Source of the DNA: Hymenobacter cellulosivorans
GTDB taxonomy: Bacteria > Bacteroidota > Bacteroidia > Cytophagales > Hymenobacteraceae
DNA length: 64,000 nt
NCBI RefSeq assembly: GCF_022919135.1
Contig: NZ_CP095049.1
Location: forward strand, 5,589,001-5,653,000
Reading direction: 5' to 3'
In this document: in pieces, positions 1-64,000 of the stretch
Layout of the letters: every line of letters begins with the position of its first letter
Position numbering within the stretch: the first letter of the stretch is position 1
Translations under genes and position numbers: made by a program
Notes under the pieces: generated by a model
The model's input: only the letters and a program-made list of their open reading frames with translations
Databases searched by the model: none
Told to the model about the DNA's origin: nothing

Positions 1-2334
1 CGCCTGGATCTGATGAACGCAGCACAATGGGCCGCTGTCAACAACCAGGCCTACGACAATGCCGGGCTACCGCGCCAGCCATTTGCCGCCAACATTCCGG
101 CCGGCGTGGACACCGACTGGCAGGAGGAGTTCTTTAAGCAGGGCTCTGTTCAGGACTACAACCTGGGCTTTTCGGGGGGCGGCCCCAACTCTAATTTCAA
201 CGTATCGGGAGGCTATTTCAAGCAGACTGGCACGGTGCAGGGGCCGGAGTTTGAGCGTTACAGCTTCCGTGTTAACACGGGCTTCAACCGCGGACGGTTC
301 CGGTTTGGGGAAAATGCCATGCTTTCGCGCACCAACCAGACCCGCCTTAACGTCATTCCTTTCTATGGCTCACCGTTTTACAACGTGGTGCAGATGCTAC
401 CCGTCAACTCGGTGTATGACCCCACCACGCCCGGCGGCTACGGCATCGGCAACGCCAATGCCAGTACGTTTGGCCTGAACCCGATTGCCTCCCAGGATCT
501 GCTCAACGACACTGGCACCTCTAACCGCTTGCAGGGCAACGTGTATGGTGAGGTATCCATTTTCGACTTCCTGCGCTACCGCCTCAATCTCGCCACCGAG
601 TTCCACGCCTTCCACGACCAGCAGAAGCGCCAATACGGCAACTGGCGGCAAAACGACATCACTCAGCTGTCTAACTTCGGCGAAAACCAAGGCAACGAGT
701 TGTTCGGCATGGCCGAAAATACCCTCACCTTCGACCGCAGCTTTGGCAACCACAATCTGACCGTGGTGGGTGGCTACAGCCAGCAGCGCTTCCGCCAAGA
801 GTTTACGCGCGGCGTGAACTTTGGCTACGGTACCGGTCCCGTCTACTATTGGGCGCTGGATGCCGGCAGCCAGACGCCGCAGGCCATCGGCTCGTCGTAT
901 GAATGGGCAAAGCAGTCGTTTTTTGGACAGGTCACCTACGACTACGACCAGCGTTACCTACTCACTGCTGCTTTCCGCCGCGACGGCTCGTCGCGCTTTG
1001 ATCCGAACAACCGCTGGGGCAACTTCGGCGCCGCGTCAGTGGGCTGGCGCGTGTCGAAAGAGGCCTTCTTTGCGGGCATTACCGCCGTTTCTGACCTCAA
1101 GCTCCGGGCTTCGTACGGCCGCCTGGGCAACGATTTGCTGAATGGGGCTTACGGTGGCTCTTATTTGTCGCAAGGCTTCATTAATACCAATGTCAACTAC
1201 GCATTAAATGGCAGCGTTCAAAATGGCAACGGTGCCATTCAGACGGCGTATGCCAGCACGGGCATTCGGTGGGAAGACCGGCGCACGACCAACGTAGGCT
1301 TCGATGCGGGCTTCGTCGACAACCGCCTGACGCTGTCGGCCGACTACTACGTATCGCAGACCAACGACGCGCTGATCAACCCCAACTTGCCCCTGACTTT
1401 CGGCAACGCTGGTCCGAACCCGTTCCGCAACCTGGGCAAGCTGGAGAACAAAGGCTTTGAGGTAGTTCTGGGGTACAACGATAACCGGAACACTTTCCGC
1501 TACGGTGCTACAGCCAACCTGACCACGCTCAAAAACACGGTGTTGGACCTGGGCAGAGCTGGCGGTGAAGGCAGCGGCGCGGCCAACTTCTTCAGCGGTG
1601 GCCCCCGCGACATTACCCGCACGGAAGTGGGCTACGAGGTAGGCTCGTTCTACCTCTATCAGTTCGACGGCATTTACCAAACCGGTGACGCCAACATCCC
1701 AACCGGCCTAGCTCCTGGGGATGTGCGCTATAAGGATATCGACAACAACGGCGTCATCAATGACAAGGACCGCTCCCACGTGGGCCGGGTGTTCCCGAAG
1801 CTGCAGTATGGTCTGAACCTGAATCTGGGCTACGGTGGCTTCGACCTGACGGGGTTCCTACAGGGCGTGCAGGGCAACGACGTGATGAACTTGAGCAAGT
1901 TTCTGACCGACAACACGGCCGACAACAGCAACTACCGCGCAGATTTCAGCCCCTGGACGCCGACCAACCCATCTAACACGACGCCCCGCGCCATCAAATC
2001 GGGTGGACCCCAGAACGGTGACGCCGCCGGCAACAATGCCCGGTTTAACACGACGCGCTGGCTGGAAGATGGCTCTTACCTGCGCCTGAAGAACCTGCAA
2101 CTGGGCTATACCGTGCCCAAAGCCACGCTTGAAAAAACCAAGTATGTGGCCTCCCTGCGCGTATTTGCTACGGCTCAGAACCTGTTTACGGTAACCGACT
2201 ACACCGGCTACGACCCCGAAACCGTGGGTAGCGGAGCCTTCAATACCCTGGGCAACAACCTGGCCCGCGGCGTCGACGAAGGCTCCTACCCCAACCTGCG
2301 TTCCTTCACGCTGGGCATTCAGGCTGGCTTCTAG
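1..2334 (+). CDS. SusC/RagA-type TonB-linked outer membrane transporter (5' end outside window)
   Basis: Outer-membrane transporter that, with its SusD partner, takes up glycans using TonB energy. The frame is open from base 1, so the gene is cut by the window edge. 777 residues remain of the usual 1,000 or so; the signal peptide, carboxypeptidase-like domain and most of the plug are missing. What remains is the end of the plug (LMNAAQWAAV near the start) and the beta-barrel, with aromatic-rich strands such as LLTAAFRRDGSSRF near residue 320 and a terminal phenylalanine. susD starts 32 bases downstream. Two GH43 lipoproteins follow, which suggests an arabinose- or xylose-containing substrate; that last point is inference. 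Confidence 0.95.
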   Translation, partial: RLDLMNAAQWAAVNNQAYDNAGLPRQPFAANIPAGVDTDWQEEFFKQGSVQDYNLGFSGGGPNSNFNVSGGYFKQTGTVQGPEFERYSFRVNTGFNRGRFRFGENAMLSRTNQTRLNVIPFYGSPFYNVVQMLPVNSVYDPTTPGGYGIGNANASTFGLNPIASQDLLNDTGTSNRLQGNVYGEVSIFDFLRYRLNLATEFHAFHDQQKRQYGNWRQNDITQLSNFGENQGNELFGMAENTLTFDRSFGNHNLTVVGGYSQQRFRQEFTRGVNFGYGTGPVYYWALDAGSQTPQAIGSSYEWAKQSFFGQVTYDYDQRYLLTAAFRRDGSSRFDPNNRWGNFGAASVGWRVSKEAFFAGITAVSDLKLRASYGRLGNDLLNGAYGGSYLSQGFINTNVNYALNGSVQNGNGAIQTAYASTGIRWEDRRTTNVGFDAGFVDNRLTLSADYYVSQTNDALINPNLPLTFGNAGPNPFRNLGKLENKGFEVVLGYNDNRNTFRYGATANLTTLKNTVLDLGRAGGEGSGAANFFSGGPRDITRTEVGYEVGSFYLYQFDGIYQTGDANIPTGLAPGDVRYKDIDNNGVINDKDRSHVGRVFPKLQYGLNLNLGYGGFDLTGFLQGVQGNDVMNLSKFLTDNTADNSNYRADFSPWTPTNPSNTTPRAIKSGGPQNGDAAGNNARFNTTRWLEDGSYLRLKNLQLGYTVPKATLEKTKYVASLRVFATAQNLFTVTDYTGYDPETVGSGAFNTLGNNLARGVDEGSYPNLRSFTLGIQAGF

Positions 2335-2366
2335 GCCCTTTCCACTCATCTACATCATCCACGGAT

Positions 2367-3938
2367 ATGAAAGCTTCTTTTTTGACTCGGTTGGGCCTGG
2401 CCAGTGTATTACTACTGAGCGCCACGGCCTGCGAGAAGGATATTCTCAACCAGGTGAATCCCAACTTGCCGACCTCGGAAGGTTCTTTTAAGACTAGCGA
2501 CGACGCGGTGAGGGCAGCCAACGCCTGCTACGCCGGCCTGCAAGGGCTGGGCATGTACCGACGCTGGCTCAACTTTGCCTTCGACCTGCGCGATGATACT
2601 GGCTTTAGTCAAAGCCCCTGGGGCGAGTTGGCCGACTTCACGCACTTCATCCAGACGAACTACGACTTTGAGGTGTCGAACAACATCTGGCGCGACCATT
2701 ACCGCACTATTTACCGCTGCAACCAAGTCCTGGGCAAAGTGCCCAGCATTCAGGGCATGGACGCGACCCTGCAAAAGCGGGTACTGGCCGAAGCCCGTTT
2801 TTTGCGCGCCTTGTGCTACTTCAACCTCGTCTCGCTCTACGGCAATGTGCCGCTAGTACTGGCCACCGCTACCGACCTGAACACTGTGCCTCCCCAAGGC
2901 AACGAAGCCCAGGTGTGGTCTCAGGTTATCAGCGACTTGCAAGCCGCGCAAGCCGATCTGCCGGTATCCTACACCGGCAACGATATAGGCCGGGCCACCA
3001 AGGGTGCGGCCACGACGCTGCTGGGCAAAGCTTACATGCAGAACAAGCGCTGGGCCGATGCGCAGGCGCAATTTGCGCAGGTTATCAGTTCGGGCAGATA
3101 CCAATTGGCGGCTAATTACACCGATAATTTCCGCCACACCACCGAAAACAACTCGGAATCTATTTTCGAGGTACAGTTCACCGACGAAAAGAAAGGTGGC
3201 AATGATGCCGGTAACGGCCCCGATGCTACTTCCTCGCAGGGCGGGCAGCGCTCCCAGTTCTGGGGCGTGCCCGGCTATGGCTTCAACGACGGGGAGGTGC
3301 GGCCCTGGGTGGTGCGCGAGTTTTTGCAGGAGCCCACGGCTACCGGGCAGCGCGACCCGCGCCTGGCCGCTACCGTGTTCTACAACCGTAAAGATCAGAC
3401 GCAGTTTCCCACGGCCCTGGCCTCCGATGCCGATACGCTGGTATACGGCGTAGGATTTCTGACGCGCTATGGCAACGAGGCCCGCAACCGCTCCCGCGTG
3501 TACTGGCGCAAGTACCAGACCGACTACTACCGCACGTTCGAGGATTTTGACTCGCCCATTAACCATCGGGTGATGCGCTACGCCGATGTGCTCCTGCTGC
3601 AGGCGGAGGCGATGAATGAGCAGAATAATCCTGCCATGGCCATTCCGCTGGTAAACCAGGTCCGCCAGCGGGCCGGCCTGGCGCCGCTGCCTGGCACTCT
3701 ATCCCGAGAGGCCCTGCGCACCCAGCTGATGCACGAGCGGGTGACGGAACTCACGGGCGAGGGTGTCCGCTGGTTTGATCTGCAGCGCTGGGATCTGCTG
3801 ACCGATGCGGCCAAGGTAAACGAGCTCAAGGCCCGCGACCCTGACTTCAATAATTTCATTGTTGGCAAGTCGCGCCTGCTGCCGTTGCTGCAAACGGAAG
3901 TCGACCTGAACCGCCTGCAACAAAACTCGCAGTGGTAG
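2367..3938 (+). CDS. SusD/RagB-family nutrient-binding outer membrane lipoprotein
   Basis: Surface lipoprotein that caps the SusC barrel and binds the glycan. It has a lipoprotein signal peptide with lipobox SATAC (Cys about residue 22). The SusD core shows EARFLRALCYFNLVSLYGNV, the hallmark TPR-like helix, and the C-terminal RagB/SusD part shows MRYADVLLLQAEAMNE and a WFDLQRWDLL ending. At 523 residues it is a normal family length. It lies in the same operon as the upstream susC, with a 32-base gap. A strong hairpin at 3953-4005 probably ends the susCD transcript. Confidence 0.95.
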   Translation: MKASFLTRLGLASVLLLSATACEKDILNQVNPNLPTSEGSFKTSDDAVRAANACYAGLQGLGMYRRWLNFAFDLRDDTGFSQSPWGELADFTHFIQTNYDFEVSNNIWRDHYRTIYRCNQVLGKVPSIQGMDATLQKRVLAEARFLRALCYFNLVSLYGNVPLVLATATDLNTVPPQGNEAQVWSQVISDLQAAQADLPVSYTGNDIGRATKGAATTLLGKAYMQNKRWADAQAQFAQVISSGRYQLAANYTDNFRHTTENNSESIFEVQFTDEKKGGNDAGNGPDATSSQGGQRSQFWGVPGYGFNDGEVRPWVVREFLQEPTATGQRDPRLAATVFYNRKDQTQFPTALASDADTLVYGVGFLTRYGNEARNRSRVYWRKYQTDYYRTFEDFDSPINHRVMRYADVLLLQAEAMNEQNNPAMAIPLVNQVRQRAGLAPLPGTLSREALRTQLMHERVTELTGEGVRWFDLQRWDLLTDAAKVNELKARDPDFNNFIVGKSRLLPLLQTEVDLNRLQQNSQW

Positions 3939-3952
3939 CCTGGTTCTGCTTC

Positions 3953-4005
3953 AGAAAATGAAAGAGCCGCTCCGCCCCCGTGCCGGAGCGGCCCTTTCAT
4001 TTTCT
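3953..4005 (+). terminator. Rho-independent terminator after susD
   Basis: Inverted repeat with 22-base arms (3953-3974 and 3984-4005) and one mismatch. The arm core GCCGCTCCG is flanked by A-rich then T-rich sequence (AGAAAATGAAAG / CTTTCATTTTCT), and the loop is about 9 bases. It lies 15 bases after the susD stop. Confidence 0.8.
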
Positions 4006-4097
4006 ATTTTCCAGCGGCACGGCATTGCCAGGCCACTGCCATGCTTGAGGTATGGGCTTTTATGCTGCCCCATTTTTTGCTCCTTACTCCTTCCCGT

Positions 4098-5147
4098 ATG
4101 TTCGCCCTTTCCCGCCTGCTCCCGCTAAGCCTGCTGGCCCTGACCCTAGCCTGTCAGAAGTCTGCTCCGGCCCAGCCCACCGTGGCCCCGCCCACGAACA
4201 CCACCTTTACCAATCCGCTGCTCCCGGCCGGCCCCGACCCCTGGGTCATCCGCCGCGGCGACACGTATTACTACATGCATACCACCGGCAACAACCTGGT
4301 GATTCGCAAAACGGCGAAAATGTCGGAGCTGGGCTCGGCCGTGAGTACCGTGGTCTGGACGCCCCAGCAGGCCAGCGTCACTCAGCGCGACATCTGGGCT
4401 CCGGAGCTGCATTTCCTGGATGGCAAGTGGTATATCTACTATTCTGCCGACCCGCTTTGCTGCGACGGACACCGGATCAACGTACTAGAAAATGCCAACG
4501 CGGACCCCACCACCGGTGCCTGGGTCGACAAGGGTCGGATTGCCGTGCCGGGCAACGACCTTTGGGCCATCGACGGGACGGTACTGGAGCAGAACGGTAA
4601 ACGTTACCTGCTCTGGTCGGGTCATGAGGTGGCCAACAGCCAGGTGCAGCGCCTCTACATTGCCGAAATGAGCAACCCCTGGACGCTCATTGGCCCTCGG
4701 GTCGAGCTTTCCAGCCCGCAATACAGCTGGGAACGAAACGGCAGCCCGGCCGTCAACGAAGGGCCTGAAGTGCTGAAGCACGGCGACAAAACCTTCATCG
4801 TTTACTCGGCCAGCCACTGCAGCACCGATGACTACGCCCTGGGCCTGCTCACGGCCTCCGCCACCGCCGACCCCCTGAAGCTTACGTCCTGGACCAAGTC
4901 GGCCACGCCGGTGTTTGTTAAGAACCCAGCCGGCCAAGCCTACGGTCCTGGGCACAACGCCTTTTTTCAAAGCAAGGACGGCACCGAGGACTGGATAATC
5001 TACCACGCCAACCCGCAAACCGGCCAGGGTTGCGGCGACAACCGGAGCCCGCGGATGCAGAAGTTCACCTGGAATGCCGACGGCACGCCTAATTTCGGCT
5101 CCCCGGTAGCCGTCGGCACCGCTTTGCCCAAGCCGGCCGGCGAATAA
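4098..5147 (+). CDS. Exported GH43 glycoside hydrolase lipoprotein (arabinofuranosidase-like)
   Basis: Predicted five-bladed beta-propeller hydrolase of family GH43, acting on arabinose- or xylose-containing side chains. The ATG at 4098 is chosen over the upstream ATG at 4041 because it gives a clean lipoprotein signal (SLLALTLAC, Cys19). The three GH43 acidic residues are visible: base Asp47 in GPDPW, pKa-modulating Asp159 in AIDGT and acid Glu221 in NEGPEV. RDIWAPELHFLDGKWYIYY is a typical GH43 blade. At 349 residues it is a single-domain enzyme. It is followed after 51 bases by a second GH43. The exact substrate cannot be read from the sequence. Confidence 0.88.
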   Translation: MFALSRLLPLSLLALTLACQKSAPAQPTVAPPTNTTFTNPLLPAGPDPWVIRRGDTYYYMHTTGNNLVIRKTAKMSELGSAVSTVVWTPQQASVTQRDIWAPELHFLDGKWYIYYSADPLCCDGHRINVLENANADPTTGAWVDKGRIAVPGNDLWAIDGTVLEQNGKRYLLWSGHEVANSQVQRLYIAEMSNPWTLIGPRVELSSPQYSWERNGSPAVNEGPEVLKHGDKTFIVYSASHCSTDDYALGLLTASATADPLKLTSWTKSATPVFVKNPAGQAYGPGHNAFFQSKDGTEDWIIYHANPQTGQGCGDNRSPRMQKFTWNADGTPNFGSPVAVGTALPKPAGE

Positions 5148-5198
5148 GCGTGACCCGCTTTCCATCCGCTACTTTCTTTCCCACAAGCTGCTTTCTTC

Positions 5199-6830
5199 AT
5201 GGTCTTTCCCCTCAAAAATCCGCTGGTACTTAGCCTGGGCCTTATGCTCGGGGCTTGCCAGAGCGCCACTACCAGCGTCAGCACGCCTACCGCCACTACC
5301 GCCGAAACCGTAGCCGAGGCTGATGTGCCCGCCCTGAACATCGTCAACCCGGTACTGGCCGGCGACTTTCCCGACCCGTCCATTACTAAGGTCGGCGACA
5401 CGTATTGGGCCACGGCCACCTCGTCCAACTGGGGCCCGGCCTTTCCCCTGCTCCAATCCACCAATCTGATTGACTGGAAGCTTGTGGGCCACGTGTTTCC
5501 CAAGGAGCTGCCCGCCTGGGCCGACTATTACTTCTGGGCCCCGGAAATCAGTCAAGAAGGCAACAAGACCTACATCTATTATACGGCCCACAAAAAAGGC
5601 GGCAACCTGGCCGTCGGCATTGCCAGCGCCGACCGGCCCGAGGGCCCCTACACCGACCACGGCCCGATGGTGGCCCAGCCCGACGGCTCCATCGATGGTT
5701 TCCCGATGCGCGACGAAAACGGCCAGCTCTACCTGATCTGGAAAGAGGACGGCAACAGCATCCAGCAGCCCACCCCTATCTGGGCCCAGCGCCTGAATGA
5801 AGAGCACACGGCCCTGGTGGGCGAGAAAAAGGAGTTGTTTCGCAATACCGCCCCCTGGGAAGGCAACCTGGTGGAAGGCGTCTGCATGATCAAGCGCAAC
5901 GAGTATTTCTACGCCTTCTATGCCGGCAACGGCTGCTGCGGCCACACCTGCACCTACGGCATCGGGGTAGCCCGGTCCAAGAGCCTGCTTGGCCCCTGGG
6001 AGAAGTACGACAAGAACCCCATCCTGACCAAAAATGAGAAATGGGCCTGCCCCGGCCACGGCACCGTCTTCAACCGCGGCAAGCGCTGGTACATGCTGCA
6101 CCACGCCTACGATACGAACAGCTTCGAGTTTGTGGGCCGTCAGGGTGTCATCAGCGAGTTTACCTGGACAGCTTCCGACTGGCCCGATTTCAAAAACAGC
6201 AACTCTATTCCGACCCGGTCGGCCCCGGTAGCACCCCGCGCCTTCAACGACGAGTTCGACCAACCTACGCTGTTACCCTCCTGGCAGTGGCCAATCGAGG
6301 AGCGGCCCACCGTGGCCCTGCAGGGCGGTAAGCTCCTGCTCCGGGCCCGGCCCCAGCACAGCGGCGCCGTCTTGGGCCAGCACACCCTCACGGCCGAGTA
6401 CACCGCCACCACTACCCTGCTTAGCCCCGCCAAGCTGCCCGCCGGCACCGTCGCCGGCATTGCTGCCCACGGCGACCCGGAAAACACCCTGGCCCTGACG
6501 GCCGGTAGCGGCAAGCTCCAGCTTTGGCAGCTCGAAAAAGGCAAGCAGAAGACCCTGAGCGAAGTAAAGCTTCCCGCTACGGCCGCCCTCACCCTGCGAA
6601 TGCAGGCCCAGGGCGGCAACCAGTTCCAGTTTGCCTGGAGCACGGATGGCGGCAAAACCTGGCAAAACCTGCCCGGCCTCACAGCTCCCGTCAACGGTAC
6701 CTATCTGCCGCCCTGGGACCGGGGCGTGCGGGCCGGCGTACTAGCTAAAGGCCCGGCCACGGCCACGGCGGTATTTGAAAGCTTCCGCCTCGACAGCCAG
6801 CTCCCCGTGGCCCAGGCCACCGGCAAATAG
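5199..6830 (+). CDS. Exported GH43 glycoside hydrolase lipoprotein with C-terminal beta-sandwich domain
   Basis: Second GH43 of the locus, 543 residues, with lipobox GLMLGAC (Cys20). Catalytic candidates are Asp59 (FPDPS), Asp166 (SIDGF) and Glu226 (LVEGVCM). The propeller ends near residue 340. A roughly 190-residue concanavalin-like beta-sandwich follows, as in beta-xylosidase/arabinofuranosidase two-domain GH43 proteins. It probably trims the same glycan as the neighbouring enzyme. The transcript ends at the hairpin at 6871-6907. Confidence 0.9.
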   Translation: MVFPLKNPLVLSLGLMLGACQSATTSVSTPTATTAETVAEADVPALNIVNPVLAGDFPDPSITKVGDTYWATATSSNWGPAFPLLQSTNLIDWKLVGHVFPKELPAWADYYFWAPEISQEGNKTYIYYTAHKKGGNLAVGIASADRPEGPYTDHGPMVAQPDGSIDGFPMRDENGQLYLIWKEDGNSIQQPTPIWAQRLNEEHTALVGEKKELFRNTAPWEGNLVEGVCMIKRNEYFYAFYAGNGCCGHTCTYGIGVARSKSLLGPWEKYDKNPILTKNEKWACPGHGTVFNRGKRWYMLHHAYDTNSFEFVGRQGVISEFTWTASDWPDFKNSNSIPTRSAPVAPRAFNDEFDQPTLLPSWQWPIEERPTVALQGGKLLLRARPQHSGAVLGQHTLTAEYTATTTLLSPAKLPAGTVAGIAAHGDPENTLALTAGSGKLQLWQLEKGKQKTLSEVKLPATAALTLRMQAQGGNQFQFAWSTDGGKTWQNLPGLTAPVNGTYLPPWDRGVRAGVLAKGPATATAVFESFRLDSQLPVAQATGK

Positions 6831-6870
6831 CCCGGCTCGGTTATCCAGCCAAGCTTTTACTTCTCATGAT

Positions 6871-6907
6871 ATAAGAAAGGCCGACAAGATTTGTCGGCCT
6901 TTCTTAT
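6871..6907 (+). terminator. Terminator after the second GH43 gene
   Basis: Perfect 17-base inverted repeat (6871-6887 and 6891-6907) with a 3-base loop; the right arm is TTGTCGGCCTTTCTTAT. It lies 40 bases beyond the stop codon and could work in both directions. Confidence 0.85.
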
Positions 6908-7170
6908 GCGCTTATACCTCTTCGAGTGACTATACTTGTCTGCTTTGCTGCGAACCTGCCTGCAAAGCCACAGTATAATTTATGATGCTGCATGGCTTCA
7001 GCGTTTCGCGCTCCGGACGCAATGCGTTGCCACTCCTTCGACAGGCATTGTAAAGAGGTTACACGCCATTGCGCTGGTCACGGGGCGTTGTTGTAGCTAC
7101 TGTTTCTTTGTCGTCTTTGTCACGGCAGCCGACAGCTGCTTCAAGCCATTGACTGCCAGCCTCCCCCGCC
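6908..7170. other. Gene-free stretch upstream of parB
   Basis: About 260 bases between the GH43 terminator and the parS-like repeat. I see no convincing open frame, RNA gene or repeat. In many relatives parA sits directly before parB; here there is no trace of it. Confidence 0.5.
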
Positions 7171-7205
7171 AATGTTCCACGACTATTTCTGTTGCGTGGA
7201 ACATT
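7171..7205. promoter_or_regulatory. Split parS-like site: two parS half-sites separated by 13 bases
   Basis: Perfect 11-base inverted repeat AATGTTCCACG (7171-7181) and CGTGGAACATT (7195-7205). Joined together, the halves give TGTTCCACGTGGAACA, which fits the general bacterial parS consensus (tGTTNCACGTGNAACa). Here 13 bases lie between them. The site ends 28 bases before the -7 box of parB. ParB binding or autoregulation is inferred from the half-site match and the position. Confidence 0.6.
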
Positions 7206-7232
7206 TTTTCTGCCGCTTCCCGGTCGTTTGTG

Positions 7233-7240
7233 TATTTTTG
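7233..7240 (+). promoter_or_regulatory. Probable parB promoter, -7 box
   Basis: TATTTTTG matches the Bacteroidota -7 element TAnnTTTG exactly. It predicts a leader of about 40 bases before the ATG at 7284. The -33 box is weak; only a T-run and CTG lie near 7206-7212, just after the parS-like repeat. Confidence 0.55.
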
Positions 7241-7283
7241 AATCCTGCTTTCCCCTGGCACTGGGTGGAAACGGAATGTCGGT

Positions 7284-8246
7284 ATGTCAGAGAAGAACGA
7301 AGAGAAAAACGCTCCGGCGGCTCCCGCCGCAGCCAAACGCAAGATTGGCGGCCTGGGCCGCGGCCTGAACGCCCTCATTGAAGGCAGCTACGAAAAGAAA
7401 AGTGAGCGGGTGGGCCTGGTGCCTCATCCCATGAACTCCGTAGGCTTCATTCCCGTCGGCCAAATCGAGGCAAACCCCTACCAGCCCCGCACCCACTTCG
7501 ACCAGGAGGCGCTGCAGGAGCTGGCCGAATCCATCAAGATTCAGGGCATCATCCAGCCCGTGACGGTGCGCCAGACCGGCACCAACGCCTACCAGCTTAT
7601 TTCCGGGGAGCGGCGCTTGCAGGCTTCCAAGCTGGCCGGCCTCGACTCGATTCCGGCCTACATTCGCAAGGCCGACGACCAGCAGATGCTGGAAATGGCC
7701 CTGATTGAGAACATTCAGCGCGAAAACCTCAACGCCATTGAAATTGCCCTCAGCTACCAGCGCCTGGTGAGCGAGTGCAACCTCAAGCAGGAAGAGCTCG
7801 GCGACCGGGTTGGCAAAAACCGCTCGACCGTCACCAACTACCTGCGCCTGCTCAAACTCCCGCCCGATATTCAGATTGGCCTGCGCGATACGGTCATCAG
7901 CATGGGCCACGCCCGCGCCCTGATCAACATCGACGACGCCGAGCAGCAGCTGGCTCTGTTCCACCGCATCGTGGCCGAGGAGCTGTCGGTGCGCAAGGTG
8001 GAGCAGCTGGTACGCGCTGGTTTGGCCTCGCCCAGGAAAGCCGACGCCCCCAATGCCCAAGCCGTGCAGGATACTCAGGTGGTTATTCCGGTGGCCGAGC
8101 TGCGCCGTACCGAGCGGTTCCTCTCCGACCGGTTTGGCAGCAAAGTATTGGTGAAGCCCGGGCCCCAGGGCAATGGTGAAATCAAAATTGCGTTTGACTC
8201 GGTAGAAGACATGCAGCGCATTCTGCATATTCTGCAACCTGCTTAA
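7284..8246 (+). CDS. parB: Chromosome-partitioning protein ParB (ParB/RepB/Spo0J family)
   Basis: DNA-binding CTPase clamp that loads at parS and directs chromosome segregation. It has 320 residues. The N-terminal GLGRGLNAL (23-31) is the ParA-stimulating motif. The nucleotide-binding ParB domain carries GERR (108-111). A helix-turn-helix lies around 165-190 (EELGDRVGKNRSTVTNYLRL), and a C-terminal dimerisation part follows. The ParA-contact motif is intact although no parA is present next to it. A parS-like split repeat lies in its promoter region. The DUF5683 gene follows after 10 bases. Confidence 0.95.
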   Translation: MSEKNEEKNAPAAPAAAKRKIGGLGRGLNALIEGSYEKKSERVGLVPHPMNSVGFIPVGQIEANPYQPRTHFDQEALQELAESIKIQGIIQPVTVRQTGTNAYQLISGERRLQASKLAGLDSIPAYIRKADDQQMLEMALIENIQRENLNAIEIALSYQRLVSECNLKQEELGDRVGKNRSTVTNYLRLLKLPPDIQIGLRDTVISMGHARALINIDDAEQQLALFHRIVAEELSVRKVEQLVRAGLASPRKADAPNAQAVQDTQVVIPVAELRRTERFLSDRFGSKVLVKPGPQGNGEIKIAFDSVEDMQRILHILQPA

Positions 8247-8256
8247 ACCCTATTTG

Positions 8257-8916
8257 ATGACCGGCAATCGGAGCCAACTACCCGCGGTAGTCGCACTGCT
8301 CACCACGCTGCTGGCCGTCACGACCTGGGCCCCGGCCCGGGCCCAGGTCGTGACGGCCGGCCCCGACTCTTTGGCGGTAAGCACGCCCATCGTCACGGAC
8401 TCCGCCCGGCGCACGGCCTCCCTGTTCGGCATTGCTATGACCCGGCCCTCCAAGGCCGGGCTGCTAGCGGTTATGCTGCCCGGGGCCGGCCAGATTTACA
8501 ACCGCAAGTTCTGGAAGCTGCCACTGGTGTACGGCGCCATCGGTGGCACGCTCTACGGCGAGTTTTTCTACCAAACCCGCTACAAAGAATCCCTCACGGC
8601 GCTGGAGGACTTCGCCCAGGGTCGCAAGCCTTCGGGCCCGAACGCAGTCCTGCTGACGGACAGCACCCGGGCCGAGCGCTACCTTCGGGCATACCGCACC
8701 CAGCGCGACGTATTCATTGCCTACACGGCAGTGGCTTACGGCCTGACCATCCTCGACGCTGTCGTCGACGCCCACCTCAAGGACTTCGACATCAGCGACG
8801 ACCTGGGCTTGCAGTGGCAGCCGACCCTGATCTGGATGCCCACGGCAGCCCTTACGCCGGGCTTCTCCCTTACTCTTACCTTGAATAATACGCGCTCCAG
8901 GCGCCCCCTTAAATGA
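8257..8916 (+). CDS. DUF5683 domain protein, exported
   Basis: Protein of unknown function, conserved between parB and dapB in many Bacteroidota. The ATG at 8257 is preferred over the TTG at 8254. A Sec signal peptide ends at APARAQ (about residue 29). The family core LLAVMLPGAGQIYNRKFWK is followed by hydrophobic stretches (LVYGAIGGTLYGEFF, FIAYTAVAYGLTILDAV), so it is probably membrane-associated. Its stop overlaps the dapB start (ATGA at 8913-8916), which implies translational coupling. A 20-bp perfect hairpin (8313-8358) lies inside the signal-peptide coding region. Confidence 0.85.
   Translation: MTGNRSQLPAVVALLTTLLAVTTWAPARAQVVTAGPDSLAVSTPIVTDSARRTASLFGIAMTRPSKAGLLAVMLPGAGQIYNRKFWKLPLVYGAIGGTLYGEFFYQTRYKESLTALEDFAQGRKPSGPNAVLLTDSTRAERYLRAYRTQRDVFIAYTAVAYGLTILDAVVDAHLKDFDISDDLGLQWQPTLIWMPTAALTPGFSLTLTLNNTRSRRPLK
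8313..8358. repeat. Perfect 20-bp inverted repeat inside the DUF5683 coding sequence
   Basis: Arms 8313-8332 and 8339-8358 are exact reverse complements with a 6-base loop and are very GC-rich. The element codes for the end of the signal peptide and its cleavage region. A stem this long is unusual inside a coding sequence and is not a terminator (no T-run follows). Confidence 0.9.
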
Positions 8917-9632
8917 AGCTGCTCCTGATTGGCTACGGCAAAATGGGCCAGGCCATCGAAGCCCAAGCGGTGGCCCGCGGCCACCAGATTGTTGGTATCG
9001 TCGACCCTACCCGTCCCGCCGTAAGCATCACCGATTTCGACTCTTCGACCGTGGACGCGGCCATTGAGTTTACCCACCCCGATGCGGCCTTTGCCAACGT
9101 CATGGCCTGTCTGCAGCAGGGAATTCCGGTGGTGTGCGGCTCCACGGGCTGGCTGCACCACTTTGCCGAAGCGCAGGCCTTGTGCCAGCAGAAAGACGGT
9201 GCCTTGTTTTACGCTTCCAACTACAGCGTGGGCGTCAATCTGTTTTTCCACTTCAACGAGTACATCGCGGCCAAAATGCATCAGTTTGGCGGCTACGACG
9301 TGCAGGTCAAGGAAATTCACCACACCCAGAAAGTCGACCAGCCCAGCGGCACGGCTCTAACGGCGGCGGAAGGCATTCTGCGGAATTTTCCCGGCAAAAC
9401 TACTTGGCGCAACGAAGCCACCCAGAACCCGAGCGAGCTGGCCATCATTTCGGAGCGCGAAGGCCAGGTGGTCGGCACGCATATCGTGACCTACACCTCC
9501 GGCGTCGACCAGATTGAACTCTCCCACGAGGCCCACTCCCGCGACGGGTTTGTGCTGGGCGCCCTGCTGGCCGCCGAATGGCTGCCGGGTCATCGGGGAG
9601 TGTTTGGAATGAAAGATTTGCTGGGATTGTAA
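8913..9632 (+). CDS. dapB: 4-hydroxy-tetrahydrodipicolinate reductase
   Basis: NAD(P)H-dependent step of lysine and diaminopimelate synthesis, in the cytoplasm. It has 239 residues, the shorter form common in Bacteroidota. The Rossmann start is IGYGKMGQAI (6-15). The catalytic region has HHTQKVDQPSGTA and the substrate site has SGVDQIELSHEAHSRDGF. It overlaps the DUF5683 gene by 4 bases. Confidence 0.95.
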   Translation: MKLLLIGYGKMGQAIEAQAVARGHQIVGIVDPTRPAVSITDFDSSTVDAAIEFTHPDAAFANVMACLQQGIPVVCGSTGWLHHFAEAQALCQQKDGALFYASNYSVGVNLFFHFNEYIAAKMHQFGGYDVQVKEIHHTQKVDQPSGTALTAAEGILRNFPGKTTWRNEATQNPSELAIISEREGQVVGTHIVTYTSGVDQIELSHEAHSRDGFVLGALLAAEWLPGHRGVFGMKDLLGL

Positions 9633-9773
9633 TACGGTTGCCGACCAGGGCGCTGGCCTAGCGGGCAGCCCAGGTTGGTGAGGAGCTATGTGCTGCCGAC
9701 GTAATTATTCAGATATTACAGCGTTCTAATGCTGCCTGACCGGGCCGCAGATTCGCTTTCATCTTGCCGACTT

Positions 9774-10976
9774 ATGGCTGTTCAATCCTGGGAGGAGCGC
9801 CTTGCCGCTGCCAACGCCGCTGCCACTACTAATAATACGACCTCGACGCCCCACAAAAAGCCAAAGGGCTTCTTTCGGGAATGGGGCGACGCCATCCTGT
9901 TTGCCGTCGTGGCGGCGACCCTGATTCGTTGGGCAACGTTCGAGGCCTACACCATCCCGACGCCCTCGATGGAACACTCCCTGCTAGTAGGCGACTATCT
10001 GTTTGTGAGCAAGCTGCACTACGGGCCGCGCACTCCGCAAACCCCGCTTCAGGTTCCGCTTACACACCAGACGGTGTGGGGCACCAGCCTGAAAAGCTAC
10101 TCCGATGCTATTCAGCTGCCCTCCTACCGTCTGCCCGGCTTCTCGGAAGTGAAGCGCAACGACGTGGTGGTTTTCAACGTGCCCTTCGAAGACCAGCACC
10201 CCGCCGACCTGCGCACCAACTACATCAAGCGCTGCGTAGCCGTAGCTGGCGACGTACTGGAAGTAAAGGACACCCAGGTGTACGTGAACGGCAAGCCTGC
10301 CGAGAACCCGCCCCAGAGCCAGAACCGCTATTTCCTGCAGGTAAATGAGCCTGTGCGCGACAAGGTATTTCAGGAGCAGGGCATTTCGGACTTCAACAGC
10401 CCCACAGGCGTACCCCAGGCCCAAATGACCCAGATGGGCCCCGCCTACGTGGTAGATGCTACACCCCAAACGGCCGATTATTTCCGCAAGCAACCCTTCA
10501 TCAAAGGCGTCGTGCAGGATAAGGCTCCGGCCGGACAAGGTGAAGCGGAGGTGTTCCCTAACAACCCCGACTACCCCCACAGCACCCCCGTCTTTACCAA
10601 CGTAGCCAAGACCTGGAACAAGGACAACTACGGGCCTTTGCAGCTACCTAAGGAAGGTCAGACGGTGCAGCTGACGCCCGAAAACACGCCTATATACCAG
10701 AAAATCATCATGCGCTACGAGCACAATGAGGGCGTGACGATGCAGAACGGCGTGCTGCTGCAGAATGGCAAGCCCCTGACTAGCTATACCTTCAAGCAGA
10801 ACTACTACTTCATGATGGGTGACAACCGCCACGATTCGCTCGACTCGCGCTACTGGGGCTTCGTGCCCGAAGACCACATCGTGGGCAAGGCCGTGCTAAT
10901 CTGGATGTCGGTAGACCCCTACGCCGACGCCTTCCATAAAATCCGCTGGAGCCGTTTGTTTAACTTCATTGACTGA
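9774..10976 (+). CDS. lepB: Signal peptidase I
   Basis: Membrane serine protease that removes signal peptides from secreted proteins. The ATG at 9774 is preferred over 9729 because it gives the usual short cytoplasmic lead and one membrane segment (about 40-55). Nucleophile Ser65 lies in IPTPSMEHSL and the general-base Lys152 in NYIKRCVAVAGD. The last conserved box is GDNRHDSLDSRYWGFVP. At 400 residues it is long, as in Bacteroidota, with a large insert between the Lys box and the last box. It lies 141 bases after dapB. Confidence 0.93.
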   Translation: MAVQSWEERLAAANAAATTNNTTSTPHKKPKGFFREWGDAILFAVVAATLIRWATFEAYTIPTPSMEHSLLVGDYLFVSKLHYGPRTPQTPLQVPLTHQTVWGTSLKSYSDAIQLPSYRLPGFSEVKRNDVVVFNVPFEDQHPADLRTNYIKRCVAVAGDVLEVKDTQVYVNGKPAENPPQSQNRYFLQVNEPVRDKVFQEQGISDFNSPTGVPQAQMTQMGPAYVVDATPQTADYFRKQPFIKGVVQDKAPAGQGEAEVFPNNPDYPHSTPVFTNVAKTWNKDNYGPLQLPKEGQTVQLTPENTPIYQKIIMRYEHNEGVTMQNGVLLQNGKPLTSYTFKQNYYFMMGDNRHDSLDSRYWGFVPEDHIVGKAVLIWMSVDPYADAFHKIRWSRLFNFID

Positions 10977-11039
10977 GCCACGGATTCGTCGGATTTTCTG
11001 AATTAGTTTGATCTTGTAGACGATTAGCTAGAGTTCAAT

Positions 11040-11069
11040 AAAAAGGCCACCCGCTCGGGTGGCCTTTTT
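11040..11069. terminator. Bidirectional terminator between lepB and ung
   Basis: Inverted repeat AAAAGGCCACCCG / CGGGTGGCCTTTT with a 2-base formal loop and A/T runs on both sides. It lies between two convergent genes. Confidence 0.85.
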
Positions 11070-11076
11070 GTTTTCC

Positions 11077-11741
11077 TTACCACTCTATCGGTGGCTGGCC
11101 ATGCTGCTGCAGGTAAGCGTTGGTTTTGCTGAAAGGGCGGGAACCGAAAAAGCCCCGGTCGGCGGCGTAGGGCGACGGGTGGGCCGAGCGAATAACCAGG
11201 TGCTTTTTCTCATCGATGACCTCGCCTTTCTTCTGGGCATAGGCCCCCAAAGGATAAAGACGACGTGTTCTTTCTGCTGAGAAATTTTCTGAATGACGGC
11301 GTCAGTGAACTGCTCCCAGCCTTTCTTTTGGTGGGAGCCGGGCTCCTTGGCTCGCACTGTAAGTGTGGCATTGAGCAGCAACACGCCCTGCTGGGCCCAC
11401 CGGTCCAGGTTGCCGCTGGCCGGTGGCGGGGTGGTCGGAATATCATCCTGCAACTCCTTAAAGATGTTTTGCAGGGAAGGTGGCGTCCGTACGCCCTCGG
11501 CCACGGAGAAAGAAAGGCCGTTGGCCTGCCCCTTGCCGTGGTAAGGGTCCTGGCCCAGGATAACGACCTTGACTTGGTCGAACGGGCAGGCATCAAAGGC
11601 GTGGAAAATGGCCGGGCCGGGCGGGTACACGGTCGTTGTGGCGTATTCGCCCCGTACGAAATTCAGCAGATGCTGAAAATATGGTTTTTCGAACTCGTCG
11701 GCGAGTACCTTGCGCCAGCTTTCTTCTATCTTTACGGACAT
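11077..11741 (-). pseudogene. ung: Uracil-DNA glycosylase with a single-base frameshift near the 3' end
   Basis: Base-excision repair enzyme removing uracil from DNA. The start is the ATG at 11741. The first catalytic motif [11 protein letters not shown] and the family core [10 protein letters not shown] are in frame. After VVFILWG the frame shifts at a C run (11244-11248 on the plus strand). One extra C restores the normal ending, including the HPSP motif and a C-terminal GQPPIEW, with stop at 11077-11079. As written, the frame instead runs on to a stop at 11085 with a nonsense tail. Corrected length is 221 residues, normal for Ung. It may be a homopolymer sequencing error rather than a true lesion. 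Confidence 0.85.
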
Positions 11742-11849
11742 AAGGGGAAAGTTTTTTTGCGAATTGGCCCTCCCATTCGGGGTGCTGCTGCGTAGATAAA
11801 CCAAATTCCGGACACGGTTGTTAGTCCTTCACAGAACCGCACAGGAGCC

Positions 11850-12236
11850 ATGAATACGACGACTACGCAGGGCGTTACCGTTAGCGTTACGACCAATTAT
11901 TTGCCGGACTATTCCAGCCCGGCTCAGGAACACTACGTGTTTGCCTATAAGATTGATATTCTCAACGGCAGCGAATACACCGTGAAGCTGCTGCGCCGCC
12001 ATTGGTACATCTACGATGCCAACGGTGTCGTGCGCGAAGTGGAAGGTGAAGGCGTAGTGGGCCAGCAGCCCGTGCTGGAGCCCGGCGAGTCGCACCAGTA
12101 CGTGTCGGGCTGCAACCTAAAGTCGGGCCTGGGCAAGATGTGCGGCTCCTATCAGATGGAACGCCTCGTGGACGGCCGTGAGTTCAGCGTCGAAATTCCG
12201 GAATTTACCTTGGTAGTCCCCTACCGTCTGAACTAG
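11850..12236 (+). CDS. apaG: ApaG/DUF525 domain protein
   Basis: Single beta-sandwich protein of the ApaG family (historically linked to Co2+/Mg2+ efflux; exact role unclear). 128 residues is the family length. The conserved stretches are VFAYKIDILN, LLRRHWYIYDANG and VVGQQPVLEPGESHQYVSGC, followed by GSYQMER. It is divergent from ung. It ends 6 bases before an inverted-repeat element that fills the gap to the next gene. Confidence 0.92.
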   Translation: MNTTTTQGVTVSVTTNYLPDYSSPAQEHYVFAYKIDILNGSEYTVKLLRRHWYIYDANGVVREVEGEGVVGQQPVLEPGESHQYVSGCNLKSGLGKMCGSYQMERLVDGREFSVEIPEFTLVVPYRLN

Positions 12237-12242
12237 ATTTTT

Positions 12243-12324
12243 GGTGCTTCGAGCCTGGTGCCTGGTGCTTGGCTCGAACGGTAACTTTACCCTACCAAGC
12301 ACTATATCCCAGGCACTAAGCACC
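12243..12324. repeat. Intergenic inverted repeat with 7-base word periodicity (GGTGCTT type)
   Basis: The left arm from 12243 is a run of degenerate heptads (GGTGCTT, CGAGCCT, GGTGCCT, GGTGCTT at 7-base steps). The right arm, up to 12324, is an imperfect reverse complement: GGTGCTT, GCCTGG, GTGCTTGG and GGTAA all find partners. The element occupies nearly the whole gap between apaG and the next gene. Related elements occur at 13166, 31381, 38003 and 38954. Confidence 0.7.
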
Positions 12325-12329
12325 GATTC

Positions 12330-13160
12330 TTGCTTTTCCAGGCTTTCAGTTACATCCGCTTTTTGTTCCGCTCGGGGAATGCACATGGGTTGCATTCCCC
12401 GTTCGTTTTTGGACTCTACACGCAAGTCATCAGTGCCGACAACGTCCGGGCTGCTTACGCGCCCATTGAAGCACGCCGGGCACAGCTTCGCCAGGATGAT
12501 ACCCTAATAACGGTGCGCGACTTTGGGGCCGGCTCCCATACCGGGGCGGGCCGGCAGCGCCGCCTGAGCAGCATTGTGCGCACAGCGGCCAAGCCCCGCC
12601 CCTTCGGCCAATTGCTATATCGGCTGGTCAATCATTTCCAGCCCCGCACGATTCTGGAACTAGGCACGTCACTGGGGCTTACCACTGCCTACCTGGCCTC
12701 CCCCGATTCCCGGGCCCGGGTTCTAACGTTCGAAGGCTGCCCGCAGACCGCAGCCGTAGCGCGGCAGACGTTCGAGGGACTGAACTTGCACAATATCGAG
12801 GTAGTCGAGGGGAACCTGGATGAGACGCTGGCCCCAGCTCTGGCCGCTCTGACTGCGCCACTGGACTTCGCCTTTTTCGACGGCAACCACCGCTATGAAC
12901 CTACCGTGCGCTATTTCGAGCAGTGCCTGCCCTACCGCACCGAGCAAAGCGTGTTTGTGCTGGACGACATTCACTGGTCGGCCGAAATGGAACAAGCCTG
13001 GACGACCATCAAGGCGCACCCCGACGTGCGCCTCACCATCGACCTGTTCTTTATTGGGCTGGTCTTTTTTCGCACCAATCAGCCCAAGCAGCATTTCACC
13101 CTACGCTTTAACAATCTAGTAGACAAGCTCCTGAACCGCGTTAAGCCGCTAGCTCCCTAG
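12330..13160 (+). CDS. Class I SAM-dependent methyltransferase
   Basis: Methyltransferase with a Rossmann fold resembling O-methyltransferases. SAM motif I is ILELGTSLGLTTAYLA (about 109-124), motif II ends in TFEGCPQTA, and the acidic motif is FAFFDGNHRYEPT. The N-terminal part has FRSGNAHGLHSPFVF, which I recognise as conserved in Bacteroidota homologues. No ATG is available in frame, so the TTG at 12330 is the best start. The substrate is unknown. It is convergent with kdsA across a 28-bp perfect hairpin. Confidence 0.8.
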   Translation: MLFQAFSYIRFLFRSGNAHGLHSPFVFGLYTQVISADNVRAAYAPIEARRAQLRQDDTLITVRDFGAGSHTGAGRQRRLSSIVRTAAKPRPFGQLLYRLVNHFQPRTILELGTSLGLTTAYLASPDSRARVLTFEGCPQTAAVARQTFEGLNLHNIEVVEGNLDETLAPALAALTAPLDFAFFDGNHRYEPTVRYFEQCLPYRTEQSVFVLDDIHWSAEMEQAWTTIKAHPDVRLTIDLFFIGLVFFRTNQPKQHFTLRFNNLVDKLLNRVKPLAP

Positions 13161-13165
13161 CGTTT

Positions 13166-13230
13166 TTTAGTGGTCTGTTCTTAGTTGTCCGTTGTTAGTA
13201 AGAACGGACAACTAAGAACAGACCACTAAA
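13166..13230. repeat. Perfect 28-bp intergenic hairpin with heptad words, between convergent genes
   Basis: Arms 13166-13193 and 13203-13230 are exact reverse complements with a 9-base loop. The left arm and loop read as heptads of the type TYNGTTG at 13167, 13174, 13181 and 13188. Together they span almost the entire 72-base gap between the methyltransferase stop and the kdsA stop. It may act as a bidirectional terminator, but unlike the other terminators here it has no GC core. Confidence 0.85.
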
Positions 13231-13232
13231 CT

Positions 13233-14057
13233 CTACCGCACAGCTTCCCGCACGCGGGTGAGCTTCACCAGCAGGGCCTCTAGCTGGTCGAGAGCCAGCA
13301 TGTTGGCGCCGTCTGATTTGGCCGTGGCAGGTGTAGGGTGGGTCTCGATGAACAGACCGTCGGCGCCAACGGCAATGGCGGCTTTGGCAATGGTTTCAAT
13401 CAGGGCGGGCTGGCCGCCGGTGACGCCGCTGGCCTGGTTGGGGCGCTGCAAAGAGTGGGTTACGTCCATCACCACGGGCACGCCAAAGCTGCGCATGGCA
13501 GGCAGGTTGCGGAAGTCCACCACCAGGTCAGAATAGCCGAAGGAATTGCCCCGGTCGGTAAGAATTACGTGCTCATTGCCCGACTGCTTAATCTTGTCCA
13601 CAGCAAACTGCATGGATTCCCCGTTCAGGAACTGGCCTTTCTTTACGTTGACGACTTTGCCGGTTTTGGCGGCCGCAATCAGCAAATCGGTTTGTCGGCA
13701 CAGGAAAGCCGGAATCTGAAGCACGTCCACGTATTCGGCCGCCATGGCCGCCTCGTCGGATTCGTGGATGTCGGTCACGGTAGGCACGCCGATTTCGCGG
13801 CTTACTTTCTGCAGGATGCGCAGGGCCGTTTCGTCGCCGATACCGGTAAAGGAATCCAGGCGGGAACGGTTGGCCTTGCGGTAAGAGCCCTTGAAAATAT
13901 AGGGAATCTGGAGCTTGTCGGTCATGTGCTTCACCTTTTCGGCGATGCGCAGGGCCATGTCTTCGCCCTCAATGACGCAGGGTCCGGCCATCAGAAAAAA
14001 CTGACCGGAGTTGGTATTGCGGAAGTGAGGCAGCGCGGCGGTGAGGGACTCTATCAT
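13233..14057 (-). CDS. kdsA: 3-deoxy-8-phosphooctulonate synthase (KDO-8-P synthase)
   Basis: Joins arabinose-5-phosphate and phosphoenolpyruvate to make KDO-8-phosphate for lipid A core synthesis. It has 274 residues, a TIM barrel of the DAHP synthase I/KdsA family. Visible motifs are LMAGPCVIEG (22-31), FKGSYRKANRS, the stretch QIPAFLCRQTDLL, and GADGLFIETHP near the C-terminus. A GACCTTTG sequence at 14083-14090 (minus strand) could be its -7 promoter box. Confidence 0.95.
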   Translation of the reverse strand: MIESLTAALPHFRNTNSGQFFLMAGPCVIEGEDMALRIAEKVKHMTDKLQIPYIFKGSYRKANRSRLDSFTGIGDETALRILQKVSREIGVPTVTDIHESDEAAMAAEYVDVLQIPAFLCRQTDLLIAAAKTGKVVNVKKGQFLNGESMQFAVDKIKQSGNEHVILTDRGNSFGYSDLVVDFRNLPAMRSFGVPVVMDVTHSLQRPNQASGVTGGQPALIETIAKAAIAVGADGLFIETHPTPATAKSDGANMLALDQLEALLVKLTRVREAVR

Positions 14058-14099
14058 AGGTAGTTTCTGGAAGTGTAGCAGACAAAGGTCGTCAGAATC

Positions 14100-14381
14100 T
14101 TAGTTGGCACCTGTTTTTCTACGGCGATTATCCGAAAGCCAGGGCCAAGGGATGTCACGAAACAATGAAATAACGGCCCAGAGCAGCACGGCGCAGAAAA
14201 CAAAAAAGATTGGGTAGACGTCCGCATCATTCGGCGTCATGAACTCACCGGCCGCCGACTGGGTGCGCACCCGACCAATCGAGTTATAAATGCCGTAGCC
14301 CCACAATGCCGTCAGCAAAGCTAGCAGCAGCGCCACACTGCCAAGTAGAAGCTTGAGCAAGAGCAAGAGCAGGTTCCACAT
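14100..14381 (-). CDS. Small membrane protein, unknown function
   Basis: 93 residues from the ATG at 14381, chosen because longer versions overlap the upstream methyltransferase. There is a leucine-rich first membrane segment (about 3-28) and a second one (IFFVFCAVLLWAVISLF, about 58-74). A short charged tail RRRKTG follows. I do not recognise a family. It lies 10 bases after the TPMT-like methyltransferase, so the two are probably co-transcribed. Confidence 0.6.
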   Translation of the reverse strand: MWNLLLLLLKLLLGSVALLLALLTALWGYGIYNSIGRVRTQSAAGEFMTPNDADVYPIFFVFCAVLLWAVISLFRDIPWPWLSDNRRRKTGAN

Positions 14382-14391
14382 TGATCTTCGG

Positions 14392-15000
14392 TTAGCCTGC
14401 TTTTTTGCGCAGGCACATATATAGCTCCTTGCCCTGCCGGGGCTTGATAGAATTAAAAGCCGGCGCGAAATGCACGAAGTCGAAATAAGGCGCGAAGTAG
14501 GCTTCATACTCGACTCGGCTCCCACCAAACGGTGGGCCGGCCGCAGCAAACTCGGTGTCGAAGAGCAAACCCATGAGCGTGCCGCCGGTCCGGAGCAGCG
14601 CGGCGCACTGCCGGGCGTAGTCGGGGCGTAATCCGGGGTTCAGGGCGCAGAAAAATGTCTGCTCCACGATTAAATCATAGGCTGGCACGGTGGGTAGCGC
14701 AAAAAAATCCTGTTCCACCAGATGTTCGGCCGGAAATCCGGGAACCCGCTGGTGCAGGTCACGTAAGGCTTCGGGAGCAATATCGGCCACGAAAACATTC
14801 TCAAAACCGGCAGTATGCAGATATTCAGCCTCATAGCCCCGACCAGCACCCGGAATCAGGATGCGGGCCGCGTGGGGCAGGCTCATTTGCTGAAAATAAT
14901 CGCGCAGGGGCGGCGTTATCGCGCCAGCATCCCAGCCGGTTTGCCCGGTGTTGTAACGCCCGCTCCAGTAGGCGGCATCAAGCTCTGAATCCGAATGCAT
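14392..15000 (-). CDS. TPMT-family SAM-dependent methyltransferase
   Basis: 202 residues resembling the thiopurine/thiol S-methyltransferase family, which methylates small thiols, selenium or halide substrates. The conserved N-terminus has YWSGRYNTGQTGWD. SAM motif I is ARILIPGAGRGYEAEYL (about 45-61) and the acidic residue is in VFVADIAPEAL. LIVEQTFFCALNP is typical of the family. The substrate is unknown. Confidence 0.85.
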   Translation of the reverse strand: MHSDSELDAAYWSGRYNTGQTGWDAGAITPPLRDYFQQMSLPHAARILIPGAGRGYEAEYLHTAGFENVFVADIAPEALRDLHQRVPGFPAEHLVEQDFFALPTVPAYDLIVEQTFFCALNPGLRPDYARQCAALLRTGGTLMGLLFDTEFAAAGPPFGGSRVEYEAYFAPYFDFVHFAPAFNSIKPRQGKELYMCLRKKAG

Positions 15001-15026
15001 GCGGATGTAGTATTTATTCGCGAAAC

Positions 15027-15056
15027 TTGCCTAGGTAGGCAATCCCTTTATTTTTG
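15027..15056 (+). promoter_or_regulatory. Bacteroidota-type promoter for the coiled-coil membrane protein
   Basis: TTG at 15027-15029, a 19-base spacer and TATTTTTG at 15049-15056, which matches the -33/-7 consensus. The ATG is at 15114, giving a leader of roughly 50 bases. Confidence 0.65.
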
Positions 15057-15113
15057 TGCATAAAGGTAACCCACCGTCCGGACTGTCCGGGCTTCATTTA
15101 ACCCTTTCCCGCA

Positions 15114-16061
15114 ATGGAACAAGACCAAAGCTCCGAGCCCAAGAACAACAACCGCGTCCTGCTGATAGTGGCCCTGATCCTGGTTCTGCTGGGCATTAAC
15201 GGCGTGCTGTTTTATATGAACCAGCAAAAGGGCGCACAAAATGAACAGCTCACAGCCGATATCAAAGTCAAGGATGCCAAGCTGGAAGAACAGATCAAGC
15301 AATACGAAGCGCTGAAAGCCGATTTCGAGCGCCAGAGCCAGGAAGTGCAGGGTATGGGCCTGGCCAACGACTCGCTGGAAGCCAAAATTGCGTCCATCAA
15401 TGCCGATCTGCTCAAGCTGCGCTCCTTCAAGGCCGGCAGCTTTTCTATTTCCGAGCAGCGCCGCTTCAAACAGCGCGCCGCCAACTTCGAAAACCAACTG
15501 CGGAAGAAAGATGAGGAAATTGCTCAGCTGAAAAGCGACAATGAAGCCCTCTACACCGAAACCAATACGCTGAAAGAGCGCCAGAACCGCCTTACCGACA
15601 CAATTACCACGGTGGTGCGGTCCAACCAGGAGCTGACCGAAAAAGTCAATATTGCCTCGCGCCTGCAGGCCGAGAATATCCGCGTGGGCGTGGTCAACTC
15701 GCGCAACAAGGAAAAGGACGACGACGATAACGAGTTCAAGGCCAAGCGCGTGGAGAAGGTGAAAGTAACCTTCAACCTGGCCCGCAACGACGTGTCGCCG
15801 AAGGAAACCAAGGAAATCATGATGCGCCTAATTGAGCCCGACGGCGCGGCCCTCTACAACCTGAGCACCGGTGGTGGCACCTTCATGATTGAAGGCTCGG
15901 AGGCTTTCTACACGGCCAAGCAGGATATCGTGTTCGACAACACCCGCCAGCCCGTGCAGTTCCTCTACGCCAAGGGCGCACCCTACAAAACCGGTCTGCA
16001 CACCGTGGAGCTGTATTCCGGCGGCGTAATGATTGGCAAATCGACCTTCACACTCAAGTAG
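15114..16061 (+). CDS. Membrane-anchored coiled-coil protein, unknown function
   Basis: 315 residues. After a short charged cytoplasmic lead there is one membrane segment (VLLIVALILVLLGINGVLFYM, about 15-35). A long coiled coil follows (about 40-190, rich in E/K/Q heptads). The C-terminal 110 residues form a predicted beta-rich domain (VKVTFNLARNDVSPKETKEI). Such proteins are often named SMC-like only because of the coiled coil; I see no ATPase motifs. It has its own promoter and a strong terminator. Confidence 0.8.
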   Translation: MEQDQSSEPKNNNRVLLIVALILVLLGINGVLFYMNQQKGAQNEQLTADIKVKDAKLEEQIKQYEALKADFERQSQEVQGMGLANDSLEAKIASINADLLKLRSFKAGSFSISEQRRFKQRAANFENQLRKKDEEIAQLKSDNEALYTETNTLKERQNRLTDTITTVVRSNQELTEKVNIASRLQAENIRVGVVNSRNKEKDDDDNEFKAKRVEKVKVTFNLARNDVSPKETKEIMMRLIEPDGAALYNLSTGGGTFMIEGSEAFYTAKQDIVFDNTRQPVQFLYAKGAPYKTGLHTVELYSGGVMIGKSTFTLK

Positions 16062-16080
16062 GTCGGGGCACTACGCTGCT

Positions 16081-16142
16081 AGTAGTAAGCCCAATAAAAA
16101 AGCCCCGACCTGCGTCGGGGCTTTTTTATTGGGCTTACTACT
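16081..16142. terminator. Perfect 29-bp bidirectional terminator
   Basis: Arms 16081-16109 and 16114-16142 are exact reverse complements with a 4-base loop. The core is GCCCCGAC/GTCGGGGC, then A6/T6. It separates two convergent genes; the cphA stop lies 3 bases beyond. Confidence 0.92.
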
Positions 16143-16144
16143 TT

Positions 16145-18787
16145 TTATGAAGCTAGCTCCGCCGGAATCTTGGATTCGTATTCGTCCAGCTTCTGCAGCG
16201 TCGCTTTAATATTCTCGGTGAGCAACACGATAACCGAGCCCGGCTTGGCCGTTTGCATCACGTGGTCAATGGCGTCCATTTCGTCCTCGATATAGGTGAT
16301 GGGTAAATCGGCTTTGTCGAGGCGCAGGCCGCGGGTCATGATTTCCTTGAGCTCCTCCTTGGTCTTGCCACGCAAATCCCGGTCTTGCCGCAGAATAATC
16401 TCGTCGAAGATGCGGCCCGCCACGCGCGAGAAGCTGAGCGTATCCTCGTCGCGCCGGTCGCCCAGGCCCGATACCACCCCGACTTTGTGAGTAGCCTCGG
16501 TAGCATTCAGGAACTCGGCGAATTTCTCAATGCCGTGGGTGTTGTGGGCATAGTCGACGATGACCTCGAAGGTCGGAAACTTGTACACGTTCATACGGCC
16601 CGGCGTCTTGGCCGCCGAGGGCACGAAAGTGCGCAGAGCCAGCTTAATGTCATCCTTGTCGAAGCCGTAGCAGTAGCAAGCCAAAGCTGCCGCCAGGCAG
16701 TTTTCGATGTTGAACGTAGCCCGGGCCCCAAACGTAATTGGAAACTCCGCGGCCCGGTCGATGCGCAGCTTGTAGCTATTCTTGTAGATGGTGATATAGC
16801 CTTCCTCGTACACGGCAGCCAGGCCCCCATTCTCGACATGCTCCCGAATTCGGGGGCTGTGTTCGTGCATGCTAAACAAGGCGACCCGGCACTCCAGCTT
16901 CTCGCGCATGGCGTAGGTGTAGTCGTTGTCGGCATTGAGCACGGCCCAGCCGTTTTTGCGCACGGTACGGGGCAGCACGCCTTTTACCTGCGCCATTTCC
17001 TCGACGGTGTAAATGTCGCGCATGCCCAGGTGGTCGGCCGCTACGTTGGTCACAATGGCCACGTCGCAAGTATGGAAGCCCAGCCCGGAGCGTAGCATAC
17101 CGCCGCGGGCCGTTTCGAGCACCGCAAAGTTCACCGTCGGGTCCTTGAGCACAAACTCGGCGCTTTGCCCACCGGTACAGTCACCGCTCTGCAGCTGTAC
17201 CCCCTGAATATAAATGCCGCTAGTAGTCGTGTGGCCAACTTTGTAGCCCTTGGATGCTACAATGTGCGACAAAATATGTGTCGTCGTAGTTTTGCCGTTG
17301 GTGCCGGTCACGGCGAAAATCGGAATCCGGGCGTTTACGCCGGGCGGAAACAGCATGTCAACTACTGGCTCCGCCACGTTACGGGGCAGGCCGTCGGCCG
17401 GAGAAATGTGCATCCGGAAGCCGGGAGCTGCGTTTACCTCAATCACCGCACCCCGGGTTTCATTCAAAGGAATGGCAATGTCGGAAGTCAGCACGTCGAT
17501 GCCGCAAATGTCGAGGCCCACGATGCCCGCCACGCGCTGAGCCAATAACACGTTGTAGGGGTGCACCAGGTCCGTAACGTCGGTAGCAGTGCCACCGGTG
17601 CTGATGTTGGCCGTACTTTTCAGATACAGCTGCTGGCCTTCGGGCAATACCGAGTCCAGAGTTAGGTCCTGGGACTTAAGAATGTCCAGAGTGTGCTGGT
17701 CAGCCTTAATACTGGTAAGTACCTTTTCGTGGCCAATACCGCGGCGCGGATCCTTGTTCACCTCATCAATCAGTTCCTGAATGGTGTTGGTCCCGTTACC
17801 CGTAACAGCGGCTGGGGTGCGCTTGGCGGCGGCAATGAGCTTGCCGTTGACCACGAGCAGGCGGTGGTCGTCGCCCTCAATGAACTGCTCCACAATAACG
17901 GCGCGGGAATACACCTGGGCGGCTTTCAGGCCTTCCACGGCATCTTCCCAGTTGGTGATACGAATCGTGGCGCCCTTGCCGTGGTTGCCATCCAGCGGCT
18001 TCGTCACGATGGGGTAGCCCAGGTCTTCCACAGCATCACGCAGGCCTGCTTCCGAATACACCGTTGTGCCGGTAGGCACCGGCACGCCAGCATCCTTGAG
18101 CATGGCCTTAGTGCGGTTTTTATTGCCGGCCACCTCCACGCCCGCATGAGAGGTGTAGCTGGTCGTCGTGGCCCAGATGCGCTTCTGGTTCACTCCGTAG
18201 CCCAATTGGATGATGCTGCTATTCTTGAGCTGGATGTAGGGAATGTTGCGCGAGGCGGCTTCCGACACAATACTCCAGGTGCTGGGCCCCACAAACTCGT
18301 CTTCCCGGATTTCGTGCAACTCGTCGACAATGGGCTTCACGTCGACGGTTTTGCCCAGGCACAGGTCTTCCACGAGCTGCACGGCGGCTTCGGCTGCCAC
18401 GCGCCCGGCCCGCTCTTCCTGGTAGGCAAACACGACGAATTCCACGCCGGCCTGGTGAGCCGGGTACGACTTGCCCCAGTACACGGGCATGCCCGCCATA
18501 CGCTGCAAAGCCAGCGCCACGTGCTGGATAACGTGGCCCAGCGGTTCGCCGTCCAGAAGCTGCTCTGTGGTCAGAGGTGGGTGCTTATGAACTGATTTTT
18601 CGGTTTCGCTGGCCGGGACCTGGTCCAGCTCGGGTAGTAATGTTGGTAATTGCTCGGCTAGGGCCGGAAAGTGGGTCGACCACACATCGGCCTGCTCGCC
18701 CAGGTCGACTTTCATTACAATCAGCTTGTAATGCTTGACGGACCAGTAGCTTGGGCCGCGCATCGTGCGCAGGTCAATGATTTTCAT
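16145..18787 (-). CDS. cphA: Cyanophycin synthetase
   Basis: ATP-dependent synthesis of the storage polymer multi-L-arginyl-poly-L-aspartate. The start is at 18787 (MKIIDLRTMRGPSYWSV), the typical CphA N-terminus; 880 residues is the normal length. The central ATP-grasp domain carries KPLDGNHGKGATI and CGIDVLTSDIA. The C-terminal Mur-ligase domain has P-loop TGTNGKTTTTH and the later VDYAHNTHGIEKF. No cyanophycinase or isoaspartyl dipeptidase gene lies nearby. Downstream is the 29-bp terminator. Confidence 0.95.
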   Translation of the reverse strand: MKIIDLRTMRGPSYWSVKHYKLIVMKVDLGEQADVWSTHFPALAEQLPTLLPELDQVPASETEKSVHKHPPLTTEQLLDGEPLGHVIQHVALALQRMAGMPVYWGKSYPAHQAGVEFVVFAYQEERAGRVAAEAAVQLVEDLCLGKTVDVKPIVDELHEIREDEFVGPSTWSIVSEAASRNIPYIQLKNSSIIQLGYGVNQKRIWATTTSYTSHAGVEVAGNKNRTKAMLKDAGVPVPTGTTVYSEAGLRDAVEDLGYPIVTKPLDGNHGKGATIRITNWEDAVEGLKAAQVYSRAVIVEQFIEGDDHRLLVVNGKLIAAAKRTPAAVTGNGTNTIQELIDEVNKDPRRGIGHEKVLTSIKADQHTLDILKSQDLTLDSVLPEGQQLYLKSTANISTGGTATDVTDLVHPYNVLLAQRVAGIVGLDICGIDVLTSDIAIPLNETRGAVIEVNAAPGFRMHISPADGLPRNVAEPVVDMLFPPGVNARIPIFAVTGTNGKTTTTHILSHIVASKGYKVGHTTTSGIYIQGVQLQSGDCTGGQSAEFVLKDPTVNFAVLETARGGMLRSGLGFHTCDVAIVTNVAADHLGMRDIYTVEEMAQVKGVLPRTVRKNGWAVLNADNDYTYAMREKLECRVALFSMHEHSPRIREHVENGGLAAVYEEGYITIYKNSYKLRIDRAAEFPITFGARATFNIENCLAAALACYCYGFDKDDIKLALRTFVPSAAKTPGRMNVYKFPTFEVIVDYAHNTHGIEKFAEFLNATEATHKVGVVSGLGDRRDEDTLSFSRVAGRIFDEIILRQDRDLRGKTKEELKEIMTRGLRLDKADLPITYIEDEMDAIDHVMQTAKPGSVIVLLTENIKATLQKLDEYESKIPAELAS

Positions 18788-18990
18788 AGGTTGAAAGGGA
18801 GGGAAAGGATAGTTAGGAGCCCGTTTGTACGCGGGAATGAAATGTAGGGATAATGATTTAGGAAACCCTAGTTTGCCTGATTTTATGCTTTCCCCGCAAA
18901 CTCTTTCAGTTTCAGCCAATCAACTAGATGACCTCCGTATAAATCGCCGAAAAAATATGTATAGTTTACTATATCAACTGCCTAATAAGC

Positions 18991-19022
18991 AAAAAACCCC
19001 GGTCGGGGCTAATCGACCGGGG
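18991..19022 (-). terminator. Terminator of tRNA-Cys
   Basis: On the minus strand, CCCCGGTCG and CGACCGGGG (18997-19005 and 19014-19022) form a 9-bp stem followed by six T. Confidence 0.8.
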
Positions 19023-19056
19023 CACAGAGCTACTGAAAACAGGAACTAATAAAGAG

Positions 19057-19127
19057 AGGTGACGAGCGGATTCGAACCGCTGTAGGAGGTTTTGCAGACC
19101 TCTACCTAGCCACTCGGTCACGTCACC
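19057..19127 (-). tRNA. tRNA-Cys (anticodon GCA)
   Basis: 71-base cloverleaf. The acceptor arm is GGTGACG paired with CGTCACC plus discriminator T. The anticodon stem GAGGT/ACCTC holds loop CTGCAAA, so the anticodon is GCA. The T arm is GCGG-TTCGAAT-CCGC. CCA is not encoded. A good promoter lies just upstream at 19145-19175 and a terminator downstream. Confidence 0.96.
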
Positions 19128-19144
19128 GTGTGTGGATTGGGTTG

Positions 19145-19175
19145 CAAAGCTACGGCATATTCTTCCTTTTCCAAA
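19145..19175 (-). promoter_or_regulatory. Promoter of tRNA-Cys, consensus -33/-7
   Basis: On the minus strand: TTTG (19175-19172), a 19-base spacer, then TAGCTTTG (19152-19145). This is a full match to the Bacteroidota primary promoter. It predicts a start a dozen or so bases before the tRNA 5' end. Confidence 0.8.
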
Positions 19176-19290
19176 TCAACCGGGCGTTTTTCGTTCTTGA
19201 TATGCTTAATACGTTGGCTTTCTGGCAAAAGAAATACCCAAGCAGGTAACGCTTGCAAGCGCCACAAGAAGCAGGTACCGGTAATTCATA

Positions 19291-19317
19291 AAAAAGGCCC
19301 CGACTTGCGCCGGGGCC
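19291..19317 (-). terminator. Terminator of rpsA
   Basis: On the minus strand GGCCCCG (19317-19311) pairs with CGGGGCC (19302-19296), followed by a run of T. It lies 27 bases after the rpsA stop. Confidence 0.75.
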
Positions 19318-19343
19318 TCTTCTATTTTCGACTAAAAGCAAGC

Positions 19344-21371
19344 TTAGGCTTTCTCTTCGTCTTTCTTGTCAGCGTCGTCGTTGCCCAGTGCGTGTTTCAC
19401 GGTGTCAACTACGTCGCCAGCAACCTCGGTTACCTTGTCCAGAGCGGCCGAAGCAGCACCGGTTACGGCAGCCAGGATACCACCTTCGGCAGGAGCCTCG
19501 GTGGCGGGAGCCTTAGCCTCAGCCGTAGCCTGCAGCTTCTGCTCACCAGCCTGACGCTCGGTGCCCATCATCTTGTCGCGCAGTGCCGACAGAGCGTCCA
19601 GGTCACCCAGGGTCGACTTCTCGCCAGCGGCGGGCTTCTTGAGGTCACTCAGCTTGCCTTCACCCTGAGCAGCAGCACCAGCACCGCCGGCAGGCTTCTT
19701 CTTGGTGAATTTCGAAGCGCGGCTATCCTCTTCAGCCTGCTGGTTGTAAGCAGCCGTGTGCGACAGTACGATACGACGGTCATCCTTCGAGAATTCAACT
19801 ACGCGGAAGTCCAGCTGTTCGCCGTTCTCAGCCTGCGAGCCGTCTTCTTTCTGCAGCGACTTAGGATAGGCGAAGCCCTCGATGCCGTAAGGCAGCTCGA
19901 GCACGGCACCACGGTCGTTTTTCTCGGTGATGGTAGCCTTGTGAACCGAGCCAGGGGTGAATACCGTCTGGAACGTATCCCAGGGGTTTTCTTCCAGCTG
20001 CTTGTGGCCCAGGGCCAGACGACGGTTGGCTACGTCGAGCTCCAGTACCTGCACGTCCAGACGGTCGCCCACCTTCACCATTTCGGAGGGGTGCTTGATC
20101 TTCTTGGTCCACGACAGGTCGGAAACGTGCACCAGGCCGTCTACACCTTCTTCCAGCTCTACGAACAGGCCGAAGTTGGTCAGATTGCGCACCAGACCGT
20201 TGTGCTTGGAACCTACGGCGTACTTCGTGCCGAAGTCAGCGCGGGTCCATGGGTCTTCGGTCAGTTGCTTGATACCCAGGCTCATCTTGCGGTCTTCGCG
20301 GTCGAGGGTCAGAATCTGAGCCTCAACTACGTCGCCCTGCTTGATGAAGTCCTGCGGGTTGCGCAGGTGCTGGCTCCAGCTCATTTCCGAAACGTGGATC
20401 AGACCTTCAACGCCGGGGATGATTTCCATGAACGCGCCGTAATCAGCAACGTTCACGATACGGCCTTTCACCTTCGAGCCTACGCCCATTTCGGCTACGA
20501 GCGAATCCCATGGGTGGGGAGTCAGCTGCTTCAGGCCGAGCGAGATACGCTTCTTGGCTTCGTCGAAGTCCAGAACAACCACGTTGAGCTTCTGGTCGAG
20601 CTGCAGAACTTCCGAAGGGTGCGCGATGCGGCCCCACGAGATGTCCGTGATGTGCAGCAGACCGTCGACACCACCAAGGTCGATGAACACACCAAAGTTG
20701 GTCATGTTCTTGATAACGCCTTCGAGGATCTGGCCTTTCTCCAGGTTGTTGAGGATAGCTTCGCGCTGCTTCTCGAGGTCTTTCTCGATCAGGACTTTGT
20801 GCGATACTACTACGTTGTCGAAAGCGGCGTTGATTTTCACAACTTTCACTTCCATACGACGGCCGACATAAATGTCGAAGTCACGGATAGGCTTCACGTC
20901 AATCTGCGAGCCGGGCAGGAAGGCTTCTACGCCGTCCAGATCCATGATCAGACCACCTTTGGTCCGACGCTTTACCACGCCTTCGAGAATGGTGTCATTC
21001 TCCAGAGCGTCGTAGATAGACTTCCAAGCCTGCTTGATCTTGGCCTTCTTGCGGCTCAGGATCAGCTGACCGTTGGAGTCTTCCTGGTCTTCGATGAATA
21101 CCTCAACCTGGTCACCGATTTTGAGGTCGGTCAGGTCGCGGAATTCCGACAGGGGCACCAGGCCGTCCGACTTGAAGCCGATGTTCAGGATTACGTCGCG
21201 GTCGGTGATACCAACTACGGTACCTTTCACCACTTCTTCTTCCTGCACAGTCGTCAGCGTGTCGCCGTACATCTGCTCCATCTCGGCGCGCTGCTCTGCG
21301 GTATAGTTACCACCGAACTGCGAAGCTCCGACGTTGTCCCAATCGAAGTTGTCAACTACTTCTACTGCCAT
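19344..21371 (-). CDS. rpsA: 30S ribosomal protein S1
   Basis: Largest small-subunit protein, which recruits mRNA to the ribosome; important where Shine-Dalgarno sites are rare, as here. The start is at 21371 (MAVEVVDNFDWDNV). Six S1 repeats are visible, beginning at VVKGTVVGITDRDVIL, ILEGVVKRRTKGGLIM, ILEGVIKNMTNFGVFI, KVKGRIVNVADYGAFM, KHNGLVRNLTNFGLFV and VHKATITEKNDRGAVL. A roughly 110-residue low-complexity tail (A/E/K-rich, with an alpha-helical end) follows the last repeat. 675 residues. A -7 box TATCTTTG lies at 21488-21481. Confidence 0.95.
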   Translation of the reverse strand: MAVEVVDNFDWDNVGASQFGGNYTAEQRAEMEQMYGDTLTTVQEEEVVKGTVVGITDRDVILNIGFKSDGLVPLSEFRDLTDLKIGDQVEVFIEDQEDSNGQLILSRKKAKIKQAWKSIYDALENDTILEGVVKRRTKGGLIMDLDGVEAFLPGSQIDVKPIRDFDIYVGRRMEVKVVKINAAFDNVVVSHKVLIEKDLEKQREAILNNLEKGQILEGVIKNMTNFGVFIDLGGVDGLLHITDISWGRIAHPSEVLQLDQKLNVVVLDFDEAKKRISLGLKQLTPHPWDSLVAEMGVGSKVKGRIVNVADYGAFMEIIPGVEGLIHVSEMSWSQHLRNPQDFIKQGDVVEAQILTLDREDRKMSLGIKQLTEDPWTRADFGTKYAVGSKHNGLVRNLTNFGLFVELEEGVDGLVHVSDLSWTKKIKHPSEMVKVGDRLDVQVLELDVANRRLALGHKQLEENPWDTFQTVFTPGSVHKATITEKNDRGAVLELPYGIEGFAYPKSLQKEDGSQAENGEQLDFRVVEFSKDDRRIVLSHTAAYNQQAEEDSRASKFTKKKPAGGAGAAAQGEGKLSDLKKPAAGEKSTLGDLDALSALRDKMMGTERQAGEQKLQATAEAKAPATEAPAEGGILAAVTGAASAALDKVTEVAGDVVDTVKHALGNDDADKKDEEKA

Positions 21372-21480
21372 AATACTGGTTGATCCTACTATACACGGCC
21401 GGCCTAGGATCAAATCCGGGTCCGCGTTATGAGTAACTTCCTGAGGCACAGCCCCAGACCCTGCCACCCTGGCGGGGCGG

Positions 21481-21488
21481 CAAAGATA
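21481..21488 (-). promoter_or_regulatory. Probable rpsA promoter, -7 box
   Basis: TATCTTTG on the minus strand, an exact TAnnTTTG match, about 110 bases before the start codon. No clear -33 TTG at the usual spacing, so support is partial. It implies a leader of about 100 bases. Confidence 0.45.
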
Positions 21489-21547
21489 CGGAGTTTGCGG
21501 CAAGTTTACTAGAGCCCAAACCAGCTGAAAAGCATTACTTTGAGCAG

Positions 21548-22147
21548 ATGAAGAACTGGCTGCTGATTGGGGCATTGGTACTGCTGAGTAGCGCTTGCCA
21601 AAAGCCTTCTGACATAAGTCTGCCCGACCCCGCATATTACCGCCAGCAGGAGACGCAGGTGCTCGTTGATCTGTTTAACGAAATCATTGCTGCTCATAGA
21701 ATGGCTCTTCCGCCACTACCCGGTACCCAGGCAGCTGACACAATTGGGATGCCGCTGTACGTTGCTGACTCTCTGTTTGGTAAGAAAAGTCAATGGCCCC
21801 GCCACCACAAAGCTGGAACTCACAAGGCAGTTTCTGCCACGCAGAGAAACCTGCTAATGGTCCATAATGACTCGCTGACTGAAACAGTTGCTCTCCCGGG
21901 CGCCGTGGTTGCTCTTATAAAACGGCAGGGCTTTCATGTTATAACAGGCCATCGGCGGGGGCATGTGCCGCAGCCAGCTATAGGGATTTCGCTGTCCCGG
22001 GTCATCTTCAACCGCGACTTTACCCAAGCCTGTTTTGTGCATTCCCTGGCCTGCGGAGAGGACTGCGCAGAAGGCACGCTGTTATTTGTCCGCAAACAAA
22101 AAGGCCGCTGGGTAATTACCCAGCGGCACGGTCTGTGGGTTGCCTGA
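21548..22147 (+). CDS. Hypothetical lipoprotein
   Basis: 199 residues with a lipoprotein signal (LVLLSSAC, Cys17) and no family I recognise. The C-terminal part has VIFNRDFTQACFVHSLACGEDCAEGTLL, with several cysteines. Its last 15 codons overlap a perfect 24-base palindrome (22104-22127) that looks like the terminator of the convergent glycosyltransferase operon. Divergent from rpsA. The reading frame is supported by the clean signal peptide and by the protein-like composition. Confidence 0.6.
   Translation: MKNWLLIGALVLLSSACQKPSDISLPDPAYYRQQETQVLVDLFNEIIAAHRMALPPLPGTQAADTIGMPLYVADSLFGKKSQWPRHHKAGTHKAVSATQRNLLMVHNDSLTETVALPGAVVALIKRQGFHVITGHRRGHVPQPAIGISLSRVIFNRDFTQACFVHSLACGEDCAEGTLLFVRKQKGRWVITQRHGLWVA
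22094..22127 (-). terminator. Terminator of the glycosyltransferase cluster, embedded in the opposite gene
   Basis: A perfect 24-base palindrome at 22104-22127 (half GCCGCTGGGTAA). On the minus strand it is followed by CTTTTTGTTTG. It lies 36 bases after the glycosyltransferase stop and inside the 3' end of the plus-strand lipoprotein gene. Confidence 0.65.
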
Positions 22148-22162
22148 ACCCATTTGCGCAGT

Positions 22163-23134
22163 TTAACGGCCGAAGGCCCGCGTCACGGACTTGCTTTCGG
22201 TGGGCAGCACATCCGGCAAATCAGTGTCGTCGATGATGTAGAGGGGGCGCTGCCGGGAGTTGGCCCCAAGGCGGGCAATGTACTCGCCAATAACGCCGAC
22301 GGCCATAAGCTGCACACCACCCAGAAACAGGATGCTGACCATAATGGAAGGCCAGCCCGTGCCGGATTGGAGTTCGAAAAACCGGGCGTAGATGGCGTAG
22401 AGCATGACCAGAAAGGCCACGCCCGATACTACAAAGCCACTGATGGTAGCCATGCGCAAGGGCAGATCCGAGAAGCTGGTAATACCGTCCATGGCCAGCC
22501 CAATGAGCTTGCTGTAGGTGTAGCCGGGCACGCCGCCAGCCCGTTCGGAACGGTCGAATTCGAGGAAGGTCTGGCGGTAGCCAATCCAGGCAATCTGGCC
22601 GCGGATAAACTTGTTCTGCTCTGGCATCTGCTTCAGGGCATTCACCACCTTACGGCTCATGATGCGGAAGTCGCCGGTATCAAGTGGAATATTGACGGAG
22701 GTGATGCGGGCCAGCAGGCGGTAGAATACTTTGGCAGTGAGCAGCTTAATAGCACTTTCCCCCTGCCGCGTGCGACGCTTGGCGTACACGACTTCGTAGC
22801 CCTCCTTGAGCTTCTGGAGCAGTTCGGGAATCAGCTCCGGCGGGTCCTGCAAATCGCCATCCATAACCACCACGGCGGCTCCCGTCGACAAATCCAGGCC
22901 GGCCGTAATGGCTATCTGGTGCCCAAAGTTGCGACTGAAGTTGATATAGTGAATGCGCGGGTCGCGGGCCACGATTTCGCGAATCATTTCCAATGACCGG
23001 TCGCGCGAGCCGTCGTTTACATATATCAGCTCCGTTTGCAGCGGCAGCGCGTCGAGCACGGCACTCACGCGCGCGTTGAGCGCAGCCAGGTTCGTTTCTT
23101 CGTTGTAAATCGGGATGATGATGGATAGATCCAC
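22163..23134 (-). CDS. Family 2 glycosyltransferase (GtrB/DPM1-like) with C-terminal membrane segments
   Basis: Transfers a sugar from a nucleotide donor, typically to polyprenyl phosphate. GT-A fold: SIIIPIYNEETNL (4-16), VNDGSRDRS, and donor/metal motif VVMDGDLQDPPE (about 88-99). Two membrane segments follow (ATISGFVVSGVAFLVMLYAI and SIMVSILFLGGVQLMAVGVI), then the common IARLGANSRQRPLYII. 323 residues. The next minus-strand gene, a methyltransferase, is 29 bases upstream. Confidence 0.9.
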   Translation of the reverse strand: MDLSIIIPIYNEETNLAALNARVSAVLDALPLQTELIYVNDGSRDRSLEMIREIVARDPRIHYINFSRNFGHQIAITAGLDLSTGAAVVVMDGDLQDPPELIPELLQKLKEGYEVVYAKRRTRQGESAIKLLTAKVFYRLLARITSVNIPLDTGDFRIMSRKVVNALKQMPEQNKFIRGQIAWIGYRQTFLEFDRSERAGGVPGYTYSKLIGLAMDGITSFSDLPLRMATISGFVVSGVAFLVMLYAIYARFFELQSGTGWPSIMVSILFLGGVQLMAVGVIGEYIARLGANSRQRPLYIIDDTDLPDVLPTESKSVTRAFGR

Positions 23135-23163
23135 GGGGCTGGGAATGGATAAGTGAAGAGCAG

Positions 23164-23901
23164 CTACTTGCGGGCGAGGACAAAAACACTCACGCCGATC
23201 GGGGCATCGATTAGGCGCAAGAGGCGGTTTTCGATGGTAATAAGATTGCGCAGCAATTTATTCAGCAGCGGCGGCGTCGCAAAGAAATCATCTTTGGCGG
23301 GCGTTTCAGTACCAGGAATTACCCGGCTGAGCAACCGCACCACGGCAGTAGGCAGAAACAGGCCTACATTCCAGTAGGACTGGCGCTTGATATGCAAGCC
23401 AACTTGTTGCAGGCGGCTGGTGAGTTGTGCGGCCGTGTAGCGGCGGAAGTGCTGATTGATAATATCGTGCTTACCCCACATAAAGGGAAAAGCCGGCACG
23501 AATACTAAAAGCTGCCCACCGGGACGCAGCACCCGAGTCCATTCGCGCAGGGCTTGCGCCTCATCGGCGATATGCTCAAGAACATCCGAAGCAATAATCA
23601 GGTCGAAGGAGTCGCTGGAAAAGTCCAGGTGGGCCCCATCCATGCACGAGACATTGGTAAGCCCCCGCTCCCGGGCTACGGCCACACCAGCCTCGCTTAC
23701 ATCAATGCCGGTGAGGTTGGTGTAGCCCGTATTGCTTAAGCGCTGCAACAGTGGCCCGCCGGAACAGCCAATCTCCAAAATTTCGGCCGTTGAGGGTAGA
23801 TGCATTTCCTGAATCAGGCGAAAAACCATGTCGCGCCGAGCTTGAAACCACCAGTAATTTTCTTCAATCTGGTGATATTTTACTTCGTACTCAAGGTTCA
23901 T
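23164..23901 (-). CDS. Class I SAM-dependent methyltransferase
   Basis: 245 residues. SAM motif I is ILEIGCSGGPLLQRL (about 41-55), followed by LTGIDVSEAGV and the post-motif FDLIIASDVLEHIADE, a Methyltransf_11/UbiE-like pattern. FRRYTAAQL is typical of enzymes in surface-glycan and lipid-carrier clusters. It sits between a family 2 glycosyltransferase and a GT-C-like membrane protein, so modification of a glycan or lipid-linked intermediate is plausible (inference). Confidence 0.85.
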   Translation of the reverse strand: MNLEYEVKYHQIEENYWWFQARRDMVFRLIQEMHLPSTAEILEIGCSGGPLLQRLSNTGYTNLTGIDVSEAGVAVARERGLTNVSCMDGAHLDFSSDSFDLIIASDVLEHIADEAQALREWTRVLRPGGQLLVFVPAFPFMWGKHDIINQHFRRYTAAQLTSRLQQVGLHIKRQSYWNVGLFLPTAVVRLLSRVIPGTETPAKDDFFATPPLLNKLLRNLITIENRLLRLIDAPIGVSVFVLARK

Positions 23902-24068
23902 TACTGGGTAATATTAAAAGCCCGACCTTCCCACGCACGGCGTTGTCGAAACAGGATGTTGCGGGTCGGGAGTACCCTGAGCAGCGGGGATTGAAAAGAC
24001 AAAAATGCTGATTTTATTCCGGCTGCCCAAGTTCGAGGGCGGGCCAGAGTATGAACCAGCGGCGGGCT

Positions 24069-25706
24069 TTACCAGCGGTGGTATACCGACAGAAGTTTAA
24101 TGCCATTAGATTTCACCGTGTATACCTCGTTGCCCAGCGTGTCGGGGTAGGCTTCGGGGTGGGTGCGGTAACCGGCAAAATAGTAGCCTTTGCGGTCAGT
24201 ACTGATCTTAAGGCGGGACCGGTCTTCGGGCTTGAGAATGGACAAGTTGTTTTCGAGCAGAATCAGGAACTGGCCGCAGTCGACAGCAATAGAGTCAGAG
24301 GAGTCATTGGCCAGCAGCCATTCCAGGCCACGCCGGAACGACAATCCCCAATAGTCCCGCTCAAAGAGCCTCTCGGCGGAATCAGCCGACAGAAAGGAAT
24401 AATACACCTGCTGGTGCGGGTGCGACTTCACCATACGCCCCAGCGTATAGCCTGCTTCAGCTATTAGCAGGAAACCTAATACCAAAGCCAGGCGCTGGGC
24501 AGCCACATGCGGGCGGCTTACCTGCCACACAGCATGTATGCCCCGCACAGCTAGTAGCAGCATGGCTGGATATACAAAGTAAAGGTGGCGCCAACCGTCG
24601 TAGATGACGGAGTGCAGCACGACTACCATCAGAATCGGAATAATAAACCAGCCGCTGAACAGCAGGTCCAACCGGCCCTCGACAGTGCGTAGCGGCCGAA
24701 TGATGCCGCCCCGCAGTAGGGAGTACACGTAGGTGAGGGCACCGACCACGAAAGCCAACGTGTAGGTTACCGGAGTGCTGATGGCAATCCAGACCGGGGT
24801 ATAATGCCAGGGCAGATTAGTACCCTGAACCACCTCGCCCAGATACAGCAGCGACCCAGCCCAGGCATACTGCCGCATGTTGTCGAAGGCTTGGGCGAAG
24901 TTGGCAAATGGAGCTTCCCACAAAAACGGCCAGCCGATGATGGTGAAGATGCAGGTAGCAACGCAATACACCAGAAACACGCGTAGCAGAAGCAGACGGT
25001 ACTTTTTTTCGGCGGGGCCAAATAACGCTTCCAGCGCTAGCATACCCACCGATAGAGCGAACAGCAGACAACCCAGAATGCGCATGTCGGTAGCCGCCGC
25101 AGTGGCTAGCCCGTGTAGCACGGCCCGGCCCAGCGTGGGCCGCTGGAGCAGCCGCACGAGCGTGTAGATGGCTACGGTAAAAAAGGCCATAAACACCAAG
25201 TCTTTGCCATTATAGAAAGCATCGGCAAAAATGCGGGGAGACAATACGAGCAGGGCGCTGGCCAGCAAGCCTAACTTCCAGCTGTTAAATCGGATACGCC
25301 CCAGATTATACAAAGACCAGGCGCCCAGCATGAAGGTTAGAAAAATGCAGAAGTGCCGCAGCAAGTAATAGGTGCGCGAATCAATGCCGCCTCCTAGGAC
25401 TTCCACGAAGGCCAGCGGTAGGTGAAACAGCACGCCGTGGTCGATTTCAGGGTGACCGTAAAACTCAGGTACGTTGGCAAAAACCGGCTGCTCGGCCACC
25501 CAGGTAGGCGCTACTTGTCCGAGCATATACTTGGCGTTGACCATGCCGTTGACCCGGTCAATAGATTCGTCCCAGGATACCCCGTAGTCCTTAAAAATAA
25601 ACAGCCCGACCAGCAATAAAACGAGGAAGAAGCCTCCAACCGCCCACTTTCGCTGCTTGTCTTCCGGAAAGTCTTTGAACGTTCTAAGTGACTGATAAAA
25701 CGGCAT
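24069..25706 (-). CDS. Polytopic membrane protein, GT-C/ArnT-like glycosyltransferase candidate
   Basis: 545 residues with about ten hydrophobic segments, the first at 25-40 (GGFFLVLLLVGLFIF). The sequence right after it, YGVSWDESIDR, places acidic residues in the first outer loop as in GT-C enzymes that use polyprenyl-phosphate sugars. A soluble C-terminal domain of about 120 residues follows the last segment. It probably belongs with the two downstream genes on the same strand in glycan decoration of lipid or protein. The acceptor is unknown. Confidence 0.7.
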   Translation of the reverse strand: MPFYQSLRTFKDFPEDKQRKWAVGGFFLVLLLVGLFIFKDYGVSWDESIDRVNGMVNAKYMLGQVAPTWVAEQPVFANVPEFYGHPEIDHGVLFHLPLAFVEVLGGGIDSRTYYLLRHFCIFLTFMLGAWSLYNLGRIRFNSWKLGLLASALLVLSPRIFADAFYNGKDLVFMAFFTVAIYTLVRLLQRPTLGRAVLHGLATAAATDMRILGCLLFALSVGMLALEALFGPAEKKYRLLLLRVFLVYCVATCIFTIIGWPFLWEAPFANFAQAFDNMRQYAWAGSLLYLGEVVQGTNLPWHYTPVWIAISTPVTYTLAFVVGALTYVYSLLRGGIIRPLRTVEGRLDLLFSGWFIIPILMVVVLHSVIYDGWRHLYFVYPAMLLLAVRGIHAVWQVSRPHVAAQRLALVLGFLLIAEAGYTLGRMVKSHPHQQVYYSFLSADSAERLFERDYWGLSFRRGLEWLLANDSSDSIAVDCGQFLILLENNLSILKPEDRSRLKISTDRKGYYFAGYRTHPEAYPDTLGNEVYTVKSNGIKLLSVYHRW

Positions 25707-26075
25707 ATTCTACGCGCAACAATGAATTTGAACGTGCAATATGCATCAAAAAGTGGTTTAGTGGGGCTTGCTGCCCGAGCAGTAGCCGCTAGAATTTGCC
25801 AGAATACGGGCTCTCGCAGCCCGGGGCAAACCATCAGCAAAAGCAGCTAGTAGGAACTAGCCTCCCACACCTTTTGGCATTCGGCACAGGACAAGCAACA
25901 ATGTGCAAAATTTTGGCAATTAGATTATACTTTATCCCGCATTTCACCGGGTTGGCCGTCCAGCCTGTGCGGTTGATCTGGCAATCTCGGTGCTCATGGC
26001 CAACACCCGCCGCAAGGGTAGCAACTTGACGCAGGACCCGTCAGTATTAACCCCTACAACCAACTCCCCTATTCC
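25707..26075. other. Gene-free divergent intergenic region
   Basis: 369 bases between the divergent GT-C-like gene and the alpha/beta hydrolase. It is more AT-rich near 25900-25940, where a promoter for the hydrolase is likely (TTTTGG at 25912 and TATACTTTAT near 25927, an imperfect match). Nothing else is seen. Confidence 0.4.
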
Positions 26076-26954
26076 ATGAGCTACATCACCGCCGGCAAAG
26101 ATGCCAATGGCCACGACGTTAAACTGCATTATACTGACCAAGGCCAGGGTAACCCAATAGTTCTGATTCACGGCTGGCCCGCTTCCCACGAAATGTGGGA
26201 ATACCAGCTGGCCGAGCTTCCTAAGCACGGCAACCGCGTAATTGCCTACACCCGCCGCGGCTTCGGCAACTCTTCCAAAACCTGGGAAGGCAACGAATAC
26301 GATACACTGGCCGACGATTTGAAGGCGGTGCTCGAAGAGCTGGATCTGCAAGATGTAACCCTGGTGGGGTTCTCGATGGGCGGCGGCGAAATTGCCCGCT
26401 ACATGAGCCGCCACGGCGGCGCACGGGTGGGCCGCGTGGCTTTCGTTTCGGCCGTGACGCCTTACTTGCTGCAAACCGACGACAACCCCGACGGCGCGCC
26501 CAAGGAAAACTTCGACAAGATGATTGAGGGCTTGCGCAAAGATCGGTTCGACTTCTTATCCACCTTCGGTAAGCAATTCTTCGGCGTGGGTACTCTGAGC
26601 CACCCCGTGAGCCAAGCTACCCTCGACTGGATGCAGGCGATGTGTCAGATTGCTTCGCCCCGGGCCACCGAGCAGGACGTGTACGCCTTTGCCGCCACCG
26701 ATTTCCGCCAGGATTTGCAGGCTATCAAAGTTCCCACACTAGTCATCCACGGCACCAGCGACGAAACCGTACCCCACAAAGTAAGCGGGCAGCGCATGAC
26801 CCAGTACGTGCCCCATGCCCAGTACATCGAGTACGACGGCGCTCCGCACGGCTTGTTCGTGACTGAGAAGGACCGGCTCAACCAGGACCTGCTGGCCTTT
26901 GCCGGTGTGCAGTCGGTGGCCGGGACTTCAGCAACGGGCACTCAGCGTTTCTAG
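26076..26954 (+). CDS. Alpha/beta hydrolase (non-haem chloroperoxidase-like)
   Basis: Cytoplasmic hydrolase or perhydrolase of the cofactor-free haloperoxidase/esterase group. Catalytic triad: Ser100 in GFSMGG, Asp229 in HGTSDETVP and His258 in GAPHGLF. The oxyanion motif is IHGWPAS (31-37). 292 residues, slightly longer than the usual 275 because of a C-terminal tail. A 16-base palindrome (26945-26960) covers its stop codon. Confidence 0.88.
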   Translation: MSYITAGKDANGHDVKLHYTDQGQGNPIVLIHGWPASHEMWEYQLAELPKHGNRVIAYTRRGFGNSSKTWEGNEYDTLADDLKAVLEELDLQDVTLVGFSMGGGEIARYMSRHGGARVGRVAFVSAVTPYLLQTDDNPDGAPKENFDKMIEGLRKDRFDFLSTFGKQFFGVGTLSHPVSQATLDWMQAMCQIASPRATEQDVYAFAATDFRQDLQAIKVPTLVIHGTSDETVPHKVSGQRMTQYVPHAQYIEYDGAPHGLFVTEKDRLNQDLLAFAGVQSVAGTSATGTQRF

Positions 26955-26986
26955 AAACGCGACGTTTTTTGTAATCATAGATAATT

Positions 26987-27019
26987 AAAAAAGGCCTGCT
27001 CCATGAGCAGGCCTTTTTT
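26987..27019. terminator. Bidirectional terminator between hydrolase and desaturase
   Basis: A6-GGCCTGCTC (26987-27001) and GAGCAGGCC-T6 (27005-27019), a perfect 15-bp stem with a 3-base loop between convergent genes. Confidence 0.9.
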
Positions 27020-27041
27020 CGTGGCAACGATTACTGGAAGC

Positions 27042-28109
27042 CTAGGCGGCCCGGCCCATCTGCCGCAGAAACGACACGTGGGACGCCACGGCATAGCGCA
27101 TCTTGGGGTATTCGATGTACTCAATATTGAACTCCTGGCACATCTGCTTGATGATTTTGCTGATGGCCGGGTAATGCACGTGGGAAATCTTGGGAAACAG
27201 GTGGTGCTCAACCTGGAAGTTCAGCCCCCCCACCAGCCAGCTAATGACTTTGTTGTCCGTGGCAAAGTTGGCCGTCGTCTTGATTTGGTGAATCGCCCAC
27301 TCGTCTTCCATTTTGCCCGTGGTTTCGTGCGGCACGGGGAAAGCCGTGTGCTCCACGGTATGCGCCAATTGAAACACCAGGCTCAACACCAGACCCGCGA
27401 AGCAGGTCGTGACAGCAAAACCTGCCAGCCAGCCTAGGAAGCCGACCGTGTAGATGGGCAGAGCAATGTAGAGGAACAGATTCAGCACCTTGAAACCCCA
27501 GAAAATGAGGTGGTCGGCGGTATCCATCTTCTTGAGTGGCATAGCCCCGATTTTCTTGGTGAAGTACTTCTGATAGTCCATCACGAAAATCCAGGAAATG
27601 TACAGCATGCAGTACAAGAACCAGAAGTATAGGTGTTGAAACCGGTGCAATTTGTGCCGGGGCTGGCCGACGCTCATCCGCATCCAGGGCCGGATGTCAA
27701 TATCGTCGTCGGCACCTTCGATGTTGGTGTACATGTGGTGCACCACGTTGTGCTTAGCGTTCCACATGTAGCTGCTACCGCCCAGAATGTTCAGGGTGAA
27801 AGCGGCAAAATGGTTGAGCCACTTGTTGCTGCTGAACGAGCCGTGGGCTCCGTCGTGCATCACGTTGAAGCCGATAGCTGAGATAACGCCGCCCAGTAGC
27901 ACGCATTCCAGCAGCGCCCATGCCGTAGCGGGCGTGAAGAACACAAGGTGCACGTAGAGCAGCACAAAGGCTGCCGTCAGCAGTAAGGCTTTACTGAAGA
28001 TGCTGAAGCCGCCGGTACTGGCTTTGCCGGCTTCCTCAAAATATTGGTTTGTACGGGCTCGTAACTCGGCGTAAAAATTACGCGGAGGAGCAAACTTGGG
28101 CAGGGCCAT
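27042..28109 (-). CDS. Membrane fatty acid desaturase, copy 1
   Basis: Di-iron acyl desaturase acting on membrane lipids or acyl-CoA. The ATG at 28109 is preferred over the TTG at 28115. 355 residues with several membrane segments. The three histidine boxes are HDGAH, HNVVHH and QVEHH, the last of the front-end/acyl-lipid type without a cytochrome b5 domain. It is a tandem paralogue of the gene at 28309. The last 80 residues are nearly identical between the two, while the first two thirds differ. The cellular role is probably adjustment of membrane fluidity. Confidence 0.92.
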   Translation of the reverse strand: MALPKFAPPRNFYAELRARTNQYFEEAGKASTGGFSIFSKALLLTAAFVLLYVHLVFFTPATAWALLECVLLGGVISAIGFNVMHDGAHGSFSSNKWLNHFAAFTLNILGGSSYMWNAKHNVVHHMYTNIEGADDDIDIRPWMRMSVGQPRHKLHRFQHLYFWFLYCMLYISWIFVMDYQKYFTKKIGAMPLKKMDTADHLIFWGFKVLNLFLYIALPIYTVGFLGWLAGFAVTTCFAGLVLSLVFQLAHTVEHTAFPVPHETTGKMEDEWAIHQIKTTANFATDNKVISWLVGGLNFQVEHHLFPKISHVHYPAISKIIKQMCQEFNIEYIEYPKMRYAVASHVSFLRQMGRAA

Positions 28110-28255
28110 CGACAAGGGAATGGGTTGTGCAACCCGGCTGGAAGCCTGGGTCAGCGCCAGGGCAGCAGGCCTCCGGCACTTATTCTGACGTCCACACCTT
28201 GCGGATATCTACTCTAATTCTGACTCGGAAGTCAACAATACCAAAATACCAACGA

Positions 28256-28289
28256 AAAAGCCGGGCTTTTAGTTTGCAGCCCGGCTTTT
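28256..28289. terminator. Terminator after desaturase copy 2
   Basis: AAAAGCCGGGCT (28256-28267) pairs with AGCCCGGCTTTT (28278-28289), a 12-bp stem with a 10-base loop. It lies 19 bases after the stop of the minus-strand gene. Confidence 0.8.
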
Positions 28290-28308
28290 CCACTCTGTTT
28301 TGACCAGC

Positions 28309-29376
28309 TTAGGCCCGGCCCATCTGCCGCAGAAACGACACGTGGGACGCCACGGCATAGCGCATCTTGGGATATTCATTGTAGGTCACGCCAAACTCCT
28401 CACACATCTGCCGGATGATCTTGCTGATGGCCGGGTAATGCACGTGGGAAATCTTGGGAAACAGGTGGTGCTCAACCTGGAAGTTCAGCCCCCCCACCAG
28501 CCAGCTGATGACTTTGTTGTCCGTGGCAAAGTTGGCCGTCGTCTTGATCTGGTGAATCGCCCACTCGTCTTCGAGCTTGTTGGTCGTTTCGTGGGGCATG
28601 GGGAAGGCTGCGTGCTCCACGGTGTGCGCTAATTGGAACACGATGCTCATGGTAAAACCTACCACGGTAGCGAAAACGATAAAGCCCACGAGCCAGGCCC
28701 CGAAGCCGAGCAGGTAGATAGGCATACCCATGAACAGGAACAGGTGCAGGGCCTTGAAACCCCAGAACACGCCCTGGTCGGTGGCCGTCATTTTCTTGAT
28801 TGGCACCTCCCCTATCTTGCCCTTGAAGTACTTCTGGTAGTCCATAAAGAAAATCCAGGCAATGAAGAGCAGGGCGTAGAAAAACCAGAAGTACAGGTGC
28901 TGAAACTTGTGGAAGCGGTGGCGGGGCTGGGTGGTGCTCAGGCGCAGCCAGGGCTGGGCGTCGATGTCGTCGTCGAAGCCGTCCACGTTGGTGTACATGT
29001 GGTGAATCAGGTTGTGCTTCATGTTCCACATAAAGCTGCTGCCACCCAGCACGTTCAGGGTAAAGGCCGCAAACTGATTCACGAACTTCGACTTGCTAAA
29101 CGAACCGTGCGACCCGTCGTGCATCACATTGAAGCCCACGGCCGAGCCCACGGCACCCATTAAAGCACATTCCAACACGGCCAGCAGCGCCGAGGGGGTA
29201 AAAAACACTACATGGATATACAGCGCCACGAAGATGCTCGTCAGCACGATGGCCTTGACGAACAGGCTGGTAGTGCCGGTCGGCTCTTGGCCCGACTCCT
29301 CGAAGTAGGCGTTGATGCGGTTTTTTAACTCGGTGTGGAAAGAGCGGGAAGCCGCAAATTTGGGTACTGCTGACAT
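28309..29376 (-). CDS. Membrane fatty acid desaturase, copy 2
   Basis: 355 residues from the ATG at 29376. The longer start at 29403 would overlap the -7 promoter box. Histidine boxes are HDGSH, HNLIHH and QVEHH. Same architecture as copy 1 (27042-28109), separated from it by 199 bases and its own terminator, so the two are transcribed separately. The two differ in the middle membrane region (FWFFYALLFIAWIFF against FWFLYCMLYISWIFV), which may tune substrate or temperature response; that is inference. Confidence 0.92.
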   Translation of the reverse strand: MSAVPKFAASRSFHTELKNRINAYFEESGQEPTGTTSLFVKAIVLTSIFVALYIHVVFFTPSALLAVLECALMGAVGSAVGFNVMHDGSHGSFSKSKFVNQFAAFTLNVLGGSSFMWNMKHNLIHHMYTNVDGFDDDIDAQPWLRLSTTQPRHRFHKFQHLYFWFFYALLFIAWIFFMDYQKYFKGKIGEVPIKKMTATDQGVFWGFKALHLFLFMGMPIYLLGFGAWLVGFIVFATVVGFTMSIVFQLAHTVEHAAFPMPHETTNKLEDEWAIHQIKTTANFATDNKVISWLVGGLNFQVEHHLFPKISHVHYPAISKIIRQMCEEFGVTYNEYPKMRYAVASHVSFLRQMGRA

Positions 29377-29400
29377 GAATGAAGGCTGGGTGAACTGCTG

Positions 29401-29408
29401 CAAAGATA
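29401..29408 (-). promoter_or_regulatory. Probable promoter of desaturase copy 2, -7 box
   Basis: TATCTTTG on the minus strand, an exact match to TAnnTTTG. The ATG at 29376 would have a leader of about 20 bases. No -33 TTG at the best spacing. Confidence 0.5.
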
Positions 29409-29573
29409 TTGCTCTTAACAGCAGCCGCCGCGCAATTGGTGCGTCAGACCCACATTTTGCACAATTCCAGTTAGCTCCGGCGTTGCCACTTCGGGCTCTA
29501 TTCCCTACTCGTCAGTGGGTTACCCGTTAAGCCACCCCTGCCGAAGCCGCGGCGCTACCCGAAGCGGCCGGGC

Positions 29574-29603
29574 AAAAAAAAGCCGGAAGCTGCTGCTCCC
29601 GGC
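29574..29603 (-). terminator. Terminator of the HNH nuclease gene
   Basis: On the minus strand GCCGG..AGC pairs with GCT..CCGGC (9 bp with one mismatch), followed by eight T. It starts 2 bases after the stop codon. Confidence 0.7.
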
Positions 29604-29604
29604 G

Positions 29605-30102
29605 TTAGTTGGTCAGATACGGATGCCAGTTTTGGTCGATAGTACCAGCACTGAGCCTGAGAAAACCCGACAGGGTCGGTTTCTTGGGCTGTTGCCTGAT
29701 GGTGAGCCCGGCCTCGGAAGGTGTGCGGTGGCCCTTGGCGTGGTTGCAGCGGGCACAGGCCGTGAGCAGGTTGGTCCACGATGAGTCGCCGCCGCGGGAG
29801 CGGGGCAGTACGTGGTCCAGGGTCAGATTTTTGGTCGAGCCGCAGTATTGGCACTCGAAATGGTCCCGCTTCATGATGTTGTGCCGGCTCAAGGCAATGC
29901 CCTTGTAGGGCACCCGCACGTAGCGCTGCAACCGGATGATGCTGGGCTTGGGATAGGCAGAAGAAATGGTACGCAGCACCCCGTGTTCCGACTTGGCTAT
30001 CATCTCGGCTTTATCGAGAAAGAGTAGCACAAAAGCCTTCTGCACGCTGCACAGCGTAATGGCGGTGTAGTCGCCATTGAGAACTAGCACTTTTTGGTCC
30101 AT
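29605..30102 (-). CDS. HNH endonuclease
   Basis: 165 residues, the form found chromosomally in many Bacteroidota. The zinc-binding cysteines are Cys84/Cys87 (CQYCG) and Cys116/Cys119 (CARCN). The HNH core is Asp96-His97 (LDHVLPRSRGG), Asn111 and His121. The N-terminal 80 residues (VLVLNGDYTAITLCSVQKA) are conserved in this type. No methylase, transposase or phage gene is nearby. Biological target unknown. Confidence 0.88.
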   Translation of the reverse strand: MDQKVLVLNGDYTAITLCSVQKAFVLLFLDKAEMIAKSEHGVLRTISSAYPKPSIIRLQRYVRVPYKGIALSRHNIMKRDHFECQYCGSTKNLTLDHVLPRSRGGDSSWTNLLTACARCNHAKGHRTPSEAGLTIRQQPKKPTLSGFLRLSAGTIDQNWHPYLTN

Positions 30103-30574
30103 ACGCTCGGTGAAAAGATCATCTGATACAGCGAAAGCTAGATGATTCTAAGCGTATTAACAATAGCGGCTGGCTTAAGTTTCCTCCGGCGAAAGTGGTT
30201 ACACGGCGGCGCTATATAGCAGTATTTGGGCCCCTGCTAGTAAGCGCTGCCCGCCGGCCTGGGGCCAACCTGCCCATTTGGGAATATGCCCTAGGGCCTC
30301 CCAAAGGCTGATAAATGCACGCGGACACGTGTAGGAAGCCCGCGCCAGCGTAGCGGAGGTTCCCGGCCAGGTGTGGAAGGCCCGCAGCGGGGTTGCGGAT
30401 AGGATTGGGCCAGAAAGCCGCCCGCCTCTTACTCTGGCTGGAATAAAGGGCTTTGTGGTAAAAGGACGGTTGTCGCTAGCAGAAGACGGCTTGACGCCTT
30501 TTGATGCGCGGAATATCCTGCTTCCTCGCAAGGACCCAGGTTGTGCATTAGCACCTTAGCACATTACCCCCACC
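30103..30574. other. Long gene-free stretch of unknown content
   Basis: 472 bases between two minus-strand genes. An open frame of 110 codons exists at 30199-30531 on the minus strand. It is arginine/proline/serine-rich with no recognisable domain, so I treat it as chance. Composition changes from AT-richer (30103-30180) to GC-rich. It could be a decayed repeat or gene. Confidence 0.35.
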
Positions 30575-31375
30575 TTAATCTAGCAGACGCTTGATGAGGC
30601 GGAGCTTGTGGGTGTACTTCTGGGTTTTGCGGTTGAAGATGCCGTTGTGGTCGAGCGGGTCGATTCGGACTTCGCCGCTGGCGTGCAGGATCTGCTGGTC
30701 GTCGAGCAAGAGGCCCACGTGGATGATGTTGCCGTCGGCGTTGTCGAAGAAGGCCAGGTCGCCGGGCTGGGTCTGGGACACGAAGTGCACCGTGCGGCCG
30801 TGGTCAATCTGCTGGCGGGCGTCGCGGGGGAGCTGCACCCCGATCAGGCCGTAGAGCTGCTGCATCAGACCCGAGCAATCGACGCCAAACAGGCTGCGGC
30901 CGCCCCAGAGGTAGGGCGCCTTCAGGAAAATCTGGCCGGCCTTGAGCAGCAACGCCAGCCGTTTATCGGTGGGGCCCTGCAGGCCATGGCCGTTCTGAGG
31001 GTTGGTAGCCGCTCCGTTGTAGAAGTAGGTCTGCTCCCCTAGCCGCAGCGTCATGCCGTCGAAAAACGGTAGGCGCGCCCCAATAGTCACGGGAATACGG
31101 ACCTGGGCGTTGCTGACGACCTGGACCACATCGAGACTGCGGGGGTGGTCCTGGGCGTTCCAGGCGGCCAAATACTCACTAGTCACGGGCTGGTGCTGCT
31201 TGGGATCCATCCAGCCCACGTAGTTGTCGGCCGCGGTCCGGATTTGCTGCCAGTTGGCCTGGGCTTGGAGCACGGTGTAGCAGTCGCCAAAAATCAGCTG
31301 CGTAACAATTTCGGCTTTATCCGCAGGCTCGGCCCGCACCGGCACGACGCTCAGGGCGCAGATTCCGTGGTTCAC
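30575..31375 (-). CDS. C40-family NlpC/P60 cell-wall peptidase with SH3-like N-terminus
   Basis: Probable gamma-D-glutamyl-diaminopimelate endopeptidase cutting peptidoglycan stem peptides. The start codon is GTG (31375). SH3-like region at about 8-60 (VVPVRAEPADKAEIV...VGWMD), a linker, then the NlpC/P60 domain. The catalytic Cys167 lies in FGVDCSGLMQQL, His219 in NIIHVGLL and a third polar site (His231) in ILHASGEVRID. No signal peptide is visible at this start, which is common for Bacteroidota members of this type. The gap to smpB is filled by an inverted repeat. Confidence 0.88.
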   Translation of the reverse strand: MNHGICALSVVPVRAEPADKAEIVTQLIFGDCYTVLQAQANWQQIRTAADNYVGWMDPKQHQPVTSEYLAAWNAQDHPRSLDVVQVVSNAQVRIPVTIGARLPFFDGMTLRLGEQTYFYNGAATNPQNGHGLQGPTDKRLALLLKAGQIFLKAPYLWGGRSLFGVDCSGLMQQLYGLIGVQLPRDARQQIDHGRTVHFVSQTQPGDLAFFDNADGNIIHVGLLLDDQQILHASGEVRIDPLDHNGIFNRKTQKYTHKLRLIKRLLD

Positions 31376-31380
31376 AGATA

Positions 31381-31546
31381 GTGAAATGGTGAGGTGATGA
31401 AATGGTGAGCTATTGTTCCGCTGGGTTAGTTGTTTCCAGCCAGCGTCACCAGTTTATTACAAATATCCACGAAACTCCCGCTTAAAAGCCAGTTGGCCAA
31501 ATATCTTCCCCAAAACTCACCATTTCACTGCCCACTATTTCACCAC
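31381..31546. repeat. Inverted repeat with reiterated GTGAAATGGTGAG words filling the gap between two genes
   Basis: The left arm (31381-31409) contains the word TGAAATGGTGAG twice, 16 bases apart. The right arm (31516-31546) contains its reverse complement twice, once with changes. The arms are about 106 bases apart. The element runs from just before the start codon of the NlpC/P60 gene to the base next to the smpB stop codon. It belongs to the same type as the elements at 12243, 13166 and 38954, but the period is not strictly 7. Confidence 0.7.
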
Positions 31547-32020
31547 CTAGTACTCCCGGGCGCGGTCCATTTCGCGCTTCTGGTCTTTGGCCTTGATGTC
31601 GTCACGCTTGTCGAAGAGCTTTTTACCCTTGGCCAGGGCAATTTCGAGCTTGGCAAAGCCCCGGTCGTTGACGAAGAGGCGCACGGGAATGATGGTGACG
31701 CCCTGCTCCTGGGTTTTGTTGGCGAGCTGGCGCAGCTCCTTTTTGTTGAGCAGCAACTTCCGCTCCCGCTTGGGTTCGTGGTTGTTGTAGGTGCCCAGGG
31801 TGTACTGCGAAATGCTCAGGTTGTGTACCCACAGGGAGCCGTCGGGGTGGAAGGTGCAGAAGCCGTCCTGCATGTTCACGTTGCCTTCCCGGATGCTTTT
31901 GATTTCGGTGCCCTGCAGCATCATGCCCGCGTCGTATTTGGCCAGGAAACTGTATTCGTAGCTGGCACGGCGGTTCAGGATATTAACGCGCTTGGGGGTA
32001 TCGTCTTTTTGTTTGGCCAT
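31547..32020 (-). CDS. smpB: SsrA-binding protein
   Basis: Binds tmRNA and delivers it to stalled ribosomes for trans-translation. The start is at 32020 (MAKQKDDTPKRVNILNRRAS). 157 residues. Conserved motifs: YEYSFLAKYDAGMMLQGTEIKSIREG, the LHNLSI-like VHNLSISQY, and the basic C-terminal tail KRDDIKAKDQKREMDRA that inserts in the decoding site. The tmRNA gene is not in this window. Confidence 0.95.
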   Translation of the reverse strand: MAKQKDDTPKRVNILNRRASYEYSFLAKYDAGMMLQGTEIKSIREGNVNMQDGFCTFHPDGSLWVHNLSISQYTLGTYNNHEPKRERKLLLNKKELRQLANKTQEQGVTIIPVRLFVNDRGFAKLEIALAKGKKLFDKRDDIKAKDQKREMDRAREY

Positions 32021-32120
32021 GATGGGGTGCAAAAGCCGCCGCGCGACCTGGGCAGCGCAGCGGGTATTCTAGAGAGTAGCGTAGGTACGCAAATTCGCCG
32101 GATTGGGCTGACAGCAGGAG

Positions 32121-32146
32121 GTAGAGACGCAACTATGCGTCTCTAC
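32121..32146. repeat. Short dispersed palindrome of the GTAGAGACGC type at the tsaD stop
   Basis: GTAGAGACGCA (32121-32131) and TGCGTCTCTAC (32136-32146), a perfect 11-bp stem with a 4-base loop. It contains the tsaD stop codon. From memory, palindromes starting GTAGAGACGC recur in genomes of several Bacteroidota and cyanobacteria; only one copy was noticed here. Confidence 0.7.
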
Positions 32147-33153
32147 GTGAGCTTCAACCGCGGGTCAGGACTTACCAGGGGTTCGGCAAAGTCACCGGCC
32201 TGGTACTGGAAGTGGGCCGTCATGGCCACCATACCGGCGTTGTCGGTGCAGAACTCGAAATCGGGAATAAAGACCTCCCACCCTTTCTCGGCGGTTAGCT
32301 CGGTCAGGGCGGCGCGCAGGCCGGAGTTGGCCGCCACGCCCCCGGCCAGGGCAATCTGGGTCAGGCTATTATCCTGGGCGGCGCGCACGAGCTGGCGCAG
32401 CAGGGTTTGGATAATGGTGTACTGAATACTGGCGCAGAGGTCGGCCAGGTTTTCCTGCACAAAGTTCGGGTTCTGGGCCGTTTGCTGGCGCAGGAAGTAC
32501 AGCACCGAAGTTTTTAGCCCGCTAAACGAGAAGTCGTAGCCCGGCATGGCGCCCACCGGAAACGGGAAGCGCGTGGGGTTGCCCAGCTTGGCTTGCTTAT
32601 CCAAATGAGGGCCGCCGGGATACGGCAGGCCGAGCAGCTTGGCCGTTTTGTCGAAGGCCTCCCCGGCTGCGTCATCAATGGTTTGGCCAATGACCTGCAT
32701 GTCCATGGGGCTGCGCACAATCACCAGCTGGGTGTGGCCACCGCTGACGGTGAGGCACAAAAACGGAAACGCCGGCCGTGGGGCCCGGATAAAGTGGGCC
32801 AGGATGTGGGCCCGCATGTGGTTGACGGCAATCAGGGGCTTATCCAGGGCCTGGGCAAAGGTTTTGGCGAACATACTGCCTACCAGCAAGGAGCCCAGCA
32901 GGCCCGGCCCCTGGGTGAAAGCCACCGCGTCGAGGGCGGATTTGTCTACCTTTGCCCGGCGCAGCGCCTCCTGCACCACCGGAATCAGGTGCTGCTGGTG
33001 GGCGCGGGAGGCCAACTCGGGCACCACGCCGCCGTATTGTTCGTGCACCTGCTGCGTGGCTACCACGTTGGCCAGGATTTCGCCGCCGGCCATAACAGCG
33101 GCGGAGGTATCATCACAGGAAGACTCGATGGCCAGAATGACGGGGGAATGCAT
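32143..33153 (-). CDS. tsaD: tRNA N6-adenosine threonylcarbamoyltransferase
   Basis: Transfers the threonylcarbamoyl group onto A37 of ANN-decoding tRNAs. 336 residues, ASKHA fold. The N-terminus is ILAIESSCDDTSAAV. The metal-binding histidines are in HMRAH (His112, His116). The phosphate-binding loop is VSGGHTQLV, and the C-terminal motifs are ALAGGVAANSGLR and FCTDNAGMVA. Divergent from tamB across about 240 bases. Confidence 0.96.
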   Translation of the reverse strand: MHSPVILAIESSCDDTSAAVMAGGEILANVVATQQVHEQYGGVVPELASRAHQQHLIPVVQEALRRAKVDKSALDAVAFTQGPGLLGSLLVGSMFAKTFAQALDKPLIAVNHMRAHILAHFIRAPRPAFPFLCLTVSGGHTQLVIVRSPMDMQVIGQTIDDAAGEAFDKTAKLLGLPYPGGPHLDKQAKLGNPTRFPFPVGAMPGYDFSFSGLKTSVLYFLRQQTAQNPNFVQENLADLCASIQYTIIQTLLRQLVRAAQDNSLTQIALAGGVAANSGLRAALTELTAEKGWEVFIPDFEFCTDNAGMVAMTAHFQYQAGDFAEPLVSPDPRLKLT

Positions 33154-33391
33154 GCGTATTTTGTGGTGTTAGGGGCCGCCCGGCCAGCTCTTGTAGGCCG
33201 GCGGGCTGCATAATTTTACAACAAAGGTCGTTTAAAACACTAAACCAAGCAGTTTGTCCAGTGTCTGTGTATTATAAAGAGCAGGTGGCCGCTCCGGTCC
33301 CTATTTTATAAGTAGTTCGGTAGGCCAGGCAGCCATTGCCGCAAATCCCGCATCTTCGTACGCAAGCCCAACATTTTCCAGTTCCCTTTCT

Positions 33392-36300
33392 GTGCCCCGG
33401 TTCGTCTCTATCACGCTTAAAATTCTGCTGAGCCTGCTCCTGCTGCTGGGGTTGGTGCTGGGCGGCGTGCTGGTAGCCCTGCGGATTCCGAGCGTGCAAA
33501 CCAATCTGGCCCACCGCGCCGCCGCCATCCTGACCGAAAAGCTCGGGCAGCGCGTCATTGTGGGCCGCGTCGACGTGCGGCCCTTTACCCGCGTGGTGCT
33601 GGAGGGCGTGCGGGTACTGGACCGGCAGGGCGGCGAACTGTTCAACATTGGCAAGGCCGACGCCGACATCGAGCTGTTTTCCATCTTCGACCCCAGCCAC
33701 CTGCACGTAGGCAAGCTCACGCTGGAGGAGCCCCGCTTTGCCCAGATAACCTACGCCAACCAGCCCGACTCGACCAACCTGTCGCAGTTTCTGGCTTCGG
33801 TCAAGCGCCTGATCGGGCCTTCGGATACGACCAAGGTTTCCAAGCCCTTCGACTTTCAGATCAAGGAAATCGGGCTGCGCAACGGCCGTTTCGTGCTCGA
33901 CCGGCGCAACAAGCCGCGGGCCGAAACCTACGGCCGCACCATCGACTACGACCACATGTACATCGACAGCATCTACGGCGACGTGTCGCAGCTGTGGTTG
34001 CGCGCCGACACGATTCACGCCCAGATTGACGGGCTGCGGGCCGTGGATACTCCCTCCCAAACCCGCCTGCGGGAGCTGACGGCCAACATGACGTACGCCG
34101 ATAAGTTCTGGGAATTTGCCGGCCTCGATTTGCGGGTGGGCAATAGCCGCCTGAAGCCCTATATCAAGTTCGACTTCAAGCACTTCCTCAACTTCGTCGA
34201 TTTCAACGACTCGGTAAAAGTTACGGCCCGGCTGGATTCGTCGCGGGTATATTCCGACGATATTGCCCTGTTTGCGCCCCAGCCCTTTATCCGGGACCTG
34301 AAGGAAACCGTGCTGATTTCGGGCGAGGCCAAGGGCTACGTGAAAAACTTCACAACCAAGAACCTGGACGTCGTCTACGGTCAGAACACTCGGGTGCGGG
34401 GCAACATCAACGTGCAGGGCCTACCCAACCTAAAGGAAAGCTTTGTGGAAATGCGCCTCAAGCCTTCCATTATCGACGGGCGCGACATCCGGCGCTACAT
34501 TCCGGCCTCGGGCTGGCCCTACGTGGCGCGCCTGGGCACGGTGCGGCTCGACGGGCAGTTTCTGGGTTTCTACAACGACTTTGTGGCCAACGGCGCCTTC
34601 CGCACGGCCCTCGGCGACGTGGTGTCCGACGTGAACATCAAATTCAAGAACGACCCGGCCTACTCCACTTACGAGGGACAGGTCAAAACCACCGCCTTCC
34701 AGCTGGGCAAGCTGCTCGGCGACGAGTCGGTGGTGCGCGATATTACCATGAACGGCCGGGTCGAAGGCGTGGGCTTTACGCCCGAGCGGGCCCGGCTCAA
34801 GGCCAACGCTAGCGTACAGAGCATTTGGCTCAACGGCTACCGTTTCCACAACATCACCACCAACGGGCAGTTCAGCCGCCAGTCGTTTGATGGTCAGCTG
34901 GCCGTGAATGACCCCAACCTGCAGATTGACGCCAACGGCACCATCGACCTGAATAAGGCCCGGCAGGCCTTCGACGTGAAGGCCCGGGTGCGGCGCGCCG
35001 ACCTGCGGGCCCTGGGCCTGACCAAGCAAAGCGTGGTCATAGCCACCACCGCCGACGTGCAGTTTGCCGGCCTCAAGCTCGATGCCCTCATCGGCCGCGC
35101 CATTCTGCGCAACTCCCGCCTCAGCTTTGCCGGCCGTACCGTACCCATCGACACCTTCGACGTGGTGAGCCAGCAGACCGGCGTGCAGCGCCGCGTGACG
35201 GTCCGCTCCGAAGTACTCAACCTCACGGCCGACGGCAACTTCAACTTCAGCACCGTGGCCCGCGACGTGCAAACCCTGCTGACCGAGTACGAACTCAACT
35301 TTGAAAGCAACGACGCGGCCATTGCCAGCTACTACCGCCGCAAGAAGCAGCGCCCCATTCAGGATTACCAGATTGCCCTGGATTTGTATTTGAAGCGGGC
35401 CAACCCCGTGCTGCAGCTGTTTGTGCCCAGCCTTACCCTGTCCGACTTCTCCCGCATCGACGGCTCCTTCCGCAACGGCCCGACCTCTATTTTCTCCTTG
35501 GCCGGCCACTTCAACGGCATTCAGTACGACAGCGTGCGGGCCGTCAATACCGATTTTGAATTCAACACCAGTAAGCTGCCCTACCAGCCCGAGGTGCTGG
35601 CTCAAGCCAACATTACCTCCGAGCGGCAGGTGCTGCCGGGCCTGGGCAACACCGAGAAGTTCTACGTGGAAGGCGTCTGGGACCAGGAACGCATCAACTT
35701 CTCCACCTCCCTGGCCCAAACCAACACGACCAACAAAGCGGCCATCAACGGCTCCCTGGTATTTCTGCCCCAATCCGTGCAGATTATCTTCCGGCAGTCG
35801 GGGGTGAACCTGCTGGGCAAGGACTGGAACATTGCCGCCGACAACTCAGTGGTTATTTCGGGCGGTGGTAAGGAATTTAATATCCAGAACTTTACGCTCA
35901 GCAACGGTCCGCAGAGCATCAGCGCCCAGGGCTTTATTTCCAACGACCCCAGCAAGCAGCTGCAATTGGCCGTCAAGGATTTTGATCTGACCACGCTCAA
36001 CTCCCTGACCAACCAGAACATTGCGGGCCGGGTAAATGCCGCCGGCACCATCAGCGGCGTGTACGGCCCCCTGAAAATCAACAGCACGCTCGGCGTGGAT
36101 TCGCTGCAGTTCGACAAAACCCTGATTGGCAACGTGCGCGGCAGCAGCGAGTGGAACAACCGCAACGGCCAGCTGCTAATCGACGCCGATGTGCTGCGGG
36201 ACCAGCAGCGGGTGGTGCGCCTGGCCGGCACCTACGCCCCCCACGCCAAGGAACAACAGCTCAACCTGACGGCCGTGCTCGACAATGCTCCGGTGAAGCT

Positions 36301-37999
36301 GGCCGAACCCCTGCTCAGCTTCCTGTTCCGGGACATGGGCGGCACGGCTGCGGGCACCCTGCGCCTGACCGGCCGCCTGGCCGCACCTAACCTGACCGGC
36401 AACGTAGACGTGACCAATGGCAAGCTCACCTTTATTTACCTGGGCACCACTTACACCTTCTCCGACCGAATCCGCTTCGGCGAAGACCGGATTAGCTTCC
36501 GCGAAATCAAGCTGCGCGACCCGCTGGGCAATACCGGCGTACTCGATGGCAATATTTTCCACCAGGGCTTCCAGAACATGCGCCTGGGTTTGCGGGCCGA
36601 CTTTACCCGCCTGCTGGTGCTCAACACGACCCGCAAAGACAATGAACTGTACTTCGGCACGGCCTATGCCACCGGCAACGCGGTAATCTTTGGGCCCACC
36701 AACAACCTGGTGGTGAACGTGCGGGCCCGCAGCGACGCGGGCACCCGCCTGTCGTTGCCGCTCGACAATGCCGCCAAGGCCGAGCAGGCCAGCTACATCA
36801 AATTCGTGAACCGCAACCTGCGCGACACCACGACCACAGTGAAGGTGCCCACGGCAGGGGAAGGCAAAATTGACTTGTCGGGCCTGCGCCTGAACATGAA
36901 CCTGGACGTGACGCCCGACGCCTACGTGGAAATCCTGCTCGACGAAAGCACCGGCGACGTTATTCGGGGCTCAGCGGCCGGGCAGCTGCGCCTCAACATC
37001 GACACCCGCGGCGACTTCAACATGTTCGGCCAGATTGAGATTGTGCGCGGGGCGTACAACTTCACTTTGCAGGGCCTTATCAACAAGGAATTCGTAGTGC
37101 GGCCGGGCGGTACGATTTCCTGGAACGGCGACCCGCTGGCTGGCGAAATGAACGTGACGGCGGCCTACACCCAGCGCACCTCCCTGGCCCCGATTCTGGG
37201 GCAGGCAGCCCTCAACAGCCGGGCCGTGGTGCCCGTAACGGCCGTAATGAACCTGAGCGGCCCGCTGCTGCTGCCCGTGATTCGCCTGAGCCTGGAGTTC
37301 AACGACGCGCCCTCGTCCCTGGAAGGCGACCTGACGGCCTTCACCTCATCCTTGCGCAACGACGAGCAGGAACTCAACCGGCAGGTATTCAGCCTCTTGG
37401 TATTCAAGCAACTTTCCCCACCCGGCCAGTTCACCCAGATCAGCCTGCGCGGCAACGACAACACGGTGCAGAACAGTCTGGGCCAGATTCTGAGCACTCA
37501 GCTGGGCTTGCTCACTTCCCAGATTGATCAGAATCTGGAAATCGACTTCAACATCAACGGCCTGACCTCCGAGCAGCTCCAGGCCCTGCAGGTGCGCCTG
37601 AGCTATAACTTTCTCAACGGCCGCCTGCGCGTGACCCGGGAGGGCGGCTTTAGCAACACCACCACGACCAACGGCGCGGGAACCGGCACAGGCACCGGAA
37701 CCGGCACGGGCACCACCGCCCAGGCTTCCCTGCTCGGCGACCTAAGTTTGGAATACTACCTGCGCCCCGATGGAAAGTTCCGGGCCAAGCTACGCTACGA
37801 AACCACGCCCCGCGACTTCACCCCCGACGAATCGGCGTTGACCAACCAGGCCCGGGCCGGCATTAGCTTGCTGCACACCGAGCAGTTCGACTCGTTCCGG
37901 GAGCTGTTTTCGCGCAAACGCCTGAGTCGCCGGGCCGCTGCCGCCCGTAAGGCCCGGGAAGTGCTCAACGTGGACGACGACCCGCGCACGGTCCTTTAA
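33392..37999 (+). CDS. tamB: TamB-like translocation/assembly module protein (DUF490)
   Basis: 1,535-residue AsmA/TamB-type envelope protein. In this family a long beta-taco groove bridges the inner and outer membranes and helps outer-membrane protein or lipid delivery. The GTG start at 33392 gives one N-terminal membrane segment (ILLSLLLLLGLVLGGVLVAL, about 10-29) followed by beta-rich repeats. The C-terminal TamB domain (about 1170-1440) includes VRGAYNFTLQGLINKEFVVRPG and ends with VRLSYNFLNGRLRVTREGG. Near the end is a (Gly-Thr)6 tract coded by 37679-37714. Divergent from tsaD. Confidence 0.9.
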   Translation: MPRFVSITLKILLSLLLLLGLVLGGVLVALRIPSVQTNLAHRAAAILTEKLGQRVIVGRVDVRPFTRVVLEGVRVLDRQGGELFNIGKADADIELFSIFDPSHLHVGKLTLEEPRFAQITYANQPDSTNLSQFLASVKRLIGPSDTTKVSKPFDFQIKEIGLRNGRFVLDRRNKPRAETYGRTIDYDHMYIDSIYGDVSQLWLRADTIHAQIDGLRAVDTPSQTRLRELTANMTYADKFWEFAGLDLRVGNSRLKPYIKFDFKHFLNFVDFNDSVKVTARLDSSRVYSDDIALFAPQPFIRDLKETVLISGEAKGYVKNFTTKNLDVVYGQNTRVRGNINVQGLPNLKESFVEMRLKPSIIDGRDIRRYIPASGWPYVARLGTVRLDGQFLGFYNDFVANGAFRTALGDVVSDVNIKFKNDPAYSTYEGQVKTTAFQLGKLLGDESVVRDITMNGRVEGVGFTPERARLKANASVQSIWLNGYRFHNITTNGQFSRQSFDGQLAVNDPNLQIDANGTIDLNKARQAFDVKARVRRADLRALGLTKQSVVIATTADVQFAGLKLDALIGRAILRNSRLSFAGRTVPIDTFDVVSQQTGVQRRVTVRSEVLNLTADGNFNFSTVARDVQTLLTEYELNFESNDAAIASYYRRKKQRPIQDYQIALDLYLKRANPVLQLFVPSLTLSDFSRIDGSFRNGPTSIFSLAGHFNGIQYDSVRAVNTDFEFNTSKLPYQPEVLAQANITSERQVLPGLGNTEKFYVEGVWDQERINFSTSLAQTNTTNKAAINGSLVFLPQSVQIIFRQSGVNLLGKDWNIAADNSVVISGGGKEFNIQNFTLSNGPQSISAQGFISNDPSKQLQLAVKDFDLTTLNSLTNQNIAGRVNAAGTISGVYGPLKINSTLGVDSLQFDKTLIGNVRGSSEWNNRNGQLLIDADVLRDQQRVVRLAGTYAPHAKEQQLNLTAVLDNAPVKLAEPLLSFLFRDMGGTAAGTLRLTGRLAAPNLTGNVDVTNGKLTFIYLGTTYTFSDRIRFGEDRISFREIKLRDPLGNTGVLDGNIFHQGFQNMRLGLRADFTRLLVLNTTRKDNELYFGTAYATGNAVIFGPTNNLVVNVRARSDAGTRLSLPLDNAAKAEQASYIKFVNRNLRDTTTTVKVPTAGEGKIDLSGLRLNMNLDVTPDAYVEILLDESTGDVIRGSAAGQLRLNIDTRGDFNMFGQIEIVRGAYNFTLQGLINKEFVVRPGGTISWNGDPLAGEMNVTAAYTQRTSLAPILGQAALNSRAVVPVTAVMNLSGPLLLPVIRLSLEFNDAPSSLEGDLTAFTSSLRNDEQELNRQVFSLLVFKQLSPPGQFTQISLRGNDNTVQNSLGQILSTQLGLLTSQIDQNLEIDFNINGLTSEQLQALQVRLSYNFLNGRLRVTREGGFSNTTTTNGAGTGTGTGTGTGTTAQASLLGDLSLEYYLRPDGKFRAKLRYETTPRDFTPDESALTNQARAGISLLHTEQFDSFRELFSRKRLSRRAAAARKAREVLNVDDDPRTVL
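37679..37714 (+). repeat. Hexanucleotide tandem repeat (Gly-Thr codons) in tamB
   Basis: Six GG(A/C)-AC(A/C/G) units in a row, coding six Gly-Thr pairs between the TamB domain and the C-terminal stretch. It is in frame, so gain or loss of units would change linker length without a frameshift. Confidence 0.8.
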
Positions 38000-38002
38000 T
38001 CG

Positions 38003-38033
38003 AATTCAGCATTCTCAATTCAGAATTCATTAA
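38003..38033. repeat. Heptad-word repeat (AATTCAG type) between tamB and ftsX
   Basis: Heptads AATTCAG, CATTCTC, AATTCAG and AATTCAT start at 38003, 38010, 38017 and 38024. It has the same 7-base period as the intergenic elements at 12243, 13166 and 38954, but with only one arm, in the 54-base gap between the genes. Confidence 0.6.
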
Positions 38034-38040
38034 CCAAAGT

Positions 38041-38048
38041 TACCTTTG
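38041..38048 (+). promoter_or_regulatory. Probable ftsX promoter, -7 box, implying a leaderless or near-leaderless mRNA
   Basis: TACCTTTG matches TAnnTTTG exactly and ends 5 bases before the ATG at 38054. Transcription would start at or next to the start codon. No good -33 box is present, so this needs mapping of the 5' end. Confidence 0.45.
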
Positions 38049-38053
38049 CCTGC

Positions 38054-38947
38054 ATGGCCCAAAACCGCCCGACCCGTAAGAAAAAGCTTGGTAGCTACCC
38101 GCACCTGATGGTCGTGTTCAGCATCACGCTGTCCTTGCTGGTCATTGGCTTGTTTGGCTTGCTGCTCATTCATGCCCACAAGCTGAGCAATCTGGTCAAG
38201 GAAAATATTGAAATGCAGGTCTACCTCGACCGGGACCTGCCCGAAACCCAGCTCCTTCGACTACAGCAGGATCTGAGCCGCAAGAAGTACGTGGCCTACA
38301 AGAATGACCAGCCCCAGGTCCGGTTCTTGTCCAAGGAAGAAGGTGCCAAACAGTTTCTGGACCAGACCGGCGAAGACGTCGTGCAGTTCCTCGGCGACAA
38401 TCCGCTGCGGGACGCCTACCTGCTGAAAATCAGCGCCGACTACACTGATTCGACCCAGATGCGGCGCATCGTGCAGGAGCTGCGGGCCGAGCCGGGCGTA
38501 TTCGAGGTCGAATATGTGCAGAGCTTTATCGACTCGGTCAATAAGAACCTGCGCAAGATCAGCTTGGTGCTGCTGGGCTTTGCCTTAGTGCTAACCCTAG
38601 TCGTCACGGTCCTGATTAACAACACCATCAAGCTGGCCTTGTTCTCGCAGCGCTTCCTGATCCGGAGCATGCAGCTGGTAGGCGCCACGTCCTTTTTCAT
38701 TCAGCGGCCGTTCCTGCGCCGGGCCACCTGGCAGGGCTTTGCCAGCGGCACCATTGCCGCGCTGCTGCTGCTAGCCGGCCTTCAATACGCCTATTTGCAG
38801 CTGGAGGAGCTCCGCCTGCTGCGCGATGAGCGCCTCATCGGCATCCTGATGGTAAGCATGGTGCTGCTGGGCTGCGGCATCGGCTTTCTGAGCTCCTACC
38901 GCGCCGTGCGCAAGTACCTGGGCATGTCACTCGACGATTTATATTGA
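38054..38947 (+). CDS. ftsX: Cell division protein FtsX (permease-type)
   Basis: Inner-membrane partner of FtsE that controls peptidoglycan hydrolases at division. 297 residues: N-terminal membrane segment (about 18-38), a periplasmic domain (about 45-165) and three C-terminal segments (ISLVLLGFALVLTLVVTVLI, TIAALLLLAGLQYAYL, LIGILMVSMVLLGCGIGFL). Conserved features: VYLDRDL and QLVGATSFFIQRPFLRRATWQG. No ftsE lies beside it. It is the first gene of the run ftsX-DUF3098-uppP-truB-ribF seen across Bacteroidota. Confidence 0.92.
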   Translation: MAQNRPTRKKKLGSYPHLMVVFSITLSLLVIGLFGLLLIHAHKLSNLVKENIEMQVYLDRDLPETQLLRLQQDLSRKKYVAYKNDQPQVRFLSKEEGAKQFLDQTGEDVVQFLGDNPLRDAYLLKISADYTDSTQMRRIVQELRAEPGVFEVEYVQSFIDSVNKNLRKISLVLLGFALVLTLVVTVLINNTIKLALFSQRFLIRSMQLVGATSFFIQRPFLRRATWQGFASGTIAALLLLAGLQYAYLQLEELRLLRDERLIGILMVSMVLLGCGIGFLSSYRAVRKYLGMSLDDLY

Positions 38948-38953
38948 TTTTTT

Positions 38954-39038
38954 TAGTTGTTAGTTGCTGGTTGTCAGTTGTTAGAATATACCGACAAGCA
39001 GAACAACCTAACAACTGACAACCAGCAACTAACAACTA
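38954..39038. repeat. Perfect 31-bp heptad-word hairpin between ftsX and the DUF3098 gene
   Basis: Arms 38954-38984 and 39008-39038 are exact reverse complements with a 23-base loop. The left arm is made of heptads of type YRGTTGY at 38954, 38961, 38968 and 38975. The right arm ends 3 bases before the ATG of the downstream gene, so in the mRNA the start region borders a very stable stem. It fills nearly all of the 94-base gap. Confidence 0.88.
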
Positions 39039-39041
39039 CCT

Positions 39042-39368
39042 ATGGAACCCACGCAAACTCCCCGCTTTGCCTTCGGCAAGCGCAACTACCGTCTGATGTG
39101 GCTCGGGCTGGCTATTCTGGCCGCGGGCTTCATCACCATGACCCTGGACTCGGCCGACTACGGCGAAGGTTTCCTGGGTATCACCCTGGGCCCGATCTTG
39201 CTGGCTGTGGGCTTTATCATCGAGTTCTGGGCCATCATGGCCAAGCCCGGTGAGGCTGCTCCTGTGGCTACCGACACCGTAACCCGCACCGAAACGGCCC
39301 CGCAGCCCGGCACTCCCGTGGCTCCGGTAGCCCCCGCTCCCACGGCTCCTACCTACAAGCGTTCCTAA
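39042..39368 (+). CDS. DUF3098 small membrane protein
   Basis: 108 residues, two membrane segments (LMWLGLAILAAGFITMTL, about 18-35, and GITLGPILLAVGFIIEFWAIM, about 46-66). The family motif FAFGKRNYRLMWLG is at 9-22. The tail (about 70-108) is Ala/Pro/Thr-rich and disordered. It stands between ftsX and uppP in a conserved gene order; function unknown. Its stop directly abuts the uppP start. Confidence 0.88.
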   Translation: MEPTQTPRFAFGKRNYRLMWLGLAILAAGFITMTLDSADYGEGFLGITLGPILLAVGFIIEFWAIMAKPGEAAPVATDTVTRTETAPQPGTPVAPVAPAPTAPTYKRS

Positions 39369-40157
39369 ATGAACTACTGGCACGCCCTAATTCTGGCTAT
39401 TGTCGAAGGCTTAACCGAGTTTTTACCCGTTTCCAGCACCGGCCACATGATTATCGTGGCCAACCTGCTGGGTATCGGCCAATTACCGTTTACCGAAACC
39501 TATATTACCTCCATCCAGTTTGGGGCTATCCTGTCGGTGGTGGTGCTTTACTGGCGCCGCTTTCTGCAGAGCTTCGACTTCTACGTGAAGCTGGCCGTGG
39601 CCTTTGTGCCCTTTGGCTTGCTGGGCTTTCTGCTCAAAGACGTCATTGCCGACCTGCTCAAGAGCGTGACAGTGGTGGCCTCCTCGCTGGTCGTGGGCGG
39701 CATCGTGCTGCTCTTTGTGGACCGCTGGTTTAGCGAGTCGCGCAAGCAGGTAACGACGCCCAGCACGCTGCAGGCCCTCAAAATCGGCCTGTTTCAGTGT
39801 TTGGCTTTGGTGCCCGGCGTGTCGCGCTCAGCGGCTACCATCGTGGGCGGCCTGGCCCAGGGCTTCGACCGCCGCTCGGCCGCCGATTTCTCCTTTCTAC
39901 TGGCCGTGCCTACCATGTTCGTGATTACGGCCTACGAGATGTACAAAACTTACAAGGTGAATGCGCCCGTGGCCGGCGACCTGAAAGTGCTGGCTTTCGG
40001 CAACGTGGTAGCCTTTATCGTGGCGCTGCTGGCCGTCAAGTCGTTCGTAAACTTTGTCTCGAAGTTCGGCTTCCGCGCCTTTGGCATGTACCGCATCATC
40101 GTGGGCGTCACCATTTTGGTCATGATTGCCCTGGGAATTAATCTGCAGTTGATATGA
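39369..40157 (+). CDS. uppP: Undecaprenyl-diphosphatase
   Basis: Recycles the lipid carrier by removing phosphate from undecaprenyl diphosphate; integral membrane (BacA family), linked to bacitracin tolerance. 262 residues with about eight segments. Signature motifs EGLTEFLPVSSTGHMI (13-28) and LVPGVSRSAATIVGG (about 147-161) carry the catalytic Glu/Ser/Arg. It overlaps truB by 4 bases (ATGA). Confidence 0.95.
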   Translation: MNYWHALILAIVEGLTEFLPVSSTGHMIIVANLLGIGQLPFTETYITSIQFGAILSVVVLYWRRFLQSFDFYVKLAVAFVPFGLLGFLLKDVIADLLKSVTVVASSLVVGGIVLLFVDRWFSESRKQVTTPSTLQALKIGLFQCLALVPGVSRSAATIVGGLAQGFDRRSAADFSFLLAVPTMFVITAYEMYKTYKVNAPVAGDLKVLAFGNVVAFIVALLAVKSFVNFVSKFGFRAFGMYRIIVGVTILVMIALGINLQLI

Positions 40158-40978
40158 GCCAGGAAAATACGGTTCAGCGCACGTTCGACTTTGAAACCGG
40201 CGAGGTTTTGCTGCTCGACAAACCCCTGACCTGGACTTCGTTTGACGTGGTGCGCAAGGTCAAGAACACGCTGCGCATCAAGAAAATCGGCCACGCCGGC
40301 ACCCTCGACCCGTTGGCTACCGGCCTGCTGATCTTGTGCACGGGCAAGAAAACCAAGCAGATTGACTTGATTCAGGCCCAGGAAAAAGAGTACACCGGTA
40401 CCTTCCGCCTGGGCCAGACCACCCCGTCGTTCGACCTGGAAACGCCCGTGGACGCTGAGCTGCCCTACGCCCACATTACGACCGAGCAACTGCAGGAAGC
40501 CGCCCGGGCCTTCACTGGCCTAATTCAGCAGACGCCGCCGCTGTACTCGGCCGTAAAAATCAACGGGGAGCGGGCTTACGAGGTAGCCCGCCGCGGCGAT
40601 ACGGCCGAAATCAAGTCCAAGGAAGTTACCATCAAGGAGTTTGAGCTGACCGGCATTGCGTTGCCCGACGTGCATTTCCGGGTGGTATGCACAAAAGGCA
40701 CTTACATCCGCAGCCTGGCCCGCGACTTTGGCCAGCACTTGGGCTGCGGGGCTCACCTGACCAAGCTTATTCGCACCCGCATTGGCGAGTACCGCGTGGA
40801 GGATGCCCTGACGATGGAAACCCTGGAAGCCCTGCGGCTGCCGCGGCCCGAGGGCGACGCCAACCGGCCCCCGCGCCCGGCTAAAGCCCGCCGCCCCGAG
40901 CAGCGCGCCGGCCTGGAGTATTTCCAGGCCAGCACCAATCCGGCTCCCGACTCAGACCCAACGGCTTCGGCTTCGTAA
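40154..40978 (+). CDS. truB: tRNA pseudouridine(55) synthase
   Basis: Makes pseudouridine 55 in the T loop of tRNAs. The catalytic Asp52 lies in GHAGTLDPLATGLL. QQTPPLYSAVKINGERAYEVAR and CTKGTYIRSLARDFG are further family motifs. 274 residues, including a Pro/Ala/Arg-rich C-terminal extension (about 235-274) in place of a long PUA domain. Translationally coupled to uppP. Confidence 0.95.
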   Translation: MSQENTVQRTFDFETGEVLLLDKPLTWTSFDVVRKVKNTLRIKKIGHAGTLDPLATGLLILCTGKKTKQIDLIQAQEKEYTGTFRLGQTTPSFDLETPVDAELPYAHITTEQLQEAARAFTGLIQQTPPLYSAVKINGERAYEVARRGDTAEIKSKEVTIKEFELTGIALPDVHFRVVCTKGTYIRSLARDFGQHLGCGAHLTKLIRTRIGEYRVEDALTMETLEALRLPRPEGDANRPPRPAKARRPEQRAGLEYFQASTNPAPDSDPTASAS

Positions 40979-41031
40979 AAAGCTACCCGGGCGAGACTTC
41001 GCTCATTCACCACTTCACTTATTTCCCTCCG
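40979..41031. other. Short gap with TTCAC words between truB and ribF
   Basis: 53 bases containing CATTCACCACTTCACTT near 41005-41022. This is the same word family as the right arm of the element at 31516-31546. No partner arm is present; possibly a relic of such an element. Confidence 0.35.
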
Positions 41032-41985
41032 ATGGAAGTCTTTCACGACCCGGCGCAGTTTCCTCACCTCGGCAATGCCACCGTTACGACCGGCACTTTC
41101 GACGGCGTGCACCTGGGGCACCAGAAGATTTTGCGCCGCCTGCTGGAAGTAGCCAAGCAAACCGGCGGCCCTTCGGTGGTCATTTCCTACTGGCCCCACC
41201 CGCGCCTGGTGCTGGAGCCGCCGCTCACGCATCCCGAGCCCCTGAACATTCAGCTGCTTTCCACCCTGGAAGAGCGCTCCAAGCAGCTGGCCGACTTCGG
41301 CGTGGACTATCTGCTAATTGTGCCCTTTACCAAGGAATTTTCGGAGCTGACCTCCGAGCAGTACATCCAGCAGATTCTGCTCGACACAGTAGGTGCCCGT
41401 AAGCTGGTCATTGGCTACGACCACCGCTTTGGCAAAAACCGGGAAGGTGGCTTTGAGCACCTGAGCCAGCATGCCGACCGCTACGGACTGGAAGTAGAAG
41501 AAATTCCGCGCGAGGACGTGGACGCCCTGGCTGTGAGCAGCACCCGCATCCGGAGGGCCCTGGAGGCCGGCGACGTGCTAACGGCCAACCGCTACCTGGG
41601 CTACAGCTACCCGCTGACCGGCACCGTGGTACGCGGAAAGCAGCTGGGCCGCACCATCGGCTTCCCAACGGCCAACATGCAAGTAGAAGAGCCCCTGAAG
41701 CTGGTGCCGGCCCGGGGCGTGTACGCCGTCATGGCCACCACCGCCGCCGGCACTCACCACCAAGCCATGCTCAACATCGGGGTGCGCCCCACCGTGGCCG
41801 GCAACCTCGACCAGACCGTGGAAACCCACCTGCTCGACTTCGACGGTGACCTATACGACCAACCCCTGACCGTGCAGCTGGTGGCCCGCCTACGCGACGA
41901 GCAGAAGTTCAACGGACTCGACGAGCTCAAAGCCCAGTTGGCTAAGGACGCCGAGGATGCCCGCCAGCACTTGGTCGGCGGCTGA
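41032..41985 (+). CDS. ribF: Bifunctional riboflavin kinase/FAD synthetase
   Basis: Makes FMN from riboflavin and FAD from FMN. 317 residues. The N-terminal nucleotidyltransferase domain has TGTFDGVHLGHQKIL (about 19-33) and SSTRIRRAL. The C-terminal flavokinase domain has RGKQLGRTIGFPTANM (about 203-218, with the PTAN metal/nucleotide motif). It is the last gene of the ftsX run. A short hairpin at 42027-42042 may end the transcript. Confidence 0.96.
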   Translation: MEVFHDPAQFPHLGNATVTTGTFDGVHLGHQKILRRLLEVAKQTGGPSVVISYWPHPRLVLEPPLTHPEPLNIQLLSTLEERSKQLADFGVDYLLIVPFTKEFSELTSEQYIQQILLDTVGARKLVIGYDHRFGKNREGGFEHLSQHADRYGLEVEEIPREDVDALAVSSTRIRRALEAGDVLTANRYLGYSYPLTGTVVRGKQLGRTIGFPTANMQVEEPLKLVPARGVYAVMATTAAGTHHQAMLNIGVRPTVAGNLDQTVETHLLDFDGDLYDQPLTVQLVARLRDEQKFNGLDELKAQLAKDAEDARQHLVGG

Positions 41986-42026
41986 GGTAAGCCACCGCAG
42001 CAACCATCCAGGAAGTCCAGTCGTCT

Positions 42027-42052
42027 GCCCAGGCGGCTGGGCTTCTCTTTTC
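42027..42052 (+). terminator. Possible terminator after ribF
   Basis: GCCCAG/CTGGGC (6-bp stem, 4-base loop) followed by a T-rich stretch TTCTCTTTT. Weak. Confidence 0.4.
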
Positions 42053-42141
42053 CGGCTTAGCCCCCACGTTTTTCGCCCCGTGCCGCGCCTACTCCCGGGC
42101 ATCTTGCTATTTTCGACCCACAAACCCTCCTTTCCCACCCC

Positions 42142-42846
42142 ATGATTAATAAAGTAGTAGCCGATGCTCAGGCGGCCCTGCACGGCCTCACCGATGGTAT
42201 GACCCTGATGCTCGGCGGCTTCGGCCTGTGCGGCATTCCCGAAAACTCCATCCAGGAAATTCTGCGCCTGGGCGTCAAGAACCTGACCTGCATTAGCAAC
42301 AATGCCGGCGTCGACGACTTCGGCATCGGGCTGATGCTGCAAACCAAGCAGGTGCGCAAGATGATTTCAAGCTACGTAGGCGAGAATGCCGAGTTTGAGC
42401 GGCAGCTGCTCTCGGGCGAGCTGGAAGTAGAGTTGATTCCGCAGGGCACCCTGGCTGAGCGGTGCCGGGCCGGCGGTGCCGGCATTCCGGCCTTCTACAC
42501 CCCGGCCGGCTACGGCACCGAGGTGGGCGAAGGCAAGGAAAGTCGGGAGTTCAACGGCAAGATGTACCTGCTGGAAACCGCCCTGCACGCCGATTTTGCC
42601 TTCGTCAAAGCCTGGAAAGGCGATACGGCCGGCAACCTGATTTACAAAGGTACGGCCCGTAACTTCAACCCGATGATGGCTACGGCCGGCAAGATTACCG
42701 TAGCCGAAGTGGAAGAGCTGGTGCCCGCCGGCGAGCTGGACCCCAACCAGATTCACACGCCCGGCATCTTCGTGCAGCGTATTTTCCAGGGCAAAGACTA
42801 CGAAAAGCGCATCGAGCAGCGTACCGTGCGCCCCGCCACCATCTAA
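42142..42846 (+). CDS. scoA: CoA transferase subunit A (succinyl-CoA:3-ketoacid CoA transferase type)
   Basis: Alpha subunit of a family I CoA transferase that moves CoA between succinate and acetoacetate or a similar acid. 234 residues. The glycine-rich loop is [14 protein letters not shown] (15-28). [15 protein letters not shown] and [14 protein letters not shown] are typical. Subunit B follows at 43270, separated by a cupin gene. A TATTTTCG sequence at 42108 is a possible imperfect -7 box. Confidence 0.94.
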
Positions 42847-42858
42847 CCTGCCTTCCTC

Positions 42859-43188
42859 ATGGACGCGAATATCTCCTTGCTGCAGGCCCAGGCCCAGATT
42901 CAGAAGGAAGGCAACCCTCCTTTCACCGTGCTACTGCGCCACGGCAGCATGCGCACCGAGTATTTCGCGCCCAGTGAAGTCGACACCCAGACGCCCCACC
43001 CCCAGGACGAGGTCTACGTCGTTATTAGCGGCGAGGCAGTGTTCAACCGGGCCGGCGAAATGATTCAGTGCCACCCCGGCGACCTGCTTTTTGTACCGGC
43101 AGGCATGCCGCACTTCTTCGAGGTGTTTTCGTCCGACTTCGCCACTTGGGCTATTCTCTACGGCCCTGTTGGCGGGGAAAGCGCCTAG
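42859..43188 (+). CDS. Small cupin-domain protein
   Basis: 109 residues, one cupin barrel. The first cupin motif has HPQDEVYVVISGEAVF (about 50-65) and the second has HPGDLLFVPAGMPHFFEVF (about 74-92), with metal-ligand His/Glu candidates. It lies 12 bases after scoA and 81 bases before scoB in the same direction, so the three are probably one operon. Function unknown; a metal-dependent enzyme or a ligand sensor are the usual options. Confidence 0.85.
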   Translation: MDANISLLQAQAQIQKEGNPPFTVLLRHGSMRTEYFAPSEVDTQTPHPQDEVYVVISGEAVFNRAGEMIQCHPGDLLFVPAGMPHFFEVFSSDFATWAILYGPVGGESA

Positions 43189-43269
43189 CCCCACCGCTTA
43201 CTATCCCAACGGGCGTGTGCCACGCGCCCCTCTTCCCACCTAACCGGGCCATTCCCGCGCCCCTATCTT

Positions 43270-43926
43270 ATGCTTGACAAACACGGCATTGCCAAACGAA
43301 TAGCTCAGGAAGTAAAAGACAACTCCTACGTCAACCTCGGCATTGGCATCCCGACGCTGGTAGCCAACTACATTCCCGAAGGAATCAACGTGGAGCTGCA
43401 AAGTGAAAACGGCCTGCTCGGCATGGGCCCCTTCCCTACCGATGACCAAGTGGACCCCGACCTGATTAATGCCGGCAAGCAAACCGTGACCACCCTGCCC
43501 GGCTCCAGCATCTTCAGCTCGGCCGATTCTTTTGGCATGATTCGCGGGGAACACGTGGATCTGACCATTCTGGGCGCCATGGAGGTGTCCGAAAACGGGG
43601 ACATTGCCAACTGGAAGATTCCGGGCAAAATGGTAAAAGGGATGGGCGGTGCCATGGACCTGGTAGCCTCGGCCAAGAACATCATCGTGGCTATGCAGCA
43701 CGTAGCCAAAGACGGCAGTAGCAAGCTGCTACCCGCCTGCACCCTGCCCATCACAGGGCTGCGCTGCGTCAAGAAAATCGTGACCGAGCTAGCCGTGCTC
43801 GACGTGACGCCCGACGGCTTCGTGCTGCGCGAGCGGGCTCCGGGCGTGTCGGTGGAGCAGATTCAGGCGGCTACGGCCGGCAAGCTGGTTATTCCCGAAA
43901 GTGGCGTACCGGAGATGAGCCTGTAA
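43270..43926 (+). CDS. scoB: CoA transferase subunit B
   Basis: Beta subunit, which carries the catalytic glutamate: Glu46 in SENGLLGMG. 218 residues, the normal size. [16 protein letters not shown] and [30 protein letters not shown] are diagnostic of the 3-oxoacid CoA transferase type. It pairs with scoA at 42142. Confidence 0.95.
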
Positions 43927-43929
43927 AAC

Positions 43930-43960
43930 TTTGGGGTTAGCTGTAGGGGGCGTATCTTGG
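43930..43960 (+). promoter_or_regulatory. Promoter for the gene at 44000
   Basis: TTTG (43930-43933), a 19-base spacer, then TATCTTGG (43953-43960, one mismatch to TAnnTTTG). Leader of about 35 bases. Confidence 0.6.
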
Positions 43961-43999
43961 AAGACACTTCTCTTCTCGGATACGCCCTTATTGCTGCCT

Positions 44000-45160
44000 A
44001 TGCGCCGGACTTTTTACTCGCTCTTTGCTCTGCTCACGCTAGCCGCCGCTCCGGCCCGGGCCCAGGTGTCGCCTATCATTACCCGCACCGATATGCCGGC
44101 CGTAACCACCCAGGCCCCCGTCGACTCGCTGCGCCTAAGCCTGGCCGCGCCGATGTTGCCGGCCAATGCCCCGCCCCTGAGCCGCCGCGGGGCCAACCAA
44201 ACCTGGAACTACGCTGGCCTGGTCGCGACAGGTCAAACCGTGGACCGCTACGTGGCCGTCAGTGCTACGGCACCTATCTATCAACTTTCCTTCGGGGCTT
44301 TTGCCGGGCCTAACCGGGCCACGGTGGCCGCTCCCGAACCCCTGCCGGTAGCGGCTACTGGCTTGTTTCCCATCACCGACCCTTACCAGTTCTACGCCGT
44401 ATCGGCCGCCACGGCCGCCGCGCAGGACTACCGCTCAGTAGGCTTCGGCGGCACGTTGGCCGGCTTCACCGTACCGGTAACGTACCGCACCGCAGCCGAG
44501 CAGGATATCATCTACCACTTTCCGCTGAGCTACGCCAGCGCCCCAGATTCCTGCCTGTCATTTTTCGAAACACCCAGCGCGGCGGCATCTACGGGCTACC
44601 TGAGCCGCAAGCGCAAGCGCGTAAACAAGGTAGATGCCTGGGGTACGCTCACCACGCCCTTCGGCACGTTCCCAACCATCCGGGTAGTGAGCAAGCTGCT
44701 CGACCACGACAGCATTGCTGTTGGCAACATGCCTGGCCTGGGCTTCACGGTGCCCGTCACGCGGGAGTACAAGTGGCTGGCCAAAACGCACCACGTTCCA
44801 CTGCTCACTATCACGACCCAGGAAATCGGGGGTACCGAAACCGTGACGGCCGTGCAGTACCGCGACGTATACCGCCGCCTGGTGCTGGCCCGCACCCCAC
44901 CAAGTGCCGCCTTGGCCGCCGTAGCCGCCTACCCCAACCCCGCCGCTTCGACCGAGGCCCTGCTGCTGCGCGTCCCGGCTGGTCTGCTCACGCTCCGGGC
45001 CACGGATTTAGCCGGCCGCCTGCTATTTGAGCGCCAGCTCATGGCCACTGAGGCGCCGGTAGTAGTGCCCGCCGCGGCTTTCGGCGCTTTCCGCGGCTCG
45101 GCCCTGCTTCGTATCGGCACCAGCCAGGGTACGGTGGTGCGCCGCCTCGTGCGCCAGTAG
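44000..45160 (+). CDS. Exported protein with a probable type IX secretion C-terminal domain
   Basis: 386 residues from the ATG at 44000, chosen for its Sec signal peptide (FYSLFALLTLAAAPARAQ) and its match to the promoter just upstream. The central region (about 30-290) matches no family I know. The last 80 residues start with AAYPNPAASTEALLLRVP and continue with LRATDLAGRLLFERQL, a T9SS type A sorting-domain pattern. It is probably secreted or cell-surface. Function unknown. Confidence 0.75.
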   Translation: MRRTFYSLFALLTLAAAPARAQVSPIITRTDMPAVTTQAPVDSLRLSLAAPMLPANAPPLSRRGANQTWNYAGLVATGQTVDRYVAVSATAPIYQLSFGAFAGPNRATVAAPEPLPVAATGLFPITDPYQFYAVSAATAAAQDYRSVGFGGTLAGFTVPVTYRTAAEQDIIYHFPLSYASAPDSCLSFFETPSAAASTGYLSRKRKRVNKVDAWGTLTTPFGTFPTIRVVSKLLDHDSIAVGNMPGLGFTVPVTREYKWLAKTHHVPLLTITTQEIGGTETVTAVQYRDVYRRLVLARTPPSAALAAVAAYPNPAASTEALLLRVPAGLLTLRATDLAGRLLFERQLMATEAPVVVPAAAFGAFRGSALLRIGTSQGTVVRRLVRQ

Positions 45161-45339
45161 CCGCACCGGTACACGAGGCGACCCGAATCGAGCGGCTAAC
45201 ACCCACAAAATTGCCCGCATTGGCTTGTCGTGGGTGCTCATGCTGCCGGTAGCGGCGTGGCTCAGCACGGCTCTCTACTGCGCTATTCATACCTTCAACG
45301 CCTAGGCCTGCTACCTGAGCGGGCCCTACACGCTCTTAC

Positions 45340-46173
45340 ATGTTTTTCGTGCGACACTTTTTGCTCGTCCTATTCTTGCTGCTTCAACTGCCCACCCGGG
45401 CCAGCCAGATTGTGGTGGGCATCTGGTCGAAAAACTTCCTGGTCTGGGACGTGTGGGAGCAACAGACACCCAAGCTCACGCACCGCCTACTGCTCTACAA
45501 CCAAGCGGCCCGCGAGGTAGCGCTGGAAATCCGGCTGCTGCGCTTTCGGGAGGTTAACTACCAGTTTGTCACTGTGCCGACCCACAAGGTGCTGTTGCAG
45601 GTGAGGCTCCAACCCGGCCAGCTTGCGCAGTTCAAATACCCCAAGCAGGGCACCGGGCATGACTACATGGAGTTTTTCGAGAACGGCCAGCGCGTAGGTA
45701 TACAGGAAATCAACGCTGCCCAGCCTGCCGCCACGTTCTTACGCCCGGACTTCCGGTACTATACAGCCACTAGCGCCAACTCCGGGCAACTGGGCTACTG
45801 GCTGGCCCTGGAGTCGCTCTACCAGCAGCCGGGGCCTGCCCACCTGGCCCTGACTATCCGCAAGGGCTACGACGAGGAGTATCAGCTGGTGAAAGTCTCG
45901 GCGGGCCAGGATACGCTCAGTAGGCGCGCCCGCAACCTGGACTCGTTGCGGGTAACGGATAGCTCTATTATCCGGCTCGACAATCAGAGCCGGCAGGCCA
46001 CGGTGTCGCGCCCGGCCCTGGCCGAGTCGGCAGCCCCGGCCATGTTTACGCTCGAAACCCAGTACATGAGCAACTCTTACTACTACGACGAGCAGAAAGT
46101 CAGGCACCCGCGGCTGGAGTCGAGCGGCGGGGCCCGACACTTTATTCCGGTGTTTGCCCGGCCCCTGCGGTAA
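45340..46173 (+). CDS. Hypothetical exported protein
   Basis: 277 residues with an N-terminal signal peptide (FLLVLFLLLQLPTRAS). The rest is predicted mainly beta (LLLQVRLQPGQLAQFKYP) and I recognise no family. It lies 179 bases after the T9SS-type protein; the gap holds a short open stretch on the plus strand ending in LPVAAWLSTALYCAIHTFNA, possibly a gene relic. Role unknown. Confidence 0.65.
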   Translation: MFFVRHFLLVLFLLLQLPTRASQIVVGIWSKNFLVWDVWEQQTPKLTHRLLLYNQAAREVALEIRLLRFREVNYQFVTVPTHKVLLQVRLQPGQLAQFKYPKQGTGHDYMEFFENGQRVGIQEINAAQPAATFLRPDFRYYTATSANSGQLGYWLALESLYQQPGPAHLALTIRKGYDEEYQLVKVSAGQDTLSRRARNLDSLRVTDSSIIRLDNQSRQATVSRPALAESAAPAMFTLETQYMSNSYYYDEQKVRHPRLESSGGARHFIPVFARPLR

Positions 46174-46494
46174 GAATGCAGGCTAGCGGGCCGGGGCCGG
46201 CTTTTACTCGGTGCCGAACATGGCCAGCGGCTGTTCATCGGCAGTGGCATCAACCAGCAGGCGGCGGATAAAGCTGATTTCCACTGGTTCGGCTCCGTCG
46301 GGCGGGGTTATCACCACGACGTAGCTGGTGCCGTGCGCAGACAGAATGGTTTAGCTGTTGGGCTACAGCTGCCAACCCGGACTGGCAGCGGCACACGTAT
46401 AGCCCGACGCCAGACTTGAACCTACCCGTGGAAGCCTTTTTTCTGCCAAAGTTGTTGTGCTGCCGTAGAATACTGACCCAGGTCCCGCACCTGG
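46174..46494. other. Gap before the GNAT-nitrilase gene
   Basis: Apart from the minus-strand relic at 46204-46352, I see no gene. A GC-rich palindrome GCCGGGGCCGGC followed by TTTT near 46190-46206 could be a weak terminator for the upstream exported protein. Confidence 0.4.
46204..46352 (-). pseudogene. Possible C-terminal gene remnant
   Basis: On the minus strand a stretch of about 49 codons reads TSYVVVITPPDGAEPVEISF and LVDATADEQPLAMFGTE before a stop at 46204. It has protein-like composition but no start; a stop codon precedes it. I do not know the family. Confidence 0.3.
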
Positions 46495-46502
46495 TATCTT
46501 TG
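46495..46502 (+). promoter_or_regulatory. Promoter -7 box of the GNAT-nitrilase gene
   Basis: TATCTTTG, an exact TAnnTTTG match, 33 bases before the ATG at 46536. The -33 region has no clear TTG at 19 bases. Confidence 0.55.
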
Positions 46503-46535
46503 TCTTTCACTTTTGACACTTCTTCCCCGATTTAT

Positions 46536-48235
46536 ATGGCCACTTCTGCAAATGGCAAAACGAGCGGCAGCCACGCTAAGAAAGTAGACAAATCGACTAC
46601 TCACCCTGAGCTGCTTACCCCCACGGCCGTACCGGCCCACAAGCTGGTGCTGCGCACCCTGCGCCGCTCCGACTTCAAGGCGGTAAAGGAGATTATGGAC
46701 AAGGTGTACTCCAACATGGAAGGCGCTTGGTCGGCCGAGGAATTCGGCGCCCTGATTCGTAAGTTTCCCGAGGGCCAGATCTGCATCGAGGACAATGGGC
46801 AGGTGGTAGCCGCCGCCCTGGCCATCATCGTGCAGTACTCCGAGTTTGGCGACAAGCATACCTACGCCAAAATCACCGGGCAGGGCAAGTTCAACACCCA
46901 CAACCCGACGGCGACACGCTCTACGGCGTCGACGTGTTCGTGGACCCCGAGTACCGCTCCCTGCGCCTGGGACGCCGCCTCTACGACGCCCGCAAGGAGC
47001 TCTGCGAAAATCTGAACCTGCGGGCCATGGTGGCCGGCGGCCGGATTCCGGGCTACGCGGCCTACGCCAACGAGATGACGCCGGCCAAGTACGTGGAGAT
47101 GGTGCGCAACAAGGAAATCACCGACCCCATCCTCACCTTCCAGCTCAGCAACGAGTTTCACGTCCGCAAAATCATCCGCGGCTATTTGCCCTACGACTCC
47201 GAAAGTAAGGCCTTTGCTACGCTGCTGGAGTGGATCAACGTGTACTACGAGGAAGAGGAAAAGCTCATCGGCAACCAGAAAAGCAACGTCCGGATCGGCA
47301 TCGTGCAGTGGCAGATGCGGGCCACTCGCAGCCTGGAAGACTTGTTGCAGCAGATGGAGTTCTTCGTCGATACCGTCTCGGGCTACAAGGCCGACTGCGT
47401 GATGTTCCCCGAGTTTTTCAACGCTCCGCTGATGGCCCTCACCAACGAGGACTCTCCTGCTGTGGCCATCCGGGCCATGGCGGCCTTCACCGAGCCCATT
47501 AAGGCCAAGATGATGGAGTTGGCCGTAAGCTACAACATCAACATCGTGGCCGGCTCCATGCCCGTGTACGAGGACGGCAAGCTGCACAACGTGGCCTACC
47601 TCTGCCGCCGCGACGGGACCGTGGACGAGCAGTACAAGTTGCACGTTACCCCCGACGAGGCTTCCTACTGGGGTATGCGCGGCGGCGACAAGCTCAAGTG
47701 CTTCGATACCGACTTCGGCAAAATCGGCATCCTGGTGTGCTACGACGTGGAGTTCCCCGAACTGGCCCGTATGCTCTCCGACGAAGGGGTGAAAATCCTG
47801 TTCGTGCCCTTCTGGACCGACACCAAGAACGCCTACCAGCGCGTGCGGATCTGTGCCCAGGCCCGGGCCATCGAAAATGAGTGCTACGTGGCCATTACCG
47901 GCTCGGTCGGCAACCTGCCCCGGGTAGAGAACATGGACATTCAGTACTCGCAGAGCGCCGTGTTCAGCCCCTCGGACTTTGCTTTCCCCCACGACGCCAT
48001 CGTGGCCGAGGCTACGCCCAACACAGAGATGACCCTGATTGCCGACCTGGATTTGGACCTGCTCAAGGACCTGAACACCAGCGGGGCCGTGCGCAACCTG
48101 CGCGACCGGCGCAAGGACCTCTACTCGCTGAGCTGGACCATCAAGAAGTCTGAGCGCGACGACGAGTTGCTGGCCCAGGGCTCGGAGGAACGCCACCCCC
48201 GCGTGAGCAAGCGCAAGGCCATTGCCGCCGGGTAA
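46536..48235 (+). pseudogene. GNAT acetyltransferase-nitrilase fusion, split by a single-base frameshift
   Basis: A two-domain protein of about 566 residues once corrected. The N-terminal GNAT domain starts at MATSANGKTSG. The C-terminal carbon-nitrogen hydrolase has its catalytic residues Glu (CVMFPEFFNAP), Lys (DEQYKLHVTPDE) and Cys (GILVCYDVEFPEL). The first frame runs to about 46907 (NTHNP), then would end wrongly at 47015. The second frame continues with DGDTLYGVDVFVDPEYR. One extra C in the run at 46904-46906 joins them. GNAT-nitrilase fusions are known in Bacteroidota. Reaction unknown; amide hydrolysis plus acyl transfer is the usual guess. Confidence 0.88.
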
Positions 48236-48253
48236 GCTATAGTAAGTAAGTAC

Positions 48254-48291
48254 AAAGGCCCCGTGTCCTGGCAGGATGCGGGGCCTTTTTT
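48254..48291 (+). terminator. Terminator after the GNAT-nitrilase gene
   Basis: AAAGGCCCCG pairs with CGGGGCCTTT (48254-48263 and 48279-48288), with further pairing inside the loop (CCTG/CAGG) and six T. Confidence 0.85.
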
Positions 48292-48382
48292 ATGGTCAGG
48301 AAGTAGCGCGAACTGTGTAGTTCGCGTACCCCGCAAGTCTTGTGTAGCGGCTACATCTGTGGCTACCCACTGAGCCTGCCGA

Positions 48383-48898
48383 ATGGAGCAGGAAACGTCT
48401 ACCAAAACAGTACACGAAACTCATCTTCAATTCGGGTTTTGTGTCCGTGTCCGCATTATGGAACTGGCGACCCCAACCTACCTCTATCGGCACTTGCTCG
48501 ATTCCAGCAGTCACCCCGCCGCATGGGAGCTAAAGAGGGGGCGCTTTGTCATCGTTCGGAAAGCTTACCCCCGTTGGCTGGCGGTTCAGCGCGCCGCAAG
48601 CCCCACTCAATTTTCGGGCGACACTACCACTTACTATATTCTCAAAACCGCAACGGTGGGCCCTAAAACACACATTGTTTTTATAACTACTGAGCGCACA
48701 ACTGTTCAGCGAAACGGTAGTTCTAGCATTCAGCAAAAGGAGGTCCTTGTGGGCACCCGACCGGCTGCGATGCCCACGCGACACAGCCTACGGCTTCTGC
48801 GAATTGGTATTTTTTACATTGATGGCTGGTTACATACGCGGTCCTTCCTCTCGGAAGGACCGTTTTTTATTTCCCGCCTTCTCGAGGCCAGCCGGTAG
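48383..48898 (+). CDS. Hypothetical protein, uncertain frame
   Basis: 171 codons with no recognised family. The central part (WELKRGRFVIVRKAYPRWLAV ... TYYILKTATV) looks like real protein. The frame reads straight through a strong terminator hairpin at 48839-48862, so its last 20 codons are unlikely to be natural. It may be a frameshifted or decayed gene whose true stop was lost. Confidence 0.35.
   Translation: MEQETSTKTVHETHLQFGFCVRVRIMELATPTYLYRHLLDSSSHPAAWELKRGRFVIVRKAYPRWLAVQRAASPTQFSGDTTTYYILKTATVGPKTHIVFITTERTTVQRNGSSSIQQKEVLVGTRPAAMPTRHSLRLLRIGIFYIDGWLHTRSFLSEGPFFISRLLEASR
48839..48868 (+). terminator. Strong terminator
   Basis: CGGTCCTTCC / GGAAGGACCG, a perfect 10-bp stem with a 4-base loop, then six T. 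It ends whatever is transcribed from 48383. Confidence 0.88.
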
Positions 48899-49093
48899 AG
48901 CTGCGGTAGCTGGTGGCCGGGAGCTTGCAGCAAGAGGAGCAAATTCGGTGACAAATGTCCTCGTTTTGACTCCCCTGCCCCCGCCAATTTTGCCTTATCA
49001 AATGGCCGCGCCTTTCTCCAAGCCCAAGGGCTTTTCAACTACCTCCCGAACCAACGAACCGGCTGGAGAGGCCATTTTCTCAACTAACCAACA

Positions 49094-49849
49094 ATGAACA
49101 AGCTACAAAATAAAGTCGCCGTTGTTACCGGCGCCTCCAAAGGTATCGGAGCAGCCATTGCCTCTTTTTATGCCGCCGAGGGCGCCAAGGTGGTGGTAAA
49201 CTACGCTGCCAGCAAGGACGCGGCCGACCGCGTGGTGCAAGCCATTACGGCCACGGGTGGTACCGCCCTTGCCGTGCAAGCCGATGTGTCGAAGGAAGCC
49301 GAGGTACGCCGGCTGTTCCAGGAAACCGAACGGGCATTCGGCGCCCTGGATATTCTGGTCAACAACGCGGGCGTGTACCGCTACGAACCGATTGAAGACG
49401 TGTCCGAGGAGACGTTCCACCAGCACTTCAACCTCAATGTGCTGGGGTCCATCCTCACCATTCAGGAATCGTTGAAGCTGTTTAGCGCCACCGGCGGCAC
49501 CATCCTCAATATCAGTTCTGAGGCCGGTAGAACCCCGCTGCCTACGGGCGCGGTGTATTCGGCGTCGAAGGCCGCATTGGATGCCCTGACCACGGCCTTG
49601 TCGAAGGAATTCAGCGGCCGCAACATCCGCATCAACTCAATTCTGCCGGGCGTGGTGGACACGGAAGGGTCGCGCAGGGGCGGCTTTATCGGCAGCGAGG
49701 CGGAAACCCGCTTGGTGGCGACGACGCCCTTGGGCCGTACGGGGCAGCCGGAGGATATAGCAAAAGTGGCCGTGTTTCTGGCGTCGGAGGATGCGGCCTG
49801 GATTACGGGGGAGAAAATTTCCGTTTCCGGCGGCATTTACGGACTGTAA
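49094..49849 (+). CDS. SDR-family NAD(P)-dependent oxidoreductase (FabG-like)
   Basis: Classical short-chain dehydrogenase, 251 residues. Cofactor motif TGASKGIG (12-19), structural NNAG, and active-site YSASK (Tyr near 154) preceded by a serine in LNISSEAG. Closest in layout to 3-ketoacyl-ACP reductase or glucose-1-dehydrogenase type SDRs. Substrate unknown. The next SDR gene starts 28 bases later, so the two are probably co-transcribed. Confidence 0.9.
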   Translation: MNKLQNKVAVVTGASKGIGAAIASFYAAEGAKVVVNYAASKDAADRVVQAITATGGTALAVQADVSKEAEVRRLFQETERAFGALDILVNNAGVYRYEPIEDVSEETFHQHFNLNVLGSILTIQESLKLFSATGGTILNISSEAGRTPLPTGAVYSASKAALDALTTALSKEFSGRNIRINSILPGVVDTEGSRRGGFIGSEAETRLVATTPLGRTGQPEDIAKVAVFLASEDAAWITGEKISVSGGIYGL

Positions 49850-49877
49850 TATCTAGCAACACACATCATTGAGCACC

Positions 49878-50891
49878 ATGGAACAGAATAATAATAACGG
49901 CGCTTTGCAAGCGCCTATCGGCTCGGGGTTTACGGCCACCTCCACGGCCAGTGAGATTCTTCAGGACCTGAGCCTAGCCGGCCAAGTGGCCATCGTCACG
50001 GGCGGGTACACGGGCATTGGCCTGGAAACCACCAAAACGCTGGCCGCGGCCGGCGCTACGGTCATCGTGCCGGCCCGCAGTCTGGGCAAGGCCCAGGAAA
50101 ACCTGCGCGGCGTAGCTAACGTGGAGTTGGCCGAACTGAATTTACTGAACCCCGACTCCGTCGACGCCTTTGCGACGAGCTTCCTGGCGTCGGGCCGGCC
50201 GCTGCACCTGCTCATCCACAACGCGGGCATCATGTTCGTGCCGCTACGCCGCAATAGTCGCGGCATGGAGTCGCAATTGGCCACCAACTACCTGGCGCCC
50301 TTCCAGCTAACGGCGCGGTTGTGGCCGGCGCTCAAGCAAGCCCACGGGGCCCGGGTGGTCAACGTCTCCTCGCTGGGGCACCAGTTTGGGCCCGTCCATT
50401 TCGAAGACCCCAACTTCGAGCACCGGCCGTACGAAACCATGGCCGCCTACGGGCAGTCCAAAACCGCGCTCAACCTATTTGCCCTGGAATTAGATAATCG
50501 GGCCAAAGCCGCGGGCGTCCGCGCGTACGCGGTGCACCCCGGCAATATCTGGGGCACCGAGCTACTGCGCGAAGCGCCCCTGGAAATACTACAGCAGTTC
50601 GGCTTCTACGACGCCCAGGGCCAGGAGGTGCCGGAAGTTATTGCCGCGCTGAAAACCATTCCGCAGGGGGCCGCTACTACGGCGTGGTGCGCCACGAGCC
50701 CGTTGCTGAACGACCTCGGCGGGGTATATTGCGAGGACGTGGATGTAGCGTCCTTGGCGCTGGGGGAGGGATTTTCCGAAGGCGTACAGTCGGCCGGCGT
50801 CATGCCCTATTCCGTCGATGCCGCTGCGGCGAAACGGCTGTGGTCCTTATCCGAAGAGCTGACGGGCATCCGCTTCGACACCACGCAGTAG
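49878..50891 (+). CDS. SDR-family oxidoreductase, retinol dehydrogenase-like, copy A
   Basis: 337 residues from the ATG at 49878 (the TTG at 49869 is also open). Cofactor loop TGGYTGIG, NAGIM, VNVSSLGH and the catalytic YGQSK. It is longer than classical SDRs and shares its whole length with the gene at 59571 (copy B), including the odd N-terminus ALQAPIGSGFTATSTASE. Its stop codon directly abuts the stop of the convergent Crp-type regulator with no gap. Confidence 0.9.
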   Translation: MEQNNNNGALQAPIGSGFTATSTASEILQDLSLAGQVAIVTGGYTGIGLETTKTLAAAGATVIVPARSLGKAQENLRGVANVELAELNLLNPDSVDAFATSFLASGRPLHLLIHNAGIMFVPLRRNSRGMESQLATNYLAPFQLTARLWPALKQAHGARVVNVSSLGHQFGPVHFEDPNFEHRPYETMAAYGQSKTALNLFALELDNRAKAAGVRAYAVHPGNIWGTELLREAPLEILQQFGFYDAQGQEVPEVIAALKTIPQGAATTAWCATSPLLNDLGGVYCEDVDVASLALGEGFSEGVQSAGVMPYSVDAAAAKRLWSLSEELTGIRFDTTQ

Positions 50892-51470
50892 CTAGTACAA
50901 CCCGGTGTGCTTGCGGACGCGGCTGAGCGTTTCGCGTGATACACCCAAATACGAGGCAATCATGTGCAGAGGCATGCGCCGGTAGAAATCCGGAAAGGCC
51001 GCCACAAAGGCGTGGTAACGTTCTTCGGCGGTGTGGCTGATAGCTGCATAGAGCCGGTTCACCTGGGCGTCGAGGTTGCGGCCCGCCAGTTGATTTTCCA
51101 GGGCATTGAACGCCGGCACTTCCCGTTTCACCCGGTCCCAGCTTTCTTTCGACCACAGTAGCACCTGCGTGTCTTCCAGGGCGTCGATAGCCCCGACGGA
51201 GGGTAGCCCAGTCCGAAAGCTCTCGGCGTCGGTAATCCACCAGTTCTCGATGGCAAAGCGCAGGATGTGCTCCTCGGCGTGCTCGTCGGTGCGGTACAGG
51301 CGCAAGGAGCCCCGCACGACAAAGGCAATATAGTGGCATATTTCTCCGCTGCGCACCAGAAACTCGTGGCGCTTGAGCTTGCGAGGAATGGCCGCCGCTT
51401 CGAGCTGCTCCAATTCAGCGTCGGTAAACGCGGCCTTCGACCTCAGATAATTGCGAAATGCTTCAACCAT
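50892..51470 (-). CDS. Crp/Fnr-family transcriptional regulator
   Basis: 192 residues from the ATG at 51470. N-terminal cyclic-nucleotide-binding-like beta-roll (about 20-110: HEFLVRSGEICHYIAFVVRGSLRLYR), then a C-terminal helix-turn-helix (HMIASYLGVSRETLSRVRK). No FeS cysteine cluster. The effector is unknown. It sits between SDR genes and is likely to control them; this is inference from position. A predicted nucleotide cyclase lies 10 kb away at 61655. Confidence 0.88.
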   Translation of the reverse strand: MVEAFRNYLRSKAAFTDAELEQLEAAAIPRKLKRHEFLVRSGEICHYIAFVVRGSLRLYRTDEHAEEHILRFAIENWWITDAESFRTGLPSVGAIDALEDTQVLLWSKESWDRVKREVPAFNALENQLAGRNLDAQVNRLYAAISHTAEERYHAFVAAFPDFYRRMPLHMIASYLGVSRETLSRVRKHTGLY

Positions 51471-51887
51471 GGCAATACGGGTAGAACATAAGTAATAGGT
51501 AGGGTAGCCGGGCTTGCGTGGGTCTGGCGACACCAGCTGGCACATCGCGCGACTACGCCAGTCGGCCAGGTAAACCGGAACACCCGGGCGCGTGTTTGGC
51601 GCGCCCTTGCCTTCACCAAACCTAGGAGCCTATTCGGCTGGGCTGATGCGCGTACCCGTCGGCGCAGCCAACCGCCAAGGCCCCGTTTTGCTACCTGCAA
51701 GCGGTCTGGTTCTGCTTTGGCAAAAGGCCAAACCAACTGGTGTTTACTTTCTAAGAGGAAGCTTCTTTCATCGCTACTTGTAAGGCGCTGTAACCAGCAG
51801 CCGTGCCTGCATCCCGCCAAGACTTGATCAGGCCAACTTCGGGGCAAGCTCTCCATGCCTCCTTTTTTACTCACTTTTTCACTTCTC
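51471..51887. other. Divergent intergenic region between the Crp regulator and an SDR gene
   Basis: 417 bases. It holds a GC-rich hairpin (GGGCGCG 51586-51592 / CGCGCCC 51600-51606) and an AAACCAACTGGTGTTT-like imperfect palindrome near 51730-51748 that could be an operator. No consensus -7 box and no gene seen. Confidence 0.4.
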
Positions 51888-52655
51888 ATGAAACTACAAG
51901 GCAAAGTAGCCGTCGTCACCGGCGGCAATAGTGGCATTGGCTTTGGCATTGCCGAAGCGCTCAAAAACGAAGGTGCCACTGGCACCATCACCGGCCGAAA
52001 CCAGGAAACCCTGGACCAGGCCGTGCAGGAACTCGGCCCCGGCTTTATCAGCGTTCGGGGCGACGTAACTCAACTGGAAGACTTGAAACGGGTATTCCAG
52101 GCTACGGCTGAACGGTTTGGCAAGATTGATACACTCGTAGTAAATGCCGGCGGGGTAGTCGACGGCAGCCCCATGGCCTCCATCGTGAACGTCACCGAGG
52201 ACAACTACAACCGGTACATGGACTTAAATCTGAAGAGCTCTTATTTCACAGTTCAGCAAGCACTTCCCTATCTGAACGACGGGGCCTCCATCATTCTGAT
52301 TGGCTCGAGTGCTGCCCACCGGGCCGCCCCGGGCATGACCATCTATGCCGCGGCGAAAGCGGCTGTCATCTCCCTGGCGAAGGGCTTGTCGCTCGACTTG
52401 CTGGACCGAAAAATCCGCGTGAACACACTCTCGCCGGGCTCGATTGACACCCCCGTGTTTGGCAAGCTGGTGCCACAGCCGCAGCTGGAACAGGTCAAGC
52501 AAGTGTGGCGCGATTTGATTCCCCTGGGCCGCATGGGCCTGCCCGCTGAAATGGGAAAAACTGCGGTTTTTTTGGCATCGGATGACTCTTCGTTTATCGT
52601 CGGCACGGAAATCCTGGCCGACGGCGGCATGACCAACATCAGCCTGATGAGCTAG
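51888..52655 (+). CDS. SDR-family oxidoreductase
   Basis: 255 residues from the ATG at 51888 (MKLQGKVAVVTGG); the earlier ATG at 51855 adds a non-conserved lead. TGGNSGIG (11-18), VNAGG and a YAAAK active site with serine in ILIGSSAAH. The ending AVFLASDDSSFIVGTEILADGGMT is typical of classical SDRs. Divergent from the Crp regulator. Confidence 0.9.
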   Translation: MKLQGKVAVVTGGNSGIGFGIAEALKNEGATGTITGRNQETLDQAVQELGPGFISVRGDVTQLEDLKRVFQATAERFGKIDTLVVNAGGVVDGSPMASIVNVTEDNYNRYMDLNLKSSYFTVQQALPYLNDGASIILIGSSAAHRAAPGMTIYAAAKAAVISLAKGLSLDLLDRKIRVNTLSPGSIDTPVFGKLVPQPQLEQVKQVWRDLIPLGRMGLPAEMGKTAVFLASDDSSFIVGTEILADGGMTNISLMS

Positions 52656-52678
52656 TCGCTGTGGCCATAATCCGTGCG

Positions 52679-52723
52679 AAACGGCAGTGGGCGGGCAAAT
52701 TGACTGCCCACCCACTGCCGTTT
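52679..52723. terminator. Terminator after the SDR gene
   Basis: 19-bp stem with one G-U type mismatch (AAACGGCAGTGGGCGGGCA at 52679-52697 with 52705-52723), loop of 7 bases, short T run. Confidence 0.8.
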
Positions 52724-52957
52724 GTGCTATGTCTAGAGCCGGGTTGTATTTCGTGTGTTCTTGCCGGATGGAATATTAAGTAATGGCGTAACGAAAACCT
52801 GGTTTAAGCTATGCCTCGACTCCGCTCAGCACAACGTGCTGGTGGCACTTCAGCATGCTTATTAAGCTTCCACTGAAAGCTGTTGAGAAAAACGAGGGTA
52901 TTGGTTTTCGGGCAAAAGAGTACCTTTTCAACCGCCGCTGTTGCCTAGCTAATACCA
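52724..52957. other. Gene-free stretch
   Basis: 234 bases between two hairpins. There is no open frame of note and no repeat that I can identify. It marks the start of a patch of gene fragments. Confidence 0.4.
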
Positions 52958-53012
52958 CAAAACTGGCCCCACCCCCGCCACCGTACGGCGCAAGAGGGTA
53001 GGGCCAGTTTTG
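52958..53012. terminator. Hairpin downstream of the alcohol dehydrogenase fragment
   Basis: CAAAACTGGCCC (52958-52969) and GGGCCAGTTTTG (53001-53012), a 12-bp perfect stem with a 31-base loop. It probably terminated the minus-strand gene. Confidence 0.65.
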
Positions 53013-53027
53013 TTTGAGGGAGCAGGC

Positions 53028-53402
53028 TTACAGCGTGGCGATGTCCAGCACGAAGCGGTAGCGCACATCGCCTTTGAGCATGCGCTCGTAGGCTGTATTG
53101 CTGTCCTTGATATTAATCAGCTCGATATCCGACACGATGCCGTGTTCGGCGGCAAAGCCCAGCATTTCCTGGGTTTCGGCGATGCCGCCGATGCTGGAGC
53201 CAACTACGCTCTTGCGGCCCGTCAGCACCGAGAAAGCCGCTAGGTCGTAGGGCTCAGCCGGCACGCCCAGCAGGATGTGGATGCCGTCGGTGGCCAGCAG
53301 CGACAGATACATGTTTAGGTCGTGCTTGGCTGACACGGCATCGATGATGAAGTCAAAGGAACCCGGTACGGCTTTGAGCTGCGCCTCGTCCGTAGTCACC
53401 AC
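53028..53402 (-). pseudogene. C-terminal fragment of a zinc-type alcohol dehydrogenase
   Basis: About 125 residues matching the last third of YahK/AdhA-type medium-chain alcohol dehydrogenases (roughly 350 residues when whole). FDFIIDAVSAKHDLNMYLSLL, GRKSVVGSSIGGIAETQEML and the end VRYRFVLDIATL are recognisable. The catalytic zinc domain and the GxGxxG start of the cofactor domain are missing. Just upstream, at about 53411, the sequence changes to an oppositely oriented ArsR fragment, so the gene was cut by a rearrangement. Confidence 0.85.
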
Positions 53403-53413
53403 AAAGTTGTGTA

Positions 53414-53569
53414 GTTCTGCGTGAAGCGGGTTTGATCCACAGCGAACGTCGGGGCGTGGAGTTGCTTAACCGCGTGCGGCTCGACATCTCACCCAAATTT
53501 GATTACTTGACGGGAGCTATTCTAGAGGCTTATAAGCTAGAAATAGAAGCCAAGCAGGCAGTGAAGTGA
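53414..53569 (+). pseudogene. C-terminal fragment of an ArsR-type regulator
   Basis: Plus-strand frame of about 51 codons ending at TGA 53567-53569. LREAGLIHSERRGVELLNRV matches the recognition helix and wing of ArsR-family repressors, followed by a helical tail KFDYLTGAILEAYKLEIEAK. No start or N-terminal half is present. Its left edge coincides with the broken end of the alcohol dehydrogenase fragment. Confidence 0.65.
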
Positions 53570-53684
53570 GTATCGACTCACTTCAGCCAAAGGGTCATTT
53601 AAGCCGCTATTGTCCAAGTGCTTGTTAACACAACGGGGACCTATATGTCTGGATATGACTCATTCTCTATTCAAAATCCTCCTT

Positions 53685-54947
53685 CTAGCCGCAACCTTCC
53701 TGGCTTACTTTATCCCAGTCTATAGCCTTGGGAGGAGCATTTTTGCGGATATACGCCTTCCACTCCTTTTCCAGCCGGTCCAGGGAAAACCCGTAGATAG
53801 CTTGAAACTTATCAAAGCCGCTCCCCCACAGCTGCTTCATCTTGTCGATGCCGTACTGCTCGTAGAGATACTTGAATAGCGCCGCGCTTTGCAGGTAAGC
53901 AGCCACCTGATCGGTGCGGGCACTGTTATCGAAGTCCTTAATTAACCGAGAAAGCGGCAACAGCTTACCCGTTTGCAACAAGTAGGCATTGATGCTATAG
54001 ATGGGGTTCTCGTACCAGCACTCATTGTCGCAGAAGACAGCCCCCCCTTCATTGAGCAGCCGGGACTGACAAACGCCCCACACCTCGTTGGCGAGCAGGT
54101 GAAAAATTTCGTGCTTGGCCTGTAGCCGGCGGGTCGGGCTGTTGACGAGAAAAGCCGCATCCTGACCAACCAACGCAAAACCACCGGCGGGGCTAAGGCC
54201 GGTCAACTCTCTCAGCTCCTGTTTGGAATCAACCAGGGTCAGGTAAATGCCTTTCTGGTAGGCAGGCACCTGCAGCACGCTCAGAATACGGGGCCAGGCA
54301 CTGGCAAGCTGGGCTTTGAGCGCCGGCAAGTGGGTTGCAGTGTAGGAATTGCCGCGGAAAAAGAGGCGGAAATTAGCGTAGTTAATCGACGTCAAGGCCA
54401 GGGTGTCATTATAGATAAACTGCCGCAGGTAGGCTTGCGGTGGGTTAAACACCACCTCCTCTCGGGGTCCCGTAAATTCCGTCCGCTCGCGGTACACCTG
54501 CGCCAATCGGCGCTCCCGGGCTGCGTTGCCGTCGACGCGGGTCAGAACAGGCAGCCACCGGGCATCGGCGTGCAACCCGTTGAAGTAGACGTCCCGGCGC
54601 AAGGTATCGGCGTGCGTGAACCCCTGGCGGGCCAAGACACTCAGGTACTGAAAGGCGCTGTCAGCCTTGTTTGCCCGCGACCATGCCTGGGCGGCGTGGT
54701 AGTAGCTTTCCGTGGGCGGGATGGGAATACCCTTCTCCATTTTCACTCGCGCCGCCTGCCCGTAGAAGCCAGCCGCCTGGGCGTACTGACGAGCTTGTTT
54801 CAAGGAGTCGGCTTTCTGGGTCAGGTTCAGATATTCGTAGTATTGCGGAAATCCTTGCTGCGCTAAGCTGCTTCGGGTAAGCAGCAGAATACAGGCTACT
54901 AAGAAAGGCTGCAGTAGCCGGCGAACCAGCTTTTTCTCATTGTTCAT
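53685..54947 (-). CDS. Exported HExxH peptidase-like protein with TPR-type N-terminus
   Basis: 420 residues with a signal peptide (LQPFLVACILLLTRSSLAQQ). Residues about 35-130 look like TPR helices (ARQYAQAAGFYGQAARV, AQAWSRANKADSAFQYL). The C-terminal half has the gluzincin motif HEIFH (in AKHEIFHLLAN) and a downstream Glu in LNEGGAVF, the pattern of the peptidase MA-like group. Predicted periplasmic or surface-associated metalloprotease; substrate unknown. Confidence 0.75.
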   Translation of the reverse strand: MNNEKKLVRRLLQPFLVACILLLTRSSLAQQGFPQYYEYLNLTQKADSLKQARQYAQAAGFYGQAARVKMEKGIPIPPTESYYHAAQAWSRANKADSAFQYLSVLARQGFTHADTLRRDVYFNGLHADARWLPVLTRVDGNAARERRLAQVYRERTEFTGPREEVVFNPPQAYLRQFIYNDTLALTSINYANFRLFFRGNSYTATHLPALKAQLASAWPRILSVLQVPAYQKGIYLTLVDSKQELRELTGLSPAGGFALVGQDAAFLVNSPTRRLQAKHEIFHLLANEVWGVCQSRLLNEGGAVFCDNECWYENPIYSINAYLLQTGKLLPLSRLIKDFDNSARTDQVAAYLQSAALFKYLYEQYGIDKMKQLWGSGFDKFQAIYGFSLDRLEKEWKAYIRKNAPPKAIDWDKVSQEGCG

Positions 54948-55178
54948 GCTGTATAAAGGCAGGGGTCTGCGTGTCTCTCGGTTGTGAAAAGAGTAGCAGG
55001 CGGGCAGGAACTGAAAAGTACTAAAAGCGCAGAACTAGTAAGTGCCGCTGTAGGTAGTGAGCCTTCTTGTTGCTCTTCCACTCGTATTCATTCGCGGGCA
55101 CCGCTGTGTTTAATAGTAGCTGGTGGCATGTGCGGTCAATTTGCGTTAGAGCCCCCGGCTACGTAGCTTTCTGGGGTT

Positions 55179-55985
55179 ATGCAGCTTGGTTGCCGCCCGC
55201 GCGTTTTAGCCGATACCCTTGTTAGCGCTAGCTTTCACCGAAGCGAGCCAGGGGCCGACTTGCGCCCTTACGTCGCTTTTTACTGGCAATGTGAGCCAAC
55301 AACAGCGCTGAGCAGCTGTGCTCTGCCAACCAGTGCCGGCCTGCTGAGTTTCAATTTGAGGCGGCGGCCTTGGTATTCCGCGCCTGCCGTCGGCGCAGGC
55401 CTCACCTTCACTACGAGCCAGATTTTTGGACACCTAACCCACACCCGGTGGTGCCACTACCCGGCCGGCACTCTGCTCTTTGGGGTTACCCTGCAGCCTG
55501 GAGCAGTAGCTGTACTGCTTGGCTGCTCGGCTACGGAGCTTGCCGACCAAGCCGTGGACGCCGCAACGGTATTACCCATCACGGCCCTGGAAGCAGCTCT
55601 GGCTATAAGTAGCTCGTTTACGGCCCGCGTAGCGCTGCTCGAAGAGTATTTGCAGACCCTGTTTCATCCTCTGGTCATCGATTACCGCTACTCTCTGGTA
55701 CAGGCCGCTGTTGCGCAACTCACTAACCCCGTCAGCTCGCCAGCTTCTATTACGCAGGTAGCAGACCAGCTGAGTGTCACGCCCAAATCCCTAACTCGCT
55801 ATTTCCAGCAACTTGTCGGGGCGGGTCCTAAACGCTATGCCCAACTAGTCCGCTTCAAGGCCGCATTAACCTTGTATCGGCACCAGGGGCAGGCCTTTGA
55901 CTATGAGGCAGCCGGCTACGCCGACTTCGCGCACTTTGCCCGCGCTAGTCGCCGGCTGCTGGGGCAGCCGCTGGGGGCCTTGTAA
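55179..55985 (+). CDS. AraC-family regulator with DUF6597-like N-terminal domain
   Basis: 268 residues. The N-terminal part (SASFHRSEPGADLRPYVAFYWQCE ... YPAGTLLFGVTLQPGA) matches the DUF6597 sensing domain often found before AraC helix-turn-helix domains in Bacteroidota. The C-terminal DNA-binding domain has QVADQLSVTPKSLTRYFQQLVG and a second helix-turn-helix at AGYADFAHFARASRRLLG. It is followed after 74 bases by a nucleotidyltransferase gene in the same direction, a possible target. Confidence 0.85.
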   Translation: MQLGCRPRVLADTLVSASFHRSEPGADLRPYVAFYWQCEPTTALSSCALPTSAGLLSFNLRRRPWYSAPAVGAGLTFTTSQIFGHLTHTRWCHYPAGTLLFGVTLQPGAVAVLLGCSATELADQAVDAATVLPITALEAALAISSSFTARVALLEEYLQTLFHPLVIDYRYSLVQAAVAQLTNPVSSPASITQVADQLSVTPKSLTRYFQQLVGAGPKRYAQLVRFKAALTLYRHQGQAFDYEAAGYADFAHFARASRRLLGQPLGAL

Positions 55986-56059
55986 CTTTGTCCGTTTTGT
56001 CCACCTGCTGGCTGCAGGGTGAGTTGCACCTTTGTGCCGTCTTATTACGGTTTGCATTC

Positions 56060-56860
56060 ATGGTACCTGCTGCTCAGCAACTCTTTCTGGACCACGCGCT
56101 ACCCGTACTGGCCCGCACCCCGGGGCTGGTGGGAGTAGCCGTAGGAGGCTCCTGGCTCGAAAACTCCCTGGACCAATACTCGGACCTGGACCTCGTACTC
56201 GTGCTCGACCCGGCGCAGGCCCCGCGCTTGATGGAGGAGCGTCCCCTGCTGGCGGCCTCGTTAGGTCAACTGTTGGAGTGCTTTACCGGTGAGCACGTGG
56301 GGGAGCCCCGGCTGCTCATCTGCCTCTACGACGAGCCGCTGCTTCATGTAGATTTGAAGTTTGTGGCCTTGCCCGATCTGGCGCAGCGCGTGGAAGACCC
56401 CTCCATCCTTTGGCAGCAAGATACTCTGGTCAGCGGCGTATTGCAGGCCAGCCGAGCCCAGCCCCCACCGGCGCCGTCTTTGCAATGGCTGGAGGACCGG
56501 TTCTGGATTTGGGTACATTATGCAGCAACCAAGCTGGGCCGGGGAGAACTACTAGAGGTTGTGTCCTTTCTGGACTATCTGCGCACCACCGTCCTCGGGC
56601 CGCTCTTGACTCAGCAACACGGGGGGTTACCGGTTCGGGGGGTGCGGAAGCTGGAGCAGATGCTGCCAACTTCGGCTCTGGCTTCTCTGCACGCTACGGT
56701 TGCTACCGCCGAGCGCACCAGTTGTGTCCACGCCTTGGAGCAGGCTATTGCGACCTACCGGTCCTTGCGACACACCCTTCGAACGCCTGAATTCGTAGCC
56801 AAGCAGCAGGTTGAAAGGCGAGCCGTAACGTACCTGGCCGACGTTGCCTCCGGCGCGTAG
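56060..56860 (+). CDS. Nucleotidyltransferase-domain protein
   Basis: 266 residues from the ATG at 56060. The pol-beta-type motif is VGGSWLENSLDQYSDLDLVL (about 28-47), with two Asp metal ligands in SDLDLVL and a third acidic position in LLHVDLKFV. A helical C-terminal half follows. The layout resembles aminoglycoside adenylyltransferase-like and related small-molecule nucleotidyltransferases, but no specific resistance type can be assigned. Confidence 0.8.
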   Translation: MVPAAQQLFLDHALPVLARTPGLVGVAVGGSWLENSLDQYSDLDLVLVLDPAQAPRLMEERPLLAASLGQLLECFTGEHVGEPRLLICLYDEPLLHVDLKFVALPDLAQRVEDPSILWQQDTLVSGVLQASRAQPPPAPSLQWLEDRFWIWVHYAATKLGRGELLEVVSFLDYLRTTVLGPLLTQQHGGLPVRGVRKLEQMLPTSALASLHATVATAERTSCVHALEQAIATYRSLRHTLRTPEFVAKQQVERRAVTYLADVASGA

Positions 56861-56892
56861 TGTTTGGAGGGTAACGAGGGTATGCATCACGA

Positions 56893-57957
56893 ATGGCGTA
56901 CAACGGGGAGACTATACCGCACTTTGTAACCCTACCTAAACTACGTCACGGCGACCATGTAGCCGTTCTGTCTCCCTCTGCTGGCTTACCCGACTTGTTT
57001 CCCTGGGTGCAGGACCTGGGACTGGAGCGTCTACGCACTATCTTTGGTTTAGACCCGGTGGAATACCTTACTACTCGCGTGTTGGGCTCGTCGTTGCAAG
57101 ACCGGGCTAACGATGTGCTGGCGGCCTTTGCAAACCCCGCGCACAAAGCAGTCTTCACGACCATCGGCGGGGAAGATTAGATTCAACTGCTGAAGTATCT
57201 GGATCCGGCCGTGCTGCGCGCCAACCCGAAGCCCTTCTTCGGCTTCAGCGACAATACCCACCTGGTAACTTACCTCTGGAACCTAGGTATTCCAAGTTAT
57301 TACGGGGGCATGGTGATGACGCAGCTAGTCATGCCGGGCCACATGCACGCACTGACCGTTCAGTACCTGACGCAGGTCTTGTTTGAGCGCGGGGAGAGGG
57401 AGCTAACCGCTAGCCCGTCGTTTACGGATGCACGCGAGTCATGGGCCAACCCAACCACGCTGACGCGGCCCCGCCCCCTGCAACCTAACGAAGGATGGTA
57501 CTGGGACGTCCTAGCCGACGGCTGCGGCCTTTTATGGGGTGGGTGTGTGGAGTCGTTGGTGGCCCAAGTGGCAGCAGGAGGCTATTTACCTACCTCCGAC
57601 GCGCTGGAAGGGACAATGTTATATCTGGAAACGTCGGAGTGGCGGCCTGCCGCCTGGGTTCTGGCGTACCTGCTCACCGGGTTTGGGGAGCGCGGCTGGT
57701 TGAATATTTTCCAGGCAGTATTGGTTGGTCGGCCTCAGGTGTGGCACTATGAGCATTCGCTCACGCCAGCAGCACAAGTAGCTTACCGGAAGGAACAACG
57801 CGAGACCATTATCGGCACGGTGCGCCGCTACAACGCCTATATTCCCATCGTGCAGAATATGGACTTTGGCCACACAGATCCCCAGATTGTACTTCCCTCT
57901 GGCCAGCAGGCCCGGGTGCTAGCGTCCGAAAAACGCGTTTTTTTATCCTATTAAGTT
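56893..57957 (+). pseudogene. S66-family LD-carboxypeptidase (MccF-like) with an in-frame TAG stop
   Basis: Frame of about 353 codons interrupted by TAG at 57178-57180, after TTIGGED; the same frame resumes with IQLLKYLDPAV. The family usually has a polar residue here, and CAG to TAG is a one-base change. The catalytic residues all lie after the stop: Ser in PFFGFSDNT, Glu in LLWGGCVES and His in MDFGHTDPQIVLPSG. S66 enzymes cut muropeptide LD-bonds or, as MccF, inactivate microcin C-type compounds. Without suppression only 95 residues would be made. Confidence 0.85.
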
Positions 57958-58246
57958 TAAGTGCCGCTCAGAAACGGGTCTGCTACGCCATGGGAGGCAA
58001 AAAAGCCTCGTTTTCAGGAATTACCTAGTTAACAACCGTCCGCCGTCCGAACGTAGTAGGTAATCGGCCTTTACTAGGGCAGCTTAAATGCCTGAGCTGT
58101 ATAAGAAGGAATCCCCATCCCTGCTGCCCCTTGGTTAACTTATACAGAAACAACGAGGGTTTACTCAGATAGGCCTGCGCCGTGGTTTACCACGACTTGG
58201 CCCTGGAAACCGGCGCCACCCTGCCCCTAGACGCGCGTCGTACGGC
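57958..58246. other. Gene-free stretch with a possible pirin relic
   Basis: 289 bases. Near 58175-58246 a plus-strand frame reads AVVYHDLALETGATLPLDAR, which recalls the C-terminal domain of pirin-family proteins, but is preceded by a stop and runs into the neighbouring gene. Elsewhere nothing is seen. Confidence 0.3.
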
Positions 58247-59005
58247 TCACGCCCGCTCCGCTACCAGCCGGTACAGGTCTTGGGCATTGTCAAACGCGGC
58301 GCCCATGGTATTGTTGAAGTAGGCATACACGTCTTTCCCCTCTTGGAGGTAGTCGTGTATCTGCTCGGCCTGGTCGTGCAGAAAGTCATGCTCGTAGGAC
58401 TCTCGGTAGTTTCCCTGCGGGCCGTGGAAGCGCATATACACAAAGTCGGCCCCCTCGTTGAGTTGGGCGTTTCGGGCGGGACCTTTGTCGTGCAGCACGA
58501 GGCTGGCGCCGTGGTGGTCCAGCATCTCAAACGTATCATCGGCATACCAGCTTGGGTGGCGAAACTCAACCGCTTTGCGCCACTCCTGGGCGGGGTCTGC
58601 CGCGGTAATAGCATGCAATAGGGTACTGACCGCGTGTAGCTGACGAATGGTGTTGCTGGGCGGGAACTGAATGAGCAGGCATCCCTTTTTGGTGCCCAAC
58701 TCCCGTGCTGCCTCTAGAAAGCGGGCAATACCGGAGAGGTCATCGGCAAGAGCGGTGGTGTGCGTAATATCGCGCCACAGCTTGATGGTAAAGTCAAACC
58801 CAGGACCGGTTTCCGCGGCCCAGGCAGCAAACGTTTTGGGCTGGGGGATGCGGTAGAAGGTGCTGTTAATCTCCACCGAGTTAAACAGGGTGGCATAGTA
58901 GGTGAGGCGGCTCGTAGCTTGGTAGGCCTCCGGAAAGGTGGCCTTGGGGCCAGGCACTACGATGCCGCTGGTGCCAGTGCGCAGGGTGCCAAGGGGGGTA
59001 GGCAT
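58247..59005 (-). CDS. DUF72 (YecE-like) protein
   Basis: 252 residues from the ATG at 59005, with the DUF72 TIM-barrel layout. Conserved stretches are TGTSGIVVPG, YYATLFNSVEINSTFYRIP (near 38-56), FTIKLWRDITH, LIQFPPS, AVEFRHPSW and DVYAYFNNT. Biochemical role unproven for the family. It lies alone in a region of relics. Confidence 0.88.
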   Translation of the reverse strand: MPTPLGTLRTGTSGIVVPGPKATFPEAYQATSRLTYYATLFNSVEINSTFYRIPQPKTFAAWAAETGPGFDFTIKLWRDITHTTALADDLSGIARFLEAARELGTKKGCLLIQFPPSNTIRQLHAVSTLLHAITAADPAQEWRKAVEFRHPSWYADDTFEMLDHHGASLVLHDKGPARNAQLNEGADFVYMRFHGPQGNYRESYEHDFLHDQAEQIHDYLQEGKDVYAYFNNTMGAAFDNAQDLYRLVAERA

Positions 59006-59570
59006 GGGAAGGAGGTATATGGGAGTTTCGGGGTATAACGGGCCACGCTGCCCCGGCGTTTTACCCCATGCGTATCTTCCCGGGCCCCAACGTATCATCA
59101 GCTGGTCATAGGAGCTCTCTTGGCAGGCCAGGCAGGGGCTGGCGCTCGAAGGCCCTGCACGCCGCCGAGACCAACGAGCTGCGCTTCTACGCCGCGTCGC
59201 TGCTGCGCCTGCCCGACTAGCGCGCTCTGGGCACGCGCTGCCTCATCGACCGCCGGCCGCACACTTTCACTGCCGCCAAATGGCTCAGGACTCGCTCTAT
59301 TCCGTCGATAAGATGGTGCTTAGCCTTACCAGGTTATCAGGACTCGACGAGAGGTCCCGGCAAGAGCTTCCGCAGCTGATGCAGCACGATGCCCGCACCT
59401 ACCGCAAACAGGCTAATGACGGCCAGTGATAAGTTGTGAAATCCTGTTCGAATGATCAATGATTCAACAGAAAGGGACCTTTAAACAAACGAATTAGGAC
59501 TTCTAAACAAAGTCATCCGTCGCTGCGCCCTCGACCTTTGTCTTAACGCTAATCACTTACTCCCTTAGCC
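59006..59570. other. Gene-poor stretch with coding relics
   Basis: 565 bases. Around 59135-59280 a plus-strand frame reads ALHAAETNELRFYAASLLRL, then a TAG, then RALGTRCLIDRRPHTFTAAK, which looks like a decayed gene. A separate 49-codon frame starts at ATG 59280 (stop 59427-59429). No family recognised. A GACCTTTG near 59533 is a possible -7 box for the SDR gene at 59571. Confidence 0.35.
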
Positions 59571-60590
59571 ATGAGACAAGTTAATTTTCAAGGAGCCCTG
59601 CAGCACCCGTTAGGCTCTGGCTTCAATGCCACCACCACCGCCACCGACGTTATCAATGGGTTCGACCTGACTGGCAAAATTGTGATTGTAACCGGCGGCA
59701 ATGCGGGCATCGGGTTGGAAACCACCCGGGTGCTGGCCGCCGCCGGCGCTACGGTCATTGTGCCGGCCCGCGACACGGAAAAAGCAAGGCACAATCTGCA
59801 AGGCATTGCCAACGTGGAGCTGGAAACGATGGACTTAGTAGACCCCGAGTCCATTGATACGTTTGCCAACCGGTTTCTGGCTTCCGGCCGGCCCCTGCAT
59901 TTGCTGATTAATAATGCCGGTATTATGTGGGTACCGTTGCGCCGCGACCGGCGGGGCATCGAGTCGCAGCTGGCTACCAACTACCTGGGGCAGTTTCATG
60001 TGGTAGCCCGCCTGTGGCCGGCCCTCAAACAAGCGCAGGGCGCCCGCGTCGTCAACGTTTCGTCGTTTGGGCACCAGATGGCACCCTTTAACTTCGAGGA
60101 CCCTAATTTTGAGCACCGGGAATACCACACGCTCCAAGGCTACGGACAATCCAAGACGGCCAGCAACCTGTTCACGGTGGCGCTGGACCAGCGCGGCCAG
60201 GCGGCGGGCGTCCGCGCATATGCCGTGCATCCCGGCTCCATCAACGGCACCGAGCTCGGGCGCGAAGCACCCCTCGAGCTGTTTCAGCAAATGGGCTTTT
60301 GTGATGCGCAGGGCAACATTCTTCCCGAGGTAGCCGCCACGCTGAAAACCATTCCGCAGGGTGCGGCGACGACGGTGTGGTGCGCCACTAGCCCCTTGCT
60401 GGATACCATTGGCGGGGTGTATTGTGAAGATGCCGACGTGGCTGAACTGGACAAGGGACAACTTGAGCACCGTTCTGACGACCCTTCCACGGCCCGGGGC
60501 GTGCAGCCCTATTCGCTAGACGAAACCAGCGCCCAGCGGCTATGGACCCTGAGCGAGCAGCTGACCGGTATTTCCTTCGCCGCTAACTGA
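59571..60590 (+). CDS. SDR-family oxidoreductase, retinol dehydrogenase-like, copy B
   Basis: 339 residues. A close paralogue of the gene at 49878, sharing ALQ-PxGSGF near the start, the TGGNAGIG cofactor loop, LLINNAGIMWVPL and YGQSK. It differs in an acidic insertion (ELDKGQLEHRSDDPSTARG) near residue 305. It is followed by an AraC-type regulator in the same direction, whereas copy A is followed by a convergent Crp-type regulator. Substrate unknown. Confidence 0.9.
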   Translation: MRQVNFQGALQHPLGSGFNATTTATDVINGFDLTGKIVIVTGGNAGIGLETTRVLAAAGATVIVPARDTEKARHNLQGIANVELETMDLVDPESIDTFANRFLASGRPLHLLINNAGIMWVPLRRDRRGIESQLATNYLGQFHVVARLWPALKQAQGARVVNVSSFGHQMAPFNFEDPNFEHREYHTLQGYGQSKTASNLFTVALDQRGQAAGVRAYAVHPGSINGTELGREAPLELFQQMGFCDAQGNILPEVAATLKTIPQGAATTVWCATSPLLDTIGGVYCEDADVAELDKGQLEHRSDDPSTARGVQPYSLDETSAQRLWTLSEQLTGISFAAN

Positions 60591-60758
60591 GGCTGGCCCC
60601 ATCTTCTTACGTCGCTACACCATCACCTTTCTTTTCAGCGATGAGGCCGCCCGTATCACGGAGCCGACCTGCGGATGGACGGGGACAGTCGATATAGCAA
60701 TTATCTTGGTCAACCCTGTCTTGGTCAGCAGCCCAACCCCAAACCCCGCCGAATAGCC

Positions 60759-61598
60759 ATGGAGCACGTTTCAACTTACCTGACCCCGGAAATCAAGCTA
60801 TCCTGCTACGAAGACCACTTCTTTAAATCGGATGTGGTGTTCGACCACCACATGCTCATCTGGTTTATTTCCGGGCGAACCAGGATTGTGCAGGCCGACG
60901 GCGTACACGACTTCCAAACCGGCGACATCTTCCTCATTCCCCGGAATCAGCCGGCCACCGTCCTTAATTACCCCAAAGACGGCCTGCCCCACAAAACCGT
61001 GGTCATGTCACTGACCACGGACATTCTCCGGGACTTTTATAGCGGCCTAGGTGTGAAAGCGGGGGAGCCGCCCGTACCCAAAATCCGCAGCTTTCGGCAG
61101 CATCCCCTGCTGGAGAGCTGCCTGGCATCCTTGGTACCCTATTTTGCAGTGAAAGGCCCTTTCCCGCCAGATTTAGCTGCTCTGAAGATGAGGGAGGCCA
61201 TCAGCATCCTGCGCACAGTGGAGCCGGACCTAGACAGCCTGCTGGCCAATTTCGATGACCCGCATAAAGTGGACCTCATCCATTTTATGGAAAAGAACTA
61301 CATGTTCAACCTGCCGGCGGAAACCTTCGGCCAACTCACGGGCCGCAGCCTGACCACATTCAAACGGGACTTTAAAAAGGCCTTCAACACGACTCCGCAG
61401 CGGTGGCTCACGCGCAAGCGGCTGGAATTGGCGCATTACCAGTTGGCCGAACACCGGAAGAAGCCCACTGACGTTTGCTACGAAACCGGCTTTGAGAACC
61501 TCTCGCACTTTTCGTACGCCTTCAAAAAGCAGTTTGGCTATTCCCCCGCGCAGCTGCTCGCCCCCACCGGCCAGGCGCAGGCTCACCCAGCAAGCTAA
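60759..61598 (+). CDS. AraC-family transcriptional regulator
   Basis: 279 residues from the ATG at 60759 (MEHVSTYLTPEIKLSC). N-terminal cupin-like sensor (FQTGDIFLIPRNQPATV). The C-terminal DNA-binding domain has FGQLTGRSLTTFKRDFKKAFN and CYETGFENLSHFSYAFKKQFGYSPAQL, the two AraC helix-turn-helices. Placed right after SDR copy B, so it probably regulates that gene or responds to its substrate. Confidence 0.9.
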   Translation: MEHVSTYLTPEIKLSCYEDHFFKSDVVFDHHMLIWFISGRTRIVQADGVHDFQTGDIFLIPRNQPATVLNYPKDGLPHKTVVMSLTTDILRDFYSGLGVKAGEPPVPKIRSFRQHPLLESCLASLVPYFAVKGPFPPDLAALKMREAISILRTVEPDLDSLLANFDDPHKVDLIHFMEKNYMFNLPAETFGQLTGRSLTTFKRDFKKAFNTTPQRWLTRKRLELAHYQLAEHRKKPTDVCYETGFENLSHFSYAFKKQFGYSPAQLLAPTGQAQAHPAS

Positions 61599-61654
61599 TT
61601 GGGGATGGGGCCCCTTGGCCTGGGCCCCTTTCCCCACACGTTAACCGGCACGGC

Positions 61655-62779
61655 ATGGAAAAGCACTTCGAGTACACAACCCTGGCGCAGCGCTACACCG
61701 CCCGGTTTCCCCTGCTCACGTACGTGGGCACCCAGGCCAATTTCTGGATACTGGCCAATCTGTTGCTGGCCGCCGTGCTGAGCCTGCACGCCCGACTCCT
61801 TAGCCAGGTTCTACACCTGCCCGTAGCCGGGACCATAGGACCGCCGCTGCTAACGGCCGTGGTGCTCGGGCTGGTATGGGGCGTGGCCCTGGGGTTGATG
61901 GGTTACCACCTGGACCGGCGGATTTCCCGCAGCCTATCCCTCGGGCAGGAGTTGCTTGCCAAAGCGCTGGGCTCGGTGGCTCTGATTGCGCTGCTGGTTG
62001 GGTTGCTGGAGCTGATCCTGGTTGATTCTGCCCTTGTGCCTGCTTTATTGCTGCCGGGAATGGCCTTGAATGGGCAGGCGGCCAAGTATTTATTCGGGCT
62101 GCTGCTGCTCTATTATTCGTTCATGAGCCTGGTGATTAGCTTCATCAACCAGATACACAAGAAGTACGGGCCCGGCGTGCTGGTACCCTTGCTGCTGGGC
62201 CGGTACCGTGATCCACAAGAGGAAGAACGAATTTTTCTCTTTATGGATCTACAATCCTCGACGGCCACGGCAGAAGCCTTGGGGCACCGCCAGTACAGCG
62301 CCTTCATCCGGGACTGTTTTGCCGATATCAACGAGGTGCTCTTTCCGTTTGAGGCCCAGGTCTACCAGTACGTGGGCGACGAAATCGTCGTGATGTGGCC
62401 GACGAGCGAAGGCGTGCGGAATCATGCCTGCATCCGGTTCTTCTTCGCCTGTCAAAACCAGTTCCGGCAGCGCGCAGCCCACTACCAGACCACCTATGGC
62501 TGCCTGCCGCACTTCAAGGCGGGTATACACGCGGGGGATGTATCGGCCGTGGAGATAGGAGAAATCAAAAAGGATATTGCCTACCACGGCGATACGCTGA
62601 ACACGGCCGCCCGAATTCAGAGTGTGTGCAATCATTACCAAGCTGAGTTTCTTGCCTCAGAGCATCTGTTGGGAAAAATGGCACCGGACCCGCACCTCAA
62701 CGCGCAGTCCCTGGGAATGGTCCAATTGCGGGGCAAAGCCGAAAAAATCGGGTTGGTGCGTGTGGACTGGCAAGAATAA
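61655..62779 (+). CDS. Membrane-bound class III adenylate/guanylate cyclase
   Basis: 374 residues. About four membrane segments in the first 165 residues, then a class III cyclase domain. It shows IFLFMDLQSSTATAEALGH (first metal Asp), YQYVGDEIVVMWP (second metal Asp), AGIHAGDVSAVEIGEI and YHGDTLNTAARIQ (transition-state Asn/Arg). Essential residues appear intact, so it is likely active. Makes cAMP or cGMP from NTP. The bestrophin-like gene follows after 42 bases. A Crp-type receptor gene lies at 50892. Confidence 0.88.
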   Translation: MEKHFEYTTLAQRYTARFPLLTYVGTQANFWILANLLLAAVLSLHARLLSQVLHLPVAGTIGPPLLTAVVLGLVWGVALGLMGYHLDRRISRSLSLGQELLAKALGSVALIALLVGLLELILVDSALVPALLLPGMALNGQAAKYLFGLLLLYYSFMSLVISFINQIHKKYGPGVLVPLLLGRYRDPQEEERIFLFMDLQSSTATAEALGHRQYSAFIRDCFADINEVLFPFEAQVYQYVGDEIVVMWPTSEGVRNHACIRFFFACQNQFRQRAAHYQTTYGCLPHFKAGIHAGDVSAVEIGEIKKDIAYHGDTLNTAARIQSVCNHYQAEFLASEHLLGKMAPDPHLNAQSLGMVQLRGKAEKIGLVRVDWQE

Positions 62780-62821
62780 GGAAGTGCAAATGATTTGGGT
62801 GCCCCCTTCAATAGCAACTCT

Positions 62822-63859
62822 ATGTACGTTAAAAAGAACTACAGCCTGACGGAAACAGCCTTCTTTAATTCGGGCAAGCATTTAACCTGGCTGGTTCCCT
62901 ATACGCTGCTGGTTGCGGTGCTGTACCGGTACACTGCTTTGCGCCTGTTTAGCATCCCCTGGCTGCCTCTTTCCTTGCTTGGCACGGCCGTTACGTTTTA
63001 CGTGGGATTTAAAAATAACCAGGCGTACGACCGCCTCTGGGAAGCCCGCACCGCCTGGGGTAGCATAGTCAGCAGTTCGCGCATCTGGGGGTCTAACCTC
63101 AAGACCTTGGTGGTGCCGGCAGCCGCCGGAAACCCACTCGCAGAAGGACTAGCTGGGACCAAGCAGCAGATGGTTTACCGGCACATTGCCTGGCTTTACC
63201 TGCTGCGTCGGCAATTGCTGGCTCCCACCGTGTGGGAGCACGTGAGCCAGTCCGGCTTATATGGGCAAGACGCCCAGCAAAAGCTGCAAAAAATCGGGCT
63301 GGGGCTGTTCGGGGAAGACATTACCGAGGAACGGATTCACCGGTACCTGTCGGCGGCGGAGCGGGAGGTTCTGCTTACCTATCAAAATGCCGCCGCCCAG
63401 CTTCTGGACCAGCAATACCAACAGCTGGCTCACCTCCGACAGGCTGGTCATGTGGGCGAGGGCGAGCACAGTACACTCCAGAGTATTCTCAACGGTTTTT
63501 ACGAGCATCAGGGCAAAGCCGAGCGGATTAAGCACACGCCGTTCCCGCGCCAATTTGCCAGCGTCGGCTTTATGATGGTCTGCATCTTCATCGCCATGCT
63601 CCCATTTGGGTTTTTCTCCGAATTTGGTAAGATGGGCGACAACGGCATTTGGGTGGCAGTTCCCTTTGTAGTTTTGATCAGCTGGGTATACGTGGTCATG
63701 GAGCTGGTCGGCGACTATTCCGAAAACCCGTTTGAAGGACTCTCCAACGACGTGCCCATGCTGTCCTTAAACCGCACCATTGAAATTGACTTGCTGCAGC
63801 AACTGGGCGAAATGGAGGTACCGGCTCCCATTCAGCCCGTTAATCATGTGTTGTTGTAA
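62822..63859 (+). CDS. Bestrophin-family membrane channel protein
   Basis: 345 residues from the ATG at 62822 (MYVKKNYSLTETAFF); a longer TTG start is possible. Conserved parts are VTFYVGFKNNQAYDRLWEAR (near 58-77), GSIVSSSRIWGSN and, near the C-terminus, DYSENPFEGLSNDVPM, all typical of bacterial bestrophin-like (UPF0187) proteins. Four membrane segments. Homologues are chloride or cation channels. Co-oriented with the cyclase gene. Confidence 0.9.
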   Translation: MYVKKNYSLTETAFFNSGKHLTWLVPYTLLVAVLYRYTALRLFSIPWLPLSLLGTAVTFYVGFKNNQAYDRLWEARTAWGSIVSSSRIWGSNLKTLVVPAAAGNPLAEGLAGTKQQMVYRHIAWLYLLRRQLLAPTVWEHVSQSGLYGQDAQQKLQKIGLGLFGEDITEERIHRYLSAAEREVLLTYQNAAAQLLDQQYQQLAHLRQAGHVGEGEHSTLQSILNGFYEHQGKAERIKHTPFPRQFASVGFMMVCIFIAMLPFGFFSEFGKMGDNGIWVAVPFVVLISWVYVVMELVGDYSENPFEGLSNDVPMLSLNRTIEIDLLQQLGEMEVPAPIQPVNHVLL

Positions 63860-64000
63860 TCCCACTGCTACTGTATGTTACAGGCAGAGAGCGGTCGGAG
63901 ATGCTCAAAAGTGGCCGGCCCTGCTTTGTCACGTCCAGGAGAACTAACGTGCCAGCTTTGCTGCGCCACCCTTTCTGACCTTGCGAATAGAAGTCGATTC
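63860..64000. other. Right window edge
   Basis: 141 bases with no gene, terminator or repeat that I can support. Confidence 0.4.

Follow-up and report, generated by a model that had tools for sequence, protein, structure and literature searches.

Folded heptamer and octamer repeats in intergenic gaps of Hymenobacter cellulosivorans and a dispersed palindromic element with GTTG-NNN arms

How do gaps between the genes of Hymenobacter cellulosivorans come to be filled with short tandem words which, in several cases, fold back on themselves? This question is raised by a stretch of 64,000 nucleotides from this genome, hereafter the window. A preliminary description of the window, made from the sequence alone, had reported periodic folded gaps and had assigned to each gap a word of its own; the former part of this observation holds while the latter does not. 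We consider it somewhat probable (about 0.55) that the gaps harbour members of a few genus-wide non-coding palindromic repeat families, of which the one built from GTTG-NNN has been copied to many gaps. The features concerned are compiled in Table 1.

Table 1. Periodic intergenic features of the window (positions counted from its first nucleotide)
Position	Strand	Feature	Arms and loop	Location
12241..12326	.	imperfect hairpin, GTGC-NNN heptads (GGTGCTT/GGTGCCT)		between apaG and methyltransferase genes
13166..13230	.	GTTG-NNN hairpin, other heptads mixed in	arms 13166-13197 and 13199-13230	convergent gap
31381..31543	.	octad arms (GTGA-NNNN, GGTGAAAT) around conserved interior		between NlpC/P60 gene and smpB
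38002..38028	+	unfolded AATTC-NN heptad array		upstream of ftsX
38954..39038	.	copy of ~85-bp GTTG-NNN palindromic element	arms 38954-38984 and 39008-39038, loop 38985-39007	between ftsX and DUF3098 gene
41003..41027	+	degenerate single A/C-rich octad-like arm (weak)		before gene following truB

The folded heptad gaps of the preliminary description are borne out in all three instances. The gap 38948-39041 (lag-7 z 6.0) yields fold z values of -13.3 and -13.8, the 31-nt arms of its element being 100% complementary. For the gap 13161-13232 (lag-14 z 5.7, lag-7 z 3.8), in which arms of 28 to 32 nt are discernible, the fold z values amount to -11.8 and -12.2, and the 32-nt arms are 97% complementary. 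The gap 12237-12329, whose flanking genes encode proteins matching the Pfam families ApaG and Methyltransf_24, shows a lag-7 z of 3.7 and fold z values of -6.0 and -6.4. The 7-base period claimed for the gap 38000-38053 is found as well (z 2.6 and 3.3 for 7/14); in the host genome this gap displays no fold beyond shuffled sequence (fold z -1.0), while its orthologue in the sister genome G005 contains, as judged by eye, a two-armed version of the same word. The gap 31376-31546 does fold (z -5.7), but the word of 15-16 bases formerly ascribed to 31381-31546 gives way to a unit of 8. Over the whole gap the z values are 3.1 for lag 11, 3.0 for lag 8 and 1.7 for lag 16, and we read the unit as 8 since the arms appear so by eye and since all of the 17 arrays that score in this smpB gap across 35 species (orthologous gaps of up to 900 bases) are octads, none being heptads; the host's own arms fell under the threshold of this scoring. 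By eye, the interior of the smpB gap is alignable between species while the arms differ in word (gaps of less than 60 or at least 400 bases were excluded from interior alignment). Of the single-arm trace described at 40979-41031 a weak periodicity remains (z 3.0 at lag 16 and 1.5 at lag 8). At gathering score, Rfam matches none of the repeats in the window, its sole match being a tRNA at 19057-19127, and the reading of the repeats as structured RNAs known to Rfam was therefore dropped.

The genome-wide excess of 7-base periods on which the preliminary description had made its proposal depend is present. In 1.6 Mb sampled from the host genome, period-7 arrays occur in 23 of 1036 gaps compared to 0.4 in shuffled gaps, and period-8 arrays in 18 compared to 0.8, while periods 4-6 and 10-13 are each confined to 0-5 of these gaps. 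Inside genes of the sample, period-7 arrays were encountered once (1/1229). As in STRR, tandem intergenic units of 7 nt thus exceed those of other lengths, with period 8 additionally in excess, and the lags of the arrays sharply favour 7, 8, 14 and 16; the likeness to STRR pointed out at the outset persists, as do the presence of several words and the pairing of arms. In the scans, runs were scored with +1 for each match and -1.5 for each mismatch, an initial threshold of 22/28 matches having been too strict to recover more than very few arrays. Gaps below 30 or above 1500 bases, or containing N, were left out of the counts, and genes were called by a simple script of our own, so that some gaps include missed coding sequence. 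Fourteen loci (13 from Pontibacter, one from Cyclobacteriaceae) were excluded from the Hymenobacter counts.

The notion of a private word per gap fails for GTTG-NNN, which is used both at 13161 and at 38948 and matches the genome 300 times compared to 18 times for the reversed control (14-mer, at most two mismatches). Equally unsupported is the statement that the repeats are not copies of one repeat, as this commonest word belongs to a dispersed family with full-length copies that include the loop. The GTTG family represents one non-autonomous element of ~85 bp present as copies in many gaps, with arms of 31-33 nt, a loop of ~19 nt and the ends TTTAGTTG...CAACTAAA, TTTAGTTG constituting its foot. 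Full-length copies, 70-84% identical to the query, occupy 14 places within the 1.613 Mb examined from the host and three within 161 kb from G005. Over all loci examined 45 distinct places carry such copies, 22 of them in the host genome, and many more full-length matches (up to 91%) are found in G005, G015 and G036. The copy at 38954..39038 matches the L252 element over its full length at 81-82% (BLAST), and its arms are identical in H. lucidus L031. A common 19-nt loop with 0-3 mismatches is present in four heptad-armed host elements (4/6 hits), two of which contain it exactly and in opposite orientation; it also occurs in three of 12 genomes searched, namely G005, G015 and G036. The order of the free triplets is common to 27 anchored arms (identity 0.67 compared to 0.56 when the order is shuffled, 0/500), part of this set stemming from patterns which favour such arms, and the 4-nt core is much more constant than the free bases. 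Across 120 Hymenobacter genomes the number of GTTG matches ranges from 1 to 468. A match of 76% to the element is carried by one Hymenobacter plasmid.

Dispersed full-length copies with terminal inverted repeats, as known from MITEs, are observed for the GTTG family only, and it is for this family that dispersed copying is demonstrated. The target-site duplications of a MITE are not seen: duplications of at least 4 nt flank two of 40 distinct places compared to 7% in mismatched flanks, those of at least 5 nt none of the 40, and counting on 43 partly duplicate copies leaves the result unchanged. The search for an autonomous partner by means of Y1_Tnp (PF01797; RAYT/IS200) and the reverse transcriptase domain RVT_1 retrieved none, as neither has a match in the host genome.

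Orthologous gaps of different species carry different words. By eye, the word of 12241..12326 recurs unchanged at the orthologous gap of G005 and in degenerate form in G014, while the orthologues of the gap 13161-13232 contain other GTTG heptads in G005 and an unrelated hairpin in G014. Some gaps are re-used by differing words (gap propensity p 0.0005, uncorrected for relatedness). The expectation that the word changes while the period stays is supported in its first half only, since 20 of 37 pairs have the same period compared to a null mean of 19.4 (p 0.41; 65 elements at 10 orthologous gaps, similar words collapsed). A survey of 296 genomes of the phylum, based on a permissive and noisy pattern whose reversed control is often as high as the pattern itself, leaves G168 and G297 conspicuous among the non-Hymenobacter genomes.

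The 40 Hymenobacter sources yield 124 gaps that bear an array; in 76 of these the fold includes the array in an arm, compared to three when the array alone is shuffled. Arms found independently of each other match better within gaps than between them (p 2e-4, 38 gaps). Among 29 aligned GTTG copies from several genomes 90% of the arm cells are paired. Cells altered on both sides number 30 compared to 12.8 (0/500) and further pair types 31 compared to 25.6 (0/500), while the strictest measure, pairs with two-sided change, gives a weak signal (7 compared to 5.1, 63 of 500 shuffles being equally high).

According to the reading we prefer, the arms would be arrays of heptamers or octamers, each composed of a 4-nt core and three or four free bases (GTTG-NNN, GTGC-NNN, GTGA-NNNN and others). 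The units of an element would drift, and slippage would enlarge the arrays by 7 or 8 bases at a time; the complementarity of the arms, for which covariation is observed, may be maintained via hairpin-templated repair or selection for pairing. The elements would survive in the space that separates stop from start codons and presumably tolerates insertion, and loss and replacement of elements would account for the differing words at orthologous gaps. In co-transcribed gaps a perfect RNA hairpin of 28 to 31 bp would presumably serve as an RNase III-type cleavage site or as an insulator.

Several alternatives have to be weighed against these repeat families. The most serious one, possible although we doubt it, assumes STRR/LSSR-like growth in place, by polymerase slippage with a preferred step of 7-8 bases and copying of one arm onto the other by template switching, without any mobile element. 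It agrees with the sharp preference for certain lags, with the overlapping word vocabularies of Hymenobacter and Pontibacter loci and with published reports of a heptamer excess and of a polymerase-contact idea (PMC4692102, PMC4679880, as far as their accessible text goes). It further draws on two observations that count against our preferred reading: the perfect tandem arrays TAGGGAG x6 and AGCTGAT x8 of L044, absent from its sister L047 in a species-level comparison, look like young products of local slippage rather than of insertion, and the differing arms around the alignable interior of the smpB gap are not simply explained by insertion of a unit. Slippage in place is, however, at odds with the loops that copies of the GTTG element have in common, with the dispersal of this element in full length, with the unit order common to its arms and with a core far steadier than the free bases. 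Mobilisation of REPIN-like elements by a RAYT (Y1 HUH) transposase is improbable. A Y1_Tnp match is present in 83 of 120 Hymenobacter genomes, whose GTTG counts somewhat exceed those of the others (median 38 compared to 15, p 0.03, uncorrected for relatedness); lack of target-site duplication is compatible with HUH chemistry. Yet neither the host nor G117 has a Y1_Tnp match although both abound in the word (208 and 287 GTTG matches, respectively), which argues against a present requirement; a past role is conceivable. Moreover, the element foot is devoid of GTAG/CGTC, the tag to which the title of PMC3733652 refers.

Two further explanations invoke the transcript. If RNA hairpins were selected to insulate, to be cut by RNase III or to protect mRNA ends, any word capable of pairing would suffice; the covariation, the very strong folds, the intergenic position with element feet at median distances of 8 and 7 nt from the genes (17 elements) and the re-use of one gap by different words comply with this idea. 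On the other hand, 117 cells deviate from the commonest pair and show no two-sided standard change; 30 of them form G-U pairs and 87 are unpaired, so that G-U is not in excess and selection for pairing at the RNA level is not clearly indicated. In addition, a strict 7/8 array is absent from the gap 3' of ftsX in 31 of 39 species (some of them possess degenerate or other hairpins), and folded periodic elements also occupy convergent gaps. We therefore regard this explanation as unlikely. That the hairpins follow stop codons and lie in convergent gaps might also suggest bidirectional intrinsic terminators, an idea to which we attach virtually no weight. The polarity is reversed: the 5' arm is G/T-rich in 68 of 76 folded periodic elements and A/C-rich in 8 (these classes leave out 16 unfolded arrays in non-tandem gaps), whereas non-periodic hairpins from a random 900 of 1912 gaps comprise 43 GT-first, 123 AC-first and 13 equal cases. 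A T-rich 3' foot, as required for a U-tract, is found in 0 of 17 periodic hairpins compared to 30% of 162 non-periodic ones. The elements are not intrinsic terminators.

Known systems, as far as the accessible text of the respective reports goes, share some of these properties. In the P6b stem of the Nostoc trnL intron, Class I (TDNGATT) and Class II (NNTGAGT) heptads with fixed and free positions likewise form one stem, and word classes swap at a single locus without much change in the fold (PMC4476775). It is, however, a single cyanobacterial intron site rather than many intergenic gaps, and neither octads nor dispersed loop-sharing copies are described for it there. Of the intergenic heptads GGGAATC of Xanthomonas and GGGGA(C/T)T of Nostoc (units GGGANTN), two genomes contain 186 and 183 patterns, and inverted pairs account for 70 and 75 cases; as in Hymenobacter, the sequence between the same genes varies among close relatives (PMC4692102). 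This system differs in having a single G-rich word, for which quadruplex formation is discussed, and the accessible text describes neither octads nor a dispersed loop-bearing element. TAACTGA heptamers of Beggiatoaceae, Cyanobacteria and Bacteroidetes are likewise intergenic, closely resemble CAACTGA/CAACTAA of Hymenobacter, a name absent from the accessible text, and in Beggiatoaceae mostly precede start codons in TAACTGA orientation; in contrast, they form direct repeats, apart from a single inverted case, and no structure is predicted for them as such (PMC4679880). REP/REPIN and MITE families are small dispersed intergenic palindromes too (PMC3116915, PMC3733652), from which the Hymenobacter elements differ by periodic arms, lack of target-site duplication, a host without Y1 match and no known parent transposase.

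Heptamer repeats of bacteria have long been noted while an agreed mechanism is absent; those of Bacteroidetes have been published before (PMC4679880), as have pairs of inverted heptads from Xanthomonas (PMC4692102). The polarity which Hymenobacter has in common with the report on Xanthomonas and Nostoc hints at one cause across phyla. Rather speculatively, a single, hitherto unrecognised process that depends on no known transposase or reverse transcriptase might operate in Bacteroidota, in cyanobacteria and in Xanthomonas, writing pairs of arms made of 7- or 8-base words into the space between genes. The direction of the genes would determine its strand polarity (G/T-rich behind stops, A/C-rich ahead of starts), and the word of an existing element might be overwritten in place. 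Hymenobacter offers a wide range of word matches among its genomes, differing orthologous words, folded arms, period 8 and high-copy genomes without Y1 transposase, the host additionally being without RVT_1. These features render the question "why 7?" and the matching of the arms directly testable.

The window lies at positions 5,589,001 to 5,653,000 of a 6.1-Mb single-contig genome whose FtsX is 96-97% identical to the proteins of Hymenobacter lucidus (Bacteroidota, Cytophagales), H. metallicola, H. elongatus and H. nitidus, which places the host in Hymenobacter. The phenomenon outlined in the preliminary description is real: the three folded heptad gaps are present and exceed chance. The gap between NlpC and smpB folds as well, its arms following an 8-base unit instead of the claimed 15- to 16-base word; scored over its full length, lag 8 (z 3.0) hardly differs from lag 11 (z 3.1). 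The AATTCAG gap is periodic yet unfolded in this genome, and the single-arm trace reported in the last gap proved to be a weak signal. Two further features of the window (see the table) deserve mention. The inverted repeat in a convergent gap resembles a bidirectional terminator, and similar long inverted repeats recur in the sample. The conserved non-coding block, about 65 nt of which are nearly identical among several Hymenobacter species, is possibly a structured leader or a small RNA; it has no Rfam match at gathering score.

Features of the window
Feature	Positions	Strand	Remarks
Folded heptad gap	12237-12329
Folded heptad gap	13161-13232
Inverted repeat	16081-16142		perfect, 29 nt, A-run and T-run
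HNH endonuclease-like ORF	29605-30102	-
Conserved non-coding block	30103-30190		upstream of the HNH endonuclease-like ORF
Folded NlpC/smpB gap	31376-31546
AATTCAG gap	38000-38053
Folded heptad gap	38948-39041
GTTG-family hairpin	38954-39038
Last gap	40979-41031
Genes adjoining gaps			apaG, methyltransferase, DAHP synthase, NlpC/P60, smpB, tamB-like, ftsX, DUF3098, truB (basis Pfam)

The expected enrichment of 7-base periodicity between genes is found in a sample of this genome, lag 7 being detected in 23 of 1036 gaps (shuffled mean 0.4). Lags 8 (18 gaps of the genome sample, shuffled mean 0.8), 14 (15 gaps, 0.2) and 16 (12 gaps, 0.2) stand out too, while each remaining lag between 3 and 20 occurs in at most 7 gaps. 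Within called genes, lag 7 occurs once in 1229 and multiples of three prevail. Among 1912 gaps from 40 Hymenobacter sources, 124 contain arrays (70 of period 7, 54 of period 8), and in 76 of these gaps the array forms part of a hairpin arm, compared to 3 after shuffling of the arrays only. At three loci of other Bacteroidota (L230, L239, L241) intergenic heptad arrays are seen, A/C-rich before start codons; in L230 the word, judged by eye, changes stepwise along the array.

A conspicuous feature of the folded elements is their polarity. In 68 of the 76 it is the 5' arm that is G/T-rich, whereas non-periodic hairpins, taken from 900 randomly chosen gaps among the 1912, show the opposite preference (43 GT, 123 AC, 13 equal). 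By a GTTG/CAAC criterion, this genome has GTTG first in 18 gaps, CAAC first in one and a single strand in five. Of the unfolded arrays between co-directional genes, 18 are A/C-rich near the start and 8 G/T-rich near the stop, while 6 are arranged otherwise. Measured on 17 hairpins, the median distances of the feet to the genes on either side are 8 and 7 nt; T-rich feet occur in none of them. By eye we also observed nested hairpins at L098 (G000:C1:5577663, this genome), L039 and L047, in which heptad or octad arms surround a GTCATCCTGA..AAGGACCTT repeat. In this genome that repeat itself surrounds another hairpin, of AAAGCCCTTTACC type, and G005, another Hymenobacter genome, shows comparable nesting.

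The preliminary description held the words to be private to each gap, which does not hold for GTTG, the word of a dispersed element. A search with the copy at locus L252 finds full-length matches (at least 70 bp, 70-84% identity) at 14 places in 1.613 Mb of this genome, the window hairpin at 38954-39038 among them, and sister genomes harbour additional ones whose identity across the entire element reaches 91%. A 19-nt loop is common to four elements with heptad arms, with 0-3 mismatches (two exact, in opposite orientation); the two remaining hits of this search lack heptad arms, and the loop recurs in G005, G015 and G036 among 12 genomes searched. The consensus of 29 aligned copies from several genomes reads TTTAGTTGTTAGTTGnTnGTTGTCAGTTGTTAG-loop-CTAACAACTGACAAC.... 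Core letters of the units agree with the consensus in 452 of 464 cases, a count biased by the GTTG required for detection, and free positions in 93, 65 and 79 of 116; the alignment of the 29 copies, which were selected by BLAST, reveals the same near-constant core and free bases. Both-side changes number 30 compared to 12.8 in shuffles (0/500 as high) and covarying pair types 31 compared to 25.6 (0/500), whereas the pairs affected, 7 compared to 5.1, are not clearly above expectation (63/500). The both-side changes concentrate in the free bases of units two and three; in unit three, the two pairs that vary most are unpaired in 11/29 and 12/29 copies. Matches to the GTTG-word pattern range from 1 to 468 per genome (median 25.5, 120 genomes). 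The words GTGC, AATTC and GTGA recur between gaps and species; dispersed copying is established for GTTG alone.

Orthologous gaps carry different words, as had been anticipated. After ftsX, 8 of 39 species possess a strict 7/8 array, with seven words among them, and further species show degenerate arrays by eye. This genome and H. lucidus share TTAGTTG there, with identical arms and differing loops; G005 has GTGCCTG and H. setariae TTAATTG. At the L251 site, inspected by eye, this genome, G046, G036 and G015 carry GTTG elements, G005 has an octad hairpin, G014 and G039 have degenerate GTTG, and G022 has nothing similar. The NlpC/smpB gap contains octads in 17 of 35 species, some with GGTGA-type words and others with GAGTGAAT, both arms bearing one and the same word. 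Its interior block around CACGAAACTCCCGCTTAAAA, which by eye about 14 of the 27 Hymenobacter sequences in the alignment have in common, is possibly a promoter or RNA element. Within the close group the words disagree with the tree (FastTree, no support values), implying either an exchange of this gap allele among species or a rewriting of the arms where they stand. Gaps differ in how often they are re-used (p 0.0005, by a statistic ignoring relatedness). The idea that the period persists while the word changes found no support (p 0.41). Words are shared more within a genome (45/284 pairs) than between genomes (383/4372; p 0.007).

Beyond the observed GTTG dispersal, pairing, covariation, polarity and differing words at one gap, we consider a set of palindromic families with STRR-like arrays as arms, at least one of them dispersed, slightly more probable than any other reading taken together (about 0.55). 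Arrays would change by slippage in steps of 7-8, arms would be kept matching through templated repair or selection, and selection may let the elements persist in stop-to-start gaps, where they could exert an insulating or RNase III-type effect on transcripts. For words other than GTTG, the perfect new arrays of locus L044 speak for local slippage. Its gaps 3892-4077 and 15809-15959 contain perfect young tandem arrays (TAGGGAG x6, AGCTGAT x8); the sister species locus L047 lacks these and carries other, degenerate repeats at those sites.

Several results speak against a transposon: 2 of 40 places show a target duplication of 4 nt or more, none longer, where 7% is expected, and this genome has no match to Y1_Tnp (RAYT/IS200 transposase) or RVT_1 (reverse transcriptase). 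A weak association of GTTG counts with Y1_Tnp across the genus (p 0.03, relatedness ignored) makes a past role of it conceivable.

The novelty of these repeats had been overestimated. According to excerpts of PMC4692102, two Xanthomonas genomes contain 70 and 75 cases of inverted heptad pairs which have the same polarity as the Hymenobacter elements and vary among relatives; the idea that 7 nt corresponds to the contact made by the polymerase is cited there. Heptad-built stems switch word class in Nostoc (PMC4476775, in part), and TAACTGA heptamers occur in Cyanobacteria and five Bacteroidetes (PMC4679880, in part). Among the top-ranked matches listed from open-licence full-text literature, we found no report of folded heptads in Hymenobacter or Bacteroidota. 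The Hymenobacter repeats offer a good system for a long-standing question.
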